From: Eutreptiella sp. 'Long Island Sound 2002' | Taxonomy: Eukaryota > Euglenozoa > Euglenophyceae > Eutreptiales > Eutreptiaceae | Length of the DNA: 64,000 nucleotides | Direction of reading: 5' to 3' | Assembly: GCA_964036045.1 (NCBI GenBank) | Contig: OZ038385.1 | Location: 29,387,306-29,451,305 of the forward strand | In this document: in pieces, positions 1 through 64,000 of the stretch | Numbering within the stretch: the first letter of the stretch is position 1 | Layout: every line of letters begins with the position of its first letter | Notes under the pieces: generated by a model | The model's database searches: none | Seen by the model: the letters and a program-made list of their open reading frames with translations, nothing else | What the model was told of the DNA's origin: nothing | Program-made: the position numbers and the translations under genes

Positions 1-90
1 ATAGAGGGATAGATTAGAAGATTGCAGATGATTAGAGGTAAGTTCAGGGTGATTAGACATACACACATATGCATAAACGTCTTGCCCGCT
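1..90. other. Flank outside Ty3-A, inverted match to Ty3-B 3' region
   Basis: This AT-rich stretch lies upstream of the first LTR and has no coding signal. Its reverse complement matches about 20,965-21,037, inside the Ty3-B 3' noncoding region, over roughly 66 nt with a few mismatches (shared TGTGTATGTCTAATCACCCT and ATCTGCAATCTT). It is therefore part of a dispersed repeat, possibly the 3' region of another related element. Positions 86-90 could be the target duplication of Ty3-A, but its 3' LTR is not in the window. Confidence 0.5.
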
Positions 91-883
91 AGTAAGAAAA
101 AGTGCTTTTCCAATGCTTTATGGTATACTTTAGTTGTATTAGAGATGCTCTAAGCACTGTTGGATTTTTATCTTAGTATTGGCCTAACCAAAATGGGTGA
201 TAACACATTTTGATCTATGGAACCAAACACTAAATCAGGATGTAATGTGGACCCCTGAATCCCCAAGCTATAGGCATTAAAACATTTTTTCCTGGGTGAC
301 TGAGGCACTGATATACTGAAGGCAGAGCCTATGAATTTATCTATGTTTTCTCATGAATTCTTAGCTATCCTAGTGGTATGCACCCTAGGGGGCTGGGGCA
401 CCTCTTTTTGAGAGGTCCTGGGTTCAATACCCAGTCAGCCTAGCTAAGTTGGATTATCCCATGTGACATGGCAGTGACCTCAGCGCCACAAGCCATGCCA
501 CCTCAGCACCTATGGGACCCAAAAACAAAGAGTGCACATCTCAAGATGGCACTATGGAAGAGTGAGAGCCCTTGGGGCAGTTTTTGAATCAGTTTTTCTC
601 AAACATGTAAAATATTTCATCCTGAGTTGCAATGAATGTTTATTTGCTGTGGTCTATTGTTGATAGTTGTCTTTATCTAACTCTTTGTGACTGCAGCCCT
701 TCATGCTTTGATCCTGTTTATCTTCTACTTGCTTATCTCTGGCTTGGGTTATCCTGGATTGGTTGTATTTCAACAATAAAACATTTTCCTCATCAAAAAC
801 AAGCAGCAGGAACCCTACACCAGCAGCAAGCAGCAGGAGAGGCACAACAAAAACACAGTGTTGAAATCACTATAAAACTTTCT
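91..883 (+). repeat. 5' LTR of Ty3-A (about 793 bp)
   Basis: The LTR begins AGTAAGAAAAAGTGC and ends ACTTTCT directly before the primer site. It aligns along its whole length with the 797-bp LTRs at 8,703-9,499 and 22,022-22,818. It begins with AG and ends with CT rather than the usual TG/CA. It carries a tRNA-like segment at 366-441. The partner 3' LTR lies outside the window. Confidence 0.85.
366..441 (+). promoter_or_regulatory. tRNA-like segment with pol III B box inside LTR A
   Basis: CTAGTGGTATGC resembles an A box. About 45 nt later GGTTCAATACC fits a B box, inside a T-arm whose stem is perfect (CTGGG, loop TTCAATA, CCCAG). Between them, ACCTC-TTTTTGA-GAGGT forms an anticodon-arm-like 5-bp stem with a 7-nt loop. 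The segment occurs at the same place in all three LTRs. A conventional acceptor stem is not evident, so a functional tRNA gene is unlikely; a SINE or tRNA relic is more likely. Confidence 0.5.
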
Positions 884-895
884 GGTAGCAAGAGG
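883..895 (+). other. Primer binding site of Ty3-A (initiator Met tRNA type)
   Basis: TGGTAGCAAGAGG sits at the LTR boundary. It is the Ty3-B site TGGTAGCAGAGG, complementary to the 3' end of a typical eukaryotic initiator Met tRNA, with one inserted A. Confidence 0.6.
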
Positions 896-976
896 CAGAC
901 AATCTCTGCGTACCGGCAGCTACCCCGTGCCGTACATCCAGTGCGCCGAGATCTGTCATAAGCAAGAAGGGCGAAT

Positions 977-3466
977 ATGGACAAAAAGAAGGAGGACACC
1001 GACGTGAGGACGGCGCCTGAGGCACCAGCAATGCCAGCACCTGGTGAGCCTGGACCTGGACCTAGCGCTGTACCTTCGGTGCCCTTACATGGGCTGGTGG
1101 ACTTAGTTGATGACTCGCTGGAGGGGCTTCAGTCGGCCTTCCGGGTCCTCTCAGTCGAGGAGGTGGACACCAACCCTGTGAAGTGAAAGAAAGAGAGAGA
1201 GAAGGATGCAGGAGAAAGCATGGCAGACGAAGGAGTAGACCATGGGCACGACCCGACGAGTGAGTTGGCCTTCGAGGGCGCACCAAGCGCCTCTGGCCTC
1301 CACGCATCACCCTCTCCTACAACCACCACACTCCCCACTCCAGACCCAGCCGCTACAACATCCAAACCCATAACAACCCCGCCTATGGCTGAGGGCACAG
1401 GCTTTACTGGTATGCCTACCTACCCTGCCTATGGCGTGAACCCATCTACCACTGCGTTTCCGGAGGCAACTACTACCAGTGAGCCAATGGCCTCCAGTTC
1501 TGCGCCGCGATGGTCTGCGGCTGACTATCACCATCCTCTACCCGCTACGGGAGCTTATGTGGATGTTCCTGGGTATGCAACCCTGAGTGGGCTGAGGAGA
1601 GGACCTCAGTCATGCGGGAGCAGGAGTAGAGGATCGGGGAGATCCTTCAACAGGTCCCTGACGCGGTCGGAGATAAAAGAGGCTCTCCGAGGAGCCACCT
1701 CTGAACTTGTTCCCGATCTCTCTCAAGAGATTCGGGCTAAACTAGAGCCCCTGATTCCGCCCCAAGCGTCACCTACCATCGTGGGAGTTTCACCCCATCG
1801 AGTACAGGCCAATCATCTGGTGGCAGGGTTGACAAACACCCTGGGGAGCCTGAGGAGCCGACCGATGCCGACCCCTGCAGTGATACCGAGAAGTCCTTTC
1901 ATACCAAGAACGGCCCCGCCACCCTACAGCCATGTGGGGAATCCCACAATAGCCGAGCTGGACCGGCTGGGGCTGACAGCCCTGAGGGCAATGGTTGACG
2001 TGGAGCCCTATGGCTCTAGTGACCTAGGCGGAGACCCCTCTGATGATGAGCCGCCGTCCATGACTTGTGCTTCGCCCTCGGAGGACGACGACCCTGAGGA
2101 CCCCGAGAACCCAAGTGGGCGGAAGAAAAAGAAGAAGAGGAAGACCCGGCGCCCTGAGGGACGCAGGTCTCAGGAGGCTAAGGCCATTGCCACCTCCAAG
2201 ATCGTGGTGAACTTGCCTGAGTTCACAGGCAAGGATCTCAGCGAGTTCGCTGAGAACTTTGGCCGGTTCCTCCGAATGACCGGCCAAACCCATGCTAGTG
2301 GGCGGGTCAACCGCAATCTGCTCCTGCAGTGTTGCAAGACCAAGTACCTGGAGAAGCAGGTCAAGCAGATCGTGACTAAGTCCGCCACCTTTGCCGACGT
2401 GTTGGTTGCCTTGGAGAGGCAGTACCCAACCTATGAAACCGACCTCTCCATCAGGGCCGAGATCAGGCACCTGGCCGTGCTGCCCAACAACCCCAAACCT
2501 GGCAGGGTCTCGGAGCTACTGGCTGACCTGGATCACTGGGCTGGACGATTGACGCCCGGTTCCTACAGCAGCGACAACCTGCTTTTCTGGTTGGTGGCTA
2601 AGCTCCCCCGGGAGCTGTGGGACGAGTGCCGTTCAACGGCAGAGCGCAAGGCTAGAGCCCTCAACTACGAGGATTTGTGTGTTCTACTCTTGGAGCTGGC
2701 GCTGGAGAAAGAAAGCGACCAGCACCTGAGCACCTACCGTCCTGGAGGGGGAGGCTCTGGAAGCCATGGCAAAGGGTACGTAGGACCCAGACCTGGACAG
2801 GGGACTACCCCCAAACACGCCCGTATCATGGACAATGTCAAGGAGCTCTTCTGGTGTGATGCCAGAGATGAGCAGGGTCACCTGCAGCACGCCCCTGACT
2901 GCGAGCAGCGAGACTGCTTCGTAGTCCAAGGGAAGAAGCAGGAGACCAACACCGGCGCCAAGGCGAAGATGCCGGATCACTACGGGTGTACTATCACCTG
3001 TGCCTTCTGTGGGAAGAGGAAGCACTATGAGGATGAGTGCTACCACAAGCAGCGCCTGTCGGCGAAGCTGAAGGGTGAGGATCCTGGCAAAGGCTCTGGC
3101 AAGGGCGGTGGCAAAGGCAACGGCAACGACTCCGGCAAGGGCAAGTCGAAAGGACGAGGAAAAGGACAAGACAAGAGCCAAGGTGGACGAGGAGGAGGCG
3201 CTAACCGCCAGCCAGACAAGGACAACAAGAACCCGGACAAGAACGGAGGCAACCCCAACCCTAATCCAGGGGGGAGCTCCGAGCCCTCTGGAGGGCAGTC
3301 TGGTCCCACCACACGCTCGCAAACTCAGGCCCAGCGAGAACAAGGGGCCAAGCGTGAGCATGAAGGTGGTGATGACGGCAACGCTAAGAAGAGAAGCCGT
3401 TTCATGAGGATGGCCCGCAAATTGCGGAACAAGGGGTTCGAGGTGACCTGTCCCGCGGAGTTCTGA
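977..3466 (+). pseudogene. gag: Ty3-A gag polyprotein, one internal stop
   Basis: This encodes the capsid/nucleocapsid precursor. The start at 977 matches the start of Ty3-B gag at 9,599. A TGA at 1184-1186 replaces an AGA codon of Ty3-B; the same frame then runs open to 3,466. The N-terminal third is Pro/Ala/Thr-rich. The centre, about 2,190-2,740, is a helical retrotransposon-gag capsid-like region. A zinc knuckle CX2CX4HX4C (CAFCGKRKHYEDEC) lies at about 2,999-3,040, followed by a Gly/Lys-rich basic tail suited to RNA binding. It ends TGA-CAG, where Ty3-B has TGA-CGG, and the pol frame continues in phase. The rest of the frame looks functional, so the break may be recent. Confidence 0.85.
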
Positions 3467-3557
3467 CAGGGACGCTCTGGTGGGGCCCTGGACCTGGTGT
3501 TCTGGGTACGTATCCGACTAGGGGGACGTGAATACCTGGGGGTATTGGAAACTGGAG
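3467..3557 (+). pseudogene. pol: Ty3-A pol, protease N-terminus, truncated by LINE insertion
   Basis: After the gag TGA the same frame continues without an ATG into the aspartic protease N-terminus, ending LGVLETG. The catalytic DTG reads ETG here, whereas the right-hand target duplicate at 41,010-41,025 reads DTG. The frame is then cut by the LINE tail. The remainder of the protein starts at 41,010. Confidence 0.75.
3542..3557. repeat. Target site duplication of LINE copy 1, left copy
   Basis: GTATTGGAAACTGGAG here and GTACTGGATACTGGAG at 41,010-41,025 flank the element (14 of 16 identical). Ty3-B carries the uninterrupted site once, at about 12,176. The length suits target-primed reverse transcription by a non-LTR element. 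Confidence 0.8.
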
Positions 3558-3572
3558 GTAGGTAGGTAGGTA
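3558..3572 (-). repeat. LINE 3' tail, (CTAC)n
   Basis: On the plus strand GTAGGTAGGTAGGTA lies between the target duplication and the first unique LINE sequence, so on the element strand the LINE ends in tandem CTAC units. Short tandem tails instead of poly(A) are known in several LINE clades, such as the I element. Confidence 0.75.
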
Positions 3573-4140
3573 TCTTCGGGAGCTCGGGATGCCTCCTTTG
3601 ACAAAGCAGGAAGAAGGTCTTACCAAGGGGACGTCCTGTCCCTCCCACTGCCCTATGTCAGGTGCCTCTTGAGCCGCTCCCGCATGTGCTTGGGAAGGCA
3701 TTGTCGCGGCCACCCGGTCCATGTGTCCCAAGTGGGAGGGTGTCCCCACATGTGCCCATGGGTAGGGCCACATGCCCCCTCCTTTGGGTGGCAGCTCTGG
3801 GGGCTGCCCAGCCGTGTGGAGTATCTCTCACCACAAGGGGTATTGCTCCCGCTTGTCTACGGTACAACCGCCTCACCCTTGTGGTTCGAGTGGGGGGGCC
3901 ACTCTGCCTGGCAGGCGACCCCCTCCTGGACTGTGTACCGGCTCGCCTGTCACCGGTTGCTTCCATGGCTCCGGGTGACGTTTGCCATGGTCCCCGATGC
4001 AGCCTGGCCGGGCTCAGACCAGTGGCCTTGGAGTACTGCTCCTGCCCCTGGCCCGGTGGGTCGGCCGGGTCGCCCCGGTGTGTCCAACCCATGGGGTGTT
4101 GGTTCTTTCCTGTCCCTCGTCCGCCCTATGTGTGCGCGGT
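3573..4140 (-). other. LINE copy 1 terminal 3' noncoding region
   Basis: This 568-bp GC-rich stretch between the tail and the 65-bp array has no convincing coding frame on the element strand. Open frames on the plus strand here run into the stop-free repeat array and look like composition artefacts. Confidence 0.6.
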
Positions 4141-4873
4141 GTCCCGGGCCTCTTGGCTCCTGTTCACCGGTGTGCTCGCGCGGTTTGTTGTGTCGTGTCT
4201 GCGGTGTCCTGGGCCACTTGGCTCCTGTTCACCGGTGTGCCCGCTCGGTGTGGTGCGTTGCGCGAGCGGTGTCCCGGGCCCCTTGGCTCCCGTTCACCGG
4301 TGTGCCCGCCGGCTGTGTTGTGTTGCGTGTGTGGTCTCCTGGGCCACTTGGCTCCTGTTCGCCGGTGCGCCTGCTCCGTCCGTTGCTTTGCGTGCGCGGT
4401 GTCCTGGGTCACTTAGCTCCTGTCCACCGGTGTGCCTGCTCTGTCTTTTGTTTTGTTTGTGCGGTGTCCTGGGCCACTTGGCTCCTGGTCACCGGTGTGC
4501 CCGCGCGGTTTGTTGTGTTGTGTCTGCGGTGTCCTGGGCCACTTGGCTCCTGTTCACCGGTGTGTCCGCTCGCTGTGTTGTGTTGTGTGTGTGGCGTCCT
4601 GGCCCCCTTGGCCCCCGCTCACCGGTGTGCCCGCTCAGTGTGTTGTGTTGCGTGTGCGGTGTCCTGGGCAACTTAGCTCCTGTTCACCGGTGCGCTCGCT
4701 CGGTGTGTTGCTTTGCGTGCGCGGTGTGCCGGGCCTCTTGGCTCCTGTTCACCGGTGTGCCTGGCCGTGGTGTCTCGTCCCTTTGTTGCCCTCGGTGCAC
4801 GCGCGTGTGCGGTGTCCTGCCCCTCGTGGCGCCCGTTCACCGGTGTGCGCGCTGTGTGCGGTGCGCGTGTGCC
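4141..4873 (-). repeat. 65-bp minisatellite near the LINE 3' end (about 11 units)
   Basis: The core GTCCTGGGCC recurs at 4141, 4206, 4271, 4336, 4401, 4466, 4531, 4596 and 4661, exactly 65 bp apart, then at 4726 and 4814. Each unit contains GCTCCTGTTCACCGGTGTGC. The same unit in the same orientation relative to the element forms the 5' end of both LINE copies. Because 65 is not a multiple of three and the plus-strand unit lacks stops, all three plus frames stay open and translate as a 65-residue repeat; I do not regard these as genes. Confidence 0.9.
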
Positions 4874-5435
4874 ATTGGTGGTTGTGTCCCTCTTCCTCCC
4901 CTCCTAATTTTCGTTTTTCTTTTTGATGGAAAAAAAAAGAAAAAAAAAACAGGGGCGCGCGTACACTGCAGGCACAGGCACGGGCAGCTGGTGCGGCGGT
5001 GCAATAGTGTTGTGTCCTCTGGCGTGTGTCGTCGGTGCTGTGGCGGCGGTCGCGCCCCAGGGGTGCGGCTCGCGCGTCCTGATGTAGACGGGTATGGGCC
5101 AGGGTGGGTTTGGTTAGGTGTCTCTTTGCTTCTGCAGCTGGCTGGTTAGGCGGCTGTGTGGGCTGTGGGTGTGGACTGTGGCTACGTTGTTCCCTCGGCG
5201 GGCCTGGTTAGGAGTCAAGGGTTAGCGGTTTTGGGCTGTGGCTCGGGTTTGATTTGTGTTTGGGTATTGGCTCGGTTAGGCGGTTGCGACGGTAGCGGGC
5301 CTGGGTTCGGTGCCTTTGGGCGTAGTGGTGCCCGTTGTCGTGTGCGTTGGCGTCCTTCGGCGTCCAGTTTGTTTGTCGACTACTGGGCGGGGCCTGGCGT
5401 GGTGCCCCGTGGTGGTGGCTTGCTCGGTAACGGGG
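4874..5435 (-). other. LINE 3' noncoding region between ORF3 and minisatellite
   Basis: There is no convincing gene here. It includes an A/T homopolymer patch at about 4,907-4,950, the only AT-rich stretch in this part. The ORF3 frame continues past its TAA at 5,436 with few stops, but the composition is biased against stops on this strand. Confidence 0.5.
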
Positions 5436-8400
5436 TTAGGTGGCGGCGCCGCTGGCCGGGGGATCAGGCGCGTCGTGTTGTGTGGCGCGCAGGGCTCCTG
5501 GGGTGCTGTGGGTGCCGCCGGTGTCGGTGCGCCAACGCTTGTGGGGTGGTGAGGGTGTGTGTGTGTGCGGGGCTGGGCTTTGAGTGATGTCCCACAGGCG
5601 GATGCCGTCTCGCTGTGTCTCCTGGAGTCTCTCCCGCAGGCGCCTGAGGAAATACGGCTGGTCCTGGGGCGCGGGGAGGTTGCAGGGGTGGACTCCCAGG
5701 GGGTGGAGCGCATCGGCCAGCATAGCTTCCCATGCGGCCTGCGGCATCCACCCCCCCGCCGGCCGGAGGCGGCAGTTATCCACCGACCCCTTGCGGGGCC
5801 GGTGGACCAGGCCCTCGAGGGAGGGCCCTCCCCGGGCCCACTTTCGCAGCTCCCAGAGCTGCGTGTGGGTCCAGCGCTGCCACCACTGTCCCTGGGCGGG
5901 GCCGCGGTAGTGGGCGGAGGAGTGGGTGTTGGTGGGCGTGACGGGGTCGTGGGGACCGGTGGCGGTGGCGGGCCTGGAAGATTTCTCGTAGTCCTGTACC
6001 GTGGGGGTGCGCGGGGAGTGGGGGCGCGACCGGATGTGGACCCGCGGGTGTGCGCGCACGGTCTCCGCCTCGGGGTTGGGTGGGGACTCGCGGCGGCGGC
6101 GGTAGCGGGGCATGCGCTGTATGTGGGCTGACATCGAGGGTTGGTAGGGGGGCGGGGACGCTGCTGGCGGACCCTGGCGTCGTTCTGGCCTGGTAGGGGG
6201 CGGTCCGTGGGCCTGGGGTGCGGGCTTTGAGAGGTGGCGGGACGAGGTGCGTCGTGGTTCGGCCGCGGCGCGCTCCGCTATGAAGGTGGTGGCGGCGGCG
6301 TCGGTGACGACGGGGGGGTGCCGTGCTGGGTGCTGCTGCCTCCGGGCCTGGGACGGCTGGGGCCGAATGTTATAGAGGACGTCCTCGGGGGATTCAGCTC
6401 GCGCTGCCGTTGTGGCGCCAGGCTTGGGCTTGGGTTTGGCCTTGGCTGCGGGTTGCGGTCGTGGCGCGCTGACGGGTTTGGGTGGCTGTTTGGCGGCGGT
6501 CTTGGGTTTCGGCTGGGTCGCGGGTGCAGGCCTCGTCGGGGCTTGGGCCTTGGCGGCGGCGGGGTTGCTCGCGATGGGGACGGGTTTTGGGGCCCGTTTG
6601 GGAGGTGTCCCCCGCGGCTCCGGGGGTTGAGTGCTGGATGAGGACGTGGTGGTGGTGGCGGATGAGGTGGTCGTGGTGGTGGAGGTTGTGGAGTCGGAGG
6701 CGGAGGAGAGGGCTGTGGGAGACGGCAGAGGGCCCTGGGCTTCGGGGGCGGGCGTAGGATGCTGGGTCCTGCAAGTAGCGAGAACGAGGGTGCGGGTTCG
6801 GGCACCGGGCGTGTGAGCGCGCTTTCCCTGGTGACCCGTGCGTGCTGGTGCTGGTGTGGTGGCGTTGTCTCCGCTGTGTGGGCACGTTGGTTACCCGGGG
6901 GGTGGCCATATCTGCTCCAGGACGTGCGGGTGTGTTTGCTGGAGGTAGTCGAGGGTGCGGAAGAAGCATCGCTGGATGCCGGGCATGTCCTCCTCTGTGA
7001 GGTGGGAGTAGTTTTGGGTCGGCGTGTCTGGGCCCCGCCACAGCAGCGCCATGAGGCGGGCTGCCACCATGTATGGGGGGAGCTGTAGGGTGGTGGGGCG
7101 TGGGGGGGTGGGTCCCCTGCGGTTTGGGGGGGCTTCCCTCTGCTGGGGGCGCAGCGTGACCCTCCACAGCCACCGGTCCGTGGGGATCCCCCAGGTCCGT
7201 TGGGTCCACTTGGCGGGGCAATACATCGCCCTACCAAGGCCCTGGTTGCTGCTGCGGATAGAGAGCAGAGTGTCCAGGGATTTGCGTTCCCACGTGCCCC
7301 AGATGTGGGGGTTGTCCGGCTCGTCCCCCCTGGCCTACGTGTCGAGGCCTGGGTTGTGTGGGGGGGGGGCGTAGTCGGCGGGGAGGAGGGAGTTGGTGCC
7401 GTGCACCACCCAGTGGTCAGTACGTGCGTGGTAGTGGGTGGTGGAGAGGGTGTAGTGCAGATTGTACATGAGAGTCATGTACGTGGAGGGGGCTGGCTGC
7501 CGGTCGTCGGGGCCTGGGATGTCCCCCGGGACGTGGTGCCGGAAGTTGCTCAGGGAGGCCATCCGGGCTACCCATGTTTCCCGCTCCCACTCTTTGGTGT
7601 TGTCGGGGTTGGCGCTGGGTGGGGGCGGGGCCATGTTGGGCTCGTGGTAGCGGGTGCGGCCCTGGGTGCTGTCCCGCTCCGGCACGGGGTGTCCGACTAG
7701 GTGTCGCCCCCAGTCGATGGGGGGCACCCAGATCCGGCTTCCCATGGGGGGCGGGCTCTCGCCGTCTGGGGTGGCGCGTGGGGGGCGGTCGTGTCGGGCG
7801 ACGTGGAGGAAGGAGTCGAAGAGGAAGTCTCGGACGCCCTCCCCCAGCGTGGCTGCCTGGATCAGGGTGTTCGCCCGGATGCGCTGGGTGGTGCCGGAGG
7901 TGTGGGGGCGCAGCACCTCCTGGTCCCCGAGTCCCCGGAGGTGCTGCCGTACCGCTGCGGGGTTGTGTAGGGCGTAGGGTTCGACCGGTGCGGCGGCTGG
8001 TGGTGCGGGGTGTGATGGGGGGGGGGGTGTGGGTTAGGGGGGGTGGTCGTCGTTGTCGCGTGTGGGGTCCGGTGATGGGGTTTCTTGTGGCGGTCGCGGG
8101 AGGGGGGATTTGCGGTGGCGTGTGTCGGCGGGGGCATCGACGTCAATTGGCTGGTGCTGGCTGCCGCGTGTTGCGTCCGTGGCCTGGTCTCGGGCGGGGG
8201 GCGGGGGGGGGTGGTGTGGGGGTGGCACTGTTGGTGGTGGGGGGGGCGGGGGTGGGTGTTGTGCTGGCTGGGGGTCTGGGCGTCCCTGTGGGTCGTGTGG
8301 GTGTTGCGTGTGTGCGCCGTGCGGTCCTTGCGGTTCTTGGCTGGTTGTGGTGCCGCGGTGTGGCTGGGAGGCGGCCGCATGAGCGTCCGGGTGGGGCTGT

Positions 8401-8702
8401 GGTCCGTATGTAATGGGTGGCTGCGGGTGTATGGTGCTCGCTGGTATGGGGTGTCGGTGGGGGGGCTGCTGGTGGTGGTGGGGCGCTCCTACTAGGCCCT
8501 GGTGTTGCTGGTGTGCGTGCGCGGCTCCTCGCGGGTCCATGGGGGTGTACCGTGGCTCGTGTGTCGTGGGCCCGTGTAGTTGGGGCGGCGGGTGGTGCCG
8601 GACCGCGTGGTGGTTGTGTTGAGGGTGTGCTGGTTGTGTGTGGTACCCCGGCGATTATGGGTGTGGTGGTAGGGGCTGGTGGTGGTGGAATACGTGATGG
8701 TG
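5436..8702 (-). pseudogene. LINE copy 1 ORF3, C-terminal two thirds, several stops
   Basis: This continues the frame of 22,824-24,227 in phase across the Ty3-B insertion. Stops interrupt it at about 8,655 (TAA), 8,034 (TAA), 7,335 (TAG) and 6,891 (TAA), but I find no frameshift. Readable blocks are: a His/Pro/Gln-rich stretch (8,034-8,540); a more globular segment with WVPPIDWGRHL and a run of aromatic residues (7,335-7,916); a Trp-rich segment starting MYCPAKWTQRTWGIP (6,891-7,226); a Lys/Ala/Pro-rich basic stretch like histone H1 tails (about 6,400-6,600); and a final folded-looking block with GQWWQRWTHTQLWELRKW (5,436-6,134). I recognise no domain. Its position after RNase H suggests an accessory protein of the element. 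Confidence 0.6.
8698..8702. repeat. Target duplication of Ty3-B, left
   Basis: TGGTG directly precedes the 5' LTR and is repeated directly after the 3' LTR at 22,819-22,823. Five bases is typical for Ty3 integrases. Confidence 0.85.
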
Positions 8703-9499
8703 AGTAAGAAAAAGTGCTTTTCCATTGCTTTGAGGCATATTCTAGTTGTATTAGAGATGCACTGAGCATCCATGCATTTTTATCTTAGTATTGGTCCCAC
8801 CAAAACTGGTGATAACACATTTTGACCTATGGAACCAAACACCCAATCAGAATATGGAGTGTACCCCTTAATCCCTTTTCAATGTGAAGTAAATCATCTT
8901 TTCCTGAGTTGACTGAGAACTGACATATCCCAGGCAGAGCCTATGAATTTATCTATGTTTTTCCATGAATACTTATCTGCCCTAGTGGTATGCACCCTAG
9001 GGGGCTAGGCACCTCTTTTTGAGAGGTCCTGGGTTCAATTCCTGGTCAGCCTAGCTAAGTAGGAAGATCCCATGTGACATGGCAGTGACCTCATCGCCAC
9101 ATACAATGCCACCTCAGCACATATGGGACCCAAAACAAAGAGTGCACATCTCCTGAGATGGCACTATGGAGAGAGAGTGACCATGAGGCAGTTTTCTAAC
9201 TCTTTTCCAAAAACATTTCAGCTATCTTTGTGAAGATGCATTCATTTGTGACCTGAGTTGCAGTTTCTGTGAATATCCAATCATCTTTCACTGTTTACAC
9301 TGCAGCCCTTCATGCTTTGATCCTGAATTCTCTTCTCCTTGCATACTTCTGGCTTGGGTTATCCTGGATTGACTCTATTGACTCTATTTCTGCAAACAAA
9401 AGGTTTTCATCATCCAAAACAAGCAGCAGGAAACCCTACAGCAACAGCAAGCAGCAGGAGAAGCAAAAACACAGTGCTGAAACCACTGTAAACTTTTCT
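8703..9499 (+). repeat. 5' LTR of Ty3-B
   Basis: This 797-bp repeat begins AGTAAGAAAA and ends AACTTTTCT. It is the same length as the 3' LTR at 22,022-22,818, with roughly 14 differences seen by eye. The end is fixed by the target duplication after the 3' LTR and by the primer site after this one. Confidence 0.92.
8978..9052 (+). promoter_or_regulatory. tRNA-like segment with B box in 5' LTR B
   Basis: CTAGTGGTATGC and GGTTCAATTCC are placed as A and B box. The run CCTGGGTTCAATTCCTGG resembles the T-arm of Glu/Gly tRNAs, with wobble pairs. An anticodon-arm-like hairpin with loop TTTTTGA lies between them. It is the counterpart of 366-441 and 22,297-22,371. Confidence 0.45.
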
Positions 9500-9510
9500 G
9501 GTAGCAGAGG
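9499..9510 (+). other. Primer binding site of Ty3-B, initiator Met tRNA
   Basis: TGGTAGCAGAGG is exactly complementary to CCTCTGCTACCA, the 3' end of a common eukaryotic initiator Met tRNA. Its first T overlaps the last LTR base. It would prime minus-strand DNA synthesis. Confidence 0.85.
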
Positions 9511-9598
9511 CAGCCTGTCTCTGCGCACCGGCAGCAACCCCGTGCCGTACATCCAGTGCGCTGAGTACGGGCAAATATAAGCTGAAGGGTGAAAGAAG

Positions 9599-12100
9599 AT
9601 GGATCCAGGAAAGGAGGACGCCGACGTGAAGACAGCGCCAGCGCCTGAGGCACCGGCAAGGCCAGCGCCGGGCGCTGTACCTTCGGCGGAGCCCTTACAT
9701 GGGCCAGTGGATGCGGCTGAGGACTCCCTGGATGGGCTTCAGACGGCCTTCGGGGCCCTGTCTGTCGAAGAAGTGGTCTCTCAGCCTCAGCCTGTGAAGA
9801 GAAAGAGAGAGAACGAGAGCGAGAAGGATGCTGGAGAAGGAGCAGACGAAGGAGAGGAGCAAGGGCAAGACCTGGCGAATGTCCCTACCTTCGAAGGCGC
9901 ACCAAGCGCTTCTGGTCTCCACGCACCACCCTCTCCTTTAACCACCACACTCCCAGCCGCTGCAACATCCACTTCCACAACCAACCCACCTATGGCAGAG
10001 GGCACAGGCTTTACTGGCATGCCTCACTACCCCGCCTATGGTATGGGCCCACCTACCACTGCGCTCCATGAGGCAACTACTGCCAGTGAGCCGGTGGCTT
10101 CCAGCTCTGCGCCGCGATGGTATGCGGCTGACTATCCCCACCCACTACACGCTACTGGAACCTATATGGATGTTCCTGGGTATGCTCCTGGGTATGCACC
10201 TGGGTATGCACCCTTGAGTGGGTTGAGGAGAGGACCATAGTCTCTTGGAGGCAGGAGTAGAGGATCGGGAAGATCCTCCAACAGGTCCCTGACGCGGTCG
10301 GAGATCAATGAGGTGCTCCGAGGAGCCACTTCAAAAATCGTGGGCGACCTCACGCAAGAGATCAGGGAGAAACTGGAGCCCCTGATGATCCCGCCCCATG
10401 CGTCACCTACTACGGTGGGAATGTCACCCCACCGAGTACAGGCTAACCACCTGGCGTCAGGGTTGACCAATACCCTGGGGAGCCTGAGGAGCCGACCGAT
10501 GCCGACTCCTGCAGCCATACCGAGAAGTCCATTCGTCCCGAGAACGGCCCAGCCGCCCTACAGCCACGTGACAAACTCGACGAGGGCCGAGCTGGACCTG
10601 CTGGGGCTGACAGCCTTGAGGGCTATGGTGGACGTAGAGCCTTATGGCTCTAGTGATCTTGGCGGAGACCCCTCCGATGATGAGCCGCCGTCGATGGATT
10701 CTTCTTCGCCCTCAGATGACGATGACCCTGAGGACCCCGAGGACCCCAAGGGTAAGAAGAAGAAGAAGAAGAAGAAGAAGACCCGACGCCCTGAAGGACG
10801 CCGGACTCAGGAGGCGAAGGCTATTGCCACCTCCAAAATCGTGGTGAACCTGCCTGAGTTCACAGGCAAGGACCTCAGCGAGTTCGCTGAGAACTTTGGT
10901 CGGTTCCTACGATTGACCGGCCAAACCCACGCTAGTGGGCGAGTGAAGTGCGATCTGCTCCTGCAGTGCTGCAAGACCAAGTACCTGGAGAAGCAGGTCA
11001 GGCAGATCGTGACTAACTCCGCCACCTTTACCGATGTGTTGGTTGCCCTGGAGAGGCAGTACCCGACCTATGAAACCGACCTCTCCATCAGGGTCGAGAT
11101 CCAGAGCCTGCCCGTGCTGCCCAACAACCCAAAACCTGGCAGGGTATCCGAGCTGTTGGCTGATCTGGATCACTGGGCTGGACGACTGACGCCCGGTTCC
11201 TACAGCAGCGACGACCTGCTGTTCTGGTTGGTGGCCAAGCTCCCTCGAGAGCTATGGGACGAGTGCCGTTTGACGGCGGAGCGCAAGTCCAGATCCCTCC
11301 ACTACGAGGATCTGTGCGTGCTACTCCTGGAGCTGGCGCTGGAGAGGGAGAGCGACCAGCACTTGAACAACTACCGTCCTGGTGGTGGAGGTTCTGGAGG
11401 CAAAGGGTACCAAGGGTCCCGACCTGGGCAGGGGACTACCCCCAAACACGCCCACGCCCGTACCATGGAGAACGTGAAGGAGCTATTCTGGTGTGATGCC
11501 AGAGACGAGCAGGGCCACCTGCAGCACGCCTCTGACTGCGAGCAGCGAGACTGCTTCGTAGTCCAGGGGAAGCAGCAGGAGAACAACACCGGCGCTAAAG
11601 CGAAGCTGCCGGATCATTACCGGTGCACCATCACGTGTGCATTCTGCGGTGAGCGGAAGCACTACGAGGATGGGTGCTACCATAAGCAACGCCTATCGGC
11701 GAAGCTTAAAGGGGAAGATCCTGGCAAAGGCTCAAGCAGAGGTGGAGGCAAAGGCAAAGGCAACGACTCCGGCAAGGGCAAGTCGAAAGGACGTGGTCAA
11801 GGTGGTCAAGACAAGGGTCAAGGTGGACGAGGAGGAGGCGCTAACCGCCAGCCCGACAACAAGAACAAGGACAAGAACGGAGGCAACCCCAACCCTAATC
11901 CAGGGGGGAACTCCGAGCCCTCTGGAGGGCAATCTGGTCCTACCACACGCTCACAGACGCAGGCCCAGCAAGAACAAGGAGCCAAGCGTGAGCATGAAGG
12001 TGGTGATGACGGCAACGCTAAGAAGAGGAGCCGTTTCATGAGGATGGCCCGCAAATTGCGGAACAAGGGGTTCGAGGTGACCTGTCCCGCGGAGTTCTGA
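9599..12100 (+). pseudogene. gag: Ty3-B gag polyprotein, one nonsense codon
   Basis: This is the capsid and nucleocapsid precursor, starting at ATG 9,599 about 100 bp after the primer site. TAG at 10,238-10,240 replaces a CAG of Ty3-A; otherwise the frame is open to TGA 12,098. The N-terminus is acidic and Pro/Thr-rich, with a short tandem PGYA repeat at about 10,170-10,210. The capsid-like region spans about 10,820-11,380, the zinc knuckle CX2CX4HX4C lies at about 11,635-11,676, and a Gly/Lys-rich tail follows. There is no frameshift. The stop is followed by CGG and an in-frame pol. Confidence 0.88.
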
Positions 12101-12141
12101 CGGGGACGCTCTGGTGGCACCCAAGACCTGGTGTTTTGGGT
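12098..12141 (+). promoter_or_regulatory. Candidate UGA-CGG readthrough site between gag and pol
   Basis: The gag TGA is followed by CGG, and the pol frame continues in phase. No ATG occurs in pol until about 12,246, after the DTGA protease motif, so initiation at pol could not make an active protease. A 6-bp hairpin (ACCCAA at 12,119-12,124 with TTGGGT at 12,136-12,141) lies downstream. UGA-CGG is a known leaky context in several plant RNA viruses; its use here is inferred. Confidence 0.6.
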
Positions 12142-14535
12142 ACGTATCCGTCTAGGGGGACGCGAATACCTTGGGGTACTGGATACTGGCGCCACAATAT
12201 CTATAGTGGCCAAGAAAATTTTACCTTGTGGGAGCCTGAAGAACACCATGACCACTGCCGCTATACGCATGGGGGATGGACATGTGGTGCACAGCTGCGG
12301 GGACTGTGAAGTGGAGGTACCTATGGGCTCCAGGACTATCGCCCATCGTTTCTATGTGATGGACACTGATGCCTTCGACTTTGTACTGGGGACTGACTTC
12401 TTCGTGCAGCACGCCCAGATACAATCCCTGACGCTGCAAGCGCCTTACCTCCTCTACGTGGACCACGGCAGTGGCAGAGAGTCTGTGCCACTGGAGCAGT
12501 CGGAACATACCTCGAGTTACCTGAGACTATCGAAGGAGGAGCCCTCTAACATGATGGCGGCCTCCAAAACTGAGGACTATCAACTATTGGGGGAAGTCCT
12601 AGACCAAGGTCTGAAGGAGTTGGGTTACTCTCGAGAAGACCTGAGTGTGGAGTTGTTCGCCAGCGACAAGCAGCATGTACTGGACCTTTACTGCAGCAAG
12701 GGGAAGAACTGCAGCTACAAATTTTACTGGCCCTCTTTCGGGATGGCCTACGGGGACCCCAGGTTCAGTGAACTGGGGAAGGTGCTGACCAAGGTGGCCT
12801 TGGAACGTTCCCGTATGGTCCTGTGTTCCCCCGATTGGGGAGCCCATGGGGGCAACGAGTACTGGCGAAACCTCCTGGACAGGCTGACTATCAGCTCTGT
12901 TCGTTTGCCTGATGAGGCCATCTACGTGCCTCTGGGACGCAAGACGCCTATTGGGAAGCCCGGATGGGGGAGTATGCTCAGCGTGGTGGACGGAAGTCTT
13001 ACCACCATCCCCTGGGAGGACCTGGACGCGACTCTGGTCCAGGCTATACAACGAGAAAGCGATGGACTCGCCTTGGGTGATATCAAAGATCGCCTACGAC
13101 CTCAAGATGCTGTTCAGACTACACCCGGAGGAGATGAGTACGTCGTGACTGACACCAACGCCCCCAACTCTCCCTGTCATGTACCTGTTCCTGATTGAGT
13201 CTCTGAGTGTGGACTATCTGAGCTACCTAGCTCTATCCACTCAGATGACGAAACTGAGCACGACGCCTTCTTCGTGCAGACCTGTGTGGAGGAAGTGGAG
13301 AACGCCGAGTACGTTGCCCCACTAAAACCCCTACTCTCCATGAGGGTGGAAGACCCCGTGGATGAAGAGCTGGACCCTCGATCCAGGCTCAGGGAGTATG
13401 TGGATTCCAAGAGGAAGTTGGTGGCGAAAAAGCTATGCTACGCGAAGCCTACCCGCAGCTCATGGCCACTGAAGCAAGGACGTATGGGAGACCTATCCCA
13501 ACTGGAGGAGGACCTCGAACAGAAGATCACCACCTGGCAAAGGGAGGTAGATCTCAAGCTCATGAAGAGCGTGTGGGGCGCCCATGTGAGGACCCCAGAG
13601 GAGGACGACCTCTCGGACGAATGTGTATGTGAACCCCCTCGAGCGTGCCTATGTTGCCATCGTCCACCGGAGATGGTTGAACAAGACCTTCTATATGCCT
13701 ACCAAGGGCTGAAGGACACTACCACGGGCGAAGAGTCGGTGGAGGACAACCTCCCGACATCTATTCAGGGGGCGAGCAACTTACACTCTGACGAGGACAT
13801 GGAGGACAAGCTCAAGGTATTGGACCCGCGGGTACAGAAGCTTATAAGGACCTATCTGGAGGTGTTCGGGGAACTACCCCCTCCAGCCTCATGTGACAAG
13901 CTGGTACAGATGGACCTCAAGCTGAAACCCGAGTTCGTGGGTCACAAGATCCGGAGGAGACCCTATCCAGCTCCTAAAGAGCAGGCCGACGAGATCGAGC
14001 GACAGATACAAGAATGTATCGACGCTGGCCTAGTCCTGGAGTACAAGGACGGGGACTACCCCCTACACTGCAGCCCCTGTTTCCTGCTGGCTAAACCTGG
14101 GTCTACAGCCAAACGGCTGGTAGTGGACTATGGAGAGCTGAACAAGAAGACGCTGAACCACTCAGGGTCCATTCCCAATATGGAGTCTACCCTGGAGAAG
14201 ATAGCCTCCTGCCGCTACAAGACCAAGATGGACAAGCGAAGCGGATTCTGGCAAGTGGACCTGACGCCCAACGCACAGGAACTACTGGCCTTCATCACCC
14301 CTCAGGGGAGGGTGTTCAAGTGGAAGGTCATGCCGTTTGGCGTGGCTAACGCACCCGCTCTATTCCAAGAGCTGATGAACAAGATCTTGTCCATCCTACG
14401 AAGGAGACCTAAGGTGCAGGAGCTCATATCCCGTGGTGCCCAGATGGAGGCTCACATCGACGATGTATGCCTCGGGACCAATACCCAGGAGGATCACCTA
14501 ATCCTCTTGGGTGAGTTCTTTGCGGTCTGCCAGGA
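12101..14535 (+). pseudogene. pol: Ty3-B pol part 1: protease and reverse transcriptase
   Basis: The protease has VLDTGATISIV at about 12,176-12,208 and FVLGTDFF near 12,390. A linker follows, with a TGA at 13,196-13,198 where Ty3-C has a Glu codon. The RT has KMDKRSGFWQV (motif A Asp), MPFGVANAPALFQ (motif B) and HIDDVCLGT (motif C, His in place of the usual Tyr) at about 14,225-14,475. The frame is cut at 14,535 by the DNA transposon and resumes at 17,267. Comparison with Ty3-C shows the junction loses nothing apart from a 2-bp duplication. Confidence 0.88.
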
Positions 14536-14562
14536 CCCTATGTGCTCATTTGGATCAGGTAC
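14536..14562 (+). repeat. Left terminal inverted repeat of the DNA transposon
   Basis: It starts CCCTATGTGCTCATTTGG and is followed by GATCAGGTAC. It pairs with 17,240-17,266, with a single T/C difference. Confidence 0.85.
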
Positions 14563-14767
14563 TTCACACAGTGGTTTTACCCGGTTTAACCCGGTTGAAC
14601 TCGGAAGGGGCGCGGTTGAACCGCTGAACCGCGGTTGAACCGCGCTTGAACCACCGCCAGCGCTGGCGGTGGCGGCTGCGCCAGCGGCGCGCGCGTTTCT
14701 GAACAAAATATTTGCATAACCGCCTGAAACTGACGCGTGACAAAGCTTTTTTAAAAAAAATTAAAAA

Positions 14768-16120
14768 ATGTCCCACCACTGGCTGCAAGTGGTGAACGAC
14801 CACTACAGCGGGTGGGGGGACCAACAGCTGGTGGACGACTTGTTCACCTTTTTTTGCACAAACGGCACGACAAAACGCCTATGGAAACAACTTGCTGACC
14901 GAATTGGTAACACACAGAGGGCTTCCAAACAGACAAAAAGGGCTACAAAAAAAGCTTTCACAGGATCCGACGAGTCAGACCCCCTTTTTGAAGAGCACGA
15001 ATGGGTCCCAGCCGCAAAGCATATCCCAAAGAAGAAGAAGAAGAAGGTAGTTCCGGCCCCCAGTTCCGACAGTGACTCCGGCAAGCTCCCCAGCGACACG
15101 GCGCAGGATGTAAAGGCCCTGGCAACAGAGTTGGCTGCGGGATCGAAGGATGGCGACGAGGAGAAAGCGATCAGGGCAGAATCGGCGCATGCGTCAGCTC
15201 TGGAGGTGTGAGCGGTTGAACCGGTGAAGTGTAGTTCAACCGCACGCTTGAACCGCCTGAACCACGGTTTCACTATTTTTTCCTTTTTGCAGAGCCTGGA
15301 TCAAGCCCAACAACGACGACTGGCGGTTGAGGACAGGCGCAAACAGCTGTGACAGCGGTTCGGATGGGCGGCCAACACGCCGATTCGATGGGTCATTGTG
15401 GACGGTCCTGATGGCGAGCCACGTCTGGCCGTGGGTACCCCGGGGAAAGCCACGAAGGGGACCCCTCGGCCCAAAAAGGGGGAAGAATTGGTCTTCCTTC
15501 CCCCACAGTGGGAGGAGGAGGGCGATGCAGCTGGGACAACGTGGCCAGTCATTGCAGTCAAGGACAGAACAAGCTTCAGTAACCCCCACGCTGCCGAGGA
15601 GGCGTTGAAAGAGCGCCGCGCCCAGAAACAGGAAGCGATCGATGAGGAGGGCAAGAAGACAATGGAGGACTCCCCCTCGTACAGTCCACTCGAGGAGAAG
15701 TCCCCCTCGTACAGTCCACTCGAGGAGAAGGAGGTCACTCCCGCGCCGGAAGCTGAAGCGGAAAAGGACAGTGACAATGGGGTTCCTGTGCCGACGCCGC
15801 CCGTGATTCCAGAGCCAAAGGACAGTGAGAAGCACATTCCTGTGCCTAGTCCGCCGGAGGTGCCAGAGCCAAAGGAGAGTGAAGAACAGGTGGTCAAAGA
15901 GGAAAAGGTGGAGTCTGCTGGTCCAGGGGTGCAGGAGCACCAGCACAGTGGGGAGGACTCGCCTGCAGCCCCGGTTGGGCAAGAGGAGATTGAGGAGGTT
16001 GGTGAAGTGCCGAAGGACGAGGAAATGCCTGCATGTAAGCAGGAAGATAATGAAGAGGCAGCCCCAGAGGTTGGTGCACCAGTGCCTCACGTGAAGGAAG
16101 AGCCACTCCCAAACGACTGA
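14768..16120 (+). pseudogene. Transposon-borne acidic protein, probable two-exon gene with one stop
   Basis: Exon 1 would be 14,768-15,205 (146 codons, starts MSHHWLQVVNDHYSGWGDQQ, Lys-rich then acidic). GAG|GTGTGA at 15,205/15,206 and a pyrimidine-rich TTTTTTCCTTTTTGCAG ending at 15,292 look like a spliceosomal intron of 87 bp. Splicing keeps the frame, which then runs 15,293-16,120 apart from TGA at 15,350. The second part is Glu/Pro/Val-rich, with a perfect 30-bp direct duplication near 15,668-15,727 encoding SPSYSPLEEK twice. No known domain. It could be a DNA-binding or accessory protein of the transposon family. Confidence 0.5.
15206..15292 (+). other. Putative spliceosomal intron in the transposon gene
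   Basis: GT...AG boundaries, a polypyrimidine tract before the acceptor and a phase-0 junction restore a longer frame. The interior contains the same GGTTGAACC-type motifs as the transposon ends. Confidence 0.45.
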
Positions 16121-16141
16121 CTTTTTACGTGCCTCAAGGGA

Positions 16142-16684
16142 ATGAGGGGGTGGCAGTGGCGGGAAGGACATGGAGCACGGTACCGTAGGCAGTTGTGGGG
16201 GGCCGTAATGGTGCAGGGGCATCACCGTGTGCAAGTTGCAGTGCAAACGAGGAGAGATCCGGAACTGGTCCGGCGCGTGAACGCACACATCCGAAGTGTA
16301 CTCCCCCAACTAACCTACACTGCGCTCGCAGTGGTCTATGGGGTGGGCGATCATCCCATGCTTGTACATACGCATCCAAAGGATGACAGTCCCCTTACGG
16401 GGGAAATCGCCCTGGGTGATTTTGTGGGGGGGGAACTGTTTACCAGTGCCCTACTTTGTGCAAATGGGCCTTCTCGTCCTGCATGGATACGTCGGGGGCG
16501 TGATTTATTATGGGGACACATTGTGGATCCTCGATATTGGGTCATGTTTAACGCTCTTAGGCCCCACGTGCCTCTAGCGTGGTCTGGACAGCGCATTGTG
16601 CTCGTACCGTACACAGGCATTGCATGGGGACGTCTGCCTGTGGCGATGCAGAACGAACTGGTCACGTTTGGCTTCCCAAGGTGA
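16142..16684 (+). CDS. TET/JBP-like 2-oxoglutarate/Fe(II) dioxygenase domain protein
   Basis: This 180-residue protein has the core layout of TET/JBP-type 2OG-Fe(II) oxygenases: an HxD-position segment LVHTHPKDDS (about residues 78-87), then IALGDFVGGELF (the strand and Gly-Gly turn), then a distal WVMFNALRPHVPLAWSGQR with the second metal-binding His and the Arg that would hold 2-oxoglutarate, then VPYTGIAWGRLP. Such domains are known on eukaryotic DNA transposons, where they may oxidise 5-methylcytosine. Here the HxD Asp appears to be His (HTH), which would probably weaken iron binding. It shares the frame of the preceding ORF after its TGA. The family call rests on motif recall only. Confidence 0.55.
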   Translation: MRGWQWREGHGARYRRQLWGAVMVQGHHRVQVAVQTRRDPELVRRVNAHIRSVLPQLTYTALAVVYGVGDHPMLVHTHPKDDSPLTGEIALGDFVGGELFTSALLCANGPSRPAWIRRGRDLLWGHIVDPRYWVMFNALRPHVPLAWSGQRIVLVPYTGIAWGRLPVAMQNELVTFGFPR

Positions 16685-17239
16685 AGATGTGTTTTTTGTG
16701 TAGCGCTTCGTGCAACAGCGGTTGAAACGGTGAAGCCGGTGCAACCGCGCGCCTGTCCAGCGGTTGAACCACCTCGAAAGCCGGTTACATTTTAGTGCAA
16801 TCTATGAGGAAACAAGCTTCTGACAATCAAGTGTAGGCTTGCATGTAATTGTTGTTCGCTAAAAAGGGTCCAAAGTCCTAAGGGGAATCCAAACAAGGCG
16901 CAGGGGTGTATGTCACCACGCCTAACAAAAAGTTGATGGTGAAGCCGTGCGGTTTCACCAATACAGCCGCTGCCACTAGCACCTACAACACCACCGCCGT
17001 GAGATATGATCCAAGAGAAATATGTCTCCAGTGTTTTGCAGCAATGAGGTAAGAGGGTTTTCAAAAACATTCTTTTTAGGGTGTGTGGCAGCTCTTGCAG
17101 GGCTGAAAAATAGCGGTTTTCAGGTTGCTACTTAGCAATTTGTTGCTGTACCTCGATAGGGGTTCAACCGTGGGGAAGCCGTAATGAAAGTGCGCGGTTG
17201 AACTCGGTTGAACCACGGTTTCACTTGGGTAATTCAAGG
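16685..17239 (+). other. DNA transposon 3' noncoding region
   Basis: No gene is visible. GGTTGAACC-type motifs cluster at about 16,720-16,780 and 17,160-17,222, mirroring 14,570-14,650 at the other end. These could be transposase-binding sites. Confidence 0.55.
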
Positions 17240-17266
17240 GTACCTGATCCAAATGAGCACGTAGGG
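17240..17266 (-). repeat. Right terminal inverted repeat of the DNA transposon
   Basis: Ends CCAAATGAGCACGTAGGG, the complement of the left terminus with one mismatch. Ty3-B pol resumes immediately after it (GAGAACC). Confidence 0.85.
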
Positions 17267-19762
17267 GAGAACCACACACGACTCAAGCTGGAGAAGTGTG
17301 AGTTCATGCAGGAGACCATGCAGTACCTGAGGTTTGACGTTGGCTATGGGTGGTGGACCACAGCGGCCTCTAAGGCCAAACCCCTGATGGATGCCAAGGT
17401 ACGACACGAAGACCCCAAGAAAGGACTTCATGATGTACGCAGTTTCATTGGGGCGTGCAACTTCTATCGCCGCCACATCAAGAACTTCACCTATACCAGC
17501 GCCGTTCTGACGGACTTGATCAAGAAGAGTACTACTTGGCGCTGGGGCCCACAAGAGCAACAAGCGTTTGACGAGCTCAAAGACAAGGTAGCCAACGCTA
17601 AGTGCTTGGGCGTGCCTAGGGCACAAGGGGAGATTATCCTGGTGACCGACGCCAGCAATGTGGGCGGTGGTGGAACGTTGTTCCAATGGCAAGCACTAGA
17701 GAAGGAGGAGTTCGAATCGGCCCTTTCCCAATGGGGGACGGAAGGTCTCAACCGAGATGGAACCCCCAAGCACAGCTACCCTGACAACAAGTGGGTCCTA
17801 GTACCTCTGGGCCACTGGAACTGAAAGTGGAACCAGGCCAGGGGGAACTACTCCACCTATGAGCAGGAATTGCTCGCGGGTATGCTGGTGCTATCCTCAC
17901 AAGCACGACTGTTGGGGAGTAACCCTGTGGTCTGGCTGTGCGACCAAGAACCGGTCCGCAGTTTCCAGAAGGGTCCCCCACCTGAGAAGGCCAAGCTACG
18001 GCGCTGGTGGACCTACCTCAGTCAACTACGGCTGACGGTACACCATATCCAGGGAGTGAAGAACGAGTGTGCCGACTACATCAGCCGCAACAACTTCGAC
18101 GCCCTGATTGGTGCCCGGTCTGAAGCACTAGCTAAGGAGGCGTTCAGCCGTATGGACGTACACCTGGACCTGAACATGACCATGATACGCCCCCTGGATG
18201 GACTCCAACAATCGGAGTACCTGAAGGAGTTTGGGGATATCTACAAGCGCCTGGAGAAACGCCTTGAACCCCTCCTGGTCAACCAAGACCAGTGGAAGAG
18301 GGACAAGAGCTACCTCTGGCACGAGGACCGCATCGTGGTGCCTAGTGACCGAGTCCCAGCGCTGCTGAAGTGGACCCATGAGTCCAGTGGTCATGTGGGT
18401 GCTGACCGTACCCTGAGGTTGTTCAAGCAGTGGTTCCACACTACGTGGACTGACGACCAACTGCGGAAAACCCTCCAGCCTATCGTGGACAAGTGCCCGT
18501 GCAGGTCCTGTAAACCAGGGGATATCAGGGACAGAGGTCTCTACTCGACCCTGCCCATCCCTCACTGTGCTAACAGTGTTCTATACGTGGACTACACGGA
18601 GATGCCGAAGTTCGGGGGCTATGACTTCGCCCTCGTGGTAACCTGTGGGTTGACCAGGTTTACCAGGGTGTTCCCATGTACCAAGCACATTACCGGGGAG
18701 GAGACTATCAAGATACTCCTGGAAGAGTGGTTTTGTGTCTATGGGGCGCCCAAGGGGATCAATTCCGATGAGGACGTACGTGTACGCTCAGATACTGGCT
18801 GGTACAAGAGGGTCCTGAGATCCCTCAATGTCCAGGTGTCTACGGGGATTCCCTACTCTCACACGAGCAACCCCCTATGTGAGCGACAGATCCATGTCCT
18901 GAAGGAGAACGTACGGATATGGTGCAAAACTGAACGCACCAGAGACTGGGTGAGACTACTCCCCGTCATATCCTTGATGATGAACTCCCAAGAGAGTTCG
19001 GCTACTGGGTACTCGCCCCATGAGCTATTCCTGGGGCGCCCGGCATGGTTCCTACATGCCCCCTATCCAGAGGACACCCATTCTTCTGTGGGTGAATGGG
19101 TCCAAGAGCAACAAGCGAAGGTGGACAAGGCCAAGGCTATGCTCCAGAGAGTGAGGGAGCGTCAGTGGAACAAGAAGAACAAGCACCGAGTACCGGCCAC
19201 CTACCAAGAAGGGGACTGGGTGCTGGTGCACCACAGTCGACTACCCGCCTGGCCACGCTCTACCAGCGATGACCTATACTTCGGGCCGTACAAGATTCTA
19301 TCAGTGGATGGACACCGTATCACCGTGCGGTGTTCTCCCCGTCTAGGGGGGACCCTGGTGTGCGCTGCTCAACACCTGAAGCGCTACTATGATCCTGAAG
19401 ACCTCTGTGGGGAGGAGTGGGAGCTGAACGACGAGGAAATCGCCGCTCTGGACCTACAAGGGGCTGCCAGCCCTATGGAAGTTGAAGGTGAACTCCCCGA
19501 CATGAACGCTGAGGAGATGGGTAAGGAGGGCTTCTACCTGGTGAAGTCTGTCCTACGCCACCGCTATCGCCAGGGTTGGCGCTTCCTCACCCTCTGGGAA
19601 GGGTTTGGAGTCGAAGAGGCCACCTGGGAGCCCTTCTCTGCATTTGTTCTACCTGAGGGACGCCTAAACTCAGTTCTGGTTAACTGCTTGTCCCAGAACA
19701 ACCTTGGTGAGTTGCTGAGGCTCGCTGAGACGCTTGCCTCCAAGACTAAAGCTAGGGACTGA
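17267..19762 (+). pseudogene. pol: Ty3-B pol part 2: RNase H, integrase, chromodomain
   Basis: This resumes the RT thumb (HTRLKLEKCEF). RNase H follows, with VTDASN, YEQELLAGM and LCDQEP carrying the acidic residues. TGA at 17,822-17,824 replaces a Trp codon of Ty3-C. The integrase shows an HHCC zinc region (H-x4-H near 18,377, CPCRSC near 18,496) and a DDE core with VDYTEM, INSDED and NPLCERQIHVLKE. The C-terminus carries a chromodomain (YLVKSVLRHRYRQGWRFLTL followed by WEGFGVEEATWEP) at about 19,540-19,640, placing it among the chromoviruses, whose chromodomains direct insertion to particular chromatin. It ends TGA at 19,760. Confidence 0.9.
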
Positions 19763-22013
19763 ACCTTACCCTTACCTGCCAAAGCGTATGTGTGAGTGTG
19801 CTAGTCCTAAGGTCCTGAGAGCAAGCCGCAGAAGTTGTGTCTCAATTATACCCAAGTCTGCGCCCTTGCTAAACCTGGAGGGTTTGCTTATTGATGCCAC
19901 GGGGTACGCCCCGGGTCTCCCCTCCCCTAAGCGCCCAATTTCTGTGCTGGCGCAAAACCTTTGGGGAATACCCAGCGTACTAATCCAGGTATTGTTTTCC
20001 CTACCTATCTGTCTACTACAGGGAGGGGTGGCCAAAAGCTATGAAGGCTTGAAAACGCCGTTTTGCTATGTGGCCAAAACACTGACCTAACCACTGCCAC
20101 AGCCCACCAACCCTGCTAAAATTGCAGGAAACGGGTGGGACAGTGACACACGCACTACAGGTCCTACACACCCTACAGTGGCACCATCCTGGTGGGCGAG
20201 CACTGGGGCAACTGGCTCAAGCCCCCACTCAGGACTACCACTCCTACACGCACACTCTACTGGGCGTTGTGAAGGCAAAGGTCTCGTGGGTCCTAGCGAC
20301 CCTCCTGTGAAATGACAAGAGAACACAGCGCTGCCAAGCAACTGTGGCCTAACAGGGGACGCCACAACGCGTTTCCCCTGCTAGGGGTTGGAGGGAAGAG
20401 GTGCTCTTGCGTGCACGGCGCAGATGTCGATGAAGTCGGACTCCCTGCTCTGCCACAGGCAGAGGCAGAGTTACTTGTTTGTGTGATCTGCGCCCTTGTT
20501 TAGCAGGGCAGAAAAGTTGCTGCTGCACCACTCACCCTACCTGCCCACCTGTAAAACAAAGGCAAATGAAAGGGCGTTTGCGGCGGAGGAACCAAGCCAC
20601 ACTCCAGGTATTATACCCTTCTCAGTGTGACCTATAATACACTGTCCGCAACCACGCTGGAGGACCAGCTACCCTTGTCAAGCAAGCAAGCGTTAAGGGA
20701 CTCCTCAGGTTCTCTTAAAGAACGTACCGAGGAGCCCCTGGGTAGCCTAAACAAGGTTTACCGTGCGCACTTGGCGTGGCCTACCCTTTAATGCGTGTGT
20801 GCATGCGCGAGTATGCACGAGATCGCCACCTGTTTTGGGCACACCTGCCCATCCGTACCACAATCACGAACTTCACCAGGGGGTGGCCCCGCCTGGGCTT
20901 ACTCACCTTACCTACCGCTGGGAGAGAGAGCAAGTGAGGGGCGCACGCGAAGAACGTTGCTATGCACTAGTGTGTATGTCTAATCACCCTGATCTGACCG
21001 CTGATCATCTGCAATCTTTCTAATCAATCCCTCTATCGCGTTCTATCTTTGTTAGCGCTGCTACAAGGCTCGTTCACGGAGACACGAGACGAGCAATGTG
21101 TATGCGGCATACTAGACGAGCATACCTGTAGTTTATACCTGATTCATTGAAGTCTTTTCGTTCATTTTTGAATTCTTGAATTTTTGAAGCTTCTATTAGT
21201 GTGGGTGGAATCTGTATGTTTATTTATTAATGTGTGTCTCGTCATTTTCAAGACTACGTGAGACATATGTTTATAATTCCATTATTTCTCCATTTTCCGG
21301 CGCTTCGCTAGGAGCCGCTCCTGCGCGCCGCCATTTTATGCGTATGAATTTCTGGATTTAAAGAATCCAGAGATGACTATAATTTTTATAAAAATGTGCT
21401 TCTGACGCACAATTGGATTCTGCTCAGGTGTGTCGTTTCAGAAAAATTCTAGGCCGTCATTTGACGGATTTTGGTGTCGTTGCTTCGTTTTTGCGTGGAT
21501 TCGTCCATAATTCTCCCATTCCTGCCTCTGCAGATACCCACGCGCAGCCTCGCTGAGTAGGCCGTGTTCGGGCCGAAACGCAGGTGCCTGGAGAGACTGA
21601 GCAGAACCAAGACCCCACCAAGGGGCAATTTCAATTTTATCACGACTCCCTTCGCCCTAAGACAGGTCACAGGTCGCCAGCAGATTTACGAGAACCCATG
21701 CGAGTGTGTATAATGTGTCTTGCGTTGGGTTTGTGTCGACGCTGCGTCTTGGAGGGAGGGATGCATATGCACATGTTTGGCATGCTCCCATACTAACCCA
21801 ACCAAGCCACAGGAGCCCCGGCAGCGCCATGAGCGCTGAGTCTTCTGTAGGATATGTTACAAACAGAGCAGCAAAAGAGCGCCAGCCATGGTGAGCGCTC
21901 ATTTTTCAGTGTGAGGGAAACTGTAGGTATTTTCAAGTAGACGTGGAAACCAAGGAAAGCCCAAGAAAAATTCCCTTTTTTCTAAAATGCGACAGTGGTG
22001 GCCACCACAGCAC
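19763..22013 (+). other. Ty3-B 3' noncoding region
   Basis: This 2.25-kb stretch between pol and the purine tract has no convincing coding frame. The left part is GC-balanced. The part from about 21,130 to 21,400 is AT-rich, with a repeated TTGAATT motif. Bases 20,965-21,037 match the reverse complement of 1-66. A T-tract lies at about 21,973-21,983 just before the purine tract. Confidence 0.6.
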
Positions 22014-22021
22014 AAGGGGGG
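22014..22021 (+). other. Polypurine tract of Ty3-B
   Basis: AAGGGGGG lies directly before the AGTAAG start of the 3' LTR. It would prime plus-strand synthesis. Confidence 0.8.
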
Positions 22022-22818
22022 AGTAAGAAAAAGTGCTTTTCCATTGCTTTGAGGCATATTCTAGTTGTATTAGAGATGCACTGAGCATCCATGCATTTTC
22101 ATCTTAGTATTTGTCCCACCAAAACTGGTGATAACACATTTTGACCTATGGAACCAAACACCCAATCAGGATATGGAGTGGACCCCTTAATCCCCTTTCA
22201 ATGTGAAGTAAAACATCTTCTCCTGAGTTGACTGAGAACTGACATATCCAAGGCAGAGCCTATGAATTTATCTATGTTTTTCCATGAATACTTATCTGCC
22301 CTAGTGGTATGCACCCTAGGGGGCTAGGCACCTCTTTTTGAGAGGTCCTGGGTTCAATTCCTGGTCAGCCTAGCTAAGTAGGAAGATCCCATGTGACATG
22401 GCAGTGACCTCATCGCCACATACCATGCCACCTCAGCACATATGGGACCCAAAACAAAGAGTGCACATCTCCTGAGATGGCACTATGGAGAGAGAGTGAC
22501 CATGAGGCAGTTTTCTAACTCTTTTCCAAAAACATTTCAGCTATCTTTGTGAATATGCATTCATTTGTGACCTGAGTTGCAGTTTCTGTGAATATCCAAT
22601 CATCTTTCACTGTTTACACTGCAGCCCTTCATGCTTTGATCCTGAATTCTCTTCTCCTTGCATACCTCTGGCTTGGGCTATCCTGGATTGACTCTATTGA
22701 CTCTATTTCTGCAAACAAAAGGTTTTCATCATCCAAAACAAGCAGCAGGAAACCCTACAGCAACAGCAAGCAGCAGGAGAAGCAAAAACACAGTGCTGAA
22801 ACCACTATAAACTTTTCT
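22022..22818 (+). repeat. 3' LTR of Ty3-B
   Basis: 797 bp, the same ends as 8,703-9,499, followed by the TGGTG target duplicate and then LINE sequence. Confidence 0.92.
22297..22371 (+). promoter_or_regulatory. tRNA-like segment with B box in 3' LTR B
   Basis: The same A-box-like CTAGTGGTATGC, hairpin with loop TTTTTGA, and B box GGTTCAATTCC as in the 5' LTR. Confidence 0.45.
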
Positions 22819-22823
22819 TGGTG
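22819..22823. repeat. Target duplication of Ty3-B, right
   Basis: TGGTG after the 3' LTR, matching 8,698-8,702. Confidence 0.85.
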
Positions 22824-24227
22824 TGGTGCGGTGATGTGTGCCATGTGGGGTGGGTGGTTCGTGGGGCCTGGTTGTGCCGGGGCGTGGTGGGGATGTAGCT
22901 GGTGGGGGTCGCTGTAGCATGGGGGCATCAGGGGATAGGGGTTGGGAGGGACGGGGGCGTGGTGGTGGTGTTGGTGGTGCCATGTCCCCTGGCTCTGCCC
23001 GTATGGTGATCCTGGCATGGTGTGGACGTGTGCGGGCGGTGGTGGCTGACTGGGCTGCAGGGTTTGGGTACTGCGGTACGGTGGTGGTGGTGGGCGCTGG
23101 CGGGGGCGGTGCTGTTGGTGTGCCCCCGGGGTCTGGGCGTGGGGTGGTGCGGTGTGGCTGGACCCGGGCCCTGGTCGGGGCGTCGCGCATTGCTGGCGGG
23201 CGCGCTGGCGGGCCCCCTGACCTGTCTTGGTCTGCTTGGCCTGGTAGGTGTCGGGGGCGGGTGAACCCCCCTGTCCCCGTGGGGGCGACGGGGAGCGGGC
23301 GTGCCAGCGGTGTGCCTCCCGGAGGCGCGTCTCGAGGCCTCTGACGTAGGTGCGCTGGTCCGTGAGGCCCTTCCGTGTGGCGGTGGCCTCGTTGAGGGCG
23401 GCCAGGTGGGCGTCCTCAAAGGACGCCCAGCCCTCCGGGGGCTTCAGTTGTGCGGGGTGGGGGTGGTGTGCCGGGTAGAGGAGTGCGCTGAGTGGGTAAG
23501 GTGTTCCTTTCCGTCGACCGAGGGCGGTGTTGAACCGGCGGCAAGTGATTCGGAGGTAGGCTGCTATCTCCTCTGGTGCCGTGTCCGCCCACGCTTCTGG
23601 CGTCAGGGCTGCTGCTTAGGGGGCCGGGAGTTGTGGGTCTGGGAGGTGTGGGTCACGGTGGTGGAGGTATAGGGCGAGGAGGATGTGGCGGGCCGCCACG
23701 TTCAAGCCGCCCCCGGTGTGGCGTAAGGCCGGGCTGTGGGGGGGCAGGGGTGTGCTGCCCGTGGCCACGGCTATGGTCCATGCGTGGTCCGCCGCGTCCG
23801 CCACGTAGTACCCTCCCAGGTGGTCCCGGAGGGTGTCGGTGAGTGGCCCGAAGAAGCTGGGGTGGCTGGCGGGGGGGGACGTGGCTGGGGCCGCGGGCCG
23901 CTCGCGGTGGTGGGGGTTGAGGTCCCCGCAGTGGGGGCCGTGGGTGAGGCGGTGCGCGGCTCCCAGGCAGACCCAGTGGTCTGGGTTGCAGGGCAGGGCC
24001 GTCTGTGGTAGCCGCTGGCGTACGCAGAGGGGACATGCGGTGGCTGGCGGTCGGTGGTACCTGTGGACGGACGGTGGCGTGGGGGGATGGGGGCTGGCAG
24101 CGCGCGCATGCTGGTGGGCGTGTGTGCGGTGTCTGTGGTGCCCGTGTGTGCCGTGCCAGTGTTGTGCTCGGTGGATGGTGTGTAGGCGTGGTGGGGGTTC
24201 CGTGTTGGTATGTCACGGGGTGGGTTC
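22824..24227 (-). pseudogene. LINE copy 1 ORF3, N-terminal third
   Basis: This frame follows the ORF2 stop in the same phase (TGA at 24,228, a second TGA 12 nt on) and is then open, apart from TAA at 23,616, up to the Ty3-B junction and beyond. Visible features are CPLCVRQRLPQTALPCNPD plus a further Cys and two His (a possible zinc-binding cluster near 23,930-24,040), a block ending GGGLNVAARHILLALYLHH (about 23,640-23,700), and a charged segment with LREAHRWHARSP (about 23,300). No named domain. The start codon is unclear: an ATG overlaps the ORF2 stop (ATGA) but in another frame. Confidence 0.5.
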
Positions 24228-26048
24228 TCATGGTTGGTAGATCAGGAGTTTGAGGAGGTGGGCTTGGCCTGTTAGGGGCAGGGTTGCTGCATGCTGCAGG
24301 TATTTGTGGGTGCGGTATGTGAGCTGCTCCGCTGTCTTGGCAACGGCCGTCCGTTGCATGTGCGCCGCCCTGGCCTGGGGGTCCTCCGCGTGGGTGGGTA
24401 GCAAGGTGTAGACGGCAGTGGGGACGAGTCCCCTGCGGACCGCCTCGAGTACCTTCGTCTGCTTGAGGACGGTGGTGAGTTGCTGGGTCGCCGGGGACTG
24501 CGTCAGCCATCCGGCGTGCTGTGCGATGGTGTGGGTTGGGTTCCAGTCTGTGAGGGTGTCCAGTCCTCTGTACAGGGGGCACACCTTGAAGTGGTCCCAG
24601 GTTTCTTCTTCCGTGTGGCCACAGATGCATTTGGTGTATCCTGCGGGGACGTGGATCGACCGGCGCGCATACCATCGGTGGTATCGGGTGAGAAGGGGGA
24701 GCTGTTCGAGGGCGAGTTGGAGTCGGGGTTTTTGTAGGTGTGCTGGGAGGCTATCCGGGCGCAGGGCGGAGTAGTAGAGGGGGGTGTGGACGGAGTCTTC
24801 GAGGCGTCGGAGGAGTTCGGTGTTCGCTGGGTGGCCCAGTGTGGTGGCCAGTTGCTGGATGGGTGTGGGGTCTCCATCTGTGTACGGCGTGTCCTCGGGT
24901 ATCCATTGGGGGGGCTGTCTGGCCGAGGGTAGCGGGGGCAGGTGCTGCAGGTGGCTGTGGTGTGGGGTGTCCAGTCGCACGTGTTCGAGCCCTTGGGTGT
25001 GGCTGTTGTTCTGGTGTTTGGCCTGCGTGTCTGCGCGTCCATTGCCGTATGCGTAGCGGTGTGACTCCTGTTTGACGATGTGTAGGGCGTCCTGGGGGTG
25101 CATGCCCCTGAAGGCCATCCATAGTCCCAACGCTTGTGTGGTGAGGCCGGACTCGAGTGCCTTGTGGAGGGGCAGGTCCGCAAGGCGCCTGGTGAGGTGG
25201 ATGTCGACCGTGGCGTCCACGACTACCCAGATGTTGCGGGGCCGGATCGTTGTGGGTGGCGGTGCGGCGGTGACGGCGTCTGCCAGGGTGCGCAGTTCGC
25301 CGTGGGAGGATGCCCCAAAGATGGTGGCCCCGGTGTGGTGTTCCACGTGGAGGCCCTCCGCGTGCCGGGTGATGCGCACGGAGGCACAACCGACCTTGGG
25401 GGTACATTGCTGGGTGCCGGATGCGTCAGTGAAGTAGATGATGTCGGTGTCGCTGGGTATGGGTAGGCGGGCAATTGCTGTGGGCTGATAGACGTAGACG
25501 GGGTTCCCTTGGGCGCTTCTGGCGGTGATTTGCGTGGGTTGTAGTAGCGGTGCTGCATAGATGCCTATCCCCTGGGTGATGATGGCCTGGGCTCGTGGGG
25601 TGAGGCGGAGGAGGCCCTTGTCTGGGCGCCCCTGGGTGATATACACGTACATCAGGTGGAAGAGGTATCCCGTATTGGGGTGGAACTTCTGGCACGTGAT
25701 GGTCTGTCGCCGCTCCTTGTCGTCTTTGTCGCCGCGGAGGGTGGGGCATTTGTGCTGTAGGGGGCGCATGGGTGCCTCCTGAGGTCCTGCGCAGTGTGGG
25801 TCGCAGCGGTCGTACTCTATGGCCACGCTGTCCGGGTCTGCCCGCTCGTTGGTGAACGTCCATGTCGCCGCGGTGTTCGGGTCCAGGCTACGTGCGCCCG
25901 GTGGTCTGGGGGTACCGTGTGAAACCAGGGGGAGAGCCATGCCTGCTGGTCGGCGGTGGCGGCGGCGGTTGGGGTGTGGTAGTGGGTGGAGATGAGGTGT
26001 AGCAGGGGCCACGGAGTGTCGAGGGCTGCCGGGCCGCAGTGCCAGCAC
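24228..26048 (-). pseudogene. LINE copy 1 ORF2 C-terminus: RNase H and Cys/His motif
   Basis: RNase HI has the expected acidic residues in order: IIYFTDASG (first Asp at 25,425-25,427), SSHGELRTLADA, IWVVVDATVD and GNGRADTQAKH. It would remove RNA from the DNA hybrid during element synthesis. Further on, CICGHTEEETWDHFKVCPLY is the CX2C...H...C motif typical of LINE C-termini. The upstream residues belong to a different frame from 26,659-25,817 because one base is missing near 25,880 compared with copy 2, where the frame is intact. It ends TGA at 24,228. Confidence 0.82.
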
Positions 26049-26692
26049 GTGCGTGGTATGCCCTGGTCACTGTGTCTGACTGCTGGTACATCGGTCTCCG
26101 GTGCGTTGTGTTTGGGGATGGACCAGGGGGCATGGTGTCGCTGGACAGTGCGGGTAGAATGTTTGTGGCCATTTGGTGCTAGTAGCAGGATGGTGGCTGG
26201 TGTCCAGCCTTCGGCTGACGGGGTGGGCTCCTCCTGCGCCGTGCCGCCGTCGTTGGGGGTCTCGTGCCCGCTCGGGAGGGGCCGGGGGTGCTGGCGCTGG
26301 AAGGCTTTGTACGCCGTGTCGATGTCCTTGGGCCCCGGCATGTCGCGCCCTGCCTTCGTAGCCCATGCGCGGAGGTACGCTTGGAAGACGTGGCGTGCTG
26401 GCCATTGTGGGTCGGAAAGGAACGGGGCGTGGTGGGCGTCGCACTGGGCCATGATCCTCATCTGTGTTGCGGTGATATACACATAGATGATGGTGGCCCC
26501 CACGAGGCGCAGGGTGTCCACCTCGCCTGCCGGGTGTTGGTGGATGTTGGTATGTGTGGCCACGAGTGGCCCCTGTTGATCGCAGTGGTGGTTTGTCAGG
26601 ATGGCGTGTGTGTGGTGCGGTAGGAGGAGTTGTAGCTGGGCCCAGATGCCAGTGCCCACGGAGGTGGAGACGCCGTGTTGCGCCAGTATCTA
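25817..26692 (-). pseudogene. LINE copy 1 ORF2 segment between RT and RNase H
   Basis: In phase with the RT across TAG 26,690-26,692, which is also TAG in copy 2. Contains IWAQLQLLLPHHTHAIL, VDTLRLVGATI and RTCWHCGPAALDTPWPLLHL, with a CX2C pair. It is cut by the frameshift near 25,880. It looks like the RT-RNase H connection region; no separate domain is recognised. Confidence 0.65.
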
Positions 26693-27820
26693 CCGGGGGC
26701 AGGTGTTGCGGGCCATTTGCGCTTCTTTTATGCGTATGGCTGCCGCCTCGCGAACTTCAGGTTGGTGGTTGTGTGTCACCCTGTGTAGGAGGTGCGCTGC
26801 GTGTTTGGCATAGGCCATGTCCACCAGGGCGCCTGTATTGTCTCCGTAGTAGCGCCAGTGGGACATCATGGCCTCCTTGGGGAAAGACGTGGGCCAGCCT
26901 CCGTGTTGCGCCCATGCCTTCGTCGCTTGCTGTTGAGTGTGGCGTAGGGCGTCTTGGGGGCGCGGGAGGTGCAGGGCTTGGTACCCGATGGCCGCGTTGA
27001 GCACCGCTTCCATGAAGTACGCCAGGCCCTGCGTAGACAGGAGGTCCCCCCTGGCAATTTCGGGTAGCCGGGCGAGGCGCTCTTCCAGCTTGCTTGGGAG
27101 TGTGATGTGGTGGTGCCGCGTGGCCTGTGTGACTCCCAGGTGGACTGTGGTGTCTTCCAGGTGTAGGGGTTCGCCTTTCCGTTTGTGGGGGGTGGGGGTC
27201 CTGGCGTCGGCCAGCCCGACCGATTTGCGGGGGTGCACTAGGAGCTTGTGGGCGTCCAGGTAGGTTGTGGTGAGTTGGAGAATGGCGGACGCTTGCTCGG
27301 TGGTCGTTGGTAGCCCTTCATTCTCAGGGTCGCGGTGGCGGGTGGCCGTAGTTAGGAGGTTGTCGTCCGCGAAGTTGACGAGGGGGGACCGTAGCGGGTA
27401 TGGGGCGTACCCCGGGTATACCCGTGCTAGCTCGAATGCCAGTGGTAGGCTGACGAGGAGGTAGAGGAGGGGGCCCTCGGCGCCTCCCTGGGGGACCCCG
27501 CTGTCTGTGCCGGTCCAGGGGGTGAGGCCTGCGGCTGTGATGACGGCGTAGAGTCGGGTCTGGATGTACCCGGTCATGAAGGATAGGAATGGGAGGCCCA
27601 TGGCATCCCATACCTCCGTGAGGAGCCGGTGTGGGGCGTGGGGAAACGTGCCTTGGACATCGAGGGAGGCGACAATCACCTCGTAGGGGTTCATGTCCAG
27701 TGCGGTGTCCTGGCGGAAGATGGCCTCGTGGGGGGACCTGCCGGCCATGGCTCCCCACATGCTGGCGGGCACGTGGGCGAAGACCGCCGGCGCAGTGCGG
27801 CCTAGGATGAGCCTCCACAC
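26690..27820 (-). pseudogene. LINE copy 1 ORF2 reverse transcriptase
   Basis: This is the LINE RT palm: motif A VASLDVQGTFPHAPHR, motif B SGVPQGGAEGPLLYLL, and motif C VNFADDNLL with both Asp intact (27,362-27,367). The N-terminal fingers lie upstream in another frame owing to damage near 27,952. It ends TCPR-TAG, a stop shared with copy 2. The active-site residues are better preserved here than in copy 2, but the frame is broken upstream. Confidence 0.88.
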
Positions 27821-27951
27821 CAGCTTGACCTCGGTGGTGGCGCAGACTATGGGCCGCCAGTTCCCCGGCTGCGCCCAGTCCCCCTTCTTGTAGAGGGGGT
27901 GGACCAGGTTGGCCCACTCAGGGGGGATGGGCGTGGCGCCCGTGACGAATC

Positions 27952-29402
27952 CTACAGGCGGGCTGCCAGGCGGCGTTTGACGGGCAGGGTGAGGCGTTGG
28001 TAAGCTTCGGCCGGTAAACCGTCGACGCCGGGCACGACCCCCTTCTTCAGGCGGTCTAGGGCGCGTTGCAGTTCTGAGATGCCAAAGGGGTCGTGTTCGA
28101 TGGCGCGCCGCTGTTCCCGGTTGGAGACCCTGGGCACATGCTCGCGGAGGGTGCTTCTGGTGTGGGGGTCGAGCTCCGGGAGGGCGTCCTCGTGTTGTGC
28201 CTGGAAGCTGTCCAGGACTGCCTGGAGGACGGCGTCGGGGTCATTGGTGAGGCCTCCCCCGGGGGTGCGCACCGCGTGGATGGTACGGCGCCCCGTGACC
28301 TCCAGGATGCGGCTGACGTACCGCAGGGACTTGTACGGCGTGTCGTTTCTGCCGTATCTTTCGCGTTCCTGGGCTGGGGCCGCTATGCGGTGGGCGTGCC
28401 ATTCCTGGAGTTGGTGGCGGCGGGTGGTGAGGAGCGCACGGAGGTGGGCGTCCTGGTCTCGTGCCTCTGGTGTGCTCGGGCGTAGCAGGGTGGCGAGTTC
28501 CTCTTTCGTGGTCCAGATGTCATTGACGAGTTGCCTGAGGGTGAGGTCCGGTGGTGCTCCCGCGTGGCTGGTGTCACGCTCCATGCCGCATGCTTGTGCC
28601 GCCCGGCACATGGCGGTGGTGAGTGTTGGCGCATCCGGGCGGCGCAGGATGGCGTGTAGGGCCCTGTTATACCTGTGCCAGGCGCCGTGGTCGTCCTCGG
28701 CCGGGAACTGCAGTGTGGGTGGGAGGGTGACGTCTGGTAGGGTGGCCGCGGGTGGGGCGCGGTTGGGGATGATGAGGTCGATGTAGAGGGGTTGGTGGCC
28801 CGTGCCTGTGGGCCGGAGGTCCCCGTAGGCTGCTTCGTGGACGCACACCGTGGTTGGGTCCCCGTAGCATGTGTCGATGCGGGATGGGTGGGTGCCGGCT
28901 TGGTGGGGGTAATGGGAGGGTGTGCCGGTGAGTCCTGCCGTGAGGTTGGTGAGGCCCAGTTGGTGCATGGCGTCCCGGACAGGTATGTCGGTGGCTGTGG
29001 GTGGGCCGGTGCGGTCGTCGTGAATGGGGGCGGCGTTTAGGTCGCCTATGATGATGGTGGGTGCCAGGAGGGAGAGTCGGCGGTACGCCAGGCTCAGGCT
29101 GTCCAGGAAGTCCTTGGTCTCCTCCCCGAATGGGACGTGCGTGAGTAGCACGTTTAGCTGCCATCCGGGCCCCACGCACTCGTACGCTCCGAGGCGACCA
29201 TCCACTCCGAGGTCGGGGTGGGCATGCACGTACATACCGTGACCGACGTCTTGTGGTAGAGGGGTACCCCCCGTTGCCAGTGGGCGTGATATTTGTTCCC
29301 CTCCCGGTCCAGGATCGGTGCTGGTTCGGGCTGGTCCGCTCTGCGGAGGGCTTGCTCCAGGAACCCCAGGAGGTCTGCGCTTTGGGGGTGTGGCCCGGTC
29401 AT
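27952..29402 (-). pseudogene. LINE copy 1 ORF2 APE-type endonuclease and RT N-terminus
   Basis: Endonuclease motifs are IIIGDLNAA, SRIDTCYGDP and GTGHQPLYIDL (copy 2 has GHRPL), corresponding to the GDxN, SRxD and SDH-like motifs of AP endonuclease domains that nick target DNA. The canonical N-terminal QE motif is not obvious. An 8-bp insertion near 29,234 separates the first part (29,402-29,235) from the rest. At 27,952 a Trp codon has become TAG next to a 1-bp deletion. KKGVVPGVDGLPAEAY marks the start of the RT. Confidence 0.85.
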
Positions 29403-29518
29403 GGCTTGCAGTGTGGCGGCCTTGGTCGGGTCGTAGGTGACAGCAGGCTCGTTGAGGATGTTGATGCGGGCGTGGGCTTCTGCAGGTGCCGGATTCTGGG
29501 GACCGGTAGTTGGGGCAG

Positions 29519-29546
29519 CGGGCCGTGTCCGGCCCTGGCCCCGTCA
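29519..29546 (-). promoter_or_regulatory. Candidate UGA-CGG readthrough site, LINE copy 1 ORF1/ORF2
   Basis: TGA (29,544-29,546) is followed by CGGGGCCA and then the hairpin GGGCCG-GACA-CGGCCC. It is identical to copy 2 at 59,800-59,826. ORF1 and ORF2 are in the same phase. In this copy an extra TAG at 29,601 (CAG in copy 2) stops ORF1 earlier. Confidence 0.6.
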
Positions 29547-29600
29547 GGCGTCGAGGAGGTCAATGACGCCCTGAGCTGCGGGTGCCTTGCGGTTCCGCTT

Positions 29601-30581
29601 CTAGGGCTGGGGTAGGGGCCATGCATTGTGGACTTCGCCCGTGTACTCGGTGCTGGTGAGGTGCTCCGTGTCGGGGGTGCACAGCTGCATGGGGACCATC
29701 TCACAACCGTTTCGGCCTCGCCAGAGTTCGATGGTGCGCCCCGCCTTCTTGTCGTTGGGGGTGGCCGGGTCCCACTTGACGTGGATCTTGAACCCCTGGT
29801 GGTCCCCGGTGACGAGGTACCGGTGCTTGACCTCCCCTGAGGCCCATATCCACTTGGAGGGGCCCGCGGCCGTGGCGTACTCGAAGGGCAGCTGCACCCG
29901 GGTACCGATGGCGTATTTGGGATACAGGGCAGCGGCTTCCTCTTTGGTCCAGCTCTTTGACTTGGCTCTTGGCTTGGGCGCGGGTTTGGCCTGTGCGGGG
30001 GCTTTGCGCTTCTGCGCATCTTGGCGGCGCCGGCCAGTGGGTTGTCCCCGTTGGGGAGGTGCGCCCTGGGGCTGCTGTACGGGTGCGTGGCCCGGTGCAA
30101 ACACGGGGTATTCGCGGGCGGCTGGGACGTCGGGCTTGGACGTGGGGACGGGGTCCTTCAGCTGGAACACTTGCTTGGTCATGAGGCCAAGCACTTCCTC
30201 GGCCTCCTGCAGGGCGTCGGGCGGGTCCGTGGGCCAGGTGAGGAGCTGGTGCCCGGTGCATGCTCCGTGGCGGCGCATGTGGGCCGTGTAGCGGGTGGCA
30301 TGGGGTGTCCACGCTCGGGTGCGTTCCGGGGGGAGGGGGCCTTCTGGCGCCCCCTGCGACCAGTAGAGGGCGTAGTGCAGCGGTTCCCAGGCTGCCTCTG
30401 GGGCGTGGGGGACGCGTGCGGCGAGTCGCAAGCGGTCCCCTCCGCGTGGTGGGGGCGGGACTTCGTCGTCGGGGGAGTGTGCCGTTCCCCGTCTGACCTT
30501 GCTGTTGGTGGTCTTATTCCACTGTCCACCAGGTGTCCCGGTGTTTGAGGATGTGGAGCTCCGTGGAGGCCGGAGGGGCAT
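29601..30581 (-). pseudogene. LINE copy 1 ORF1 C-terminal part
   Basis: Homologous to 58,840-59,745 of copy 2. Features are a Pro/Gln-rich basic linker (QPQGAPPQRGQPTGRRRQ), then AKSKSWTKEEAAALYP and a globular segment IWASGEVKHRYLVTGDHQGF followed by KIHVKWDP. Function unknown; by position it is the nucleic-acid-binding ORF1 protein of the LINE. It ends prematurely at TAG 29,601, 18 codons before the TGA shared with copy 2. Confidence 0.7.
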
Positions 30582-30857
30582 CCATGGCGTCCCAGCTGAC
30601 GAGCTGGATGGCGGGGACTTGGGGGTGGGTCTTCGGGGGTGCTCGCATGTTGAGGATTTGGTGGATGTCCTCGGCGGCAGGGCCCGTGTCGGGGGCGTTC
30701 CGCGCTGCCTGGGCTAATAGGGGGGAGGGGTGGTCCTCCCAGAGGTGGGAGGCGCACGCCGTGGCTTACATGGCTGCGATCAGGACGTGTTCCGTCAGCC
30801 CTTCCACCATGAGGTGGTTTTCCCCCTCCAGGTCTCGGTGGATGGTGGCTTCCCCAT

Positions 30858-31472
30858 TTAGGGTGAGAAGTGCGATGGCGCGTTTGGGTCCAGGTGTGGT
30901 GTGCGTCGGCTCATCTGGCGGCCGTCCGTGGGATGGGGTGTGGGGGGGTGGCGCTTCTGGAGGGGGGATGGTCCCACCGCCAGGTGCTCGACAAGGTGTA
31001 GCGGTATGGCGTGGTGGCGGTCCGCTGCGGGCAGGAGGTAGGGGTGTGGGTCCCCGGGTATAGTGCCGAGGTATATGCCCCCCCTGTAGGTAGGGGTGGG
31101 CAGGGGTTGCTGCAGAGCGCCTGCGCATGGTAGCGCGCACCGGGGGTTGCAGTGGGTGAATTGGGCTGTTATGGGGTGCGGTACCGCGTACACGGTGAAG
31201 GGCCCTACCGCGCGCTGGATGTGGCGGGGGATGATGGTGCGGAGGTCCGCTACCTGTGCCGTGCGTCTTTGGCCATAGTATGTCCAGAGTGTGTCCTCCA
31301 GTGCCATTTTGGGGCGTAGCTTGCGGGCCAGTAGGTTCAGGGTGCTTTTGCGGGTGGCCTCGGTGACGGTGCCGGGTGCAGCGTTAATGCGTGGGAGCAG
31401 GTGGTTTTGGTGGTGTGCCGCGGCCTGTTTGCAGGCTGTGTGGAGGGCCATGCTGTCGGCGGGAGGGGGCAC
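30858..31472 (-). pseudogene. LINE copy 1 ORF1 middle part
   Basis: Homologous to about 57,880-58,440 of copy 2: LNLLARKLRPKMALEDTLW, VGPFTVYAVPHPI, and a Cys-poor version of the THCNPRCALPCAG cluster (Phe replaces the first Cys present in copy 2). The frame is lost at the 3' side by an indel near 30,930. Confidence 0.65.
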
Positions 31473-31632
31473 GTGGTGGGTGGGCCTTTTGCGCGGGGTC
31501 GGGGCGACGTGTAGTGGATGCTTCCATGCCGGACGCGGGTGGAGCTGCGGTGGCTGGAGGCCAGGGTAGGTGGTGAAGGTGTATATGGTGACGGGGGAGC
31601 GCTCATGCGTGGCCTGGAGGTAGTAGTGGTCG

Positions 31633-32676
31633 CTACCCGTGTTGTGGGTGACGATGACGTTTGGTGTTGGTATGTCTTAGTGGATTGCGGTATTGGTGAG
31701 TTGTTTGGTGACGCGTGCCGTCGTGTCCCCCGTTTTGGGCGCGGTGTCGTGGGGCACGAGGATGTGGACGGCCCACGCATCGTTGGCAGGGAGGTTGAGG
31801 TCCGGTAGGGTGGGATGAATGGGGCGTCCCCGAAAGTGTGCGAAAGCTGGGTTGTGGCGTGCCGCCGTTTCTTTGATGATGGACGGTGCCCATTTGGGTG
31901 GCGCCCCAACCTGCTGTGAGGTCTGGGCCGATGCCAGGCTGGTCTGCCGGTGGCTGCAGGCCCCCTTCTGGCGCGGGTTGGTGCCAAGATAGGGTGTAGC
32001 CCTTTTGCGTGTTATCGTGGGGGCTGTGCACGAGGCCCTGGTTGTTGGAGATGGCGGTCTTGAGGGCTTCCGCTGCCTCGCGGTGGAGGATGCGCGTGTA
32101 GGCCCAGACTCCGGTTGGGGGGGCCATCCCGGTGTGGGATTCGGCCGTGGTGGGGGCCGGCTCGAGGGTGTGACTGGTGAAGGAGGGTCTGTGCAGCCCA
32201 TCGTGCAGGGAGGCGCACATGTGTGCCCACCTGTCTGCCCATCCCTGTGGGGCGCTTCCTGTGTCTGCCCCTGTGGGCAGTCGTACAATGACCACGTGCC
32301 AGGGGTGTGACCCCGGTACTACGGTGGGGGGCGTGGTGTGCTCGTGAGCGTGCAGCCATACTGCGGTGTCTGCGTTCGCCGTCACGTAGTCCTCTCCCTC
32401 CGCTGTGTGGACGTTTTCGACGGCGGCCTCTCCCTCTAGGGTGAGGAGGAGGTGTGTGCCGGGGGGCTGCGTGTGCGTCTCCGCGTCCCGGAGCCACAGG
32501 TACGTGAGCGCCACGGTGCCGGGGAGGATTTCCCCCCACGTGAAGGTGCCTTCGGGTGATGCCCACTGCAGGGGCAGTGTGCGGCGTCCCCGCGAGTGGC
32601 ATGGTAGTCGTGGGGGAGGTGACGCTTGGTGAGCCGGTGCGGCATGCATTCGTTGATGGCTGTGGGGGGGTCCCAA
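31633..32676 (-). pseudogene. LINE copy 1 ORF1 N-terminal globular part
   Basis: Contains LPLQWASPEGTFTWGEILPG, TYLWLRDAETHTQPPGTHLL and VVIVRLPTGADTG, intact through TGVWAYTRILHREAAEALKT. A 32-bp deletion relative to copy 2 near 31,905, between short CAGC repeats, then shifts the frame. No recognised domain. Confidence 0.65.
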
Positions 32677-34334
32677 TTACATTCCTCCGGGGGGGGTGCG
32701 TCTGCGTCGTCCTCCTGGGGCTGGGCTAGCGGCAGCGCCTGTGCATTGGGTGTGGCGTCGGGTAATCCGCTGTGTGTGAGGATGTAGAAGCCCTCGGGGG
32801 TGAGTTGGAGGACGATGTGCCACTTCGCCGTCTGCTCTGGGGACCACTGGTGGGGTCCGTCCTGCGGTCGGCCGAGGGTGACTTGGTGGCCCCATCTTCA
32901 GCTCTGGTAGGCGAGGAGGCTGAGGATGGTGTCTTGCTCCGGGTCCTCCACGCTTTACACGTACGCCGTCATGTCGGTGACGTCCACGGCGTACTCTTCC
33001 TCCCATTCTTGTGTGGGGGTGCCTGGAGAGGGGGGGGGCGGTGGTGTACCCATGGAGCCCCGGCCCCGTGACGTCGGGCAGGTCGTGCTCGAGGGACGCC
33101 CGGTACTCGGCGGGGCCTTTGCTGGCTTCGTGGGTGGGGTGGTGGCGCCGCAGGGCGTTGGACAGGTGTGTCCAGGGCGCCCGCTCAAGGAAGGGGGGCC
33201 GTGGGGGGGCATTATGCGGGCCGGGGTCCGCGGGGTCGCTTGCTGCGGGCTCGAGCTCCGGCGGGGTGAGGTCCATATGATGCTCCGTGTCCTCTGTGTG
33301 TTGGAGCTCCAGCTCTAGCAGGCTGTCAATGTCCAGGGCCATGGGGTCATCGTGGGTGTTCACGTGTTGGGGTGCTGCTTCATGGCACGGTGGGCGTGTG
33401 ATGCTGGTGCTCGGGGCACATGCGGCGGCCGGTGCGGGGTCGTGCGCCGGTGTTCCGGGAAGCGCGCCGTTTGGCGTGGTTGTGGTGTCTGGCTGCTCAC
33501 TGCTGACCGTCCTGGCCGGTGGTGTTGCCCCTGTGTGCGGTTCAGGTTGTGGCCGGTGGTGGGTGTTGAGCTAGCGTGAGGTGTGCGGGGTTTCCAGGGG
33601 TGGTGCCGGGGGGGTGGGGTGCGGAGTCGGCGTGGCGCGGCTTCGTTCCTGTGTTGGTGGGCTGTGGTGTCCCATGTCCCCGGCAGGGGGAGGGGGGTGC
33701 GGTGTGGTATGGTGGTGCTGGGTTGTGTGGTGGCCTTACTGGTGGGGGGGGCAGCATGTCCAGGTCTGGTGGGGCGGGTTGTTGCATGTGGCTGGTCCTC
33801 TGGCGATGTGGGGCAGCCCCGCGCGGTCTCTTGGTCGTCCTCCTGGCGTGTTTCAGTATGTGGGCCGTGCGGGGTCGATGTGGCGTTGGGCCTTGGGTCC
33901 CCTGGGGCGGGGTGTGTCGGACCCGAGTGTCGCAACCAGGGGGGTGTGGTCGTGTGGTGCTTTGGGGTGTCGGCCCACCGTTGAGTGGGCCCAGTGGTGC
34001 GGGGAGCGCCGTGTATGGGCCACGCGCGGGCTATTGCGTTTGCGGGGTCCGCGGGTCGGTGGGTCGCGGCATCTTGGGCGTGTTGTGGCCCCGGTGCGGC
34101 GCCCGCGGGTGGTGAGTGGCGGTGTGTGGCTGGGGTGTGTCGTTTCCACGGTGGGGGGGGGGCTATGTGCTCGGGTGTGGGGTGGGCCCGTGGTAGGCTG
34201 CCGGCTGGTAGCGGGTGTCGGGGCCTCACTGTGGGTGGGTCTTCCGCGGTGTCCCCTTGGTGCGTCCTGTGGTGGTCTCTGGTCGGCTGGCTGAAGGGGG
34301 TTTTTGGAGTGTACCGCATCCATGGGGGCACCAT
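32677..34334 (-). pseudogene. LINE copy 1 ORF1 N-terminal Pro/His/Thr-rich region
   Basis: MVPPWMRYTPKTPFSQPTRD starts a long Pro/His/Thr-rich stretch (34,334-33,360). A slightly offset frame then gives an acidic block, MALDIDSLLELELQHTEDTE (near 33,330), and DMTAYV before the globular part. Both copies encode these blocks, but indels separate them, so the true start is uncertain. Confidence 0.5.
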
Positions 34335-34861
34335 TGTATGTTGGCGCGCCGCAGCGGGGGGTGCGGTGGGTTGTGGGGCTGGGGCTTGTGTCGGTGTCGT
34401 CCGTGTGGTTGGCGGCGGTGCGTTGTGTGTCGTCCTCGGCGGCTCCTCATGGTGGTCTGTTGTGGTGGTGCCTGGGGGGTGGTCTTGGGCTTGGCGGTTC
34501 CTGGGAGGGTGCGGGACATGCAGGGTCGGGCTGGCTGGGGGGGGGGGGCGTGTGTGGGCCTGCTCTCCCCGCGGTCTCTTCCTCTGCCTTTCCCTTGCTC
34601 CTCTGTTTTTGCTTGCTTGTTGTGTTTTTTTTCTTTTTTTGCGGGGGGGGGTGGCTGGGGTGCGGCTTTTTTGATGCTGTGCGTGGGTGTGGGTGTGTGC
34701 CGGTGCCGCTGCTGGTGTGGGCGTGGGTGTCGTGGGGGACGGGGGTCGGGTGGCTGTTGCGCTCTGGGTTCCCTGCGTGTGCGCCGGCCCCCAGGCTTCC
34801 GGTTTCCAGGGCGCCGGTCAGGGGGGTGCTGACGGCGGGTGGTTAGCGGCAGTGGTGGCAT
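34335..34861 (-). other. LINE leader next to ORF1, Pro/Arg-rich open frame
   Basis: An open minus-strand frame (34,861-34,226) includes EEQGKGRGRDRGESR and a T-rich stretch at about 34,610-34,640 on the plus strand. Copy 2 has the same KGRGRDRGE block near 54,375 in a different phase relative to its downstream ORF. It may be the ORF1 N-terminus or 5' UTR. Confidence 0.35.
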
Positions 34862-37800
34862 GGCGCTTGCGTGGGTGGTCGTGGCTCCTGGGTAGTGCCT
34901 GGGTGGCGTGGCCGGGCGCGGGCGTGCGTGTGGGTGTGTTCATGGCGTGGGCTGATGGGGTAGTGGGCAGTGTGGGCGTGGCTGGTTTGTGTGGGTGTCG
35001 GGTATGTGTGCGCCAAAGGCGCGGTGGGTTGGGCTGGGGCACTGCGGGCGATGCAATGGGTGGAGGAGATGCTGGTGACGCCTACGGGGGGGGTGCTGTA
35101 GGCGTCGAAACGGGTTGGTGTTGTTGACGTGGGTGCTTCAGGTGATGCGCCGGGCGGCGACGGGGTTGGTGACGCTGATGGTGTCATAGGTGACGGGGCG
35201 GGCGCTCGGGGGGGGGCCTGCGGCTCCGGTGGTAGCTGTAGGTGGTGCAGTGGGTGGTGGCATAACTGGTGATGTCGGCGGTGAGGGTGCTGCAGGTGAC
35301 GTAAATGGTGAGGGCCCTGCGGGTGATGTCATGGGTTGTGGCGATGTTGATGTGGGTGTTGCAGGTGGTGTGCCGGTTGGTGGTGCCGCTGGTACTGTCC
35401 TTGCGTAGGGTGGTGCTGGGGGTGCTGCATGCGATGGTGTCGTCGGTGGTGTCGACGGTGAGGGTGACGCAGGCGATGCACCGGGTGACGGTGAGGCCGG
35501 TGTGTGCCGTAGGTGACGCGCTGGGAACGGGTGGTGGAGGGCTGGAGGGGGGGTTGCCATTGGTGCAACGGGCGATGGTGGCGTTGGTGCCGCAGGTGGT
35601 GGATCGGGTGATGGTGTTGTTGGTGATGCCGACGGCGGCGGAGGGTGTTGCGGCTGACGGGCGTTTGCGAGGCTGATGGTGCCGGTGGCGAGGGTGTTGC
35701 ATGTGGTGCAACGGGCGATGGGGACGCCGCCGGCGCCGACGGTGAGGAGAGCAGTGAGTGGTGGCGTCGCTGGTGATGCCGAAGGCGATGGTTGCTGTAG
35801 GCGTTGTCACGGGTGATGGTGACGTACGCGGCGTCCATGGCGGGGGAAGGTGTTGGGGGTGATGCTACGGGTAGTGGCGCCGCTGGCGACTCTGATGACG
35901 GTGAGGGCGTGGTGATGCATTGGGGGCGCCGCTGGCGGTGTCGATGGGGAGGGTGCCGTAGGTGACAGAGGACGTGGGGGCTGGCGGGGCGTCGGGCGAC
36001 CGTGAGACCGGTAATGCCGACGATAGAGTGAGCGCTGCAGGTGACGTCGCTGGCGGGGGCGCCGCGGGTATTGGGGCAAGCGGAGGCGCTGGTGGCGGTG
36101 GCATTGTGCCGCTAGGGGTGGAATGGGCATCTGTGATGCCGGTGTTGTTGACGGTGAGGGTGATGTACCGCTGGCGTTGCCGGGAGGGTGTCACGGGTGG
36201 CGCCGTGGGTGGTAGAGTCACCGGTGGTGCGGACGGTGACGGTGCCGCCGGTCGTGTTGATTGTGAGGGTTGTTGTTCCAGTGGCGGTGGGGCTGGTGTG
36301 CGCTACTGGTGGTGTGGCGGTCCAGGTGGTGGTGAGGCTAGGGGCGCCGTCGTGGGGGTTGCTGGCAATGCGGTGGGTGATGGGGGAGCTGCGGGTGGTG
36401 TAAGTGGTTGTGGTGTCCTTGGTGATGGTGATGGCGAGGGTGCCGCATGTGGCGGACCGGGTGACGTTGGTGATGGCGATGGTGATGCTAGTGTCGCCGA
36501 TGGGGAAGGTGTTGTATGGGATGCAACGGGTCATGGCCGTGGGCTATGCACCGGGCGGTGGTGCTGCTGGTGGTGTCGTCTGCGAGGGTGCTGTGGGGAG
36601 CAACAGGTGAGGGCACTGCGGGTGCCATATGCTGTAATTGTTGATGGTGTCGCTGGCGGTGCCAGTGGCGGTTGTAGGCGCCGCACCGGGCGTTGGGGGT
36701 GCCTCAGGTGACGTGGTGGGTGGTGGTGTTGCTGGCGATGTCGATGGTGACGGTGCTGCAGGCGATAAGGGTGGGACGGCGCTGTTGGCGGTCTATGGTG
36801 TGGGTGCTGCGGAGGTATTGCAGGTGAGGTGTCGGGTGAACGGTGGTGCGTCTGGCAACGGTGTCGTGAGTGCTGTCGATGGGAAGGCTGTTGTTGGTGA
36901 TGCCTTGGGTGCCGCCTGTGATAGGCTGGTGGTGAGGAGAGGGCGATAGTGCGGTCGGGCGGCGTGATGGTGGGTTCTCTGGTGTGGCTGAGGCTGGTGA
37001 CGCGGTCCACTCTCTCTACAGGGCTGGGACCAAGACGCCCGATGGTGGTTGTTGAGGCAGGTGACGTGCGCGGCCGGTGGGTGGTGGGTGTGGTCGGTGG
37101 TGTGGTGTCCGATGCGGGCAGTTGGGGTCGGGTCGGCGTGGGCTGGGTGGTGGTGGTCGTTGTGGCTGGACTGCTTGGTGGTTGCAGCGGTGGTGGACGG
37201 TGGGCCTAGGATGTTCTAGGGTGGGGCTGGTGTGCGCTGTTGGTGGTGTGGCTGTCCAGGTGGTGGCGAGGTTCGGGGCGCCGTCGTGAGGGTTGCCGGC
37301 GATGCGGTGGGTGATGCGGGAGCTGCAGGTGGTGTAAGTGGTGGTGGACTGGGCGACGTTGGTGATGGCGGTAGTGAGCGGGCGATGGCGATGCTAGTGA
37401 TGCCGATGGGGGGGGGTGTTGTATGGGATGTAACGGGTGGCGGCCGTGGGCTATGCACCGGGTGGTGGTGATGTTGGTGGTGTCGTCGGCGAGGGTGCTG
37501 TAGGCAGCAACAGGTGAGGGCACCGCGGGTGCCATATGCTCTAATTGTTGATGGTGTCGCTGGTGGTGCCTGTGGCGGTTGTAGGCGCCGCAACGGGCGC
37601 TCGGGGTGCCTCAGGTGACGCAGTGGGTGGTGGTGTCGCTGGCGATGCCGATGGAGACAGTGCTGCCGGCGATAAGGGTTGGATGGCGCTGTTGGCGGTC
37701 TGTGGTGTGGGTGCTGCAGAGGTATTGCAGGTGAGGCGCCGGGTGAATGGTGGTGCGTCTGGCGACCGTGTCGTGAGTGCTCCTGACGGGGGAGGGTGTT

Positions 37801-39394
37801 GTTGGTGATGCCTTGGGTGCCGCCGGTGAGAGGCTGGTGGAGAAACAAGGGCGATAGTGCGGTCGCGCGTGATGGTGGGTTTTCCGGTGTGGGTGAGGCT
37901 GGTGATGCGGTCCACTCTCTCTACAGGGCTGGGACCAAGACGCCCGATGGTGGTTGTTGGGGCAGGTGACGCGTCCACTCTGTGGTGCCTGGTGTGTGTG
38001 GCCCGTGCCGGGTATTCTTGGTGCGCTTGTTGGCGTGGGTGTGTTGACGGCGGTGGTTTGTCTGCCTGTCTGCCCGTGGAGTCGGTGCCGGCGTTGGGCT
38101 TTTGCCTGTGTGTGTGGTGGTGGCGCCGGGGGTCGGTGCGCTGGGCGCTTGGTGGGCGTGGTTGGGTGCGGGTGCTCGTGTTTGTGTATACTTGGTGCGG
38201 ATTGCGGGGGGTCTGTGGGCGGCGGGTGTGCTGTTGCCCTGCGTGTGGCGGTTTGTGTTGTCTGGTGGAGCGTGGCCGGGCTGTGCTTTGCGTGGATGGT
38301 GTGGGGCCTGGTCGGCGTGGGTGGTGTAGGTGTGGGTGTTTGGGGATGGGTGCTGGTTGTGGGCGTGTCGTCCGCGCGGTGTGGTCGGGCGTGATGGTGG
38401 TGTCGCTGGCGACTTCGATGGTGACGGTGCTGCAGGTGATAAGTGTCGGACGGCGATGTTGGCGGTTACTCATGTGGGTGCTGTGGGTGGTGTTGAAGGT
38501 GGGGGTGTTGCAGGTGTGGTGCCGGGTGGATGGTGGTGTGCCTGGCGACGGCGTCGTGAGTGCTGTCAGGGGCGAGGGTGTTGTTGGCGATGCTTTGGGT
38601 GGCGGTGCCGCCGGTGAGAGGCTGGCGGAGAGGAGAGGGCGGTATAGTGCGGCCGGGCGTGATGGTGGGTTCTTCGGTGTGGGTGGTCAGCAGGAGGTGG
38701 GTGCGGCTGGTGGTGTGGTGCTCGGTGTGTGTGGCCAGTGCCGGGTATCTTAGGTGCGCTTGTTGGTGCGGGTGTGTTGACGGCGGCGGTTTGTCCGCCT
38801 GTCTGCCCGTCGAGTTGGTGCCGGCGTTGGGTGGCTGCCTGTGTGCGCGGGTTTGTGCCGTTGTGTGTGGCGGTGGTGGTGGGGGTCGGTGCGCTGGGCA
38901 CTTGGTGGGCGTGGTTGGGTGCGGGTGTGCGTGTGGACGTGTACTTGGTGTGGGCTGCAGGGGGTCTGCGGGCGGCGGGCGTGTTGTTGCCGTGTGTGTG
39001 GCAGCTTGTGTTGTCTGATGGTGCGTGGCTGGTGTATGCTCTGCGTGGATGGTGCCAGTGTGGGTGCTTGGGGTTGGGTGCTGGATGTGGGTGCGTCGCC
39101 TGCGCGGTGTGGTCGGGCGTGATGGTGGGTTCTCTGACGTGTGTGGCCGGCTGGTGGCGGGTGTGGTCGGGCCGGTGTGGGCTGGGTGGTGGTGGTGGTT
39201 GTGGCTGGACTGCTTGGTGGTTGTGGTGTCGGTGGGCGGCCCTGATGATGGGCCTCAGGTGTGTGGTGGCGGGTGGGCGTGTAGGGTGGTGGTGGCGGGA
39301 TGCTGTGTCACTGCGGGTGGTGTTGGGTGTGGTACCGTTGGGCGTGTTGTTTGCGATACCCTCTCACCCCTCCGGGTGGCGCGGGCCCGGTGGT
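34862..39394 (-). repeat. Low-complexity GC-rich leader of LINE copy 1, with internal duplications
   Basis: Degenerate GGTGATGGTGACGGTG-like repeats occupy 4.5 kb; the corresponding part of copy 2 is about 2 kb. A segment of about 0.8 kb at roughly 36,290-37,080 recurs at about 37,215-37,985 (offset 905-934 bp), and about 390 bp at 38,000-38,400 recurs at 38,730-39,120 (offset about 733). On the element strand it translates to Thr/Ile/Asp-rich text such as HDITRRALTIYVTCSTLTAD, but the phase is not consistent between copies. Confidence 0.7.
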
Positions 39395-39845
39395 CCGGTA
39401 GCCCGTCCGGCAGGCAGTGCGTGCTTGCCGGGTGCTCACGCGTCCCTCCGAGCGGCAGCTGTTCGGTAGCCGGCAGGGGCTGGGATCACTGCCGGGTGCA
39501 CACACTTCCCTCCGGACGGCAGCTGTTTCGTAGCCGGCAGGGGCTGGGTTCACTGCCGGGCGCGCACACGTCCATCCGGACGGCGGCTGTTTCGTAGCCG
39601 GCAGGGGCTGGATTCACTGCCGGGCGCACACACGTCCATCCAGACGGCGGCTGTTTTGGTAGCCGGCAGGGGCTGGGTTCACTGCCAGGCGCAAACACGT
39701 CCATCCGGACGGCGGCTAGTTCGTAGCCGGCAGTGGCTGGGTTCACTGCCGGGCGCACACACGTCCGTCCGGACGGCAGCTGTTTCGTAGCCGGCAGGGG
39801 TTGGGTACCCTGCCGGGCGCACACACGTCCATCCGGACGGCGGCT
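39395..39845 (-). repeat. 64-bp tandem array in LINE copy 1 leader (7 units)
   Basis: Units are spaced 64 bp, with CACGTCC-type cores at 39,441, 39,505, 39,569, 39,633, 39,697, 39,761 and 39,825. Each unit can form the hairpin CCGGCAG-loop-CTGCCGG. The unit number is the same in copy 2. Confidence 0.88.
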
Positions 39846-40363
39846 GTTGCGCTGTGGGGACTGCGGGGCTTGGACTTGTTCTTGGCGGCTCGTTCGTCGT
39901 CGGGTCTGGGTGTTTGCCGTGGTGTTGTCGTGTTTTGTGCCGTGGTGCGTGCTGGTGGGCGGTGCTGCGTGTGTGCCCTGCCTGGCCTGCGTGTGGCGCG
40001 CGCTCCTTGCCCGCCTGTGCTGTTGCGCAGGCGCGGGATACACCCTCTCTCTCGTGGGCCCGTTTGGTTCCATGGCGGGCCCTGTTGGCGCCCGGCTGTG
40101 GCCCGGTGCGCGGCAGTGGGGTGTGTGTATGTTTGGGGGTGGGGGGGGGGTTTGGTTCCTCTCCCCTCGCCTTCCCCGCCTTGTCCCTCCATCCCTTTTC
40201 GCCGGCCTGCCCTGCCTGCCTACCCTCTTCCTACCCGCTGGGTTGGCCTTGGCTCGACGGTTGGTCTTGGTCGTCTGACATGGTGTTTCTTTCCTGCAGG
40301 GCGGCGTGGGCTGGGTTCGTTTTGGGGGCGGGTTGCTCGTGTGGTGTGCCGTGCCGCGTGTAT
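39846..40363 (-). other. LINE copy 1 spacer between the two arrays
   Basis: This 518-bp GC-rich spacer is closely matched in reverse complement by 51,216-51,718 of copy 2. No convincing gene on the element strand. Plus-strand open frames here are continuations of the stop-free repeat frames. Confidence 0.6.
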
Positions 40364-41009
40364 GGTGTCCTGGGCCTCCTGGCTCCTGTTCACCGGCGTG
40401 CATGCCCTGTATGTGGTGTTGCGTGTGCGGTGTCCTGGGCCCCTTGGCTCCTGTTCACCGGTGTGCACGCTCTGTGTGTGGTGTTGTGTGTACGGTGTCC
40501 TGGGCCTCCTGGCTCCTGTTCACCCGTGTGCACGCTCTGTGTGTGGTGTTGCGTGTACGGTGTCCTGGGCCTCCTGGCTCCTGTTCACCGGTGTGCACGC
40601 TCTGCGCGTGGTGTTGCGTGTACGGTGTCCTGGGCCTGCTGGCTCCTGTTCACCGGTGTGCACGCTCTGTGTGTGGTGTTGCGTGTACGGTGTCCTGGGC
40701 CTCCTGGCTCCTGTTCACCGGTGTGCACGCTCTGTGTGTGGTGTTGCGTGTACGGCATCCTGGGCCTCTTGGCTCCTGTTCACCGGTGTGCACGCTCTGT
40801 GTGTGGTGTTGCGTGTACAGTGTCCTGGGCCTCCTGGCTCCTGTTCACCGGTGTGCACGCTCTGTGTGTGGTGTTGCGTGTACAGTGTCCTGGGCCTCCT
40901 GGCTCCTGTTCACCGGTGTGCACGGTCTGTGTGTGGTGTTGTGTGTACGGTGTCCTGGGCCTCCTGGCTCCTGTTCACCGGTGTGCACGCTCTGTGAGTG
41001 GTGTTGCGT
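40364..41009 (-). repeat. 65-bp minisatellite at the LINE copy 1 5' end (about 10 units)
   Basis: GTCCTGGGCC cores recur every 65 bp from 40,367 to the element end. The last unit is cut mid-repeat at 41,009, where the target duplicate begins. Copy 2 has about 24 units and starts at another point of the unit, consistent with variable 5' ends within the array. Confidence 0.9.
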
Positions 41010-41025
41010 GTACTGGATACTGGAG
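41010..41025. repeat. Target site duplication of LINE copy 1, right copy
   Basis: GTACTGGATACTGGAG, matching 3,542-3,557 with two differences. Confidence 0.8.
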
Positions 41026-43546
41026 CCACCACATCTATAGTGGCCAAGAAAATTTTACTTTGTGGGAGCCTGAAGAACACCATGATCACCGCGGCTATAC
41101 AAATGGGGGATGGACATGTGGTGCACAGTTGCGGGGACTGTGAAGTGGAGGTACCTATGGGCTCCCGAACTATCGCCCATCGGTTCCATGTGATGGACAA
41201 TGAGGCCTTCCAATTTGTATTGGGGACTGACTTCCTCGTGCAGCACTCCCAGATACAATCCCTGACGCTGCAAGCGCCCTACCTCCTCTACGTGGACCAC
41301 AGCAGTGGCAGAGAGTTCGTGCCACTGGAGCAGTCGGAGCACACCTCGAGCTACCTCAGGGTATCGAAGGAGGAGCCCTCGAACATGATGGCGGCCTCCA
41401 AAACTGAGGACTATGAATTATTGGGGGAAGTCCTAGACCAAGGTCTGAAGGAGTTGGGTTACTCCAGAGAAGACCTGAGTGTGGAGTTGTTCGCCAGCGA
41501 CAAGCAACATGTCTTGGACCTTTACTGCAGCAAGGGGAGAAACTGCAGCTACAAATTTTCCTGGCCCTCTTTCGGGATGGCCTACGGGAACCCCAGGTGC
41601 AGTGAACTGGGGAAGGTCTTGACCAGAGTGGCCTTCGAAGGTTCCCGTATGGTCCTGTGTTCTCCCGATTGGGGAGCCCATGGGGGTAACGAGTACTGGC
41701 GAACCCTCCTGGACAGGCTGACTATTAGCTCTGTTCGGTTACCTGATGAGGCCATCTACGTGCCTCTGGGGCGTAAGACGCCTATCGGGAAACCCGGATG
41801 GGGGAGTATGCTCAGCGTGGTGGACGAAGGTCTAACCTCCATCCCCTCGGAGGACCTGGACTCAACTCTGGTCCAGGCTGTACAACGAGAAAGCGATGGA
41901 CTGGCCTTGGGTGACTTGACGGATCGACTACGACCTCAAGATGCTATTGAGACTATACCAGGAGGAGATGAATACGTCGTGACCAACACCAACGCCCCCA
42001 ACTCTCCCTGCCATGTATCTGTTCATGATGAAGTCTCTGAGTGTCGACTATCCGAGCTCCCTAGCTCTATCCAGTCAGATGACGAAACTGAGCACGACGC
42101 CTTCTTCGTGCAGACCTGTGTGGAGGAAGTGGAGAACGCCGAGTACGTCGCCCCACTGAAGCCCCTACTCTCCATGAGGGTGGAAGACCCCGTGGACGAA
42201 GAGCTGGACCCCTGATCCAGGCTAAGGGAGTACATGGACTCCAAGAGGAGGTTGGTGGCAAAAAAGCTATGCTACGCTAAGCCTACTCGCAGCTCATGGC
42301 CACTGAAGCAAGGATGTATGGGAGATTTATCCCAATGGAAGGAGGACCTCGAGGAGAAGACCACCACCTGGCAAAGGGAGGTAGATCTTAAGCTCATGAA
42401 GAGCGTGTGGGGTGCCCATGTGAGGACCCCAGAGGAGGACGACCTCTCGGAGGAATGTGTATGTGAACCCCCTCGAGCGTGCCTATGTTGCCATCGTCCA
42501 CCGGATATGGTTGAACGAGACCTACTTTATGCCTACCAAGGGTTGAAGGATACTACCAAGGGCGAAGTGTCGGTGGAGGCTCACCTCCCGACGTCTATTA
42601 CTCAGGGGGCAAGCAACTTACACTCCGAAGAGGACATGGAGGACAACATCAAGCTATTGGACCCGCGGGTGCAGAATCTTATAAGGACCTATCTGAAGGT
42701 GTTCGGAGAACTACCAGCCCCAGCCTCATGTGACAAGCTGGTACAGATGGACCTCCAGCTGAAACCTGAGTTCGTGGGTCACAAGATCCGGAGGAGACCC
42801 TATCCGGCTCCTAAAGAGCAGGCCGACGAGATTGAGCGACAGATACAAGAATGTATCGACGCTGGCCTAGTCCTGGAGTACAAGGACGGGGACTACCCCC
42901 AACACTGCAGCCCCTGTTTCCTGGTGGCTAAACCTGGGTCTACAGCCAAACGGCTGGTAGTGGACTTCGGAGAGCTGAACAAGAAAACGCTGAACTACTC
43001 AGGGTCCATTCCTAATATGGAGTCTACCCTTGAGAAGATAGCCTGCTGTCGCTACAAGACCAAGATGGACAAGAGGAGCGGATTCTGGCAGGTGAACCTG
43101 ACGCCCAGCGCTCAGGAGCTACTAGCCTTCATCACCCCTCAGGGGAGGGTGTTCAAGTGGAAGGTCATGCCGTTTGGCGTGGCCAACACACCCGCTCTAT
43201 TCCAAGAGCTGATGAACAAGATCTTGTCCATCCTACGACGAAGACCCAAGGTGCAAGAACTCATATCCCGTGGGGCCCAGATGGAGGCGCACATCGACGA
43301 TATATGCCTCGGGACCAATACCCAGGAGGATCACCTAATCCTCTTGGGTGAGTTCTTTGCGGTCTGCCAAGAGAACCACACACGACTCAAGCTGGAGAAG
43401 CTTGAGTTCATGCAGGAGACCATGCAGTACCTGGGGCTTGACGTTGGCTATGGGTGGTGGACCCAAGCAGCCTCTAAGGCCAAACCCCTGATGGACACTA
43501 AGGTACGACACGAAGACCCCAAGAAAGGACTTCATGATGTACGCAG
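41010..43546 (+). mobile_element. Ty3-A/C chromovirus, middle fragment
   Basis: Continues the element that begins at 91-3,557. It starts in the protease at the right target duplicate and ends at the DIRS insertion inside pol (GATGTACGCAG | TTTCATTGG in intact Ty3-B). Confidence 0.88.
41010..43546 (+). pseudogene. pol: Ty3-C pol: protease and reverse transcriptase
   Basis: VLDTGATTSIVAKK (protease active site) begins right at the LINE junction, and FVLGTDFLVQH follows near 41,218. TGA at 42,213-42,215 replaces a CGA codon of Ty3-B. RT motifs are KMDKRSGFWQV, MPFGVANTPALFQ and HIDDICLGT (about 43,060-43,320), then LKLEKLEFMQETMQYLG. The frame is cut at 43,546 by the DIRS element and resumes at 48,519 in phase with Ty3-B. 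No gag lies directly upstream because it is at the far left of the window. Confidence 0.87.
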
Positions 43547-43556
43547 CTGGCTCAGC

Positions 43557-43893
43557 TAGCACTACACAATCCCCATATATGGGCCAACTCCTTAAAACCG
43601 GTTTGTTTTCTCTGTTTTCTGCTGTTTTGGTGCCCTTTGCTACCTTTCATTGAAACGGGCACCCTCAAAATATACACAAAAATGGTATTATACATGCAAA
43701 ATGAATTTTTGACCTCAAATACCCCCCATGGGGTTTGAACCCACACTCTACCAACCTTAGAGTTGTGTTTTTCCTCTAAGCTACGACCTGTCGTCGACGA
43801 TCTCAGAGAAAACCGTAGTATAATAAAAAATTTGGAAAATCAGTACTCCTTACATGCTCCAACCACTATTAACCTCCCATGCTCTTAAAACCG
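43557..43893 (+). repeat. DIRS left inverted terminal repeat
   Basis: Begins TAGCACTACACAATCC and includes CCATATATGGGCC and CTTAAAACCGG. It is complementary to 48,133-48,470 with a few mismatches. Confidence 0.9.
43722..43791 (-). promoter_or_regulatory. tRNA-like A/B box segment in DIRS left ITR
   Basis: Inverted copy of the segment at 48,236-48,305: B box (reverse of GGGTTTGAACCC) and A box on the minus strand, so transcription would run outward over the left end. Confidence 0.45.
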
Positions 43894-43991
43894 GTCACGC
43901 GCTCACTGAGTTGTTCAACTAGTGATTTGCTGTACCCAGAGCTTTGATTTCTGATGCAATCCAAAATGTTTTAAGGATATAAATTAACAAA

Positions 43992-44978
43992 ATGACAGAA
44001 GAAAATGAGACACTGGATTTTCACGAGTTCGTGCTGAAGCTGCCGGATTCGGCGTGGAATCTGAGTTCTGAGTCGTTGGAACATGCAGCACAGTTGGCAA
44101 AGGAAGGCGCAATGAGTGGTCTCAGTCCTTGGCAGGCAGCGTCACTGTATTCCAAACTTACAGGAAAGAAAACACTGGCCACTGTCAAAGACACGATGGC
44201 CTTGGTTCGTGATGCCTTACTCACCTTAAAGGGCGACGACATTGGCAGAACAGGCACGTCGTCGCATCGCGAAGACGTCTTCTTGGCATGCGAAACTTTG
44301 AGCGGTCCCAAGGACCACGCTGGCCCCGCGTCGGACAAGGAGTCCACGTTCGTGTGGCGCGATGAGGTTCTGTCGCTTCCTTCACGCTTGTCTGCACTCC
44401 TGGAAGAGCGAAAGGTTTTGCAAGACGAGTTTCGCAGAAAAAAGATGTTGAAGCACCTTCCAGTGTTCGACGAGTTCCATAGGGCAGCTGTTAATAACGC
44501 GCCAACGCACAAACATCCAGCGGACGCAGAGAAGCGTCGTTGGGAACAACAGGTAAAAGACGCCATGCGAGTCCTGGGAGTAGTCTTAACACGCGAAGAT
44601 TACACAACGGTAGCTCCGGAAGCACCTGTTTCATTGGTACTATGTGAACATTTGTTTGCAATGTTGGGTGCGTTGGACTACAGCATCCAAAGCTCCCGGC
44701 GAGTGGCAGTGGATAAACGGTTTGAACAACCTGCGATTGCACCAGAGTTACTCTCGAAGGATGACATGTCACTACTTCAGTCGCGCAACAAATTACAAAA
44801 AGACCTGAGAGGCACGCGTTTCTCCCCTTACTCGCATCGTAGTTCTTTCCGTTCGTTTTCAACACGAGGTCGTTTTGATCCACGGAGATCTGGCAAAGGA
44901 GGCAAAGGCAAAGGTAGGGGTTTCACCCAAAGATTTGTGCCACGTAACGACAGGTTAGATGAACGACCAAAGCAGTAG
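43992..44978 (+). CDS. DIRS ORF1, gag-like protein
   Basis: 328 residues, ATG at 43,992 about 100 bp after the ITR. Mostly helical, with charged segments, and a basic C-terminus rich in Gly/Lys/Arg (SGKGGKGKGRGFTQRF) suited to RNA binding. No zinc knuckle. ORF1 of DIRS elements is usually called gag-like by position. It overlaps the start of ORF2 by 20 nt in another frame. Intact. Confidence 0.8.
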   Translation: MTEENETLDFHEFVLKLPDSAWNLSSESLEHAAQLAKEGAMSGLSPWQAASLYSKLTGKKTLATVKDTMALVRDALLTLKGDDIGRTGTSSHREDVFLACETLSGPKDHAGPASDKESTFVWRDEVLSLPSRLSALLEERKVLQDEFRRKKMLKHLPVFDEFHRAAVNNAPTHKHPADAEKRRWEQQVKDAMRVLGVVLTREDYTTVAPEAPVSLVLCEHLFAMLGALDYSIQSSRRVAVDKRFEQPAIAPELLSKDDMSLLQSRNKLQKDLRGTRFSPYSHRSSFRSFSTRGRFDPRRSGKGGKGKGRGFTQRFVPRNDRLDERPKQ

Positions 44979-46992
44979 CTTGACTGTAGAGGATTTATTG
45001 GCACCAGCCGTGTGCGTGCCACCGCCGATCCATCCCCACATGCCACTCTATTTGCGCTGTCGTGCACAATTGCATGAATGGGAAACGTTGAAGGACACAT
45101 ACGCGGCGTCAGTGATTCGCAATGGGCTGCAGCTTGATTGGGTTGACGGTTTTGATCCGGATCGGCCAACCGACGACTTCCGTCCTCGTTCTTCCCACGC
45201 AGAGGTAACCGACCCTGAATTGGTAAAACACGTGTTGGATGCAGTGCAACAGGGTTGCATGGAACGCGTCGAGCGCAAAGACATTAAGTGTTGTGCAAGT
45301 ATGTTCGCAGTGGACAAAGCGTCAGACGAGGCACATCCTGAGGGGGGCCGTCGACCTATCACCAATTTGAAGAACGTGAACCAGTTTGTACAGACCACCT
45401 ATTTTCGTTTGGTCACTCTGTGGGGCATTTTACCGTTCTTGAGACCCGGTCAGTATGCTTGCAAAATTGACCTGAAAAGTGCTTATTTTCACATGGGTAT
45501 CCATCCGCGGGATCGACCTTATTTGGGGGTCTACGTCGACGGTGAATTTTACAGGTGGTGCGTGTTGCCGTTTGGATTAAACGTTGCACCACGGGAATGG
45601 CAACGCCTCATGCAACCAATTTTAAATGCCGTGCGCGAACGCGGAGCACTCGTTTGGGTCTACTTGGACGATTGGCTCATCATTGGCAATACTTACCGTG
45701 AATGTCTGGAACACACACGTTTTTTGGTACAACTTTTGCATCGGTTGGGTATATTGGTCAATGTCCCAAAATCATGTTTGGAGCCGTCTCAAGAAATTAT
45801 AATGCTTGGTTTTATGCTGAACTTCAGGGAAGGATTCGTCGCGGTACCTCCAAAGCGCCTACAAGCAATTTTTCGGGACGTGAACAGACTGGCACACAGT
45901 CACACACCATCAGTGAGGCGATGCGCCTCCGTTCTTGGAAGAATCCGTTCCTTGTTGTTCGCCATGCCCCATATCCGACTCCTCAGCGACGCCCTGGCGG
46001 TGCACGTGGCGGTGACAGTCCAGGCTGGCTGGGAGGCAGACGTGGCGCTCCCAGAGCGCGTGTCACGTCAGTTGATGGATCTGGCGGACGAGTTACACCA
46101 GTGGAAGGGACGCACCTTCGTAGTTTCCATGGGTCACGTCAGGGACATGTACTCGGACGCGTCGGATCTGGCGTGGGGCGGAGTCCTTCAAGGGAATGCC
46201 CAAGCAGCGTTCGGTTGGTTCCTGAATCGAGAGGAACACATAAACGTCAAAGAGTTCAGGGGAGCCCTACTGACGATTCAAGCGTATGCGCTGAGGGACA
46301 CCACGCTGCGATTTTTCACCGACTCAATGGTCCTTTACTGGTATCTCCGCAAGTGGGGAGGTCGCAAGCCGCGGTTCAACGCATTGATTCTCCAACTGTG
46401 GAATTTTACACAAGCCAATCGCATCGAGATTCAACCGTTTTACGTGCACACCTCGGTGAATCCGGCGGACATTTGGTCTCGGCTTCGTTGGACACCGTCG
46501 GAGGCTACCTTCCCGTCGGACGTGTTGACTTGGATCCTGGAGGAGTTCAAAAGTTGGATTCAGCCGGAAATCGATTGGATGTCAAGGAGTTCCAATGCGG
46601 TGTGCAGCAAGTTCGTCAGTCCGTGTCCTCAGCCGGGGGCTTACGCCATCGATGTCTTCTCCCAGAATCTAACTTTACTCTCACCGGGGTGGGTCTTCCC
46701 GCCGTTCAAGCACATACCTCAGTTGGTCAACAAAGTGTTGGAGTCACCAGGGGTGAAGGTTCTCATGGCTCTGCCGTACAGGCCGCGCGAAGGTTGGTGG
46801 AACCTATTGATGAAACACGTGAAGTTCGCAATGAACACGTCGGAGTTCCGGTTGCAAATGCCAGACGGCACAGAGACACAACCACGTTTCGTGTTGACCT
46901 TGGCGTATGTTTGCGTGAATACTATCAATTGCGAGGAGCTACCAACGAAGAGGCGACGCTTATCATCAATGAAATCGGGAAGGACACCTTGA
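44959..46992 (+). CDS. DIRS ORF2, reverse transcriptase-RNase H
   Basis: 677 residues, intact. RT: RRPITNLKNVNQFVQ, CKIDLKSAYFHMGIHP (motif A), LPFGLNVAPREWQ (motif B), VYLDDWLIIG (motif C). RNase H: MYSDASDLAWGG, HINVKEFRGAL, FFTDSMVLYWYL and VNPADIWSRLR supply the acidic residues. The C-terminal part (SPGWVFPPFKHIPQLVNKVL ... YRPREGWWNLL) resembles the segment following RNase H in DIRS elements that has been compared with DNA adenine methylases. I cannot confirm an active methylase motif. Confidence 0.92.
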   Translation: MNDQSSSLTVEDLLAPAVCVPPPIHPHMPLYLRCRAQLHEWETLKDTYAASVIRNGLQLDWVDGFDPDRPTDDFRPRSSHAEVTDPELVKHVLDAVQQGCMERVERKDIKCCASMFAVDKASDEAHPEGGRRPITNLKNVNQFVQTTYFRLVTLWGILPFLRPGQYACKIDLKSAYFHMGIHPRDRPYLGVYVDGEFYRWCVLPFGLNVAPREWQRLMQPILNAVRERGALVWVYLDDWLIIGNTYRECLEHTRFLVQLLHRLGILVNVPKSCLEPSQEIIMLGFMLNFREGFVAVPPKRLQAIFRDVNRLAHSHTPSVRRCASVLGRIRSLLFAMPHIRLLSDALAVHVAVTVQAGWEADVALPERVSRQLMDLADELHQWKGRTFVVSMGHVRDMYSDASDLAWGGVLQGNAQAAFGWFLNREEHINVKEFRGALLTIQAYALRDTTLRFFTDSMVLYWYLRKWGGRKPRFNALILQLWNFTQANRIEIQPFYVHTSVNPADIWSRLRWTPSEATFPSDVLTWILEEFKSWIQPEIDWMSRSSNAVCSKFVSPCPQPGAYAIDVFSQNLTLLSPGWVFPPFKHIPQLVNKVLESPGVKVLMALPYRPREGWWNLLMKHVKFAMNTSEFRLQMPDGTETQPRFVLTLAYVCVNTINCEELPTKRRRLSSMKSGRTP

Positions 46993-47900
46993 AACGTTAC
47001 AATTCTGCGTGGCACATGTTTGGTACGTTCTTGTTACAAGACGCGGCGCTTGCTCCACTGTTAAAGGTGGAGCGCTTTGGTCAAATTCCACTGATGACGG
47101 TGGCGGTGCAACTTTTAAAGTTTTCACGCACGCATTCTTTAAGTGCTGGGCGTATGGCGTATTCAGCAGTGTGTTTATTCCCGTGCTTTTCGCAACTACG
47201 TTTCGAGGGTATGCTACGCAACTTGAAACGTGACTGGTTCGTCAGTGTTCCTCATTATCATCGTCTCTATGATGTACGGCGTCTTATACAAGTCATGCAT
47301 CAGCAACCTGTGGAGACGGAAGCTCAGCTGCGCTTGCAAGCCATTTTGTCCTTGAGATTCTTTGCCTTGTTCCGAGGCGTTGATCTGGCGCGATCACGTA
47401 GGGATATCCAACGCGCTGCTCAGCCTTGGTTCATTTCTGCTAAGCGCAAAGGGAGGAGATACTATGCACGTTATCCTATTCACAATGTTACGCCACCGTC
47501 AATTGATCCGCAGCACTGCTTAGCGCGTTATTTGGAGGCTACTGGTGATTACGAGGGTTCTGAGATTTTTGTGTCCCTACGAAAGCCACGGAAGCCTTTA
47601 TCGTCTGATACCATCAACGGTCTCACTACTCGCTGGTTAAGGAAACACCTGCTGGAATTGGGGGAACTGGAGACGGATTCGTTTTCCGCGCATTCTACAC
47701 GAGGAGCAGCAGCAACTGCACTAATCTATCTTGGCGTGGATCCGCATGTGGTGGCAGCATTGGGTGATTGGTCCTGTTACGATACATTCAGGAAGTTTTA
47801 CGACAGGACCAGAGCTCTGTTGCGCATCACGCAAGTTCTGGTCCCTCCTGATCTGGCGACTGGAGAAGCGGCGCGCGCTTCGCGCCTGGCGATTAATTAA
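45702..47900 (+). CDS. DIRS ORF3, tyrosine recombinase
   Basis: The C-terminal 330 residues are a clear tyrosine recombinase: LRFFALFRGVDLARSR (first Arg), AKRKGRRYY (Lys), HSTRGAAATAL (HxxR), GDWSCYDTFRKFYDRTR (Trp and nucleophile Tyr). It would integrate the circular intermediate. The frame is open from 45,702, overlapping ORF2 by about 1.29 kb. The true start is uncertain and the upstream overlapping part may not be translated; the recombinase proper begins near 46,900. Extensive ORF2/ORF3 overlap is also known in Dictyostelium DIRS-1. Ends TAA at 47,898. Confidence 0.88.
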   Translation: MSGTHTFFGTTFASVGYIGQCPKIMFGAVSRNYNAWFYAELQGRIRRGTSKAPTSNFSGREQTGTQSHTISEAMRLRSWKNPFLVVRHAPYPTPQRRPGGARGGDSPGWLGGRRGAPRARVTSVDGSGGRVTPVEGTHLRSFHGSRQGHVLGRVGSGVGRSPSRECPSSVRLVPESRGTHKRQRVQGSPTDDSSVCAEGHHAAIFHRLNGPLLVSPQVGRSQAAVQRIDSPTVEFYTSQSHRDSTVLRAHLGESGGHLVSASLDTVGGYLPVGRVDLDPGGVQKLDSAGNRLDVKEFQCGVQQVRQSVSSAGGLRHRCLLPESNFTLTGVGLPAVQAHTSVGQQSVGVTRGEGSHGSAVQAARRLVEPIDETREVRNEHVGVPVANARRHRDTTTFRVDLGVCLREYYQLRGATNEEATLIINEIGKDTLKRYNSAWHMFGTFLLQDAALAPLLKVERFGQIPLMTVAVQLLKFSRTHSLSAGRMAYSAVCLFPCFSQLRFEGMLRNLKRDWFVSVPHYHRLYDVRRLIQVMHQQPVETEAQLRLQAILSLRFFALFRGVDLARSRRDIQRAAQPWFISAKRKGRRYYARYPIHNVTPPSIDPQHCLARYLEATGDYEGSEIFVSLRKPRKPLSSDTINGLTTRWLRKHLLELGELETDSFSAHSTRGAAATALIYLGVDPHVVAALGDWSCYDTFRKFYDRTRALLRITQVLVPPDLATGEAARASRLAIN

Positions 47901-47950
47901 TTCTTATATAAGGGTTCAGTTCACGGGAGCTCAGTTCTTCCGTTCTGTTG

Positions 47951-48064
47951 CCCATATATGAAGATTGTGTAGTGCTAGCTGAGCCAGCTCGGATTTACCC
48001 GAATAGGTGAGGAGGAAAGAAGAGATGGCGAAGCAATAGCACTACACAAGACACATATATGCCC
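47951..48064. repeat. DIRS internal complementary region
   Basis: 47,951-47,987 is the reverse complement of the left terminus (2 mismatches) and 47,988-48,064 is the reverse complement of the right terminus. The join at 47,987/47,988 mirrors the circle junction. Confidence 0.92.
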
Positions 48065-48132
48065 ACCCTGTCCCTCCCTTAAGTTCTTCGCTCACCGTGA
48101 AAAGCAGTTGACACTTGGGTCGTCGGTTGCCA

Positions 48133-48470
48133 CGGTTTTAAGAGCATGGGAGGTTAATAGTGGTTGGAGCATGTAAGGAGTACTGATTTTCCAAATTTTT
48201 TATTATACTACGGTTTTCTCTGAGATCGTCGACGACAGGTCGTAGCTTAGAGGAAAAACACAACTCTAAGGTTGGTAGAGTGTGGGTTCAAACCCCATGG
48301 GGGGTATTTGAGGTCAAAAATTCATTTTGCATGTATAATACCATTTTTGTGTATATTTTGAGGGTGCCCGTTTCAATGAAAGGTAGCAAAGGGCACCAAA
48401 AGAGCAGAAAACAGAGAAAACAAACCGGTTTTAAGGAGTTGGCCCATATATGTGTCTTGTGTAGTGCTAT
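48133..48470 (-). repeat. DIRS right inverted terminal repeat
   Basis: Complement of 43,557-43,893, followed by a 48-bp right-end sequence (48,471-48,518) that is matched only in the internal complementary region. Confidence 0.9.
48236..48305 (+). promoter_or_regulatory. tRNA-like A/B box segment in DIRS right ITR
   Basis: A box TAGCTTAGAGG (48,243-48,253) and B box GGTTCAAACCC (48,285-48,295), the latter in a T-arm with stem GTGGG/CCCAT and loop TTCAAAC. Spacing fits a pol III type 2 promoter. The remaining cloverleaf is poor, so it is probably not a functional tRNA. Confidence 0.5.
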
Positions 48471-48518
48471 TGCTTCGCCATCTCTTCTTTCCTCCTCACC
48501 TATTCGGGTAAATCCGAG

Positions 48519-49646
48519 TTTCATTGGGGCATGCAACTTCTATCGCCGCCATATCAAAAACTTCACCTACACCAGCGCCATTCTGACGGACTTGATCAAG
48601 AAGAGTACTACTTGGCGCTGGGGCCCACAACAGCAACAAGCGTTTGACGAGCTCAAAGACATGGTGGCCAACGCTAAGTGCTTGGGCGTGCCTAGGGCAC
48701 AGGGGAAGATTATCCTGGTGACCAACGCCAGCAATGTGGGCGGTGGTGCGTTGTTTTAATGATAAGCACTAGAGAAGGAGGAGTTCGACTCGGCTATTTC
48801 CCAATGGGGGACTGAAGGTCTCAACCCGGATGGAACTCTCAAGCACAGCTACCCTGACGACAAGTGGGTCTTAGTACCCCTGGGCCACTGGAACTGGAAA
48901 TGGAACCAGGCCCGGGGGAACTACTCCACCTATGAGCAGGAATTGCTCGCGGGTATGCTGGTGCTATCCTCACAAGCACGACTGTTGGGGAGTAACCCTG
49001 TGGTCTGGCTGTGCGACCAAGAGCCGGTCCGCACTTTCCAGAAGGGCCCCCCACCTGAGAAGGCCAAGCTACGGCGCTGGTGGACCTACCTCAGCCAACT
49101 ACGGCTGACGGTACACCATATCCAGGGAGTGAACAACGAGTGTGCAGACTACATCAGCCGCAACAACTTCGACGCCCTGATTGGTGCCCGGTCTGAAGCG
49201 CTGGCTAAGGAGGCGTTCAGCCGTATGGATGTGCACTCTGACCTCATCATGACTATGATACGCCCCCTGGATGGACTCCAACAATCGGAGTACCTGAAGG
49301 AGTTGGGGGATATCTACGAGCACCTAGAGAAACGCCTTGAACCCCTCCTGGTCAACCAAGAGCAGTGGAAGAGGGACAAGAGCTACCTCTGCCACGAGGA
49401 CCGCATCGTGGTACCCAGTGACAGAGTCCCAGCGCAGCTGAAATGGACCTATGAGTCCAGCGGTCATGTGGGTGCTGACCGTACGCTGAGGCTATTCAAG
49501 CAGTGGTTCCACACTACGTGGACTGATGACCAACTGCGGAAGACCCTCCAGCCTATCGTGGACAAGTGCCCGTGTAGGTCCTGCAAACCTGGGGATATCA
49601 GGGACAGAGGTCTCTACTGGACCCTGCCCATCCCTCACTGTGCCAG
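48519..49646 (+). mobile_element. Ty3-A/C chromovirus, third fragment
   Basis: Resumes exactly at TTTCATTGGGGC, the continuation of the Ty3 sequence before the DIRS element, and ends where LINE copy 2 begins (CCCTCACTGTGC). Compare Ty3-B 17,445-18,570. Confidence 0.88.
48519..49646 (+). pseudogene. pol: Ty3-C pol: RNase H and integrase N-terminus, truncated
   Basis: FIGACNFYRRHIKNFTY continues the RT connection. RNase H has VTNASN where Ty3-B has VTDASN, so the first catalytic Asp is lost. A TAA near 48,757 and an indel follow. From about 48,890 the frame is good again: YEQELLAGM, LCDQEP, then the integrase zinc region with HVGADRTLRLFKQWFH and CPCRSC. The DDE core is missing because LINE copy 2 interrupts at 49,647. 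Confidence 0.85.
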
Positions 49647-51215
49647 GAGGCCCAGGACACCGTACACACAGCACCACACGCAGAGCGTGCACACCGGTGA
49701 ACAGGAGCCAGGAGGCCCAGGACACCGTACACGCAACACCACACACAGAGCGTGCGCACCGGTGAACAGGAGCCAGGAGGCCCAGGACGCCGTACACGCA
49801 ACACCACACACAGAGCGTGCACACCGGTGAACAGGAGCCAGGGGGCCCAGGACGCCGTACACGCAACACCACGCACAGAGCGTGCACACCGGTGAACAGG
49901 AGCCAGGAGGCCCAGGACACCGTACACGCAACACCACGCGCAGAGCGTGCACACTGGTGAACAGGAGCCAGGAGGCCCAGGACACCGTACACACAACACC
50001 ACACGCAGAGCGTGCACACCGGTGTACAGGAGCCAGGAGGCCCAGGACGCCGTACACACAGCACCACACACAGAGCGTGCACACCGGTGAACAGGAGCCA
50101 GGAGGCCCAGGACACCGTACACGCAACACCACACACAGAGCGTGCACACCGGTGAACAGGAGCCAGGAGGCCCAGGACGCCGTGCACGCAACACCACACA
50201 CAGAGGGTGCACACCGGTGAACAGGAGCCAGGAGGCCCAGGACACCGTACACGCAACACCACACACAGAGCGTGCACACCGGTGAACAGGAGCCAGGAGG
50301 CCCAGGACGCCGTACACACAACACCACACACAGAGCGAGCACACCGGTCAACAGGAGCCAGGAGGCCCAGGACGCCATACACGCAACACCACGCACAGAG
50401 CGTACACACCGGTGAACAGGAGCCAGGAGGCCCAGGACACCGCACACGCAACACCATGCACGGAGCGTGCACACCGGTGAACAGGAGCCAGGAGGCCCAG
50501 GACACCGTACACACAACACCACACGCAGAGCGTGCTCACCGATGAACAGGAGCCAGGAGGCCCAGGACACCGTGCACACAACACCACACACAGAGCGTGC
50601 ACACCGGTGAACAGGAGCCAGGAGGCACAGGACACCGTACACACAACACCACACGCAGAGCGTGCGCACCGGTGAACAGGAGCCAGGAGGGCCAGGACAC
50701 GGTACACGCAATACCACACACAGAGCGTGCACACCGGTGAACAGGAGCCAGGAGGCCCAGGACACCGTACACGCAACACCACACACAGAGCGTGCACACC
50801 GGTGAACAGGAGCCAGGAGGCCCAGGACGCCGTACACGCAACACCACACGCAGAGCGCGCGCACCGATGAACAGGAGCCAGGAGGCCCAGGACATCGTAC
50901 ACACAGCACCACACGCAGAGCGTGCGCACCGGTGAACAGGAGCCAGAAGGCCCAGGACACCGTACGCGCAACACCACGCACAGAGCGTGCACACCGGTGA
51001 ACAGGAGCCAGGAGGCCCAGGGCACCGTACACACAGCACCACACGCAGAGCGTGCACACCGGTGAACAGGAGCCAGGAGTCCCAGGACACCGTACACGCA
51101 CCACCACACACAGAGCGTGCACACCGGTGAACAGGAGCCAGGGGGCCAAGGACACCGTACACACAACACCACACACAGAGCGTGCACACCGGTGAACAGG
51201 AGCCAAGCGGCACGG
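49647..51215 (+). repeat. 65-bp minisatellite at the LINE copy 2 5' end (about 24 units)
   Basis: Tandem 65-bp units, each with CACCGGTGAACAGGAGCC and GGCCCAGGAC, from the Ty3 junction to 51,215. Long minus-strand frames here (up to 684 codons) exist because the unit lacks stops in all three minus frames. Confidence 0.92.
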
Positions 51216-51718
51216 CACACCACACGAGCAACCCGCCCCCAAATCGAACCCAGCCCACGCCGCCCTGCAGGAAAGAAACACCATGTCAGACCACCAAGAC
51301 CAACCGTCCGGCCAAGGCCAACCCAGAGGGTACGAACAGGGTAGGCAGGCAGGGCAGGCTGGCGAAGAGGGACAGAAGGACAAGGCGGGGAAAGCGAGAG
51401 GAGAGGAACCAAACCCCCCCCCCCAACGTGCACACACCCCACTGCCGCGCACCGGGCCACAGCCGGGCGCCAACAGGGCCCGCCATGGGGCCAAACGGGC
51501 CCGCCAGAGAGAGGTTGTGTCCCCGCGCCTGCGCAACAGCACGCCCGGGCAAGGAGCGCGCGCCACACGCAGGCCAAGCAGGGCACACGAGCAGCACCGC
51601 ACGCCAGCACGCACCACGGCACAAAACACGAAACCACCACGGCAAACACCCACACCCGACGACGAACGAGCCGCCAAGAACAAGTCCAAGCCCCGCAGTC
51701 CCCACAGCGCAACAGCCG
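51216..51718 (+). other. LINE copy 2 spacer between the two arrays
   Basis: Matches 39,846-40,363 in reverse complement. An open plus frame encodes Arg/Pro/Thr-rich sequence of low complexity. I see no gene that can be supported. Confidence 0.55.
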
Positions 51719-52145
51719 CCGTCGGGATGGACGTGTGTGCGCCCGGCAGTGAACCCAGCCCCTGCCGGCTACGAACCAGCCGCAGTCCGGATGGACGTGT
51801 GTGCGCCCGGCAGGGTACCCAACCCCTGCCGGCTACGAACCAGCCGCCGTCCGGATAGACGTGTGTGCGCCCGGCAGTGAACCCAGCCCCTGCCGGCTAC
51901 GAAACAGCCGCCGTCCGGATGGACGTGTGTGCGCCCGGCGGTGAACCCACCCCCTGCCGGCTACGAAACAGCCGCCGTCCGGACGGACGTGTGTGCGCCC
52001 GGCAGTGAACCCAGCCCCTGCCGGCTACGAAACAGCCGCCGTCCGGAGGGACGTGTGTGCGCCCGGCAGTGAACCCAGCCCCTGCCGGCTACGGAACAGC
52101 CGCCGTCCGGAGGGACGCGTGAGCACCCGGCGGACACGCACTGCC
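51719..52145 (+). repeat. 64-bp tandem hairpin array in LINE copy 2 (7 units)
   Basis: ACGTGTGTGC cores at 51,731, 51,795, 51,859, 51,923, 51,987, 52,051 and 52,115 (ACGCGT in the last). Each unit holds the perfect 7-bp inverted pair CCGGCAG/CTGCCGG around a 12-nt loop. Confidence 0.9.
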
Positions 52146-54300
52146 TGCCGGACTGGCTACCGGACCACCGGGCCCGCGCCACCCGGAGGGGTGAGTGCTC
52201 AGTTATCGCAAAACACACGCCCAACGGTACCACACCCAGCACCACCCGCAATGACACACCATCACCACCACCATGCACGCCCACCCGCCACCACACACCC
52301 AAGGCCCATCATCAGGGCCGCCCGCCGACACCACAAGCACCAAGCAGTCCAGCCACAGCCACCACCACCACCCAGCCCACAGCGGCCCCAACACACACCC
52401 CTGCCACCGGCCGGCCACACACGTCAGAGAACCCACCATCACGCCCGACCACACCGCGCAGGCGACGCACCCACATCCAACACCCAACCCAAAGCACCCA
52501 CACCGGCACCATCCACACGGAGCATACACCAGCCACGCACCATCAGACAACACAAGCTGCCCACCAAGTACACGTCCACGCGCGCACCCGCACCGAACCA
52601 CGCCCACCAAGCGCCCAGCGCACCGACCCCCACCACCACCGCCACACACAACGGCACAAACCGCACACAGGCAGCCACCCAACACCGGCACCAACTCCAC
52701 GGGCAGAAAGGCGGACAAACCGCCGACATCAACACACCCGCACCAACAAGCACACCTAAGGTACCCGGCACAGGCCACACACACCGAGCGCCACACCACC
52801 AGCCGCACCCACCTCCGGCTGACCACCCACAGCGAAGGACCAAACATCGCGCCCGGCCGCACTGCCGCCCTCTCCTCTCCACCAGCCTCTCACCGGCGGC
52901 ACCGCCACCCACAGCATCACGGACAACACCTGCCCCCCCGGCAACACTCACGACGCCGTCGCCGGGCACACCACCATCCGCCCCGCACCACACCTGCAAC
53001 ACCCCCGCGCTCCATACCACCCACAGCACCCACACCGGAAACCGCCAACACCGCCGTCCCACCCTTACCACCTGCAGCACCGTCACCATCGACGTCGCCA
53101 GCGGCACCACCATCACGCCTGACCACACCGCGCGGACGACACGCCCACAACCAGCACCCAACCCCAAACACCCACACCGACCCCACCCACGCCGACCAGA
53201 CCCCACACCACGCACGCAAAGCACACGCCGGCCACGCTCCACAAGACGACACAAACCGCCACACGCACGGCAACAGCGCACCCGCACCAAACCACGCCCG
53301 CCAAGCGCCCGGCGCACCGACCACCACACGCACAGACAACCGCCCAACGCCGGCACCGACTCGACGGGCAGACAGGCAGACAAACCACCTCGTCGGCATC
53401 ACCAACAACACCATCACCCAATCCACCACCTGCGGCACCAACGCCACCATCGCCCGTTGCACCAACGGCAACCCCCCCTCCGGCCCCCCACCACCCGTTC
53501 CCAACGCGTCACCTACGGCACACACCGGCCTCACCGTCACCCAGTGCATCGCCTACGTCACCCTCGCCATCGCAACCACCGGCGACACCACCGCCCACAG
53601 CACCTCTAGCACCACCCTACGTAGGGACAGTACCAGCGGCGCCACCAACCGGCACACCACCTGCAACACCCACATCAACATCGCCACCACGCATGACATC
53701 ACCCGCAGCGCCATCACCATCGACGTCACCGGCAGCACCCTCACCGCCGACATCACCAGTCACGCCAGCACCCACTGCACCACCTACAGCGACCACCGGA
53801 GCCGCAGGCCCCCAAAGCGCCCGCCCCGCCACCTATGACACCATCAGCGTCACCGACCCCGTCGCCGCCCGGCGCATCACCCGAAGCACCCACGTCAACA
53901 ACACAAACCCGTTTCGACGCCTACAGCACCACCCCCGTAGGCGTCACCAGCATCTCCTCCACACATTGCCTCGCCCACAGTGCCCCAGCCCAACCCACTG
54001 CGCCTTCCGCGCACACATACCGAACACCCACACAAACCAACCACGCCCACACTGCCCACCACCCCATCAGCCCAAGCCATGAACACACCCACACGCACGC
54101 CCACGCCCGGCCACGCCACCCAGGCACCACCCAGGAGCCGCCAACCACCCGCCGTCAGCGCCCCCCGGACCGGCGCCCTGGGAACCGGAAGGCTGGGGGC
54201 CGGCGCACACACAGGGAACCCAGAGCGCAGCAGCCAGCCGACCCCCGTCCCCCACGACACCCACGCCCACACCGGCGCCGGCACTGGCACACATCCACAC
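52146..54300 (+). repeat. Low-complexity leader of LINE copy 2
   Basis: C/A-rich degenerate repeats corresponding to 34,862-39,394 of copy 1 but about half as long, lacking the large internal duplications. Long open frames in two phases (51,993-53,609 and 52,273-53,838) are Thr/Pro/His-rich. The part near 53,640-53,830 gives TCNTHINIATTHDITRSAIT-like text also legible in copy 1. Confidence 0.6.
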
Positions 54301-56336
54301 CCACGCACAGCACCCCAGCCACCCCCGCCCCCGAAAAAAAAAAGCCAAACAAGCCAGCGAAAAGAGAGGAGCAAGGGAAAGGCAGAGGAAGGGACCGCGG
54401 GGAGAGCAGAAGGCAGACACGCAAGCCCACACACCCCCCCCCCCCAGCCGACCCGACCCCGCATGTCCCCCGACCTCCCAGGAACCGCCAAGCCCAAGAC
54501 CACCCCCCAGGCACCACCACAACAGACCACCATGAGGAGCCGCCGAGGACGACACACGACACACCGCCGCCAACCACACGGACGACACCGACACAAGCCC
54601 CACCCCCACAACCCGCCGCACCCACCGCTGCGGCGCCCCAACACATAATGGTGCCCCCATGGATGCGGTACACCCCAAAAACCCCCTTCAGCCAGCCGAC
54701 CAGAGACCACCACGGGACGCACCAAGGGGACACCGCGGAAGACCCGGCCACAGTGAGGCCCCGACACCCACTACCCGCCGGCAGCCTACCACGGGCCCGA
54801 CCCACACCCGAGCAAATAGGCCCCCCCCCACCGTGGAAACAGGTCAGGTCAGGTCAGGTAGTGCCAGCTACCACCGTTCGTCAGCCCGCGAAACGCGTCC
54901 GACGGCAAGAAGTCTGGCCGAACACACGCACACGGAACATGGAGAGTCGCTGCAGGTTCAGACGGAACCAAGACGCCCAGAAGGGGCTCCAGCCGGTAGA
55001 TGAAGACTACCTGACCCAGAGGGGGCTTCAGCTGGTGGGAGCACACTTGGTGAGGCAGTGGTGCGTCTGCCCCTCACAGGCTGCACCTCTGACCCCGGGG
55101 GGCGCCCAGGGTGGGTGGCGGCGTCGTCAGCCGGCCTGACTTGGCCACCGTGGAAACGATACACCCCAGCCACACACCGCCACTCACCACCCGTGGGCAC
55201 CGCACCGGGGCCACAACACGCCCAAGATGCCGCGACCCACCGACCCGCGGACCCCGCAAACGCAATAGCCCGCGCGTGGCCCATACACGGCGCTCCCCGC
55301 ACCACTGGGCCAACTCAACGGTGGGCCGACACCCCCGACGCACCACACGACCACAACCCCCTGGATGCGACACTCCAGTCCCGCACATCCCGCCCCAGGG
55401 GACCCCAGGCCCCACGCCACACCGACCCCGCACGGCCCACGTACTGAAACACGCCAGGAGGACGACCAAGAGACCGCGCGGGGCTGCCCCACACCACCAG
55501 AGGACAAACCACGGGCGACAACCCACCCCACCAGACCTGGACACGGTGCCCCCCCCCCCCCCCCACCGGGGAGGCCACCACACAACACAACACCACCATA
55601 CCACACCGCATCCCCCTCCACCACCCGGGGACACGGGACACCACAGCCCACCAACACAGGAACGAAGCCGCGCCACGCCGACTCCGCACCCCACCCCACC
55701 GGCACCACCCCTGGATACCCCGCATACCTCACGCCAGCTCAACGCCCACCACCGGCCACAACCCGAACCGCACACAGGGGCAACACCACCGGCCAGGACA
55801 GCCACCAACGAGCAGCCACACACCACAACCACGCCAAACAGCGCGCTTCCCCGGACACCGGCGCACGACCCCGCACCGGCCGCCGCACGTGCCCCGAACA
55901 ACAGCATCACACGCCCACCATGCCATGAAGCAGCACCCGAACACGTGAACACACACGATGACCCCATGGCCCTGGACATCGACAGCCTGCTAGAGCTGGA
56001 ACTCCAACACACGGAGGACACGGAGCATCATATGGACCTCACCCTGCCGGAGCTCGAGCCCGCAGCAAGCGGCCCCGCGGACCCCAGCCCGCATAATGCC
56101 CCCCCGCGGCCCCCCCCCCCCGCAAGCGGGCGCCCTGGACGCTCCTGTCCAACGCCCTGCGGCGCCACCACCCCACCCACCAAGCCAGCAAAGGGCCCGC
56201 CGAGTACCGGGCGTCCCTGGAGCACGACCTGCCTGACGTCACGGGGCCGGGACTCCACGGGTACACAACCGCCCCCTCCCCTCCAGGCACCCCCACACAA
56301 GAATGGGAGGACGAGTACGCCGTCGACATCACCGAC
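54301..56336 (+). pseudogene. LINE copy 2 ORF1 N-terminal Pro/His-rich region, interrupted
   Basis: A KGRGRDRGE-type basic block near 54,375 and MVPPWMRYTPKTPFSQPTRD at 54,648 match copy 1. The 304-bp insertion at 54,841-55,144 then interrupts. After it, a frame from 55,111 carries Pro/His/Thr-rich sequence and the acidic MALDIDSLLELELQHTEDTE block (near 55,965). A phase change near 56,110 precedes the globular part. The exact ORF1 start is not resolved. Confidence 0.45.
54841..55144 (-). mobile_element. 304-bp SINE-like insertion with (CTGAC)n tail
   Basis: It is flanked by the 13-bp duplication CCACCGTGGAAAC (54,828-54,840 and 55,145-55,157); copy 1 has the site once and no insert. Read on the minus strand it ends in CTACCTGACCTGACCTGACC, a tandem CTGAC tail, so it moved by target-primed reverse transcription. 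A 65-codon minus frame ends near the tail (SWHYLT), so it may be the 5'-truncated 3' end of another LINE rather than a SINE. No clear A and B boxes. Confidence 0.75.
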
Positions 56337-57305
56337 ATGACGGCATACGTGGAAAGCGTGGAGGACCCGGAGCAAGACACCGTCCTCAGCCTCCTCGCCT
56401 ACCACAGCTGGAGATGGGGCCACCAGGTCAGCCTCCACCGAACGCAGGACGGGCCCCACCAGTGGTCCACAGAGCAAACGGCGAAGTGGGACATCGTCCT
56501 CCAACTCACCCCCGAGGGCTTCTACATCCTCACGCACAACGGACTACCCGACGCCACCCCCAATGCACAGGCGCTGCCGCTGGCCCAGCCCCAGGAGGAC
56601 GACGCAGACGCACCCCCCCCGGAGGAATGTAATTGGTACCCCCCCACAGCCACCACCGAACGCATGCCGCACCGGCTCACCAAACGTCACCTCCCCCACG
56701 ACTACCATGCTACCAACGACTCGCGGGGACGCCGCACACTGCCCCTGCAGTGGGCATCACCCGAAGGCACCTTCACGTGGGGGGAAATTCTCCCCGGCAC
56801 CGTGGCGCTCACATACCTGTGGCTTCGGGACGCGGAGACGCACACGCAGCCCCCCGGCACACACCTCCTCCTCACCGTAGAGGGAGAGGCCGCCGTCGAA
56901 AACGTCCACACAGCGGAGGGTGAGGACTACGTGACGGCGAACGCAGACACCGCAGTATGGCTGCACGCTCACGAGCACACCACACCCCCCACCGTAGTAC
57001 CGGGGTCGCACCCCTGGCACGTGGTCATCGTGCGACTGCCCACAGGGGCAGACACAGGAAGCGCCCAACAGGGATGGGCGGACAGGTGGGCACACGTGTG
57101 CGCCTCCCTACACGAAGGGCTGCACAGACCCTCCCTCACGAGTCACACCCTCGAGCCGGCCCCCACCACGGCCGAATCCCACACCGGGGCGGCCCCCGCC
57201 CACCGGAGTGTGGTCCTACACGCGCACCCTCCACCGCGAGGCAGCGAAAGCCCTCAAGACCGCCATCTCCAACCACCAGGGCCTCGTGCACACCCCCCAC
57301 GATAA
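56337..57305 (+). pseudogene. LINE copy 2 ORF1 N-terminal globular part
   Basis: Starts MTAYVESVEDPEQDTVLSLL; open upstream to about 56,290 as well. Includes AKWDIVLQLTPEGFYIL, LPLQWASPEGTFTWGEILPG and WHVVIVRLPTGADTG. A 1-bp insertion near 57,190-57,205, relative to copy 1, throws the last part out of frame; the true continuation is the frame of 57,208. Unknown function, presumed ORF1 protein of the LINE. Confidence 0.65.
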
Positions 57306-59802
57306 CACACAAAAGAGCTACACCCTATGGTTGCACCACCCCGCACCAGAAGGGGGCCTGCAGCCACCGGCAGACCAGCCTGGCATCAGCCCAGACCTCA
57401 CAGCGATCGCCCACGCCGTCGCCGCCATGGCCCAGCAAGTTGGGGCGCCACCCCGGTGGGCACCGTCCATCATCAAGGAAACAGCGGCACGCCACAACCG
57501 AGCTTTCGCACACTTTCGGGGACGCCCCATTCATCCCACCCTACCGGACCTCGACCTCCCTGCCCACGATGCGTGGGCAGTCCACATCCTCGTGCCCCAC
57601 GACACCGCGCCCAAAACGGGGGACGCGACGGCACGCATCACCAAACAACTCCCCAATACCGCACTCCACTACGACATACCAACGCCAAACGTCATCGTCA
57701 CCCACAACACGGGTCGCGACCACTACCACCTCCAGGCCAAGCATGAGCGCTCCCCCGTCACCATATACACCTTCACCACCTACCCTGGCCTCCAGCCACG
57801 GCAACACCACCCGCGCCCGGCATGGAAGCATCCACTACACGTCGCCCCGACCCCGCGCAAAAGGCCCACCCACCAAGCGCCCCCTCCCGCCGACAGCACC
57901 GCCCTCCACACCGCCCGCAGACGGGCCGCGGCACACCACCAAAACCACCTGCTCCCATGCATTAACGCTCGACCCGGCACCGTCACCGAGGCCACTCACA
58001 AAAGCACCTTGAACCTACTGGCCCGCAAGCTACGCCCCAAAATGGCACTGGAGGACACACTCTGGATATACTATGGCGAAAGCCGCACAGCACGGGTGGC
58101 GGACCTCCGCACCATCATCCCCCGCCAAATCCAGCGCGCGGTAGGGCCCTTCACCGTGTACGCAGTACCGCACCCCATAACAGCCCAATGCACCCACTGC
58201 AACCCTCGGTGCGCGCTACCATGCGCAGGCGCTCTGCAGCAACCCCTGCCCACCCCTACCTACAGGGGGGGCATATACCTCGGCACGATACCCGGGGACC
58301 CACGCCCCTACCTCCTGCCCGCAGCGGACCGCCACCACGCCATACCGCTACACCTTGTCGAGCACCTGGCGGTGGGACCATCTCCCTTCCAGAAGCGCCC
58401 CCCCCACACCCCATCCGACGGACGCCCGCCAGATGAGCCGACGCACGCCACACCTGGACGCAAACGCGCCATCGCACTCCTCACCCTAAAGGCGGAAGCC
58501 ACCATCCCCCGAGACCTGGAGGGGGAAAACCACCTCATGGTGGAAGGGCTGACGGAACACGTCCTGATCGCAGCCATGTACGCCACGGCGTCCGCATCCC
58601 GCCTCTGGAAGGACCGCCCCTCCCCACCTCTAGCCCAAGCAGCGCAGGACGCCCCCGACACGGGCCCTACCGCCGAGGACATCCACCAAATCCTCAACAT
58701 GCGAGCACCCCCGAAGACCCACCCTGCGGTCCGCCCCATCCAGCTCGTCAGCTGGGACGCCATGGACACCCCCCCGACCACCACGGAGGTCCACATTCTC
58801 AAACACCGGGACACCTGGTGGACGGTGGAATGGGACGACCACAGCAAGGTCAGACGGGCAACGGCACACGCCCCCGACGACGAAGTCCCGCCCTCACCAC
58901 GCGGAGGGGACCGCTTGCGACTCGCCGCACGCATCCCCCACGCCCCAGAGGCAGCCTGGGAAGCGCTGCACTACGCCCTCTACTGGGCACAGGGGGCGCC
59001 AGTAGGCCCCCTCCCCCCGGAACGCACCCCAGCGTGGACACGCCACGCCACCCGCTACACGGCCCACATGCGCCGCCACGGGGCAGGCACCGGGCACCGA
59101 CTCCTCACCTGGCCCACGGACCCGCCCGACGCCCTGCAGGAGGCCGAGGAAGTGCTTGGCCTCATGACGAGGCAAGTGTTCCAGCTGAAGGACCCCGTCC
59201 CCCCGTCCAAGCCCGACGTCCCAGCCGCCCGCGAACACCCCGTGTTTGCACCGGGCCACGCACCCGTACAGCAGCCCCAGGGCGCACCTCCCCAACGGGG
59301 ACAACCCGCTGCCCGGCGCCGCCAAGGTGCGCAGAAGCGCAAGGCCCCCGCACAGGCCAAACCCGCGCCAAAGCCAAGAGCCAAGTCGAAGAGCTGGACC
59401 AAAGAGGAAGCCGCTGCCCTGTATCCCGAATACGCCATCAGTACCCGGGTGCAGCTGCCCTTCGAGTATGCCACGGCCGCGGGCCCCTCCAAGTGGATAT
59501 GGGCCGCAGGGGAGGTCAAGCACCGGTACCTCGTCACCGGGGACCACCAGGGGTTCAAGATCCACGTCAAGTGGGACCCGGCCACCCCCAACGACAAGAA
59601 GGTGGGGCGCACCATCGAACTCTGGCGAGGCCGAAACGGTTGTGAGATGGTCCCCATGCAGCTGTGCACCCCCGACACGGAGCACCTCACCGGCACCGAG
59701 TACACGGGCGAAGTCCACAATGCATGGGCCCTACCCCAGCCCCAGAAGCGGAACCGCAAGGCACCAGCAGCTCAGGGCGTCATCGACCTCCTCGACGCCT
59801 GA
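57208..59802 (+). CDS. LINE copy 2 ORF1, main part (864 codons)
   Basis: This is the longest intact stretch of ORF1, in phase with ORF2. Visible parts are YTRTLHREAAKALKTAISNH, an alpha/beta-looking block with AWAVHILVPHDTAP, a Cys cluster CTHCNPRCALPC (possible zinc binding, about 58,188-58,225), EAEEVLGLMTRQVFQLKDPV, a Pro/Gln/Lys-rich basic linker, AKSKSWTKEEAAALYPEYAI and a C-terminal globular domain with FKIHVKWDPATPNDKKVGRT. No CCHC knuckle or RRM recognised. It ends TGA-CGG. The ancestral protein starts upstream and may exceed 1,300 residues. Confidence 0.65.
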   Translation: MWSYTRTLHREAAKALKTAISNHQGLVHTPHDNTQKSYTLWLHHPAPEGGLQPPADQPGISPDLTAIAHAVAAMAQQVGAPPRWAPSIIKETAARHNRAFAHFRGRPIHPTLPDLDLPAHDAWAVHILVPHDTAPKTGDATARITKQLPNTALHYDIPTPNVIVTHNTGRDHYHLQAKHERSPVTIYTFTTYPGLQPRQHHPRPAWKHPLHVAPTPRKRPTHQAPPPADSTALHTARRRAAAHHQNHLLPCINARPGTVTEATHKSTLNLLARKLRPKMALEDTLWIYYGESRTARVADLRTIIPRQIQRAVGPFTVYAVPHPITAQCTHCNPRCALPCAGALQQPLPTPTYRGGIYLGTIPGDPRPYLLPAADRHHAIPLHLVEHLAVGPSPFQKRPPHTPSDGRPPDEPTHATPGRKRAIALLTLKAEATIPRDLEGENHLMVEGLTEHVLIAAMYATASASRLWKDRPSPPLAQAAQDAPDTGPTAEDIHQILNMRAPPKTHPAVRPIQLVSWDAMDTPPTTTEVHILKHRDTWWTVEWDDHSKVRRATAHAPDDEVPPSPRGGDRLRLAARIPHAPEAAWEALHYALYWAQGAPVGPLPPERTPAWTRHATRYTAHMRRHGAGTGHRLLTWPTDPPDALQEAEEVLGLMTRQVFQLKDPVPPSKPDVPAAREHPVFAPGHAPVQQPQGAPPQRGQPAARRRQGAQKRKAPAQAKPAPKPRAKSKSWTKEEAAALYPEYAISTRVQLPFEYATAAGPSKWIWAAGEVKHRYLVTGDHQGFKIHVKWDPATPNDKKVGRTIELWRGRNGCEMVPMQLCTPDTEHLTGTEYTGEVHNAWALPQPQKRNRKAPAAQGVIDLLDA

Positions 59803-59826
59803 CGGGGCCAGGGCCGGACACGGCCC
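59800..59826 (+). promoter_or_regulatory. Candidate UGA-CGG readthrough element between ORF1 and ORF2
   Basis: TGA-CGG, then GGCCA, then the perfect hairpin GGGCCG-GACA-CGGCCC starting 8 nt after the stop. ORF2 continues in the same frame and its first ATG is 141 nt downstream. This matches the UGA-CGG plus 3' stem-loop arrangement of known viral readthrough sites. It is identical in copy 1. Confidence 0.65.
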
Positions 59827-62649
59827 GCCCCCCCAACTACTGGTCCCCAGAAACCGGCACCTGCGGAAGCCGACGCCTGCATCAACATCCTCAACGAGCC
59901 CGCGGTCACCTACGACCCGACCAAGGCCGCCACACTGCAAGCCATGCCCGGGCCGCACCCCCAAGGCGCAGACCTCCTGCGGTTCCTGAAGCAAGCCCTC
60001 CGCAGAGCGGACCAACCCGAACCAGCACCGATCCTGGACCCGGAGGGGAACAAATATCACGCCCACTGGGAACGCGGGGTGCCCCTCTACCACAAGACGT
60101 CGGTCACGGTGCATGCCCACCCCGACCTCGGAGTGGATGGTCGCCTCGGGGCGTACGAGTGTATGGGGCCCGGATGGCAGCTAAACGTGCTACTCACGCA
60201 CGTCCCATTTGGGGAGGAGACCAAGGACTTCCTGGACAGCCTGAGCCTGGCGTACCGCCGACTCTCCCTCCTGGCACCCACCATCATCATAGGCGACCTA
60301 AATGCCGCCCATACCGAGGACGACCGCACCGGCCCACCCACAGCCACCGACGTAGCTGTCTGGAACGCCATGCACCAACTGGGCCTCACCGACCTCACGG
60401 CAGGACTCACCGACACACCCTCCCATTACCCCAACCAAGCCGGCACCCACCCATCCCGCATCGACACGTGCTACGGGGACCCAACCACGGTGCGCGTCCA
60501 CGAAGCAGCCTACGGGGACCTCCCGCCCACAGGCACGGGCCACCGACCCCTCTACATCGACCTCAACATCCCCAACCTACCCCCACCCGCGGCCACCCTG
60601 CCAGACGACACCCTCCCACCCACACTGCAGTTCCCGGCCGAGGACGACCACAGCGCCTGGCACAGGTATAACAGGGCCCTACAAGCCATCCTGCGCCGCT
60701 CGGATGCACCGACACTCACCACCGCCATGCGCCGGGCGGCACAAGCATGCGGCATGGAGCGTGACACCAACCACACGGGAGCACCACCAGACCTCACCCT
60801 CCAACAACTCGTCCATGACATCTGGACCATGAAAGAGGAACTCGCCACCCTGCTACGCCCCAGCACACCGGAGGCACGAGACCGGGACGCCCACCTCCGT
60901 GCGCTCCTCACAACCCGCCGCCACCAACTCCAGGAATGGCACGCCCACCGCATAGCGGCCGCAGCCCAGGAACGCGAAAGATACAGCAGAAACGACACGC
61001 CGTACAAGTCCCTACGGTACGTCAGCCGCAACCTGGAGGACACGGGGCGCTGTACCATCCACGCGGTGCGCACCCCCGAAGGAGGCCTCACCAATGACCC
61101 CGACGCCGTCCTCCAGGCAGTTCTGGACAGCTTCCAGGCGAAACACGGGGACGCCCTCCCCGAGCTCGACCCCCACACCAGAAACACCATCCGCGAGCAT
61201 GTGCCCAGGGTCTTCAACCGGGAACAGCGGCGCGCCATCGAACACGACCCCTTCAGCATCTCGGAACTGCAACGCGCCCTAGACCGCCTGAAGAAGGGGG
61301 TCGTGCCCGGCGTCGACGGTTTGCCGGCCGAAGCGTACCAACGCCTCACCCTGCCCGTCAAACGCCGACTGGCAGCCCGCCTGTGGGACATCGTCACGGG
61401 CGCCACGGCCATCCCCCCTGAGTGGGCCAACCTGGTCCACCCCCTCTACAAAAAGGGGGACTGGGCGCAGCCGGGGAACTGGCGGCCCATAGTCTGCGCC
61501 ACCACCGAGGTCAAGCTGGTGTGGACGCTCATCCTAGGCCGCATCGCGCCGGCGGTCTTCGCCCACGTGCCTGCCAGCATGTGGGGAGCCATGGCCGGCA
61601 GGTCCCCCAACGAGGCCATCTTCCTCCAGGACACCGCACTGGACATGAACCCCTACGAGATGATTGTCGCCTCCCTCGATGTCCAAGGCACGTTTCCCCA
61701 CGCTCCACACCGGCTCCTCACGGAGGTATGGGATGCCATGGGCCTCCCATCCCTATCCTTCATGACCGGGTACATCCAGACCCGACTCTACGCCGTCATC
61801 ACAGCCGCAGGCCTCACCCCCTGGACCGGCACAGACAGCGGGGTCCCCCAGGGAGGCGCCGAAGGCCCCTTCCTCTACCTCCTCATCACCCTACCACTGG
61901 CATTCGAGCTAGCACGGGTATACCCGGGGTACGCCCCATACCCGCTACCGTCCCCCCTCATCAAGTTTGCGGACCACAACCTCCTAACTACGGCCACCCG
62001 CCACCGCGACCCTGAGAACGCAGGGCTACCAACGACCACCGAGCAAGCGTCCACCATTCTCCAACTTACCACAACCTACCTGGACGCCCACCAGCTCCTA
62101 GTGCACCCCCGCAAATCGGTCGGGGTGGCCCACGCCAAGACCCCCACCCCCCACATCCGGAAAGGCGAACCCCTACACCTGGAAGACACCACAGTTCACC
62201 TGGGAGTCACACAGGCCACGCGGCACCACCACATCACACTCCCAAGCAAGCTAGAAGAGCGCCTCGCCCGGCTACCCCAAATTGCCAGGGGGGACCTCCT
62301 GTCTACGCAGGGCCTGGCGTACTTCATGGAAGCGGTGCTCAACGCGGCCATCGGGTACCAAGCCCTGCACCTTTCACGCCCCGAAGACGCCCTACGCCAC
62401 GCTCGACAGCAAGTGACGAAGGCATGGGCGCAACACGGAGGCTGGCCCACGTCTTTCCCCAAGGAGGCCATGATGGCGCACTGGCGCTACTACGGAGACA
62501 ATACAGGCGCCCTGGTCGACATGGCCTATGCCAAACACGCAGCGCACCTCCTACACAGGGTGACACACAACCACCAACCTGAAGTTCGCGAGGCGGCAGC
62601 CATACGCATAAACGAAGCGCAAATGGCCCGCAACACCTGCCCCCGGTAG
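59803..62649 (+). CDS. LINE copy 2 ORF2: APE endonuclease and reverse transcriptase
   Basis: Open from the ORF1 stop; the first ATG is at 59,944 (901 codons from there). The endonuclease has IIIGDLNAA (about 60,285), SRIDTCYGDP (about 60,458) and GTGHRPLYIDL (about 60,535). The N-terminal Glu motif is not obvious. RT: GVVPGVDGLPAEAY, NWRPIVCATTEVKL, motif A VASLDVQGTFPHAP, motif B SGVPQGGAEGPFLYLL, motif C IKFADHNLL. In motif C the second Asp of copy 1's FADD is His (CAC at 61,975-61,977), so this RT is probably inactive although the frame is otherwise whole. It ends TAG at 62,647, as in copy 1. Confidence 0.9.
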   Translation, partial: RGQGRTRPAPPTTGPQKPAPAEADACINILNEPAVTYDPTKAATLQAMPGPHPQGADLLRFLKQALRRADQPEPAPILDPEGNKYHAHWERGVPLYHKTSVTVHAHPDLGVDGRLGAYECMGPGWQLNVLLTHVPFGEETKDFLDSLSLAYRRLSLLAPTIIIGDLNAAHTEDDRTGPPTATDVAVWNAMHQLGLTDLTAGLTDTPSHYPNQAGTHPSRIDTCYGDPTTVRVHEAAYGDLPPTGTGHRPLYIDLNIPNLPPPAATLPDDTLPPTLQFPAEDDHSAWHRYNRALQAILRRSDAPTLTTAMRRAAQACGMERDTNHTGAPPDLTLQQLVHDIWTMKEELATLLRPSTPEARDRDAHLRALLTTRRHQLQEWHAHRIAAAAQERERYSRNDTPYKSLRYVSRNLEDTGRCTIHAVRTPEGGLTNDPDAVLQAVLDSFQAKHGDALPELDPHTRNTIREHVPRVFNREQRRAIEHDPFSISELQRALDRLKKGVVPGVDGLPAEAYQRLTLPVKRRLAARLWDIVTGATAIPPEWANLVHPLYKKGDWAQPGNWRPIVCATTEVKLVWTLILGRIAPAVFAHVPASMWGAMAGRSPNEAIFLQDTALDMNPYEMIVASLDVQGTFPHAPHRLLTEVWDAMGLPSLSFMTGYIQTRLYAVITAAGLTPWTGTDSGVPQGGAEGPFLYLLITLPLAFELARVYPGYAPYPLPSPLIKFADHNLLTTATRHRDPENAGLPTTTEQASTILQLTTTYLDAHQLLVHPRKSVGVAHAKTPTPHIRKGEPLHLEDTTVHLGVTQATRHHHITLPSKLEERLARLPQIARGDLLSTQGLAYFMEAVLNAAIGYQALHLSRPEDALRHARQQVTKAWAQHGGWPTSFPKEAMMAHWRYYGDNTGALVDMAYAKHAAHLLHRVTHNHQPEVREAAAIRINEAQMARNTCPR

Positions 62650-64000
62650 ATACTGGCGCAACACGGCGTCTCCACCTCCGTGGGCACTGGCATCTGGGCC
62701 CAGCTACAACTCCTCCTACCGCACCACACACACGCCATCCTGACAAACCACCACTGCGATCAACAGTGGCCACTCGTGGCCACACACACCGACATCCACC
62801 GACACCCGGCAGGAGAGGTGGACACCCTGCGCCTCGTGGGGGCCACCGTCACCATAGTGTATATCACCCCAACACAGATGAAGATCATGGCCCAATGCGA
62901 CGCCCACCACGCCCCGTTCCTTTCCGACCCACAATGGCCAGCACGCCACGTCTTCCAAGCGTACCTCCGCGCATGTGCTACGAAGTCAGGGCGCGACATG
63001 CCGGGGCCCAAGGACATCGACACGGCGTACACAGCCTTCCAGCGCCAGCACCCCCGGCCCCGCCCGAGCGAGCACGAGACCCCCAACGACAGCGGCACGA
63101 CGCAGGAGGAGCCCACCCCGTCAGCCGAAGGCTGGACACCAGCCACCATCCTGCCACTAGCACCAAACGGCCACAAACATGCTACCCGCACTGTCCAGCG
63201 ACACCATGCCCCCTGGTCCATCCCCAAACACAATGCACCGGAGACCGATGTACCACCAGTCAGACACAGTGACCTGGGCATACCACGCACGTGCTGGCAC
63301 TGCGGCCCGGCAGCCCTCGACACTCCCTGGCCCCTGCTTCACCTCATCTCCACCCACTACCACACCCCCACCGCCGCCGCCACCGCCGACCAGCAGGCAT
63401 GGCTCTCCCCCTGGTTTCGCACGGTACCCCCAGACCACCCGGCGCACGTAGCCTGGACCCGAACACCCACGGCGACATGGACGTTCACCAACGAGCGGGC
63501 AGACCCGGACAGCGTGGCCATAGAGTACGACCGCTGCGACCCGCACCGAGCAGGACCTCACGAGGCACCCATGCGCCCCCTACAGCACAAATGCCCCACC
63601 CTCCGCGGCGACAGAGACGACAAGGAGCGGCGACAGACGATCACGTGCCAGAAGTTCCACCCCAATACGGGATACCTCTTGCACCTGATGTACGCGTATA
63701 TCACCCAGGGGCGCCCAGACAGGGGCCTCCTCCGCCTCACCCCACGAGCCCAGGCCATCATCACCCAGGGGATAGGCGTCTATGCAGCGCCACTACTGCA
63801 ACCCACGCAAATCACCGCCGGAACCGCCAAGGGGAACCCCATCTACGTCTATCACCCAACAGCAATTGCCCGCCTACCCGTACCCAGCGACACCGACATC
63901 ATCTACTTCACTGACGCATCCGGCACCCAGCAACGCACCCCGGCGGTCGGTTGCGCCTCCGTGCGCATCACCCGGCACGCGGAGGGCCTCCACGTGGAAC
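62650..64000 (+). CDS. LINE copy 2 ORF2 continuation: connection and RNase H, cut by window end
   Basis: The frame of the RT continues after the TAG with no further stop to the last base. First ATG at 62,878. Contains IWAQLQLLLPHHTHAIL, a CX2C pair in RTCWHCGPAALD, TWTFTNERADPDSVAIEYDR, and the RNase H first motif IIYFTDASG (Asp at 63,913-63,915). It lacks the 1-bp deletion that breaks copy 1. By comparison with copy 1 another roughly 500 residues, including the Cys/His motif, follow outside the window. Confidence 0.82.
   Translation, partial: MLAQHGVSTSVGTGIWAQLQLLLPHHTHAILTNHHCDQQWPLVATHTDIHRHPAGEVDTLRLVGATVTIVYITPTQMKIMAQCDAHHAPFLSDPQWPARHVFQAYLRACATKSGRDMPGPKDIDTAYTAFQRQHPRPRPSEHETPNDSGTTQEEPTPSAEGWTPATILPLAPNGHKHATRTVQRHHAPWSIPKHNAPETDVPPVRHSDLGIPRTCWHCGPAALDTPWPLLHLISTHYHTPTAAATADQQAWLSPWFRTVPPDHPAHVAWTRTPTATWTFTNERADPDSVAIEYDRCDPHRAGPHEAPMRPLQHKCPTLRGDRDDKERRQTITCQKFHPNTGYLLHLMYAYITQGRPDRGLLRLTPRAQAIITQGIGVYAAPLLQPTQITAGTAKGNPIYVYHPTAIARLPVPSDTDIIYFTDASGTQQRTPAVGCASVRITRHAEGLHVE

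Follow-up and report, generated by a model that had tools for sequence, protein, structure and literature searches.

A LINE retrotransposon several times the usual size in Eutreptiella, with relatives at other genomic loci

The interval 3,558-41,009 of the window (i.e. the whole 64,000-nucleotide stretch analysed here, C8:29,387,306-29,451,305 of the host assembly) raises the question of whether a LINE several times the usual size can move as a single unit, or whether a smaller element has here become joined to unrelated DNA. We conclude that the interval holds a LINE that exceeds the usual size several-fold and has relatives at many sites of the host genome. We put at about 0.9 the probability that it is a non-LTR (LINE) retrotransposon mobilised in full, over at least 23 kb, through a single RNA. 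The case proves stronger than the preliminary description made it, and its account of the anatomy is revised. The features that place it among LINEs are an RT together with an endonuclease, variable target duplications, a fixed 3' end, variable 5' truncation and the lack of LTRs.

Two copies within the window

The first copy (copy A, minus strand), delimited by its target duplication, an empty site and comparison with a contiguous second copy, occupies 37,452 bp including a nested LTR retrotransposon, Ty3-B (8,703-22,818, plus strand), which was defined by self-comparison, its LTRs (98.3% identical) and the TGGTG repeats at either side. Subtraction of Ty3-B (14,116 bp) and one TGGTG copy (5 bp) leaves 23,331 bp, in agreement with the 23.3 kb of the preliminary description. 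The 16-bp flanking target duplication claimed there is likewise present, with GTATTGGAAACTGGAG on the left (3,542-3,557) and GTACTGGATACTGGAG on the right (41,010-41,025) identical at 14 of 16 positions. Copy A is a single insertion into an older Ty3 (Ty3-A), of whose family Ty3-B is a second member, and the unoccupied counterpart of its target site lies uninterrupted inside Ty3-B at 12,177. By self-comparison Ty3-A comprises three pieces (91-3,555, 41,010-43,546 and 48,517-49,643), interrupted by LINE copy A on the minus strand, a DIRS-type element and LINE copy B on the plus strand. The window as a whole is a dense nest of Ty3, DIRS, DNA transposon-like and SINE-like insertions.

The 5' end of copy A falls inside a tandem array of about ten 65-bp units (40,356-41,009, minus strand), with which begins a leader of 7.67 kb (33,343-41,009, minus strand) that also contains a 64-bp tandem array (39,426-39,848, minus strand) and diverged tandem modules at 36.3-39.1 kb. 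At the other end, a 3' untranslated region (3,558-5,435, minus strand) holds the tail together with a further 65-bp array (4,129-4,761); the diverged 65-bp arrays are all that the two ends share on self-comparison, LTRs being absent from the LINE. The tail reported previously as (CTAC)n is present, although it is better written as (ACCT)n after GAAGAT, which together form the 3' terminus of copy A. Neither the whole leader nor the whole 3' untranslated region has a clear frame by codon model or GC phase, except for a GC phase skew within the leader at 35.2-35.8 kb in copy A and 53.2-53.9 kb in copy B.

Copy B (49,642-64,000, plus strand) opens with 24 units of the 65-bp array (49,642-51,205, plus strand) and continues past the window; with x denoting position from the 5' end (0) to the 3' end (23,331) of copy A, 30 kb of further reading showed that it extends to x 18,562, where another Ty3 cuts it. 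The two copies are colinear (94.1% identity across 8,868 alignment columns, with some 88% in two stretches of the leader), bearing out the inverted second copy with the same order of parts over 14.4 kb that had been described. Copy B is contiguous at the point where Ty3-B interrupts copy A, so the sequences on either side of Ty3-B belong together. A 304-bp SINE-like insert is present in B and absent from A, whilst a 2,416-bp leader stretch of A (x 2,958-5,376) is missing from B and from two further loci, C11 and C7. On that account, and because its edges in A are without GT-AG, the idea that this stretch is an intron was rejected. At the 5' junctions of A and B, inspection by eye shows 3 and 2 bases, respectively, in common with the target.

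Loci elsewhere in the host assembly

The host assembly (2.28 Gb, 2,205 contigs) was searched in part. The DIRS element, the simple-repeat tails and the GC content are of a kind that a green alga might show (compare PMC8226300 and PMC3747384), although 2.28 Gb would be a large genome for one. Probes from the 5' end, ORF3 and the 3' end (571 bases) gave 3,659, 3,765 and 1,720 first-look candidates, respectively, which are loose counts and not copy numbers; 40 were scored for each, with best stretches of 93-100%, 92-100% and 97-100% identity, ranges that include the window's own copy. The six loci around which 30 kb was read were selected among the 40 ORF3-probe hits that had been scored, so the presence of ORF3 in them is by choice. 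Together with the continuation of B, these six show the same LINE unit, and the same order of parts is found at eight loci (A, B and the six). Three run to the 3' terminus of A at x 23,331, namely C1 (from x 11,601), C18 (from x 14,575) and C4 (from x 9,049 or less, the edge of the stretch read, with a Ty3 inside), and two to x 23,329, namely C6 (from x 6,561) and C11 (from x 735, with gaps at 2,958-5,376 and 6,271-16,558); C26 covers x 14,959 to 21,947 with an interruption, its 3' end not being seen in the stretch read. The common 3' end is thus attained in five of six, and GAAGAT(ACCT)3-5 closes A and nine other loci (C6 among them, and C1 counted once although it was met twice), with unlike DNA beyond. 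ORF2 passes unbroken into ORF3 in four of the six (C1, C18, C4 and C6), and is disturbed in C11 by the large internal gap and in C26 by the interruption.

The observed 5' ends are scattered (x 735, 6,561, 11,601, 14,575 and 14,959 of 23,331). Ends falling consistently right before ORF1 or right behind RNase H, which had been named beforehand as the sign that the extra modules are separate elements, were not seen in the six loci: in no copy read does an end lie at the ORF1 start (x 7,667) or immediately past RNase H (about x 16,050), the 5' end closest to the former being 1.1 kb before it, in one copy. Flank alignment identified target duplications adjoining both ends in three of four tested loci (C1, about 96 bp; C6, about 100 bp up to an alignment gap; C11, about 330 bp), so that the 5' ends of these three are true insertion ends; none was found by this means for C18, whose 5' end may accordingly be a later break, as is also possible for that of C26. 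Target duplication length in this LINE is therefore highly variable, from 16 bp (A) to about 330 bp (C11).

From these genome loci we judge chimera, transduction and assembly error unlikely. LINEs are known to carry downstream DNA, and the scanned pieces of ORF3 have no Pfam match, as might be expected if a LINE of normal size had transduced its neighbours (a 5' satellite and a 3' host gene) in one lucky copy; however, matches of 92-98% identity to ORF3, ORF4 and the 3' end are present at many loci and share one 3' end, the reading frame continues from ORF2, and termination after RNase H is absent from the copies read. The common 3' end by itself largely refutes this explanation, which we regard as very improbable. 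Slightly less credible still is a chance composite of separate nested elements, which the dense nesting of the window would favour, but which is hard to reconcile with an order of parts that is repeated elsewhere in the genome, in copies whose 5' ends differ and three of which have their own target duplications. Long arrays assemble poorly, yet an assembly artefact would have to account for the target duplications, the eight concordant loci and the uninterrupted empty site in Ty3, and we consider it the least probable of these alternatives.

Taking the unit to be a single LINE, its full length can be approached from the 5' ends. Copies A and B both start within the 65-bp array, after 10 and 24 units, respectively. 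Among seven other 5' loci (L082-L088, the best-scoring of the 5' probe), the array is about 2.0-2.9 kb long in six and in the seventh (L087) reaches the end of the stretch read, at 3.1 kb or more; extra shared sequence lies upstream of it in six of the seven. In the two examined with a repeat finder (L086 and L082) this upstream region contains 166-bp monomers composed of 83-bp halves. In no case did a continuous reading extend from the 166-bp monomers as far as the tail; the guessed 3' sites of two 166-bp-monomer loci consist of LTR-element-like DNA with no LINE sequence, and C7 passes from leader into ORF1 up to x 7,962 and thereafter into LTR-element-like DNA. Since the 5' array is longer elsewhere and is preceded by shared sequence, the intact element is probably longer than copy A; copy A is itself probably 5'-truncated, 23.3 kb is probably a minimum, and the intact element may measure an estimated 26 kb.

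Reading frames, domains and the ORF1/ORF2 junction

Four ORFs of approximately 1,265, 1,771, 1,066 and 484 codons follow the leader, all on the minus strand in copy A. ORF1 (29,544-33,342; broken) runs from an ATG in GACCCCATGG context, at 33,342 in A and 55,966 in B, to a UGA-CGG stop; ORF2 (24,228-29,543; broken) encodes APE, RT (FADD), two zinc-like motifs and an RNase H motif; ORF3, recognised by codon phase, is divided by the Ty3-B insertion into 22,824-24,212 and 6,891-8,702; and ORF4 (5,436-6,890) has weaker coding evidence. In copy B, ORF1 (55,966-59,802, plus strand) contains frame-breaking indels and is followed by the first part of ORF2 (59,803-64,000, plus strand), in which the RT active site reads FADH rather than FADD; both window copies are broken. 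The extra length had been attributed to the leader, a large ORF1, terminal minisatellites and a third frame after RNase H; this last proves to be two ORFs, ORF3 and ORF4, which keep to the frame that ORF2 uses.

By GC content per codon phase and by a codon model for which ORF2 served as the training set, a single frame is favoured from the end of ORF1 through ORF2 and ORF3 to ORF4, and in A it carries on past the Ty3-B insertion. A different frame is favoured in windows of ORF3/ORF4 at 8.7-8.0 and 6.9-6.2 kb (A), and the signal shifts inside ORF1 (A and B) and inside A's ORF2 near 28 and 26 kb; we read the shifts within ORF1 and ORF2 as decay, because all ten A/B indels from 55.9 kb onward are not multiples of three. 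The stops ending each ORF are, by comparison across copies, conserved: UGA-CGG of ORF1 in 4/4, the two UGAs of ORF2 in 7/8 and 8/8, the UAA of ORF3 (x 19,995) in 7/7 and the ORF4 stop in 9/9. Four separate ORFs are accordingly preferred, and a single polyprotein of 4,600 codons was dropped. Internal stops behave otherwise: a UAG at x 14,317 in ORF2 occurs in A and B only and is sense in three other copies, and among the other stops in ORF3 three occur in no copy but A, with a fourth present in both A and C18.

Variable sites across copies are distributed 179/185/233 by codon position in ORF3 (p 0.012), with no significant bias in the ORF1 part (p 0.42), ORF2 (p 0.18) or ORF4 (p 0.26). Between A and B, changes are 16/8/32 in the N-terminal stretch of ORF1 (p 0.0003) and 43/35/46 in its remainder (p 0.46), and 46/31/56 in the first part of ORF2 (p 0.03) and 19/16/24 in the next (p 0.44).

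The preliminary description proposed one APE-RT-RNase H set, of which APE and RT are supported by Pfam and RNase H by motif only. Copy B matches RVT_1 (E 5.5e-13) and Exo_endo_phos (E 2e-5), the score of the latter barely exceeding the cut-off in B (24.9 vs 24.5) and falling below it in A (23.2); of five PDB matches for the LINE (E 5e-4 to 2e-3), four are named LINE-1 ORF2 and one RNA-directed DNA polymerase. An RNase H domain in ORF2 is likely from its motif, at about 24,956-25,430 in copy A, where the residues D-E-D-H-D given in PMC4640811 are present. An expression for this motif, composed after viewing the sequence, matches only this ORF and 0/200 shuffle sets, and an RNase HI profile (up to 79 sequences) ranks the segment first of 540, but with E 0.27. 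The region has no Pfam match even at E 10 and only unrelated hydrolases among PDB matches; structure models of RNase H (pLDDT 40) and of part of ORF1 (pLDDT 33) were too poor for a fold search. The scanned pieces of ORF1 and ORF3 match no Pfam family even at E 10, and no homology of ORF3 to ORF1 was found. A CCHH motif sits between RT and RNase H, and the pieces scanned contain no Pfam match to a restriction-like endonuclease domain. There was no Rfam match at gathering score within the 64-kb window (hammerhead ribozyme included), and no relatives by pattern in viral or prokaryote contigs.

At the end of ORF1, UGA-CGG is followed after 8 nt by a GGGCCG-GACA-CGGCCC hairpin in A, B (59,800-59,826, plus strand) and C4, and in C6 with one wobble pair, so that stop, following codon and hairpin are found together in four of four copies. 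Type II readthrough, as outlined in PMC11166343, involves UGA followed by CGG or CUA with a stem-loop some 6-12 nt on; the LINE junction resembles it in stop, next codon and hairpin spacing, and differs in lying within a LINE and in being known from sequence alone. This arrangement suggests that ORF1 and ORF2 may be expressed in a gag-pol-like manner through readthrough of UGA-CGG. The folding energy of the hairpin is unexceptional for its composition (z -1.0 and -1.9). It is also quite conceivable, at somewhat under even odds, that the LINE is real but that ORF2 is made by reinitiation, UGA-CGG having arisen by chance: termination-reinitiation is used or proposed in the LINEs SART1 and L1 (PMC5972666), CGG comes next after 3-4% of UGA triplets (52 of 1,511 across the window, 8 of 190 within the pieces of LINE), and an AUG, in a frame without coding signal, overlaps the first end stop of ORF2. 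Against reinitiation, the first AUG of ORF2 lies 47 codons inside it (copy A), the end of ORF1 shares its frame, and the host's Ty3-B likewise closes its gag with UGA-CGG and has an in-frame pol beyond it, whereas UGA-CAG stands in Ty3-A. No near in-frame AUG was found for ORF3 or ORF4 in copy A.

Comparison with known retroelements and implications

In a putative cycle for this LINE, transcription would, as in mouse L1, be initiated within the tandem 5' monomers that form the 166-bp and 65-bp arrays; ORF1 would be made, with some ribosomes reading through UGA-CGG to yield an ORF1-APE-RT-RNase H fusion; and ORF3 and ORF4 may contribute further proteins. APE would then nick the target, RT begin at the GAAGAT(ACCT)n end and a second nick be placed tens to hundreds of bases from the first, with many cDNAs halting early and others finishing inside the 5' arrays.

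No LINE of comparable size was found among the open-access papers listed by literature searches. Mouse L1 has 5' tandem monomers whose number varies between copies, and this LINE shares that property, but differs from it in having two successive arrays and a multi-kilobase leader, and in the return of the 65-bp unit at the 3' end. LINEs with both APE and RNase H include, as listed in PMC4640811, the I group, plant L1, Proto1 and Dualen/RandI; the present element is like these in its APE-RT-RNase H order within one ORF (RNase H by motif), target duplications, simple-repeat tail and 5' truncation, and is set apart by its length of at least 23 kb, its ORF1 of about 1,265 codons, two extra ORFs and arrays at both ends. 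Of the pair that characterises Dualen/RandI, i.e. APE with a restriction-like endonuclease, we find APE and the CCHH motif, with no restriction-like Pfam match. A long 3' UTR and a repeat common to both ends, described for Drosophila TART (PMC5537684), recur here, a difference being that both copies in the window lie within a Ty3 element. The terminons of bdelloid rotifers are portrayed in PMC6431247 as telomeric, Penelope-like elements of up to 40 kb with no endonuclease. This LINE is likewise a giant retroelement with extra ORFs, but it is APE-type. Terminons are also marked by hammerhead ribozyme motifs; with an APE present and no Rfam match, the element falls outside them.

Taken jointly, and only tentatively since we think the combination rather less than an even bet, these features would describe the largest LINE yet reported. 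An intact copy would measure at least some 26 kb and carry two monomer arrays stacked at its 5' end and four ORFs in a single frame; gag-pol-like UGA-CGG readthrough would be common to the LINE and the Ty3s of its host, and the second-strand nick could fall as far as about 330 bp from the first.

The processivity of target-primed reverse transcription is regarded as a limit on how large LINEs can be. In copy A a 23-kb template has been copied almost end to end at least once, and relatives occupy many loci; the element thus offers a test of the maximum template length for this process. It also opens to experiment the questions of whether such copying is enabled by RNase H in cis, by a highly processive RT or by the extra ORFs, and of whether LINEs can employ retrovirus-like stop readthrough.

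Nested insertions and gag ends

LINE B, the plus-strand copy, contains a SINE-like insert at 54,841-55,144, with 13-bp direct repeats (CCACCGTGGAAAC) and an end formed by (CAGGT)n. Further insertions lie in both Ty3 elements: Ty3-B, itself inside the minus-strand copy LINE A, holds a DNA transposon-like insert (14,536-17,266) whose 27-bp inverted ends are 96% complementary and 2,677 nt apart, and nested in the older Ty3-A is a DIRS-type element (43,547-48,516) with inverted ends and ORFs for RVT_1 and Phage_integrase. The gag of Ty3-B ends in UGA-CGG (12,098-12,103) and that of Ty3-A in UGA-CAG (3,464-3,469), with pol in the same frame as gag in each case.

5′ monomers and an interrupted copy

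Upstream of the 65-bp array, 166-bp monomers are arranged in tandem at two other 5′ LINE loci of the host assembly (L082, L086). The LINE copy at C26 (L109-L111), from the same assembly, is interrupted by 4.1 kb, and one stretch of the LINE, about 128 bp long, occurs on either side of this interruption.

Defective copies and their possible origins

The copy at C11 (L097-L099; C11:12,753,000-12,782,999) lacks ORF1 and most of ORF2, whilst the leader, ORF3 and 3′ end are retained; some 330 bp of target sequence is duplicated around it, so that it was perhaps mobilised in trans. Comparison of copies further identified a UAG within ORF2 that is common to LINE B (62,647) and LINE A (26,692) but is a sense codon in three others, indicating that A and B may share descent from a single, already broken source.
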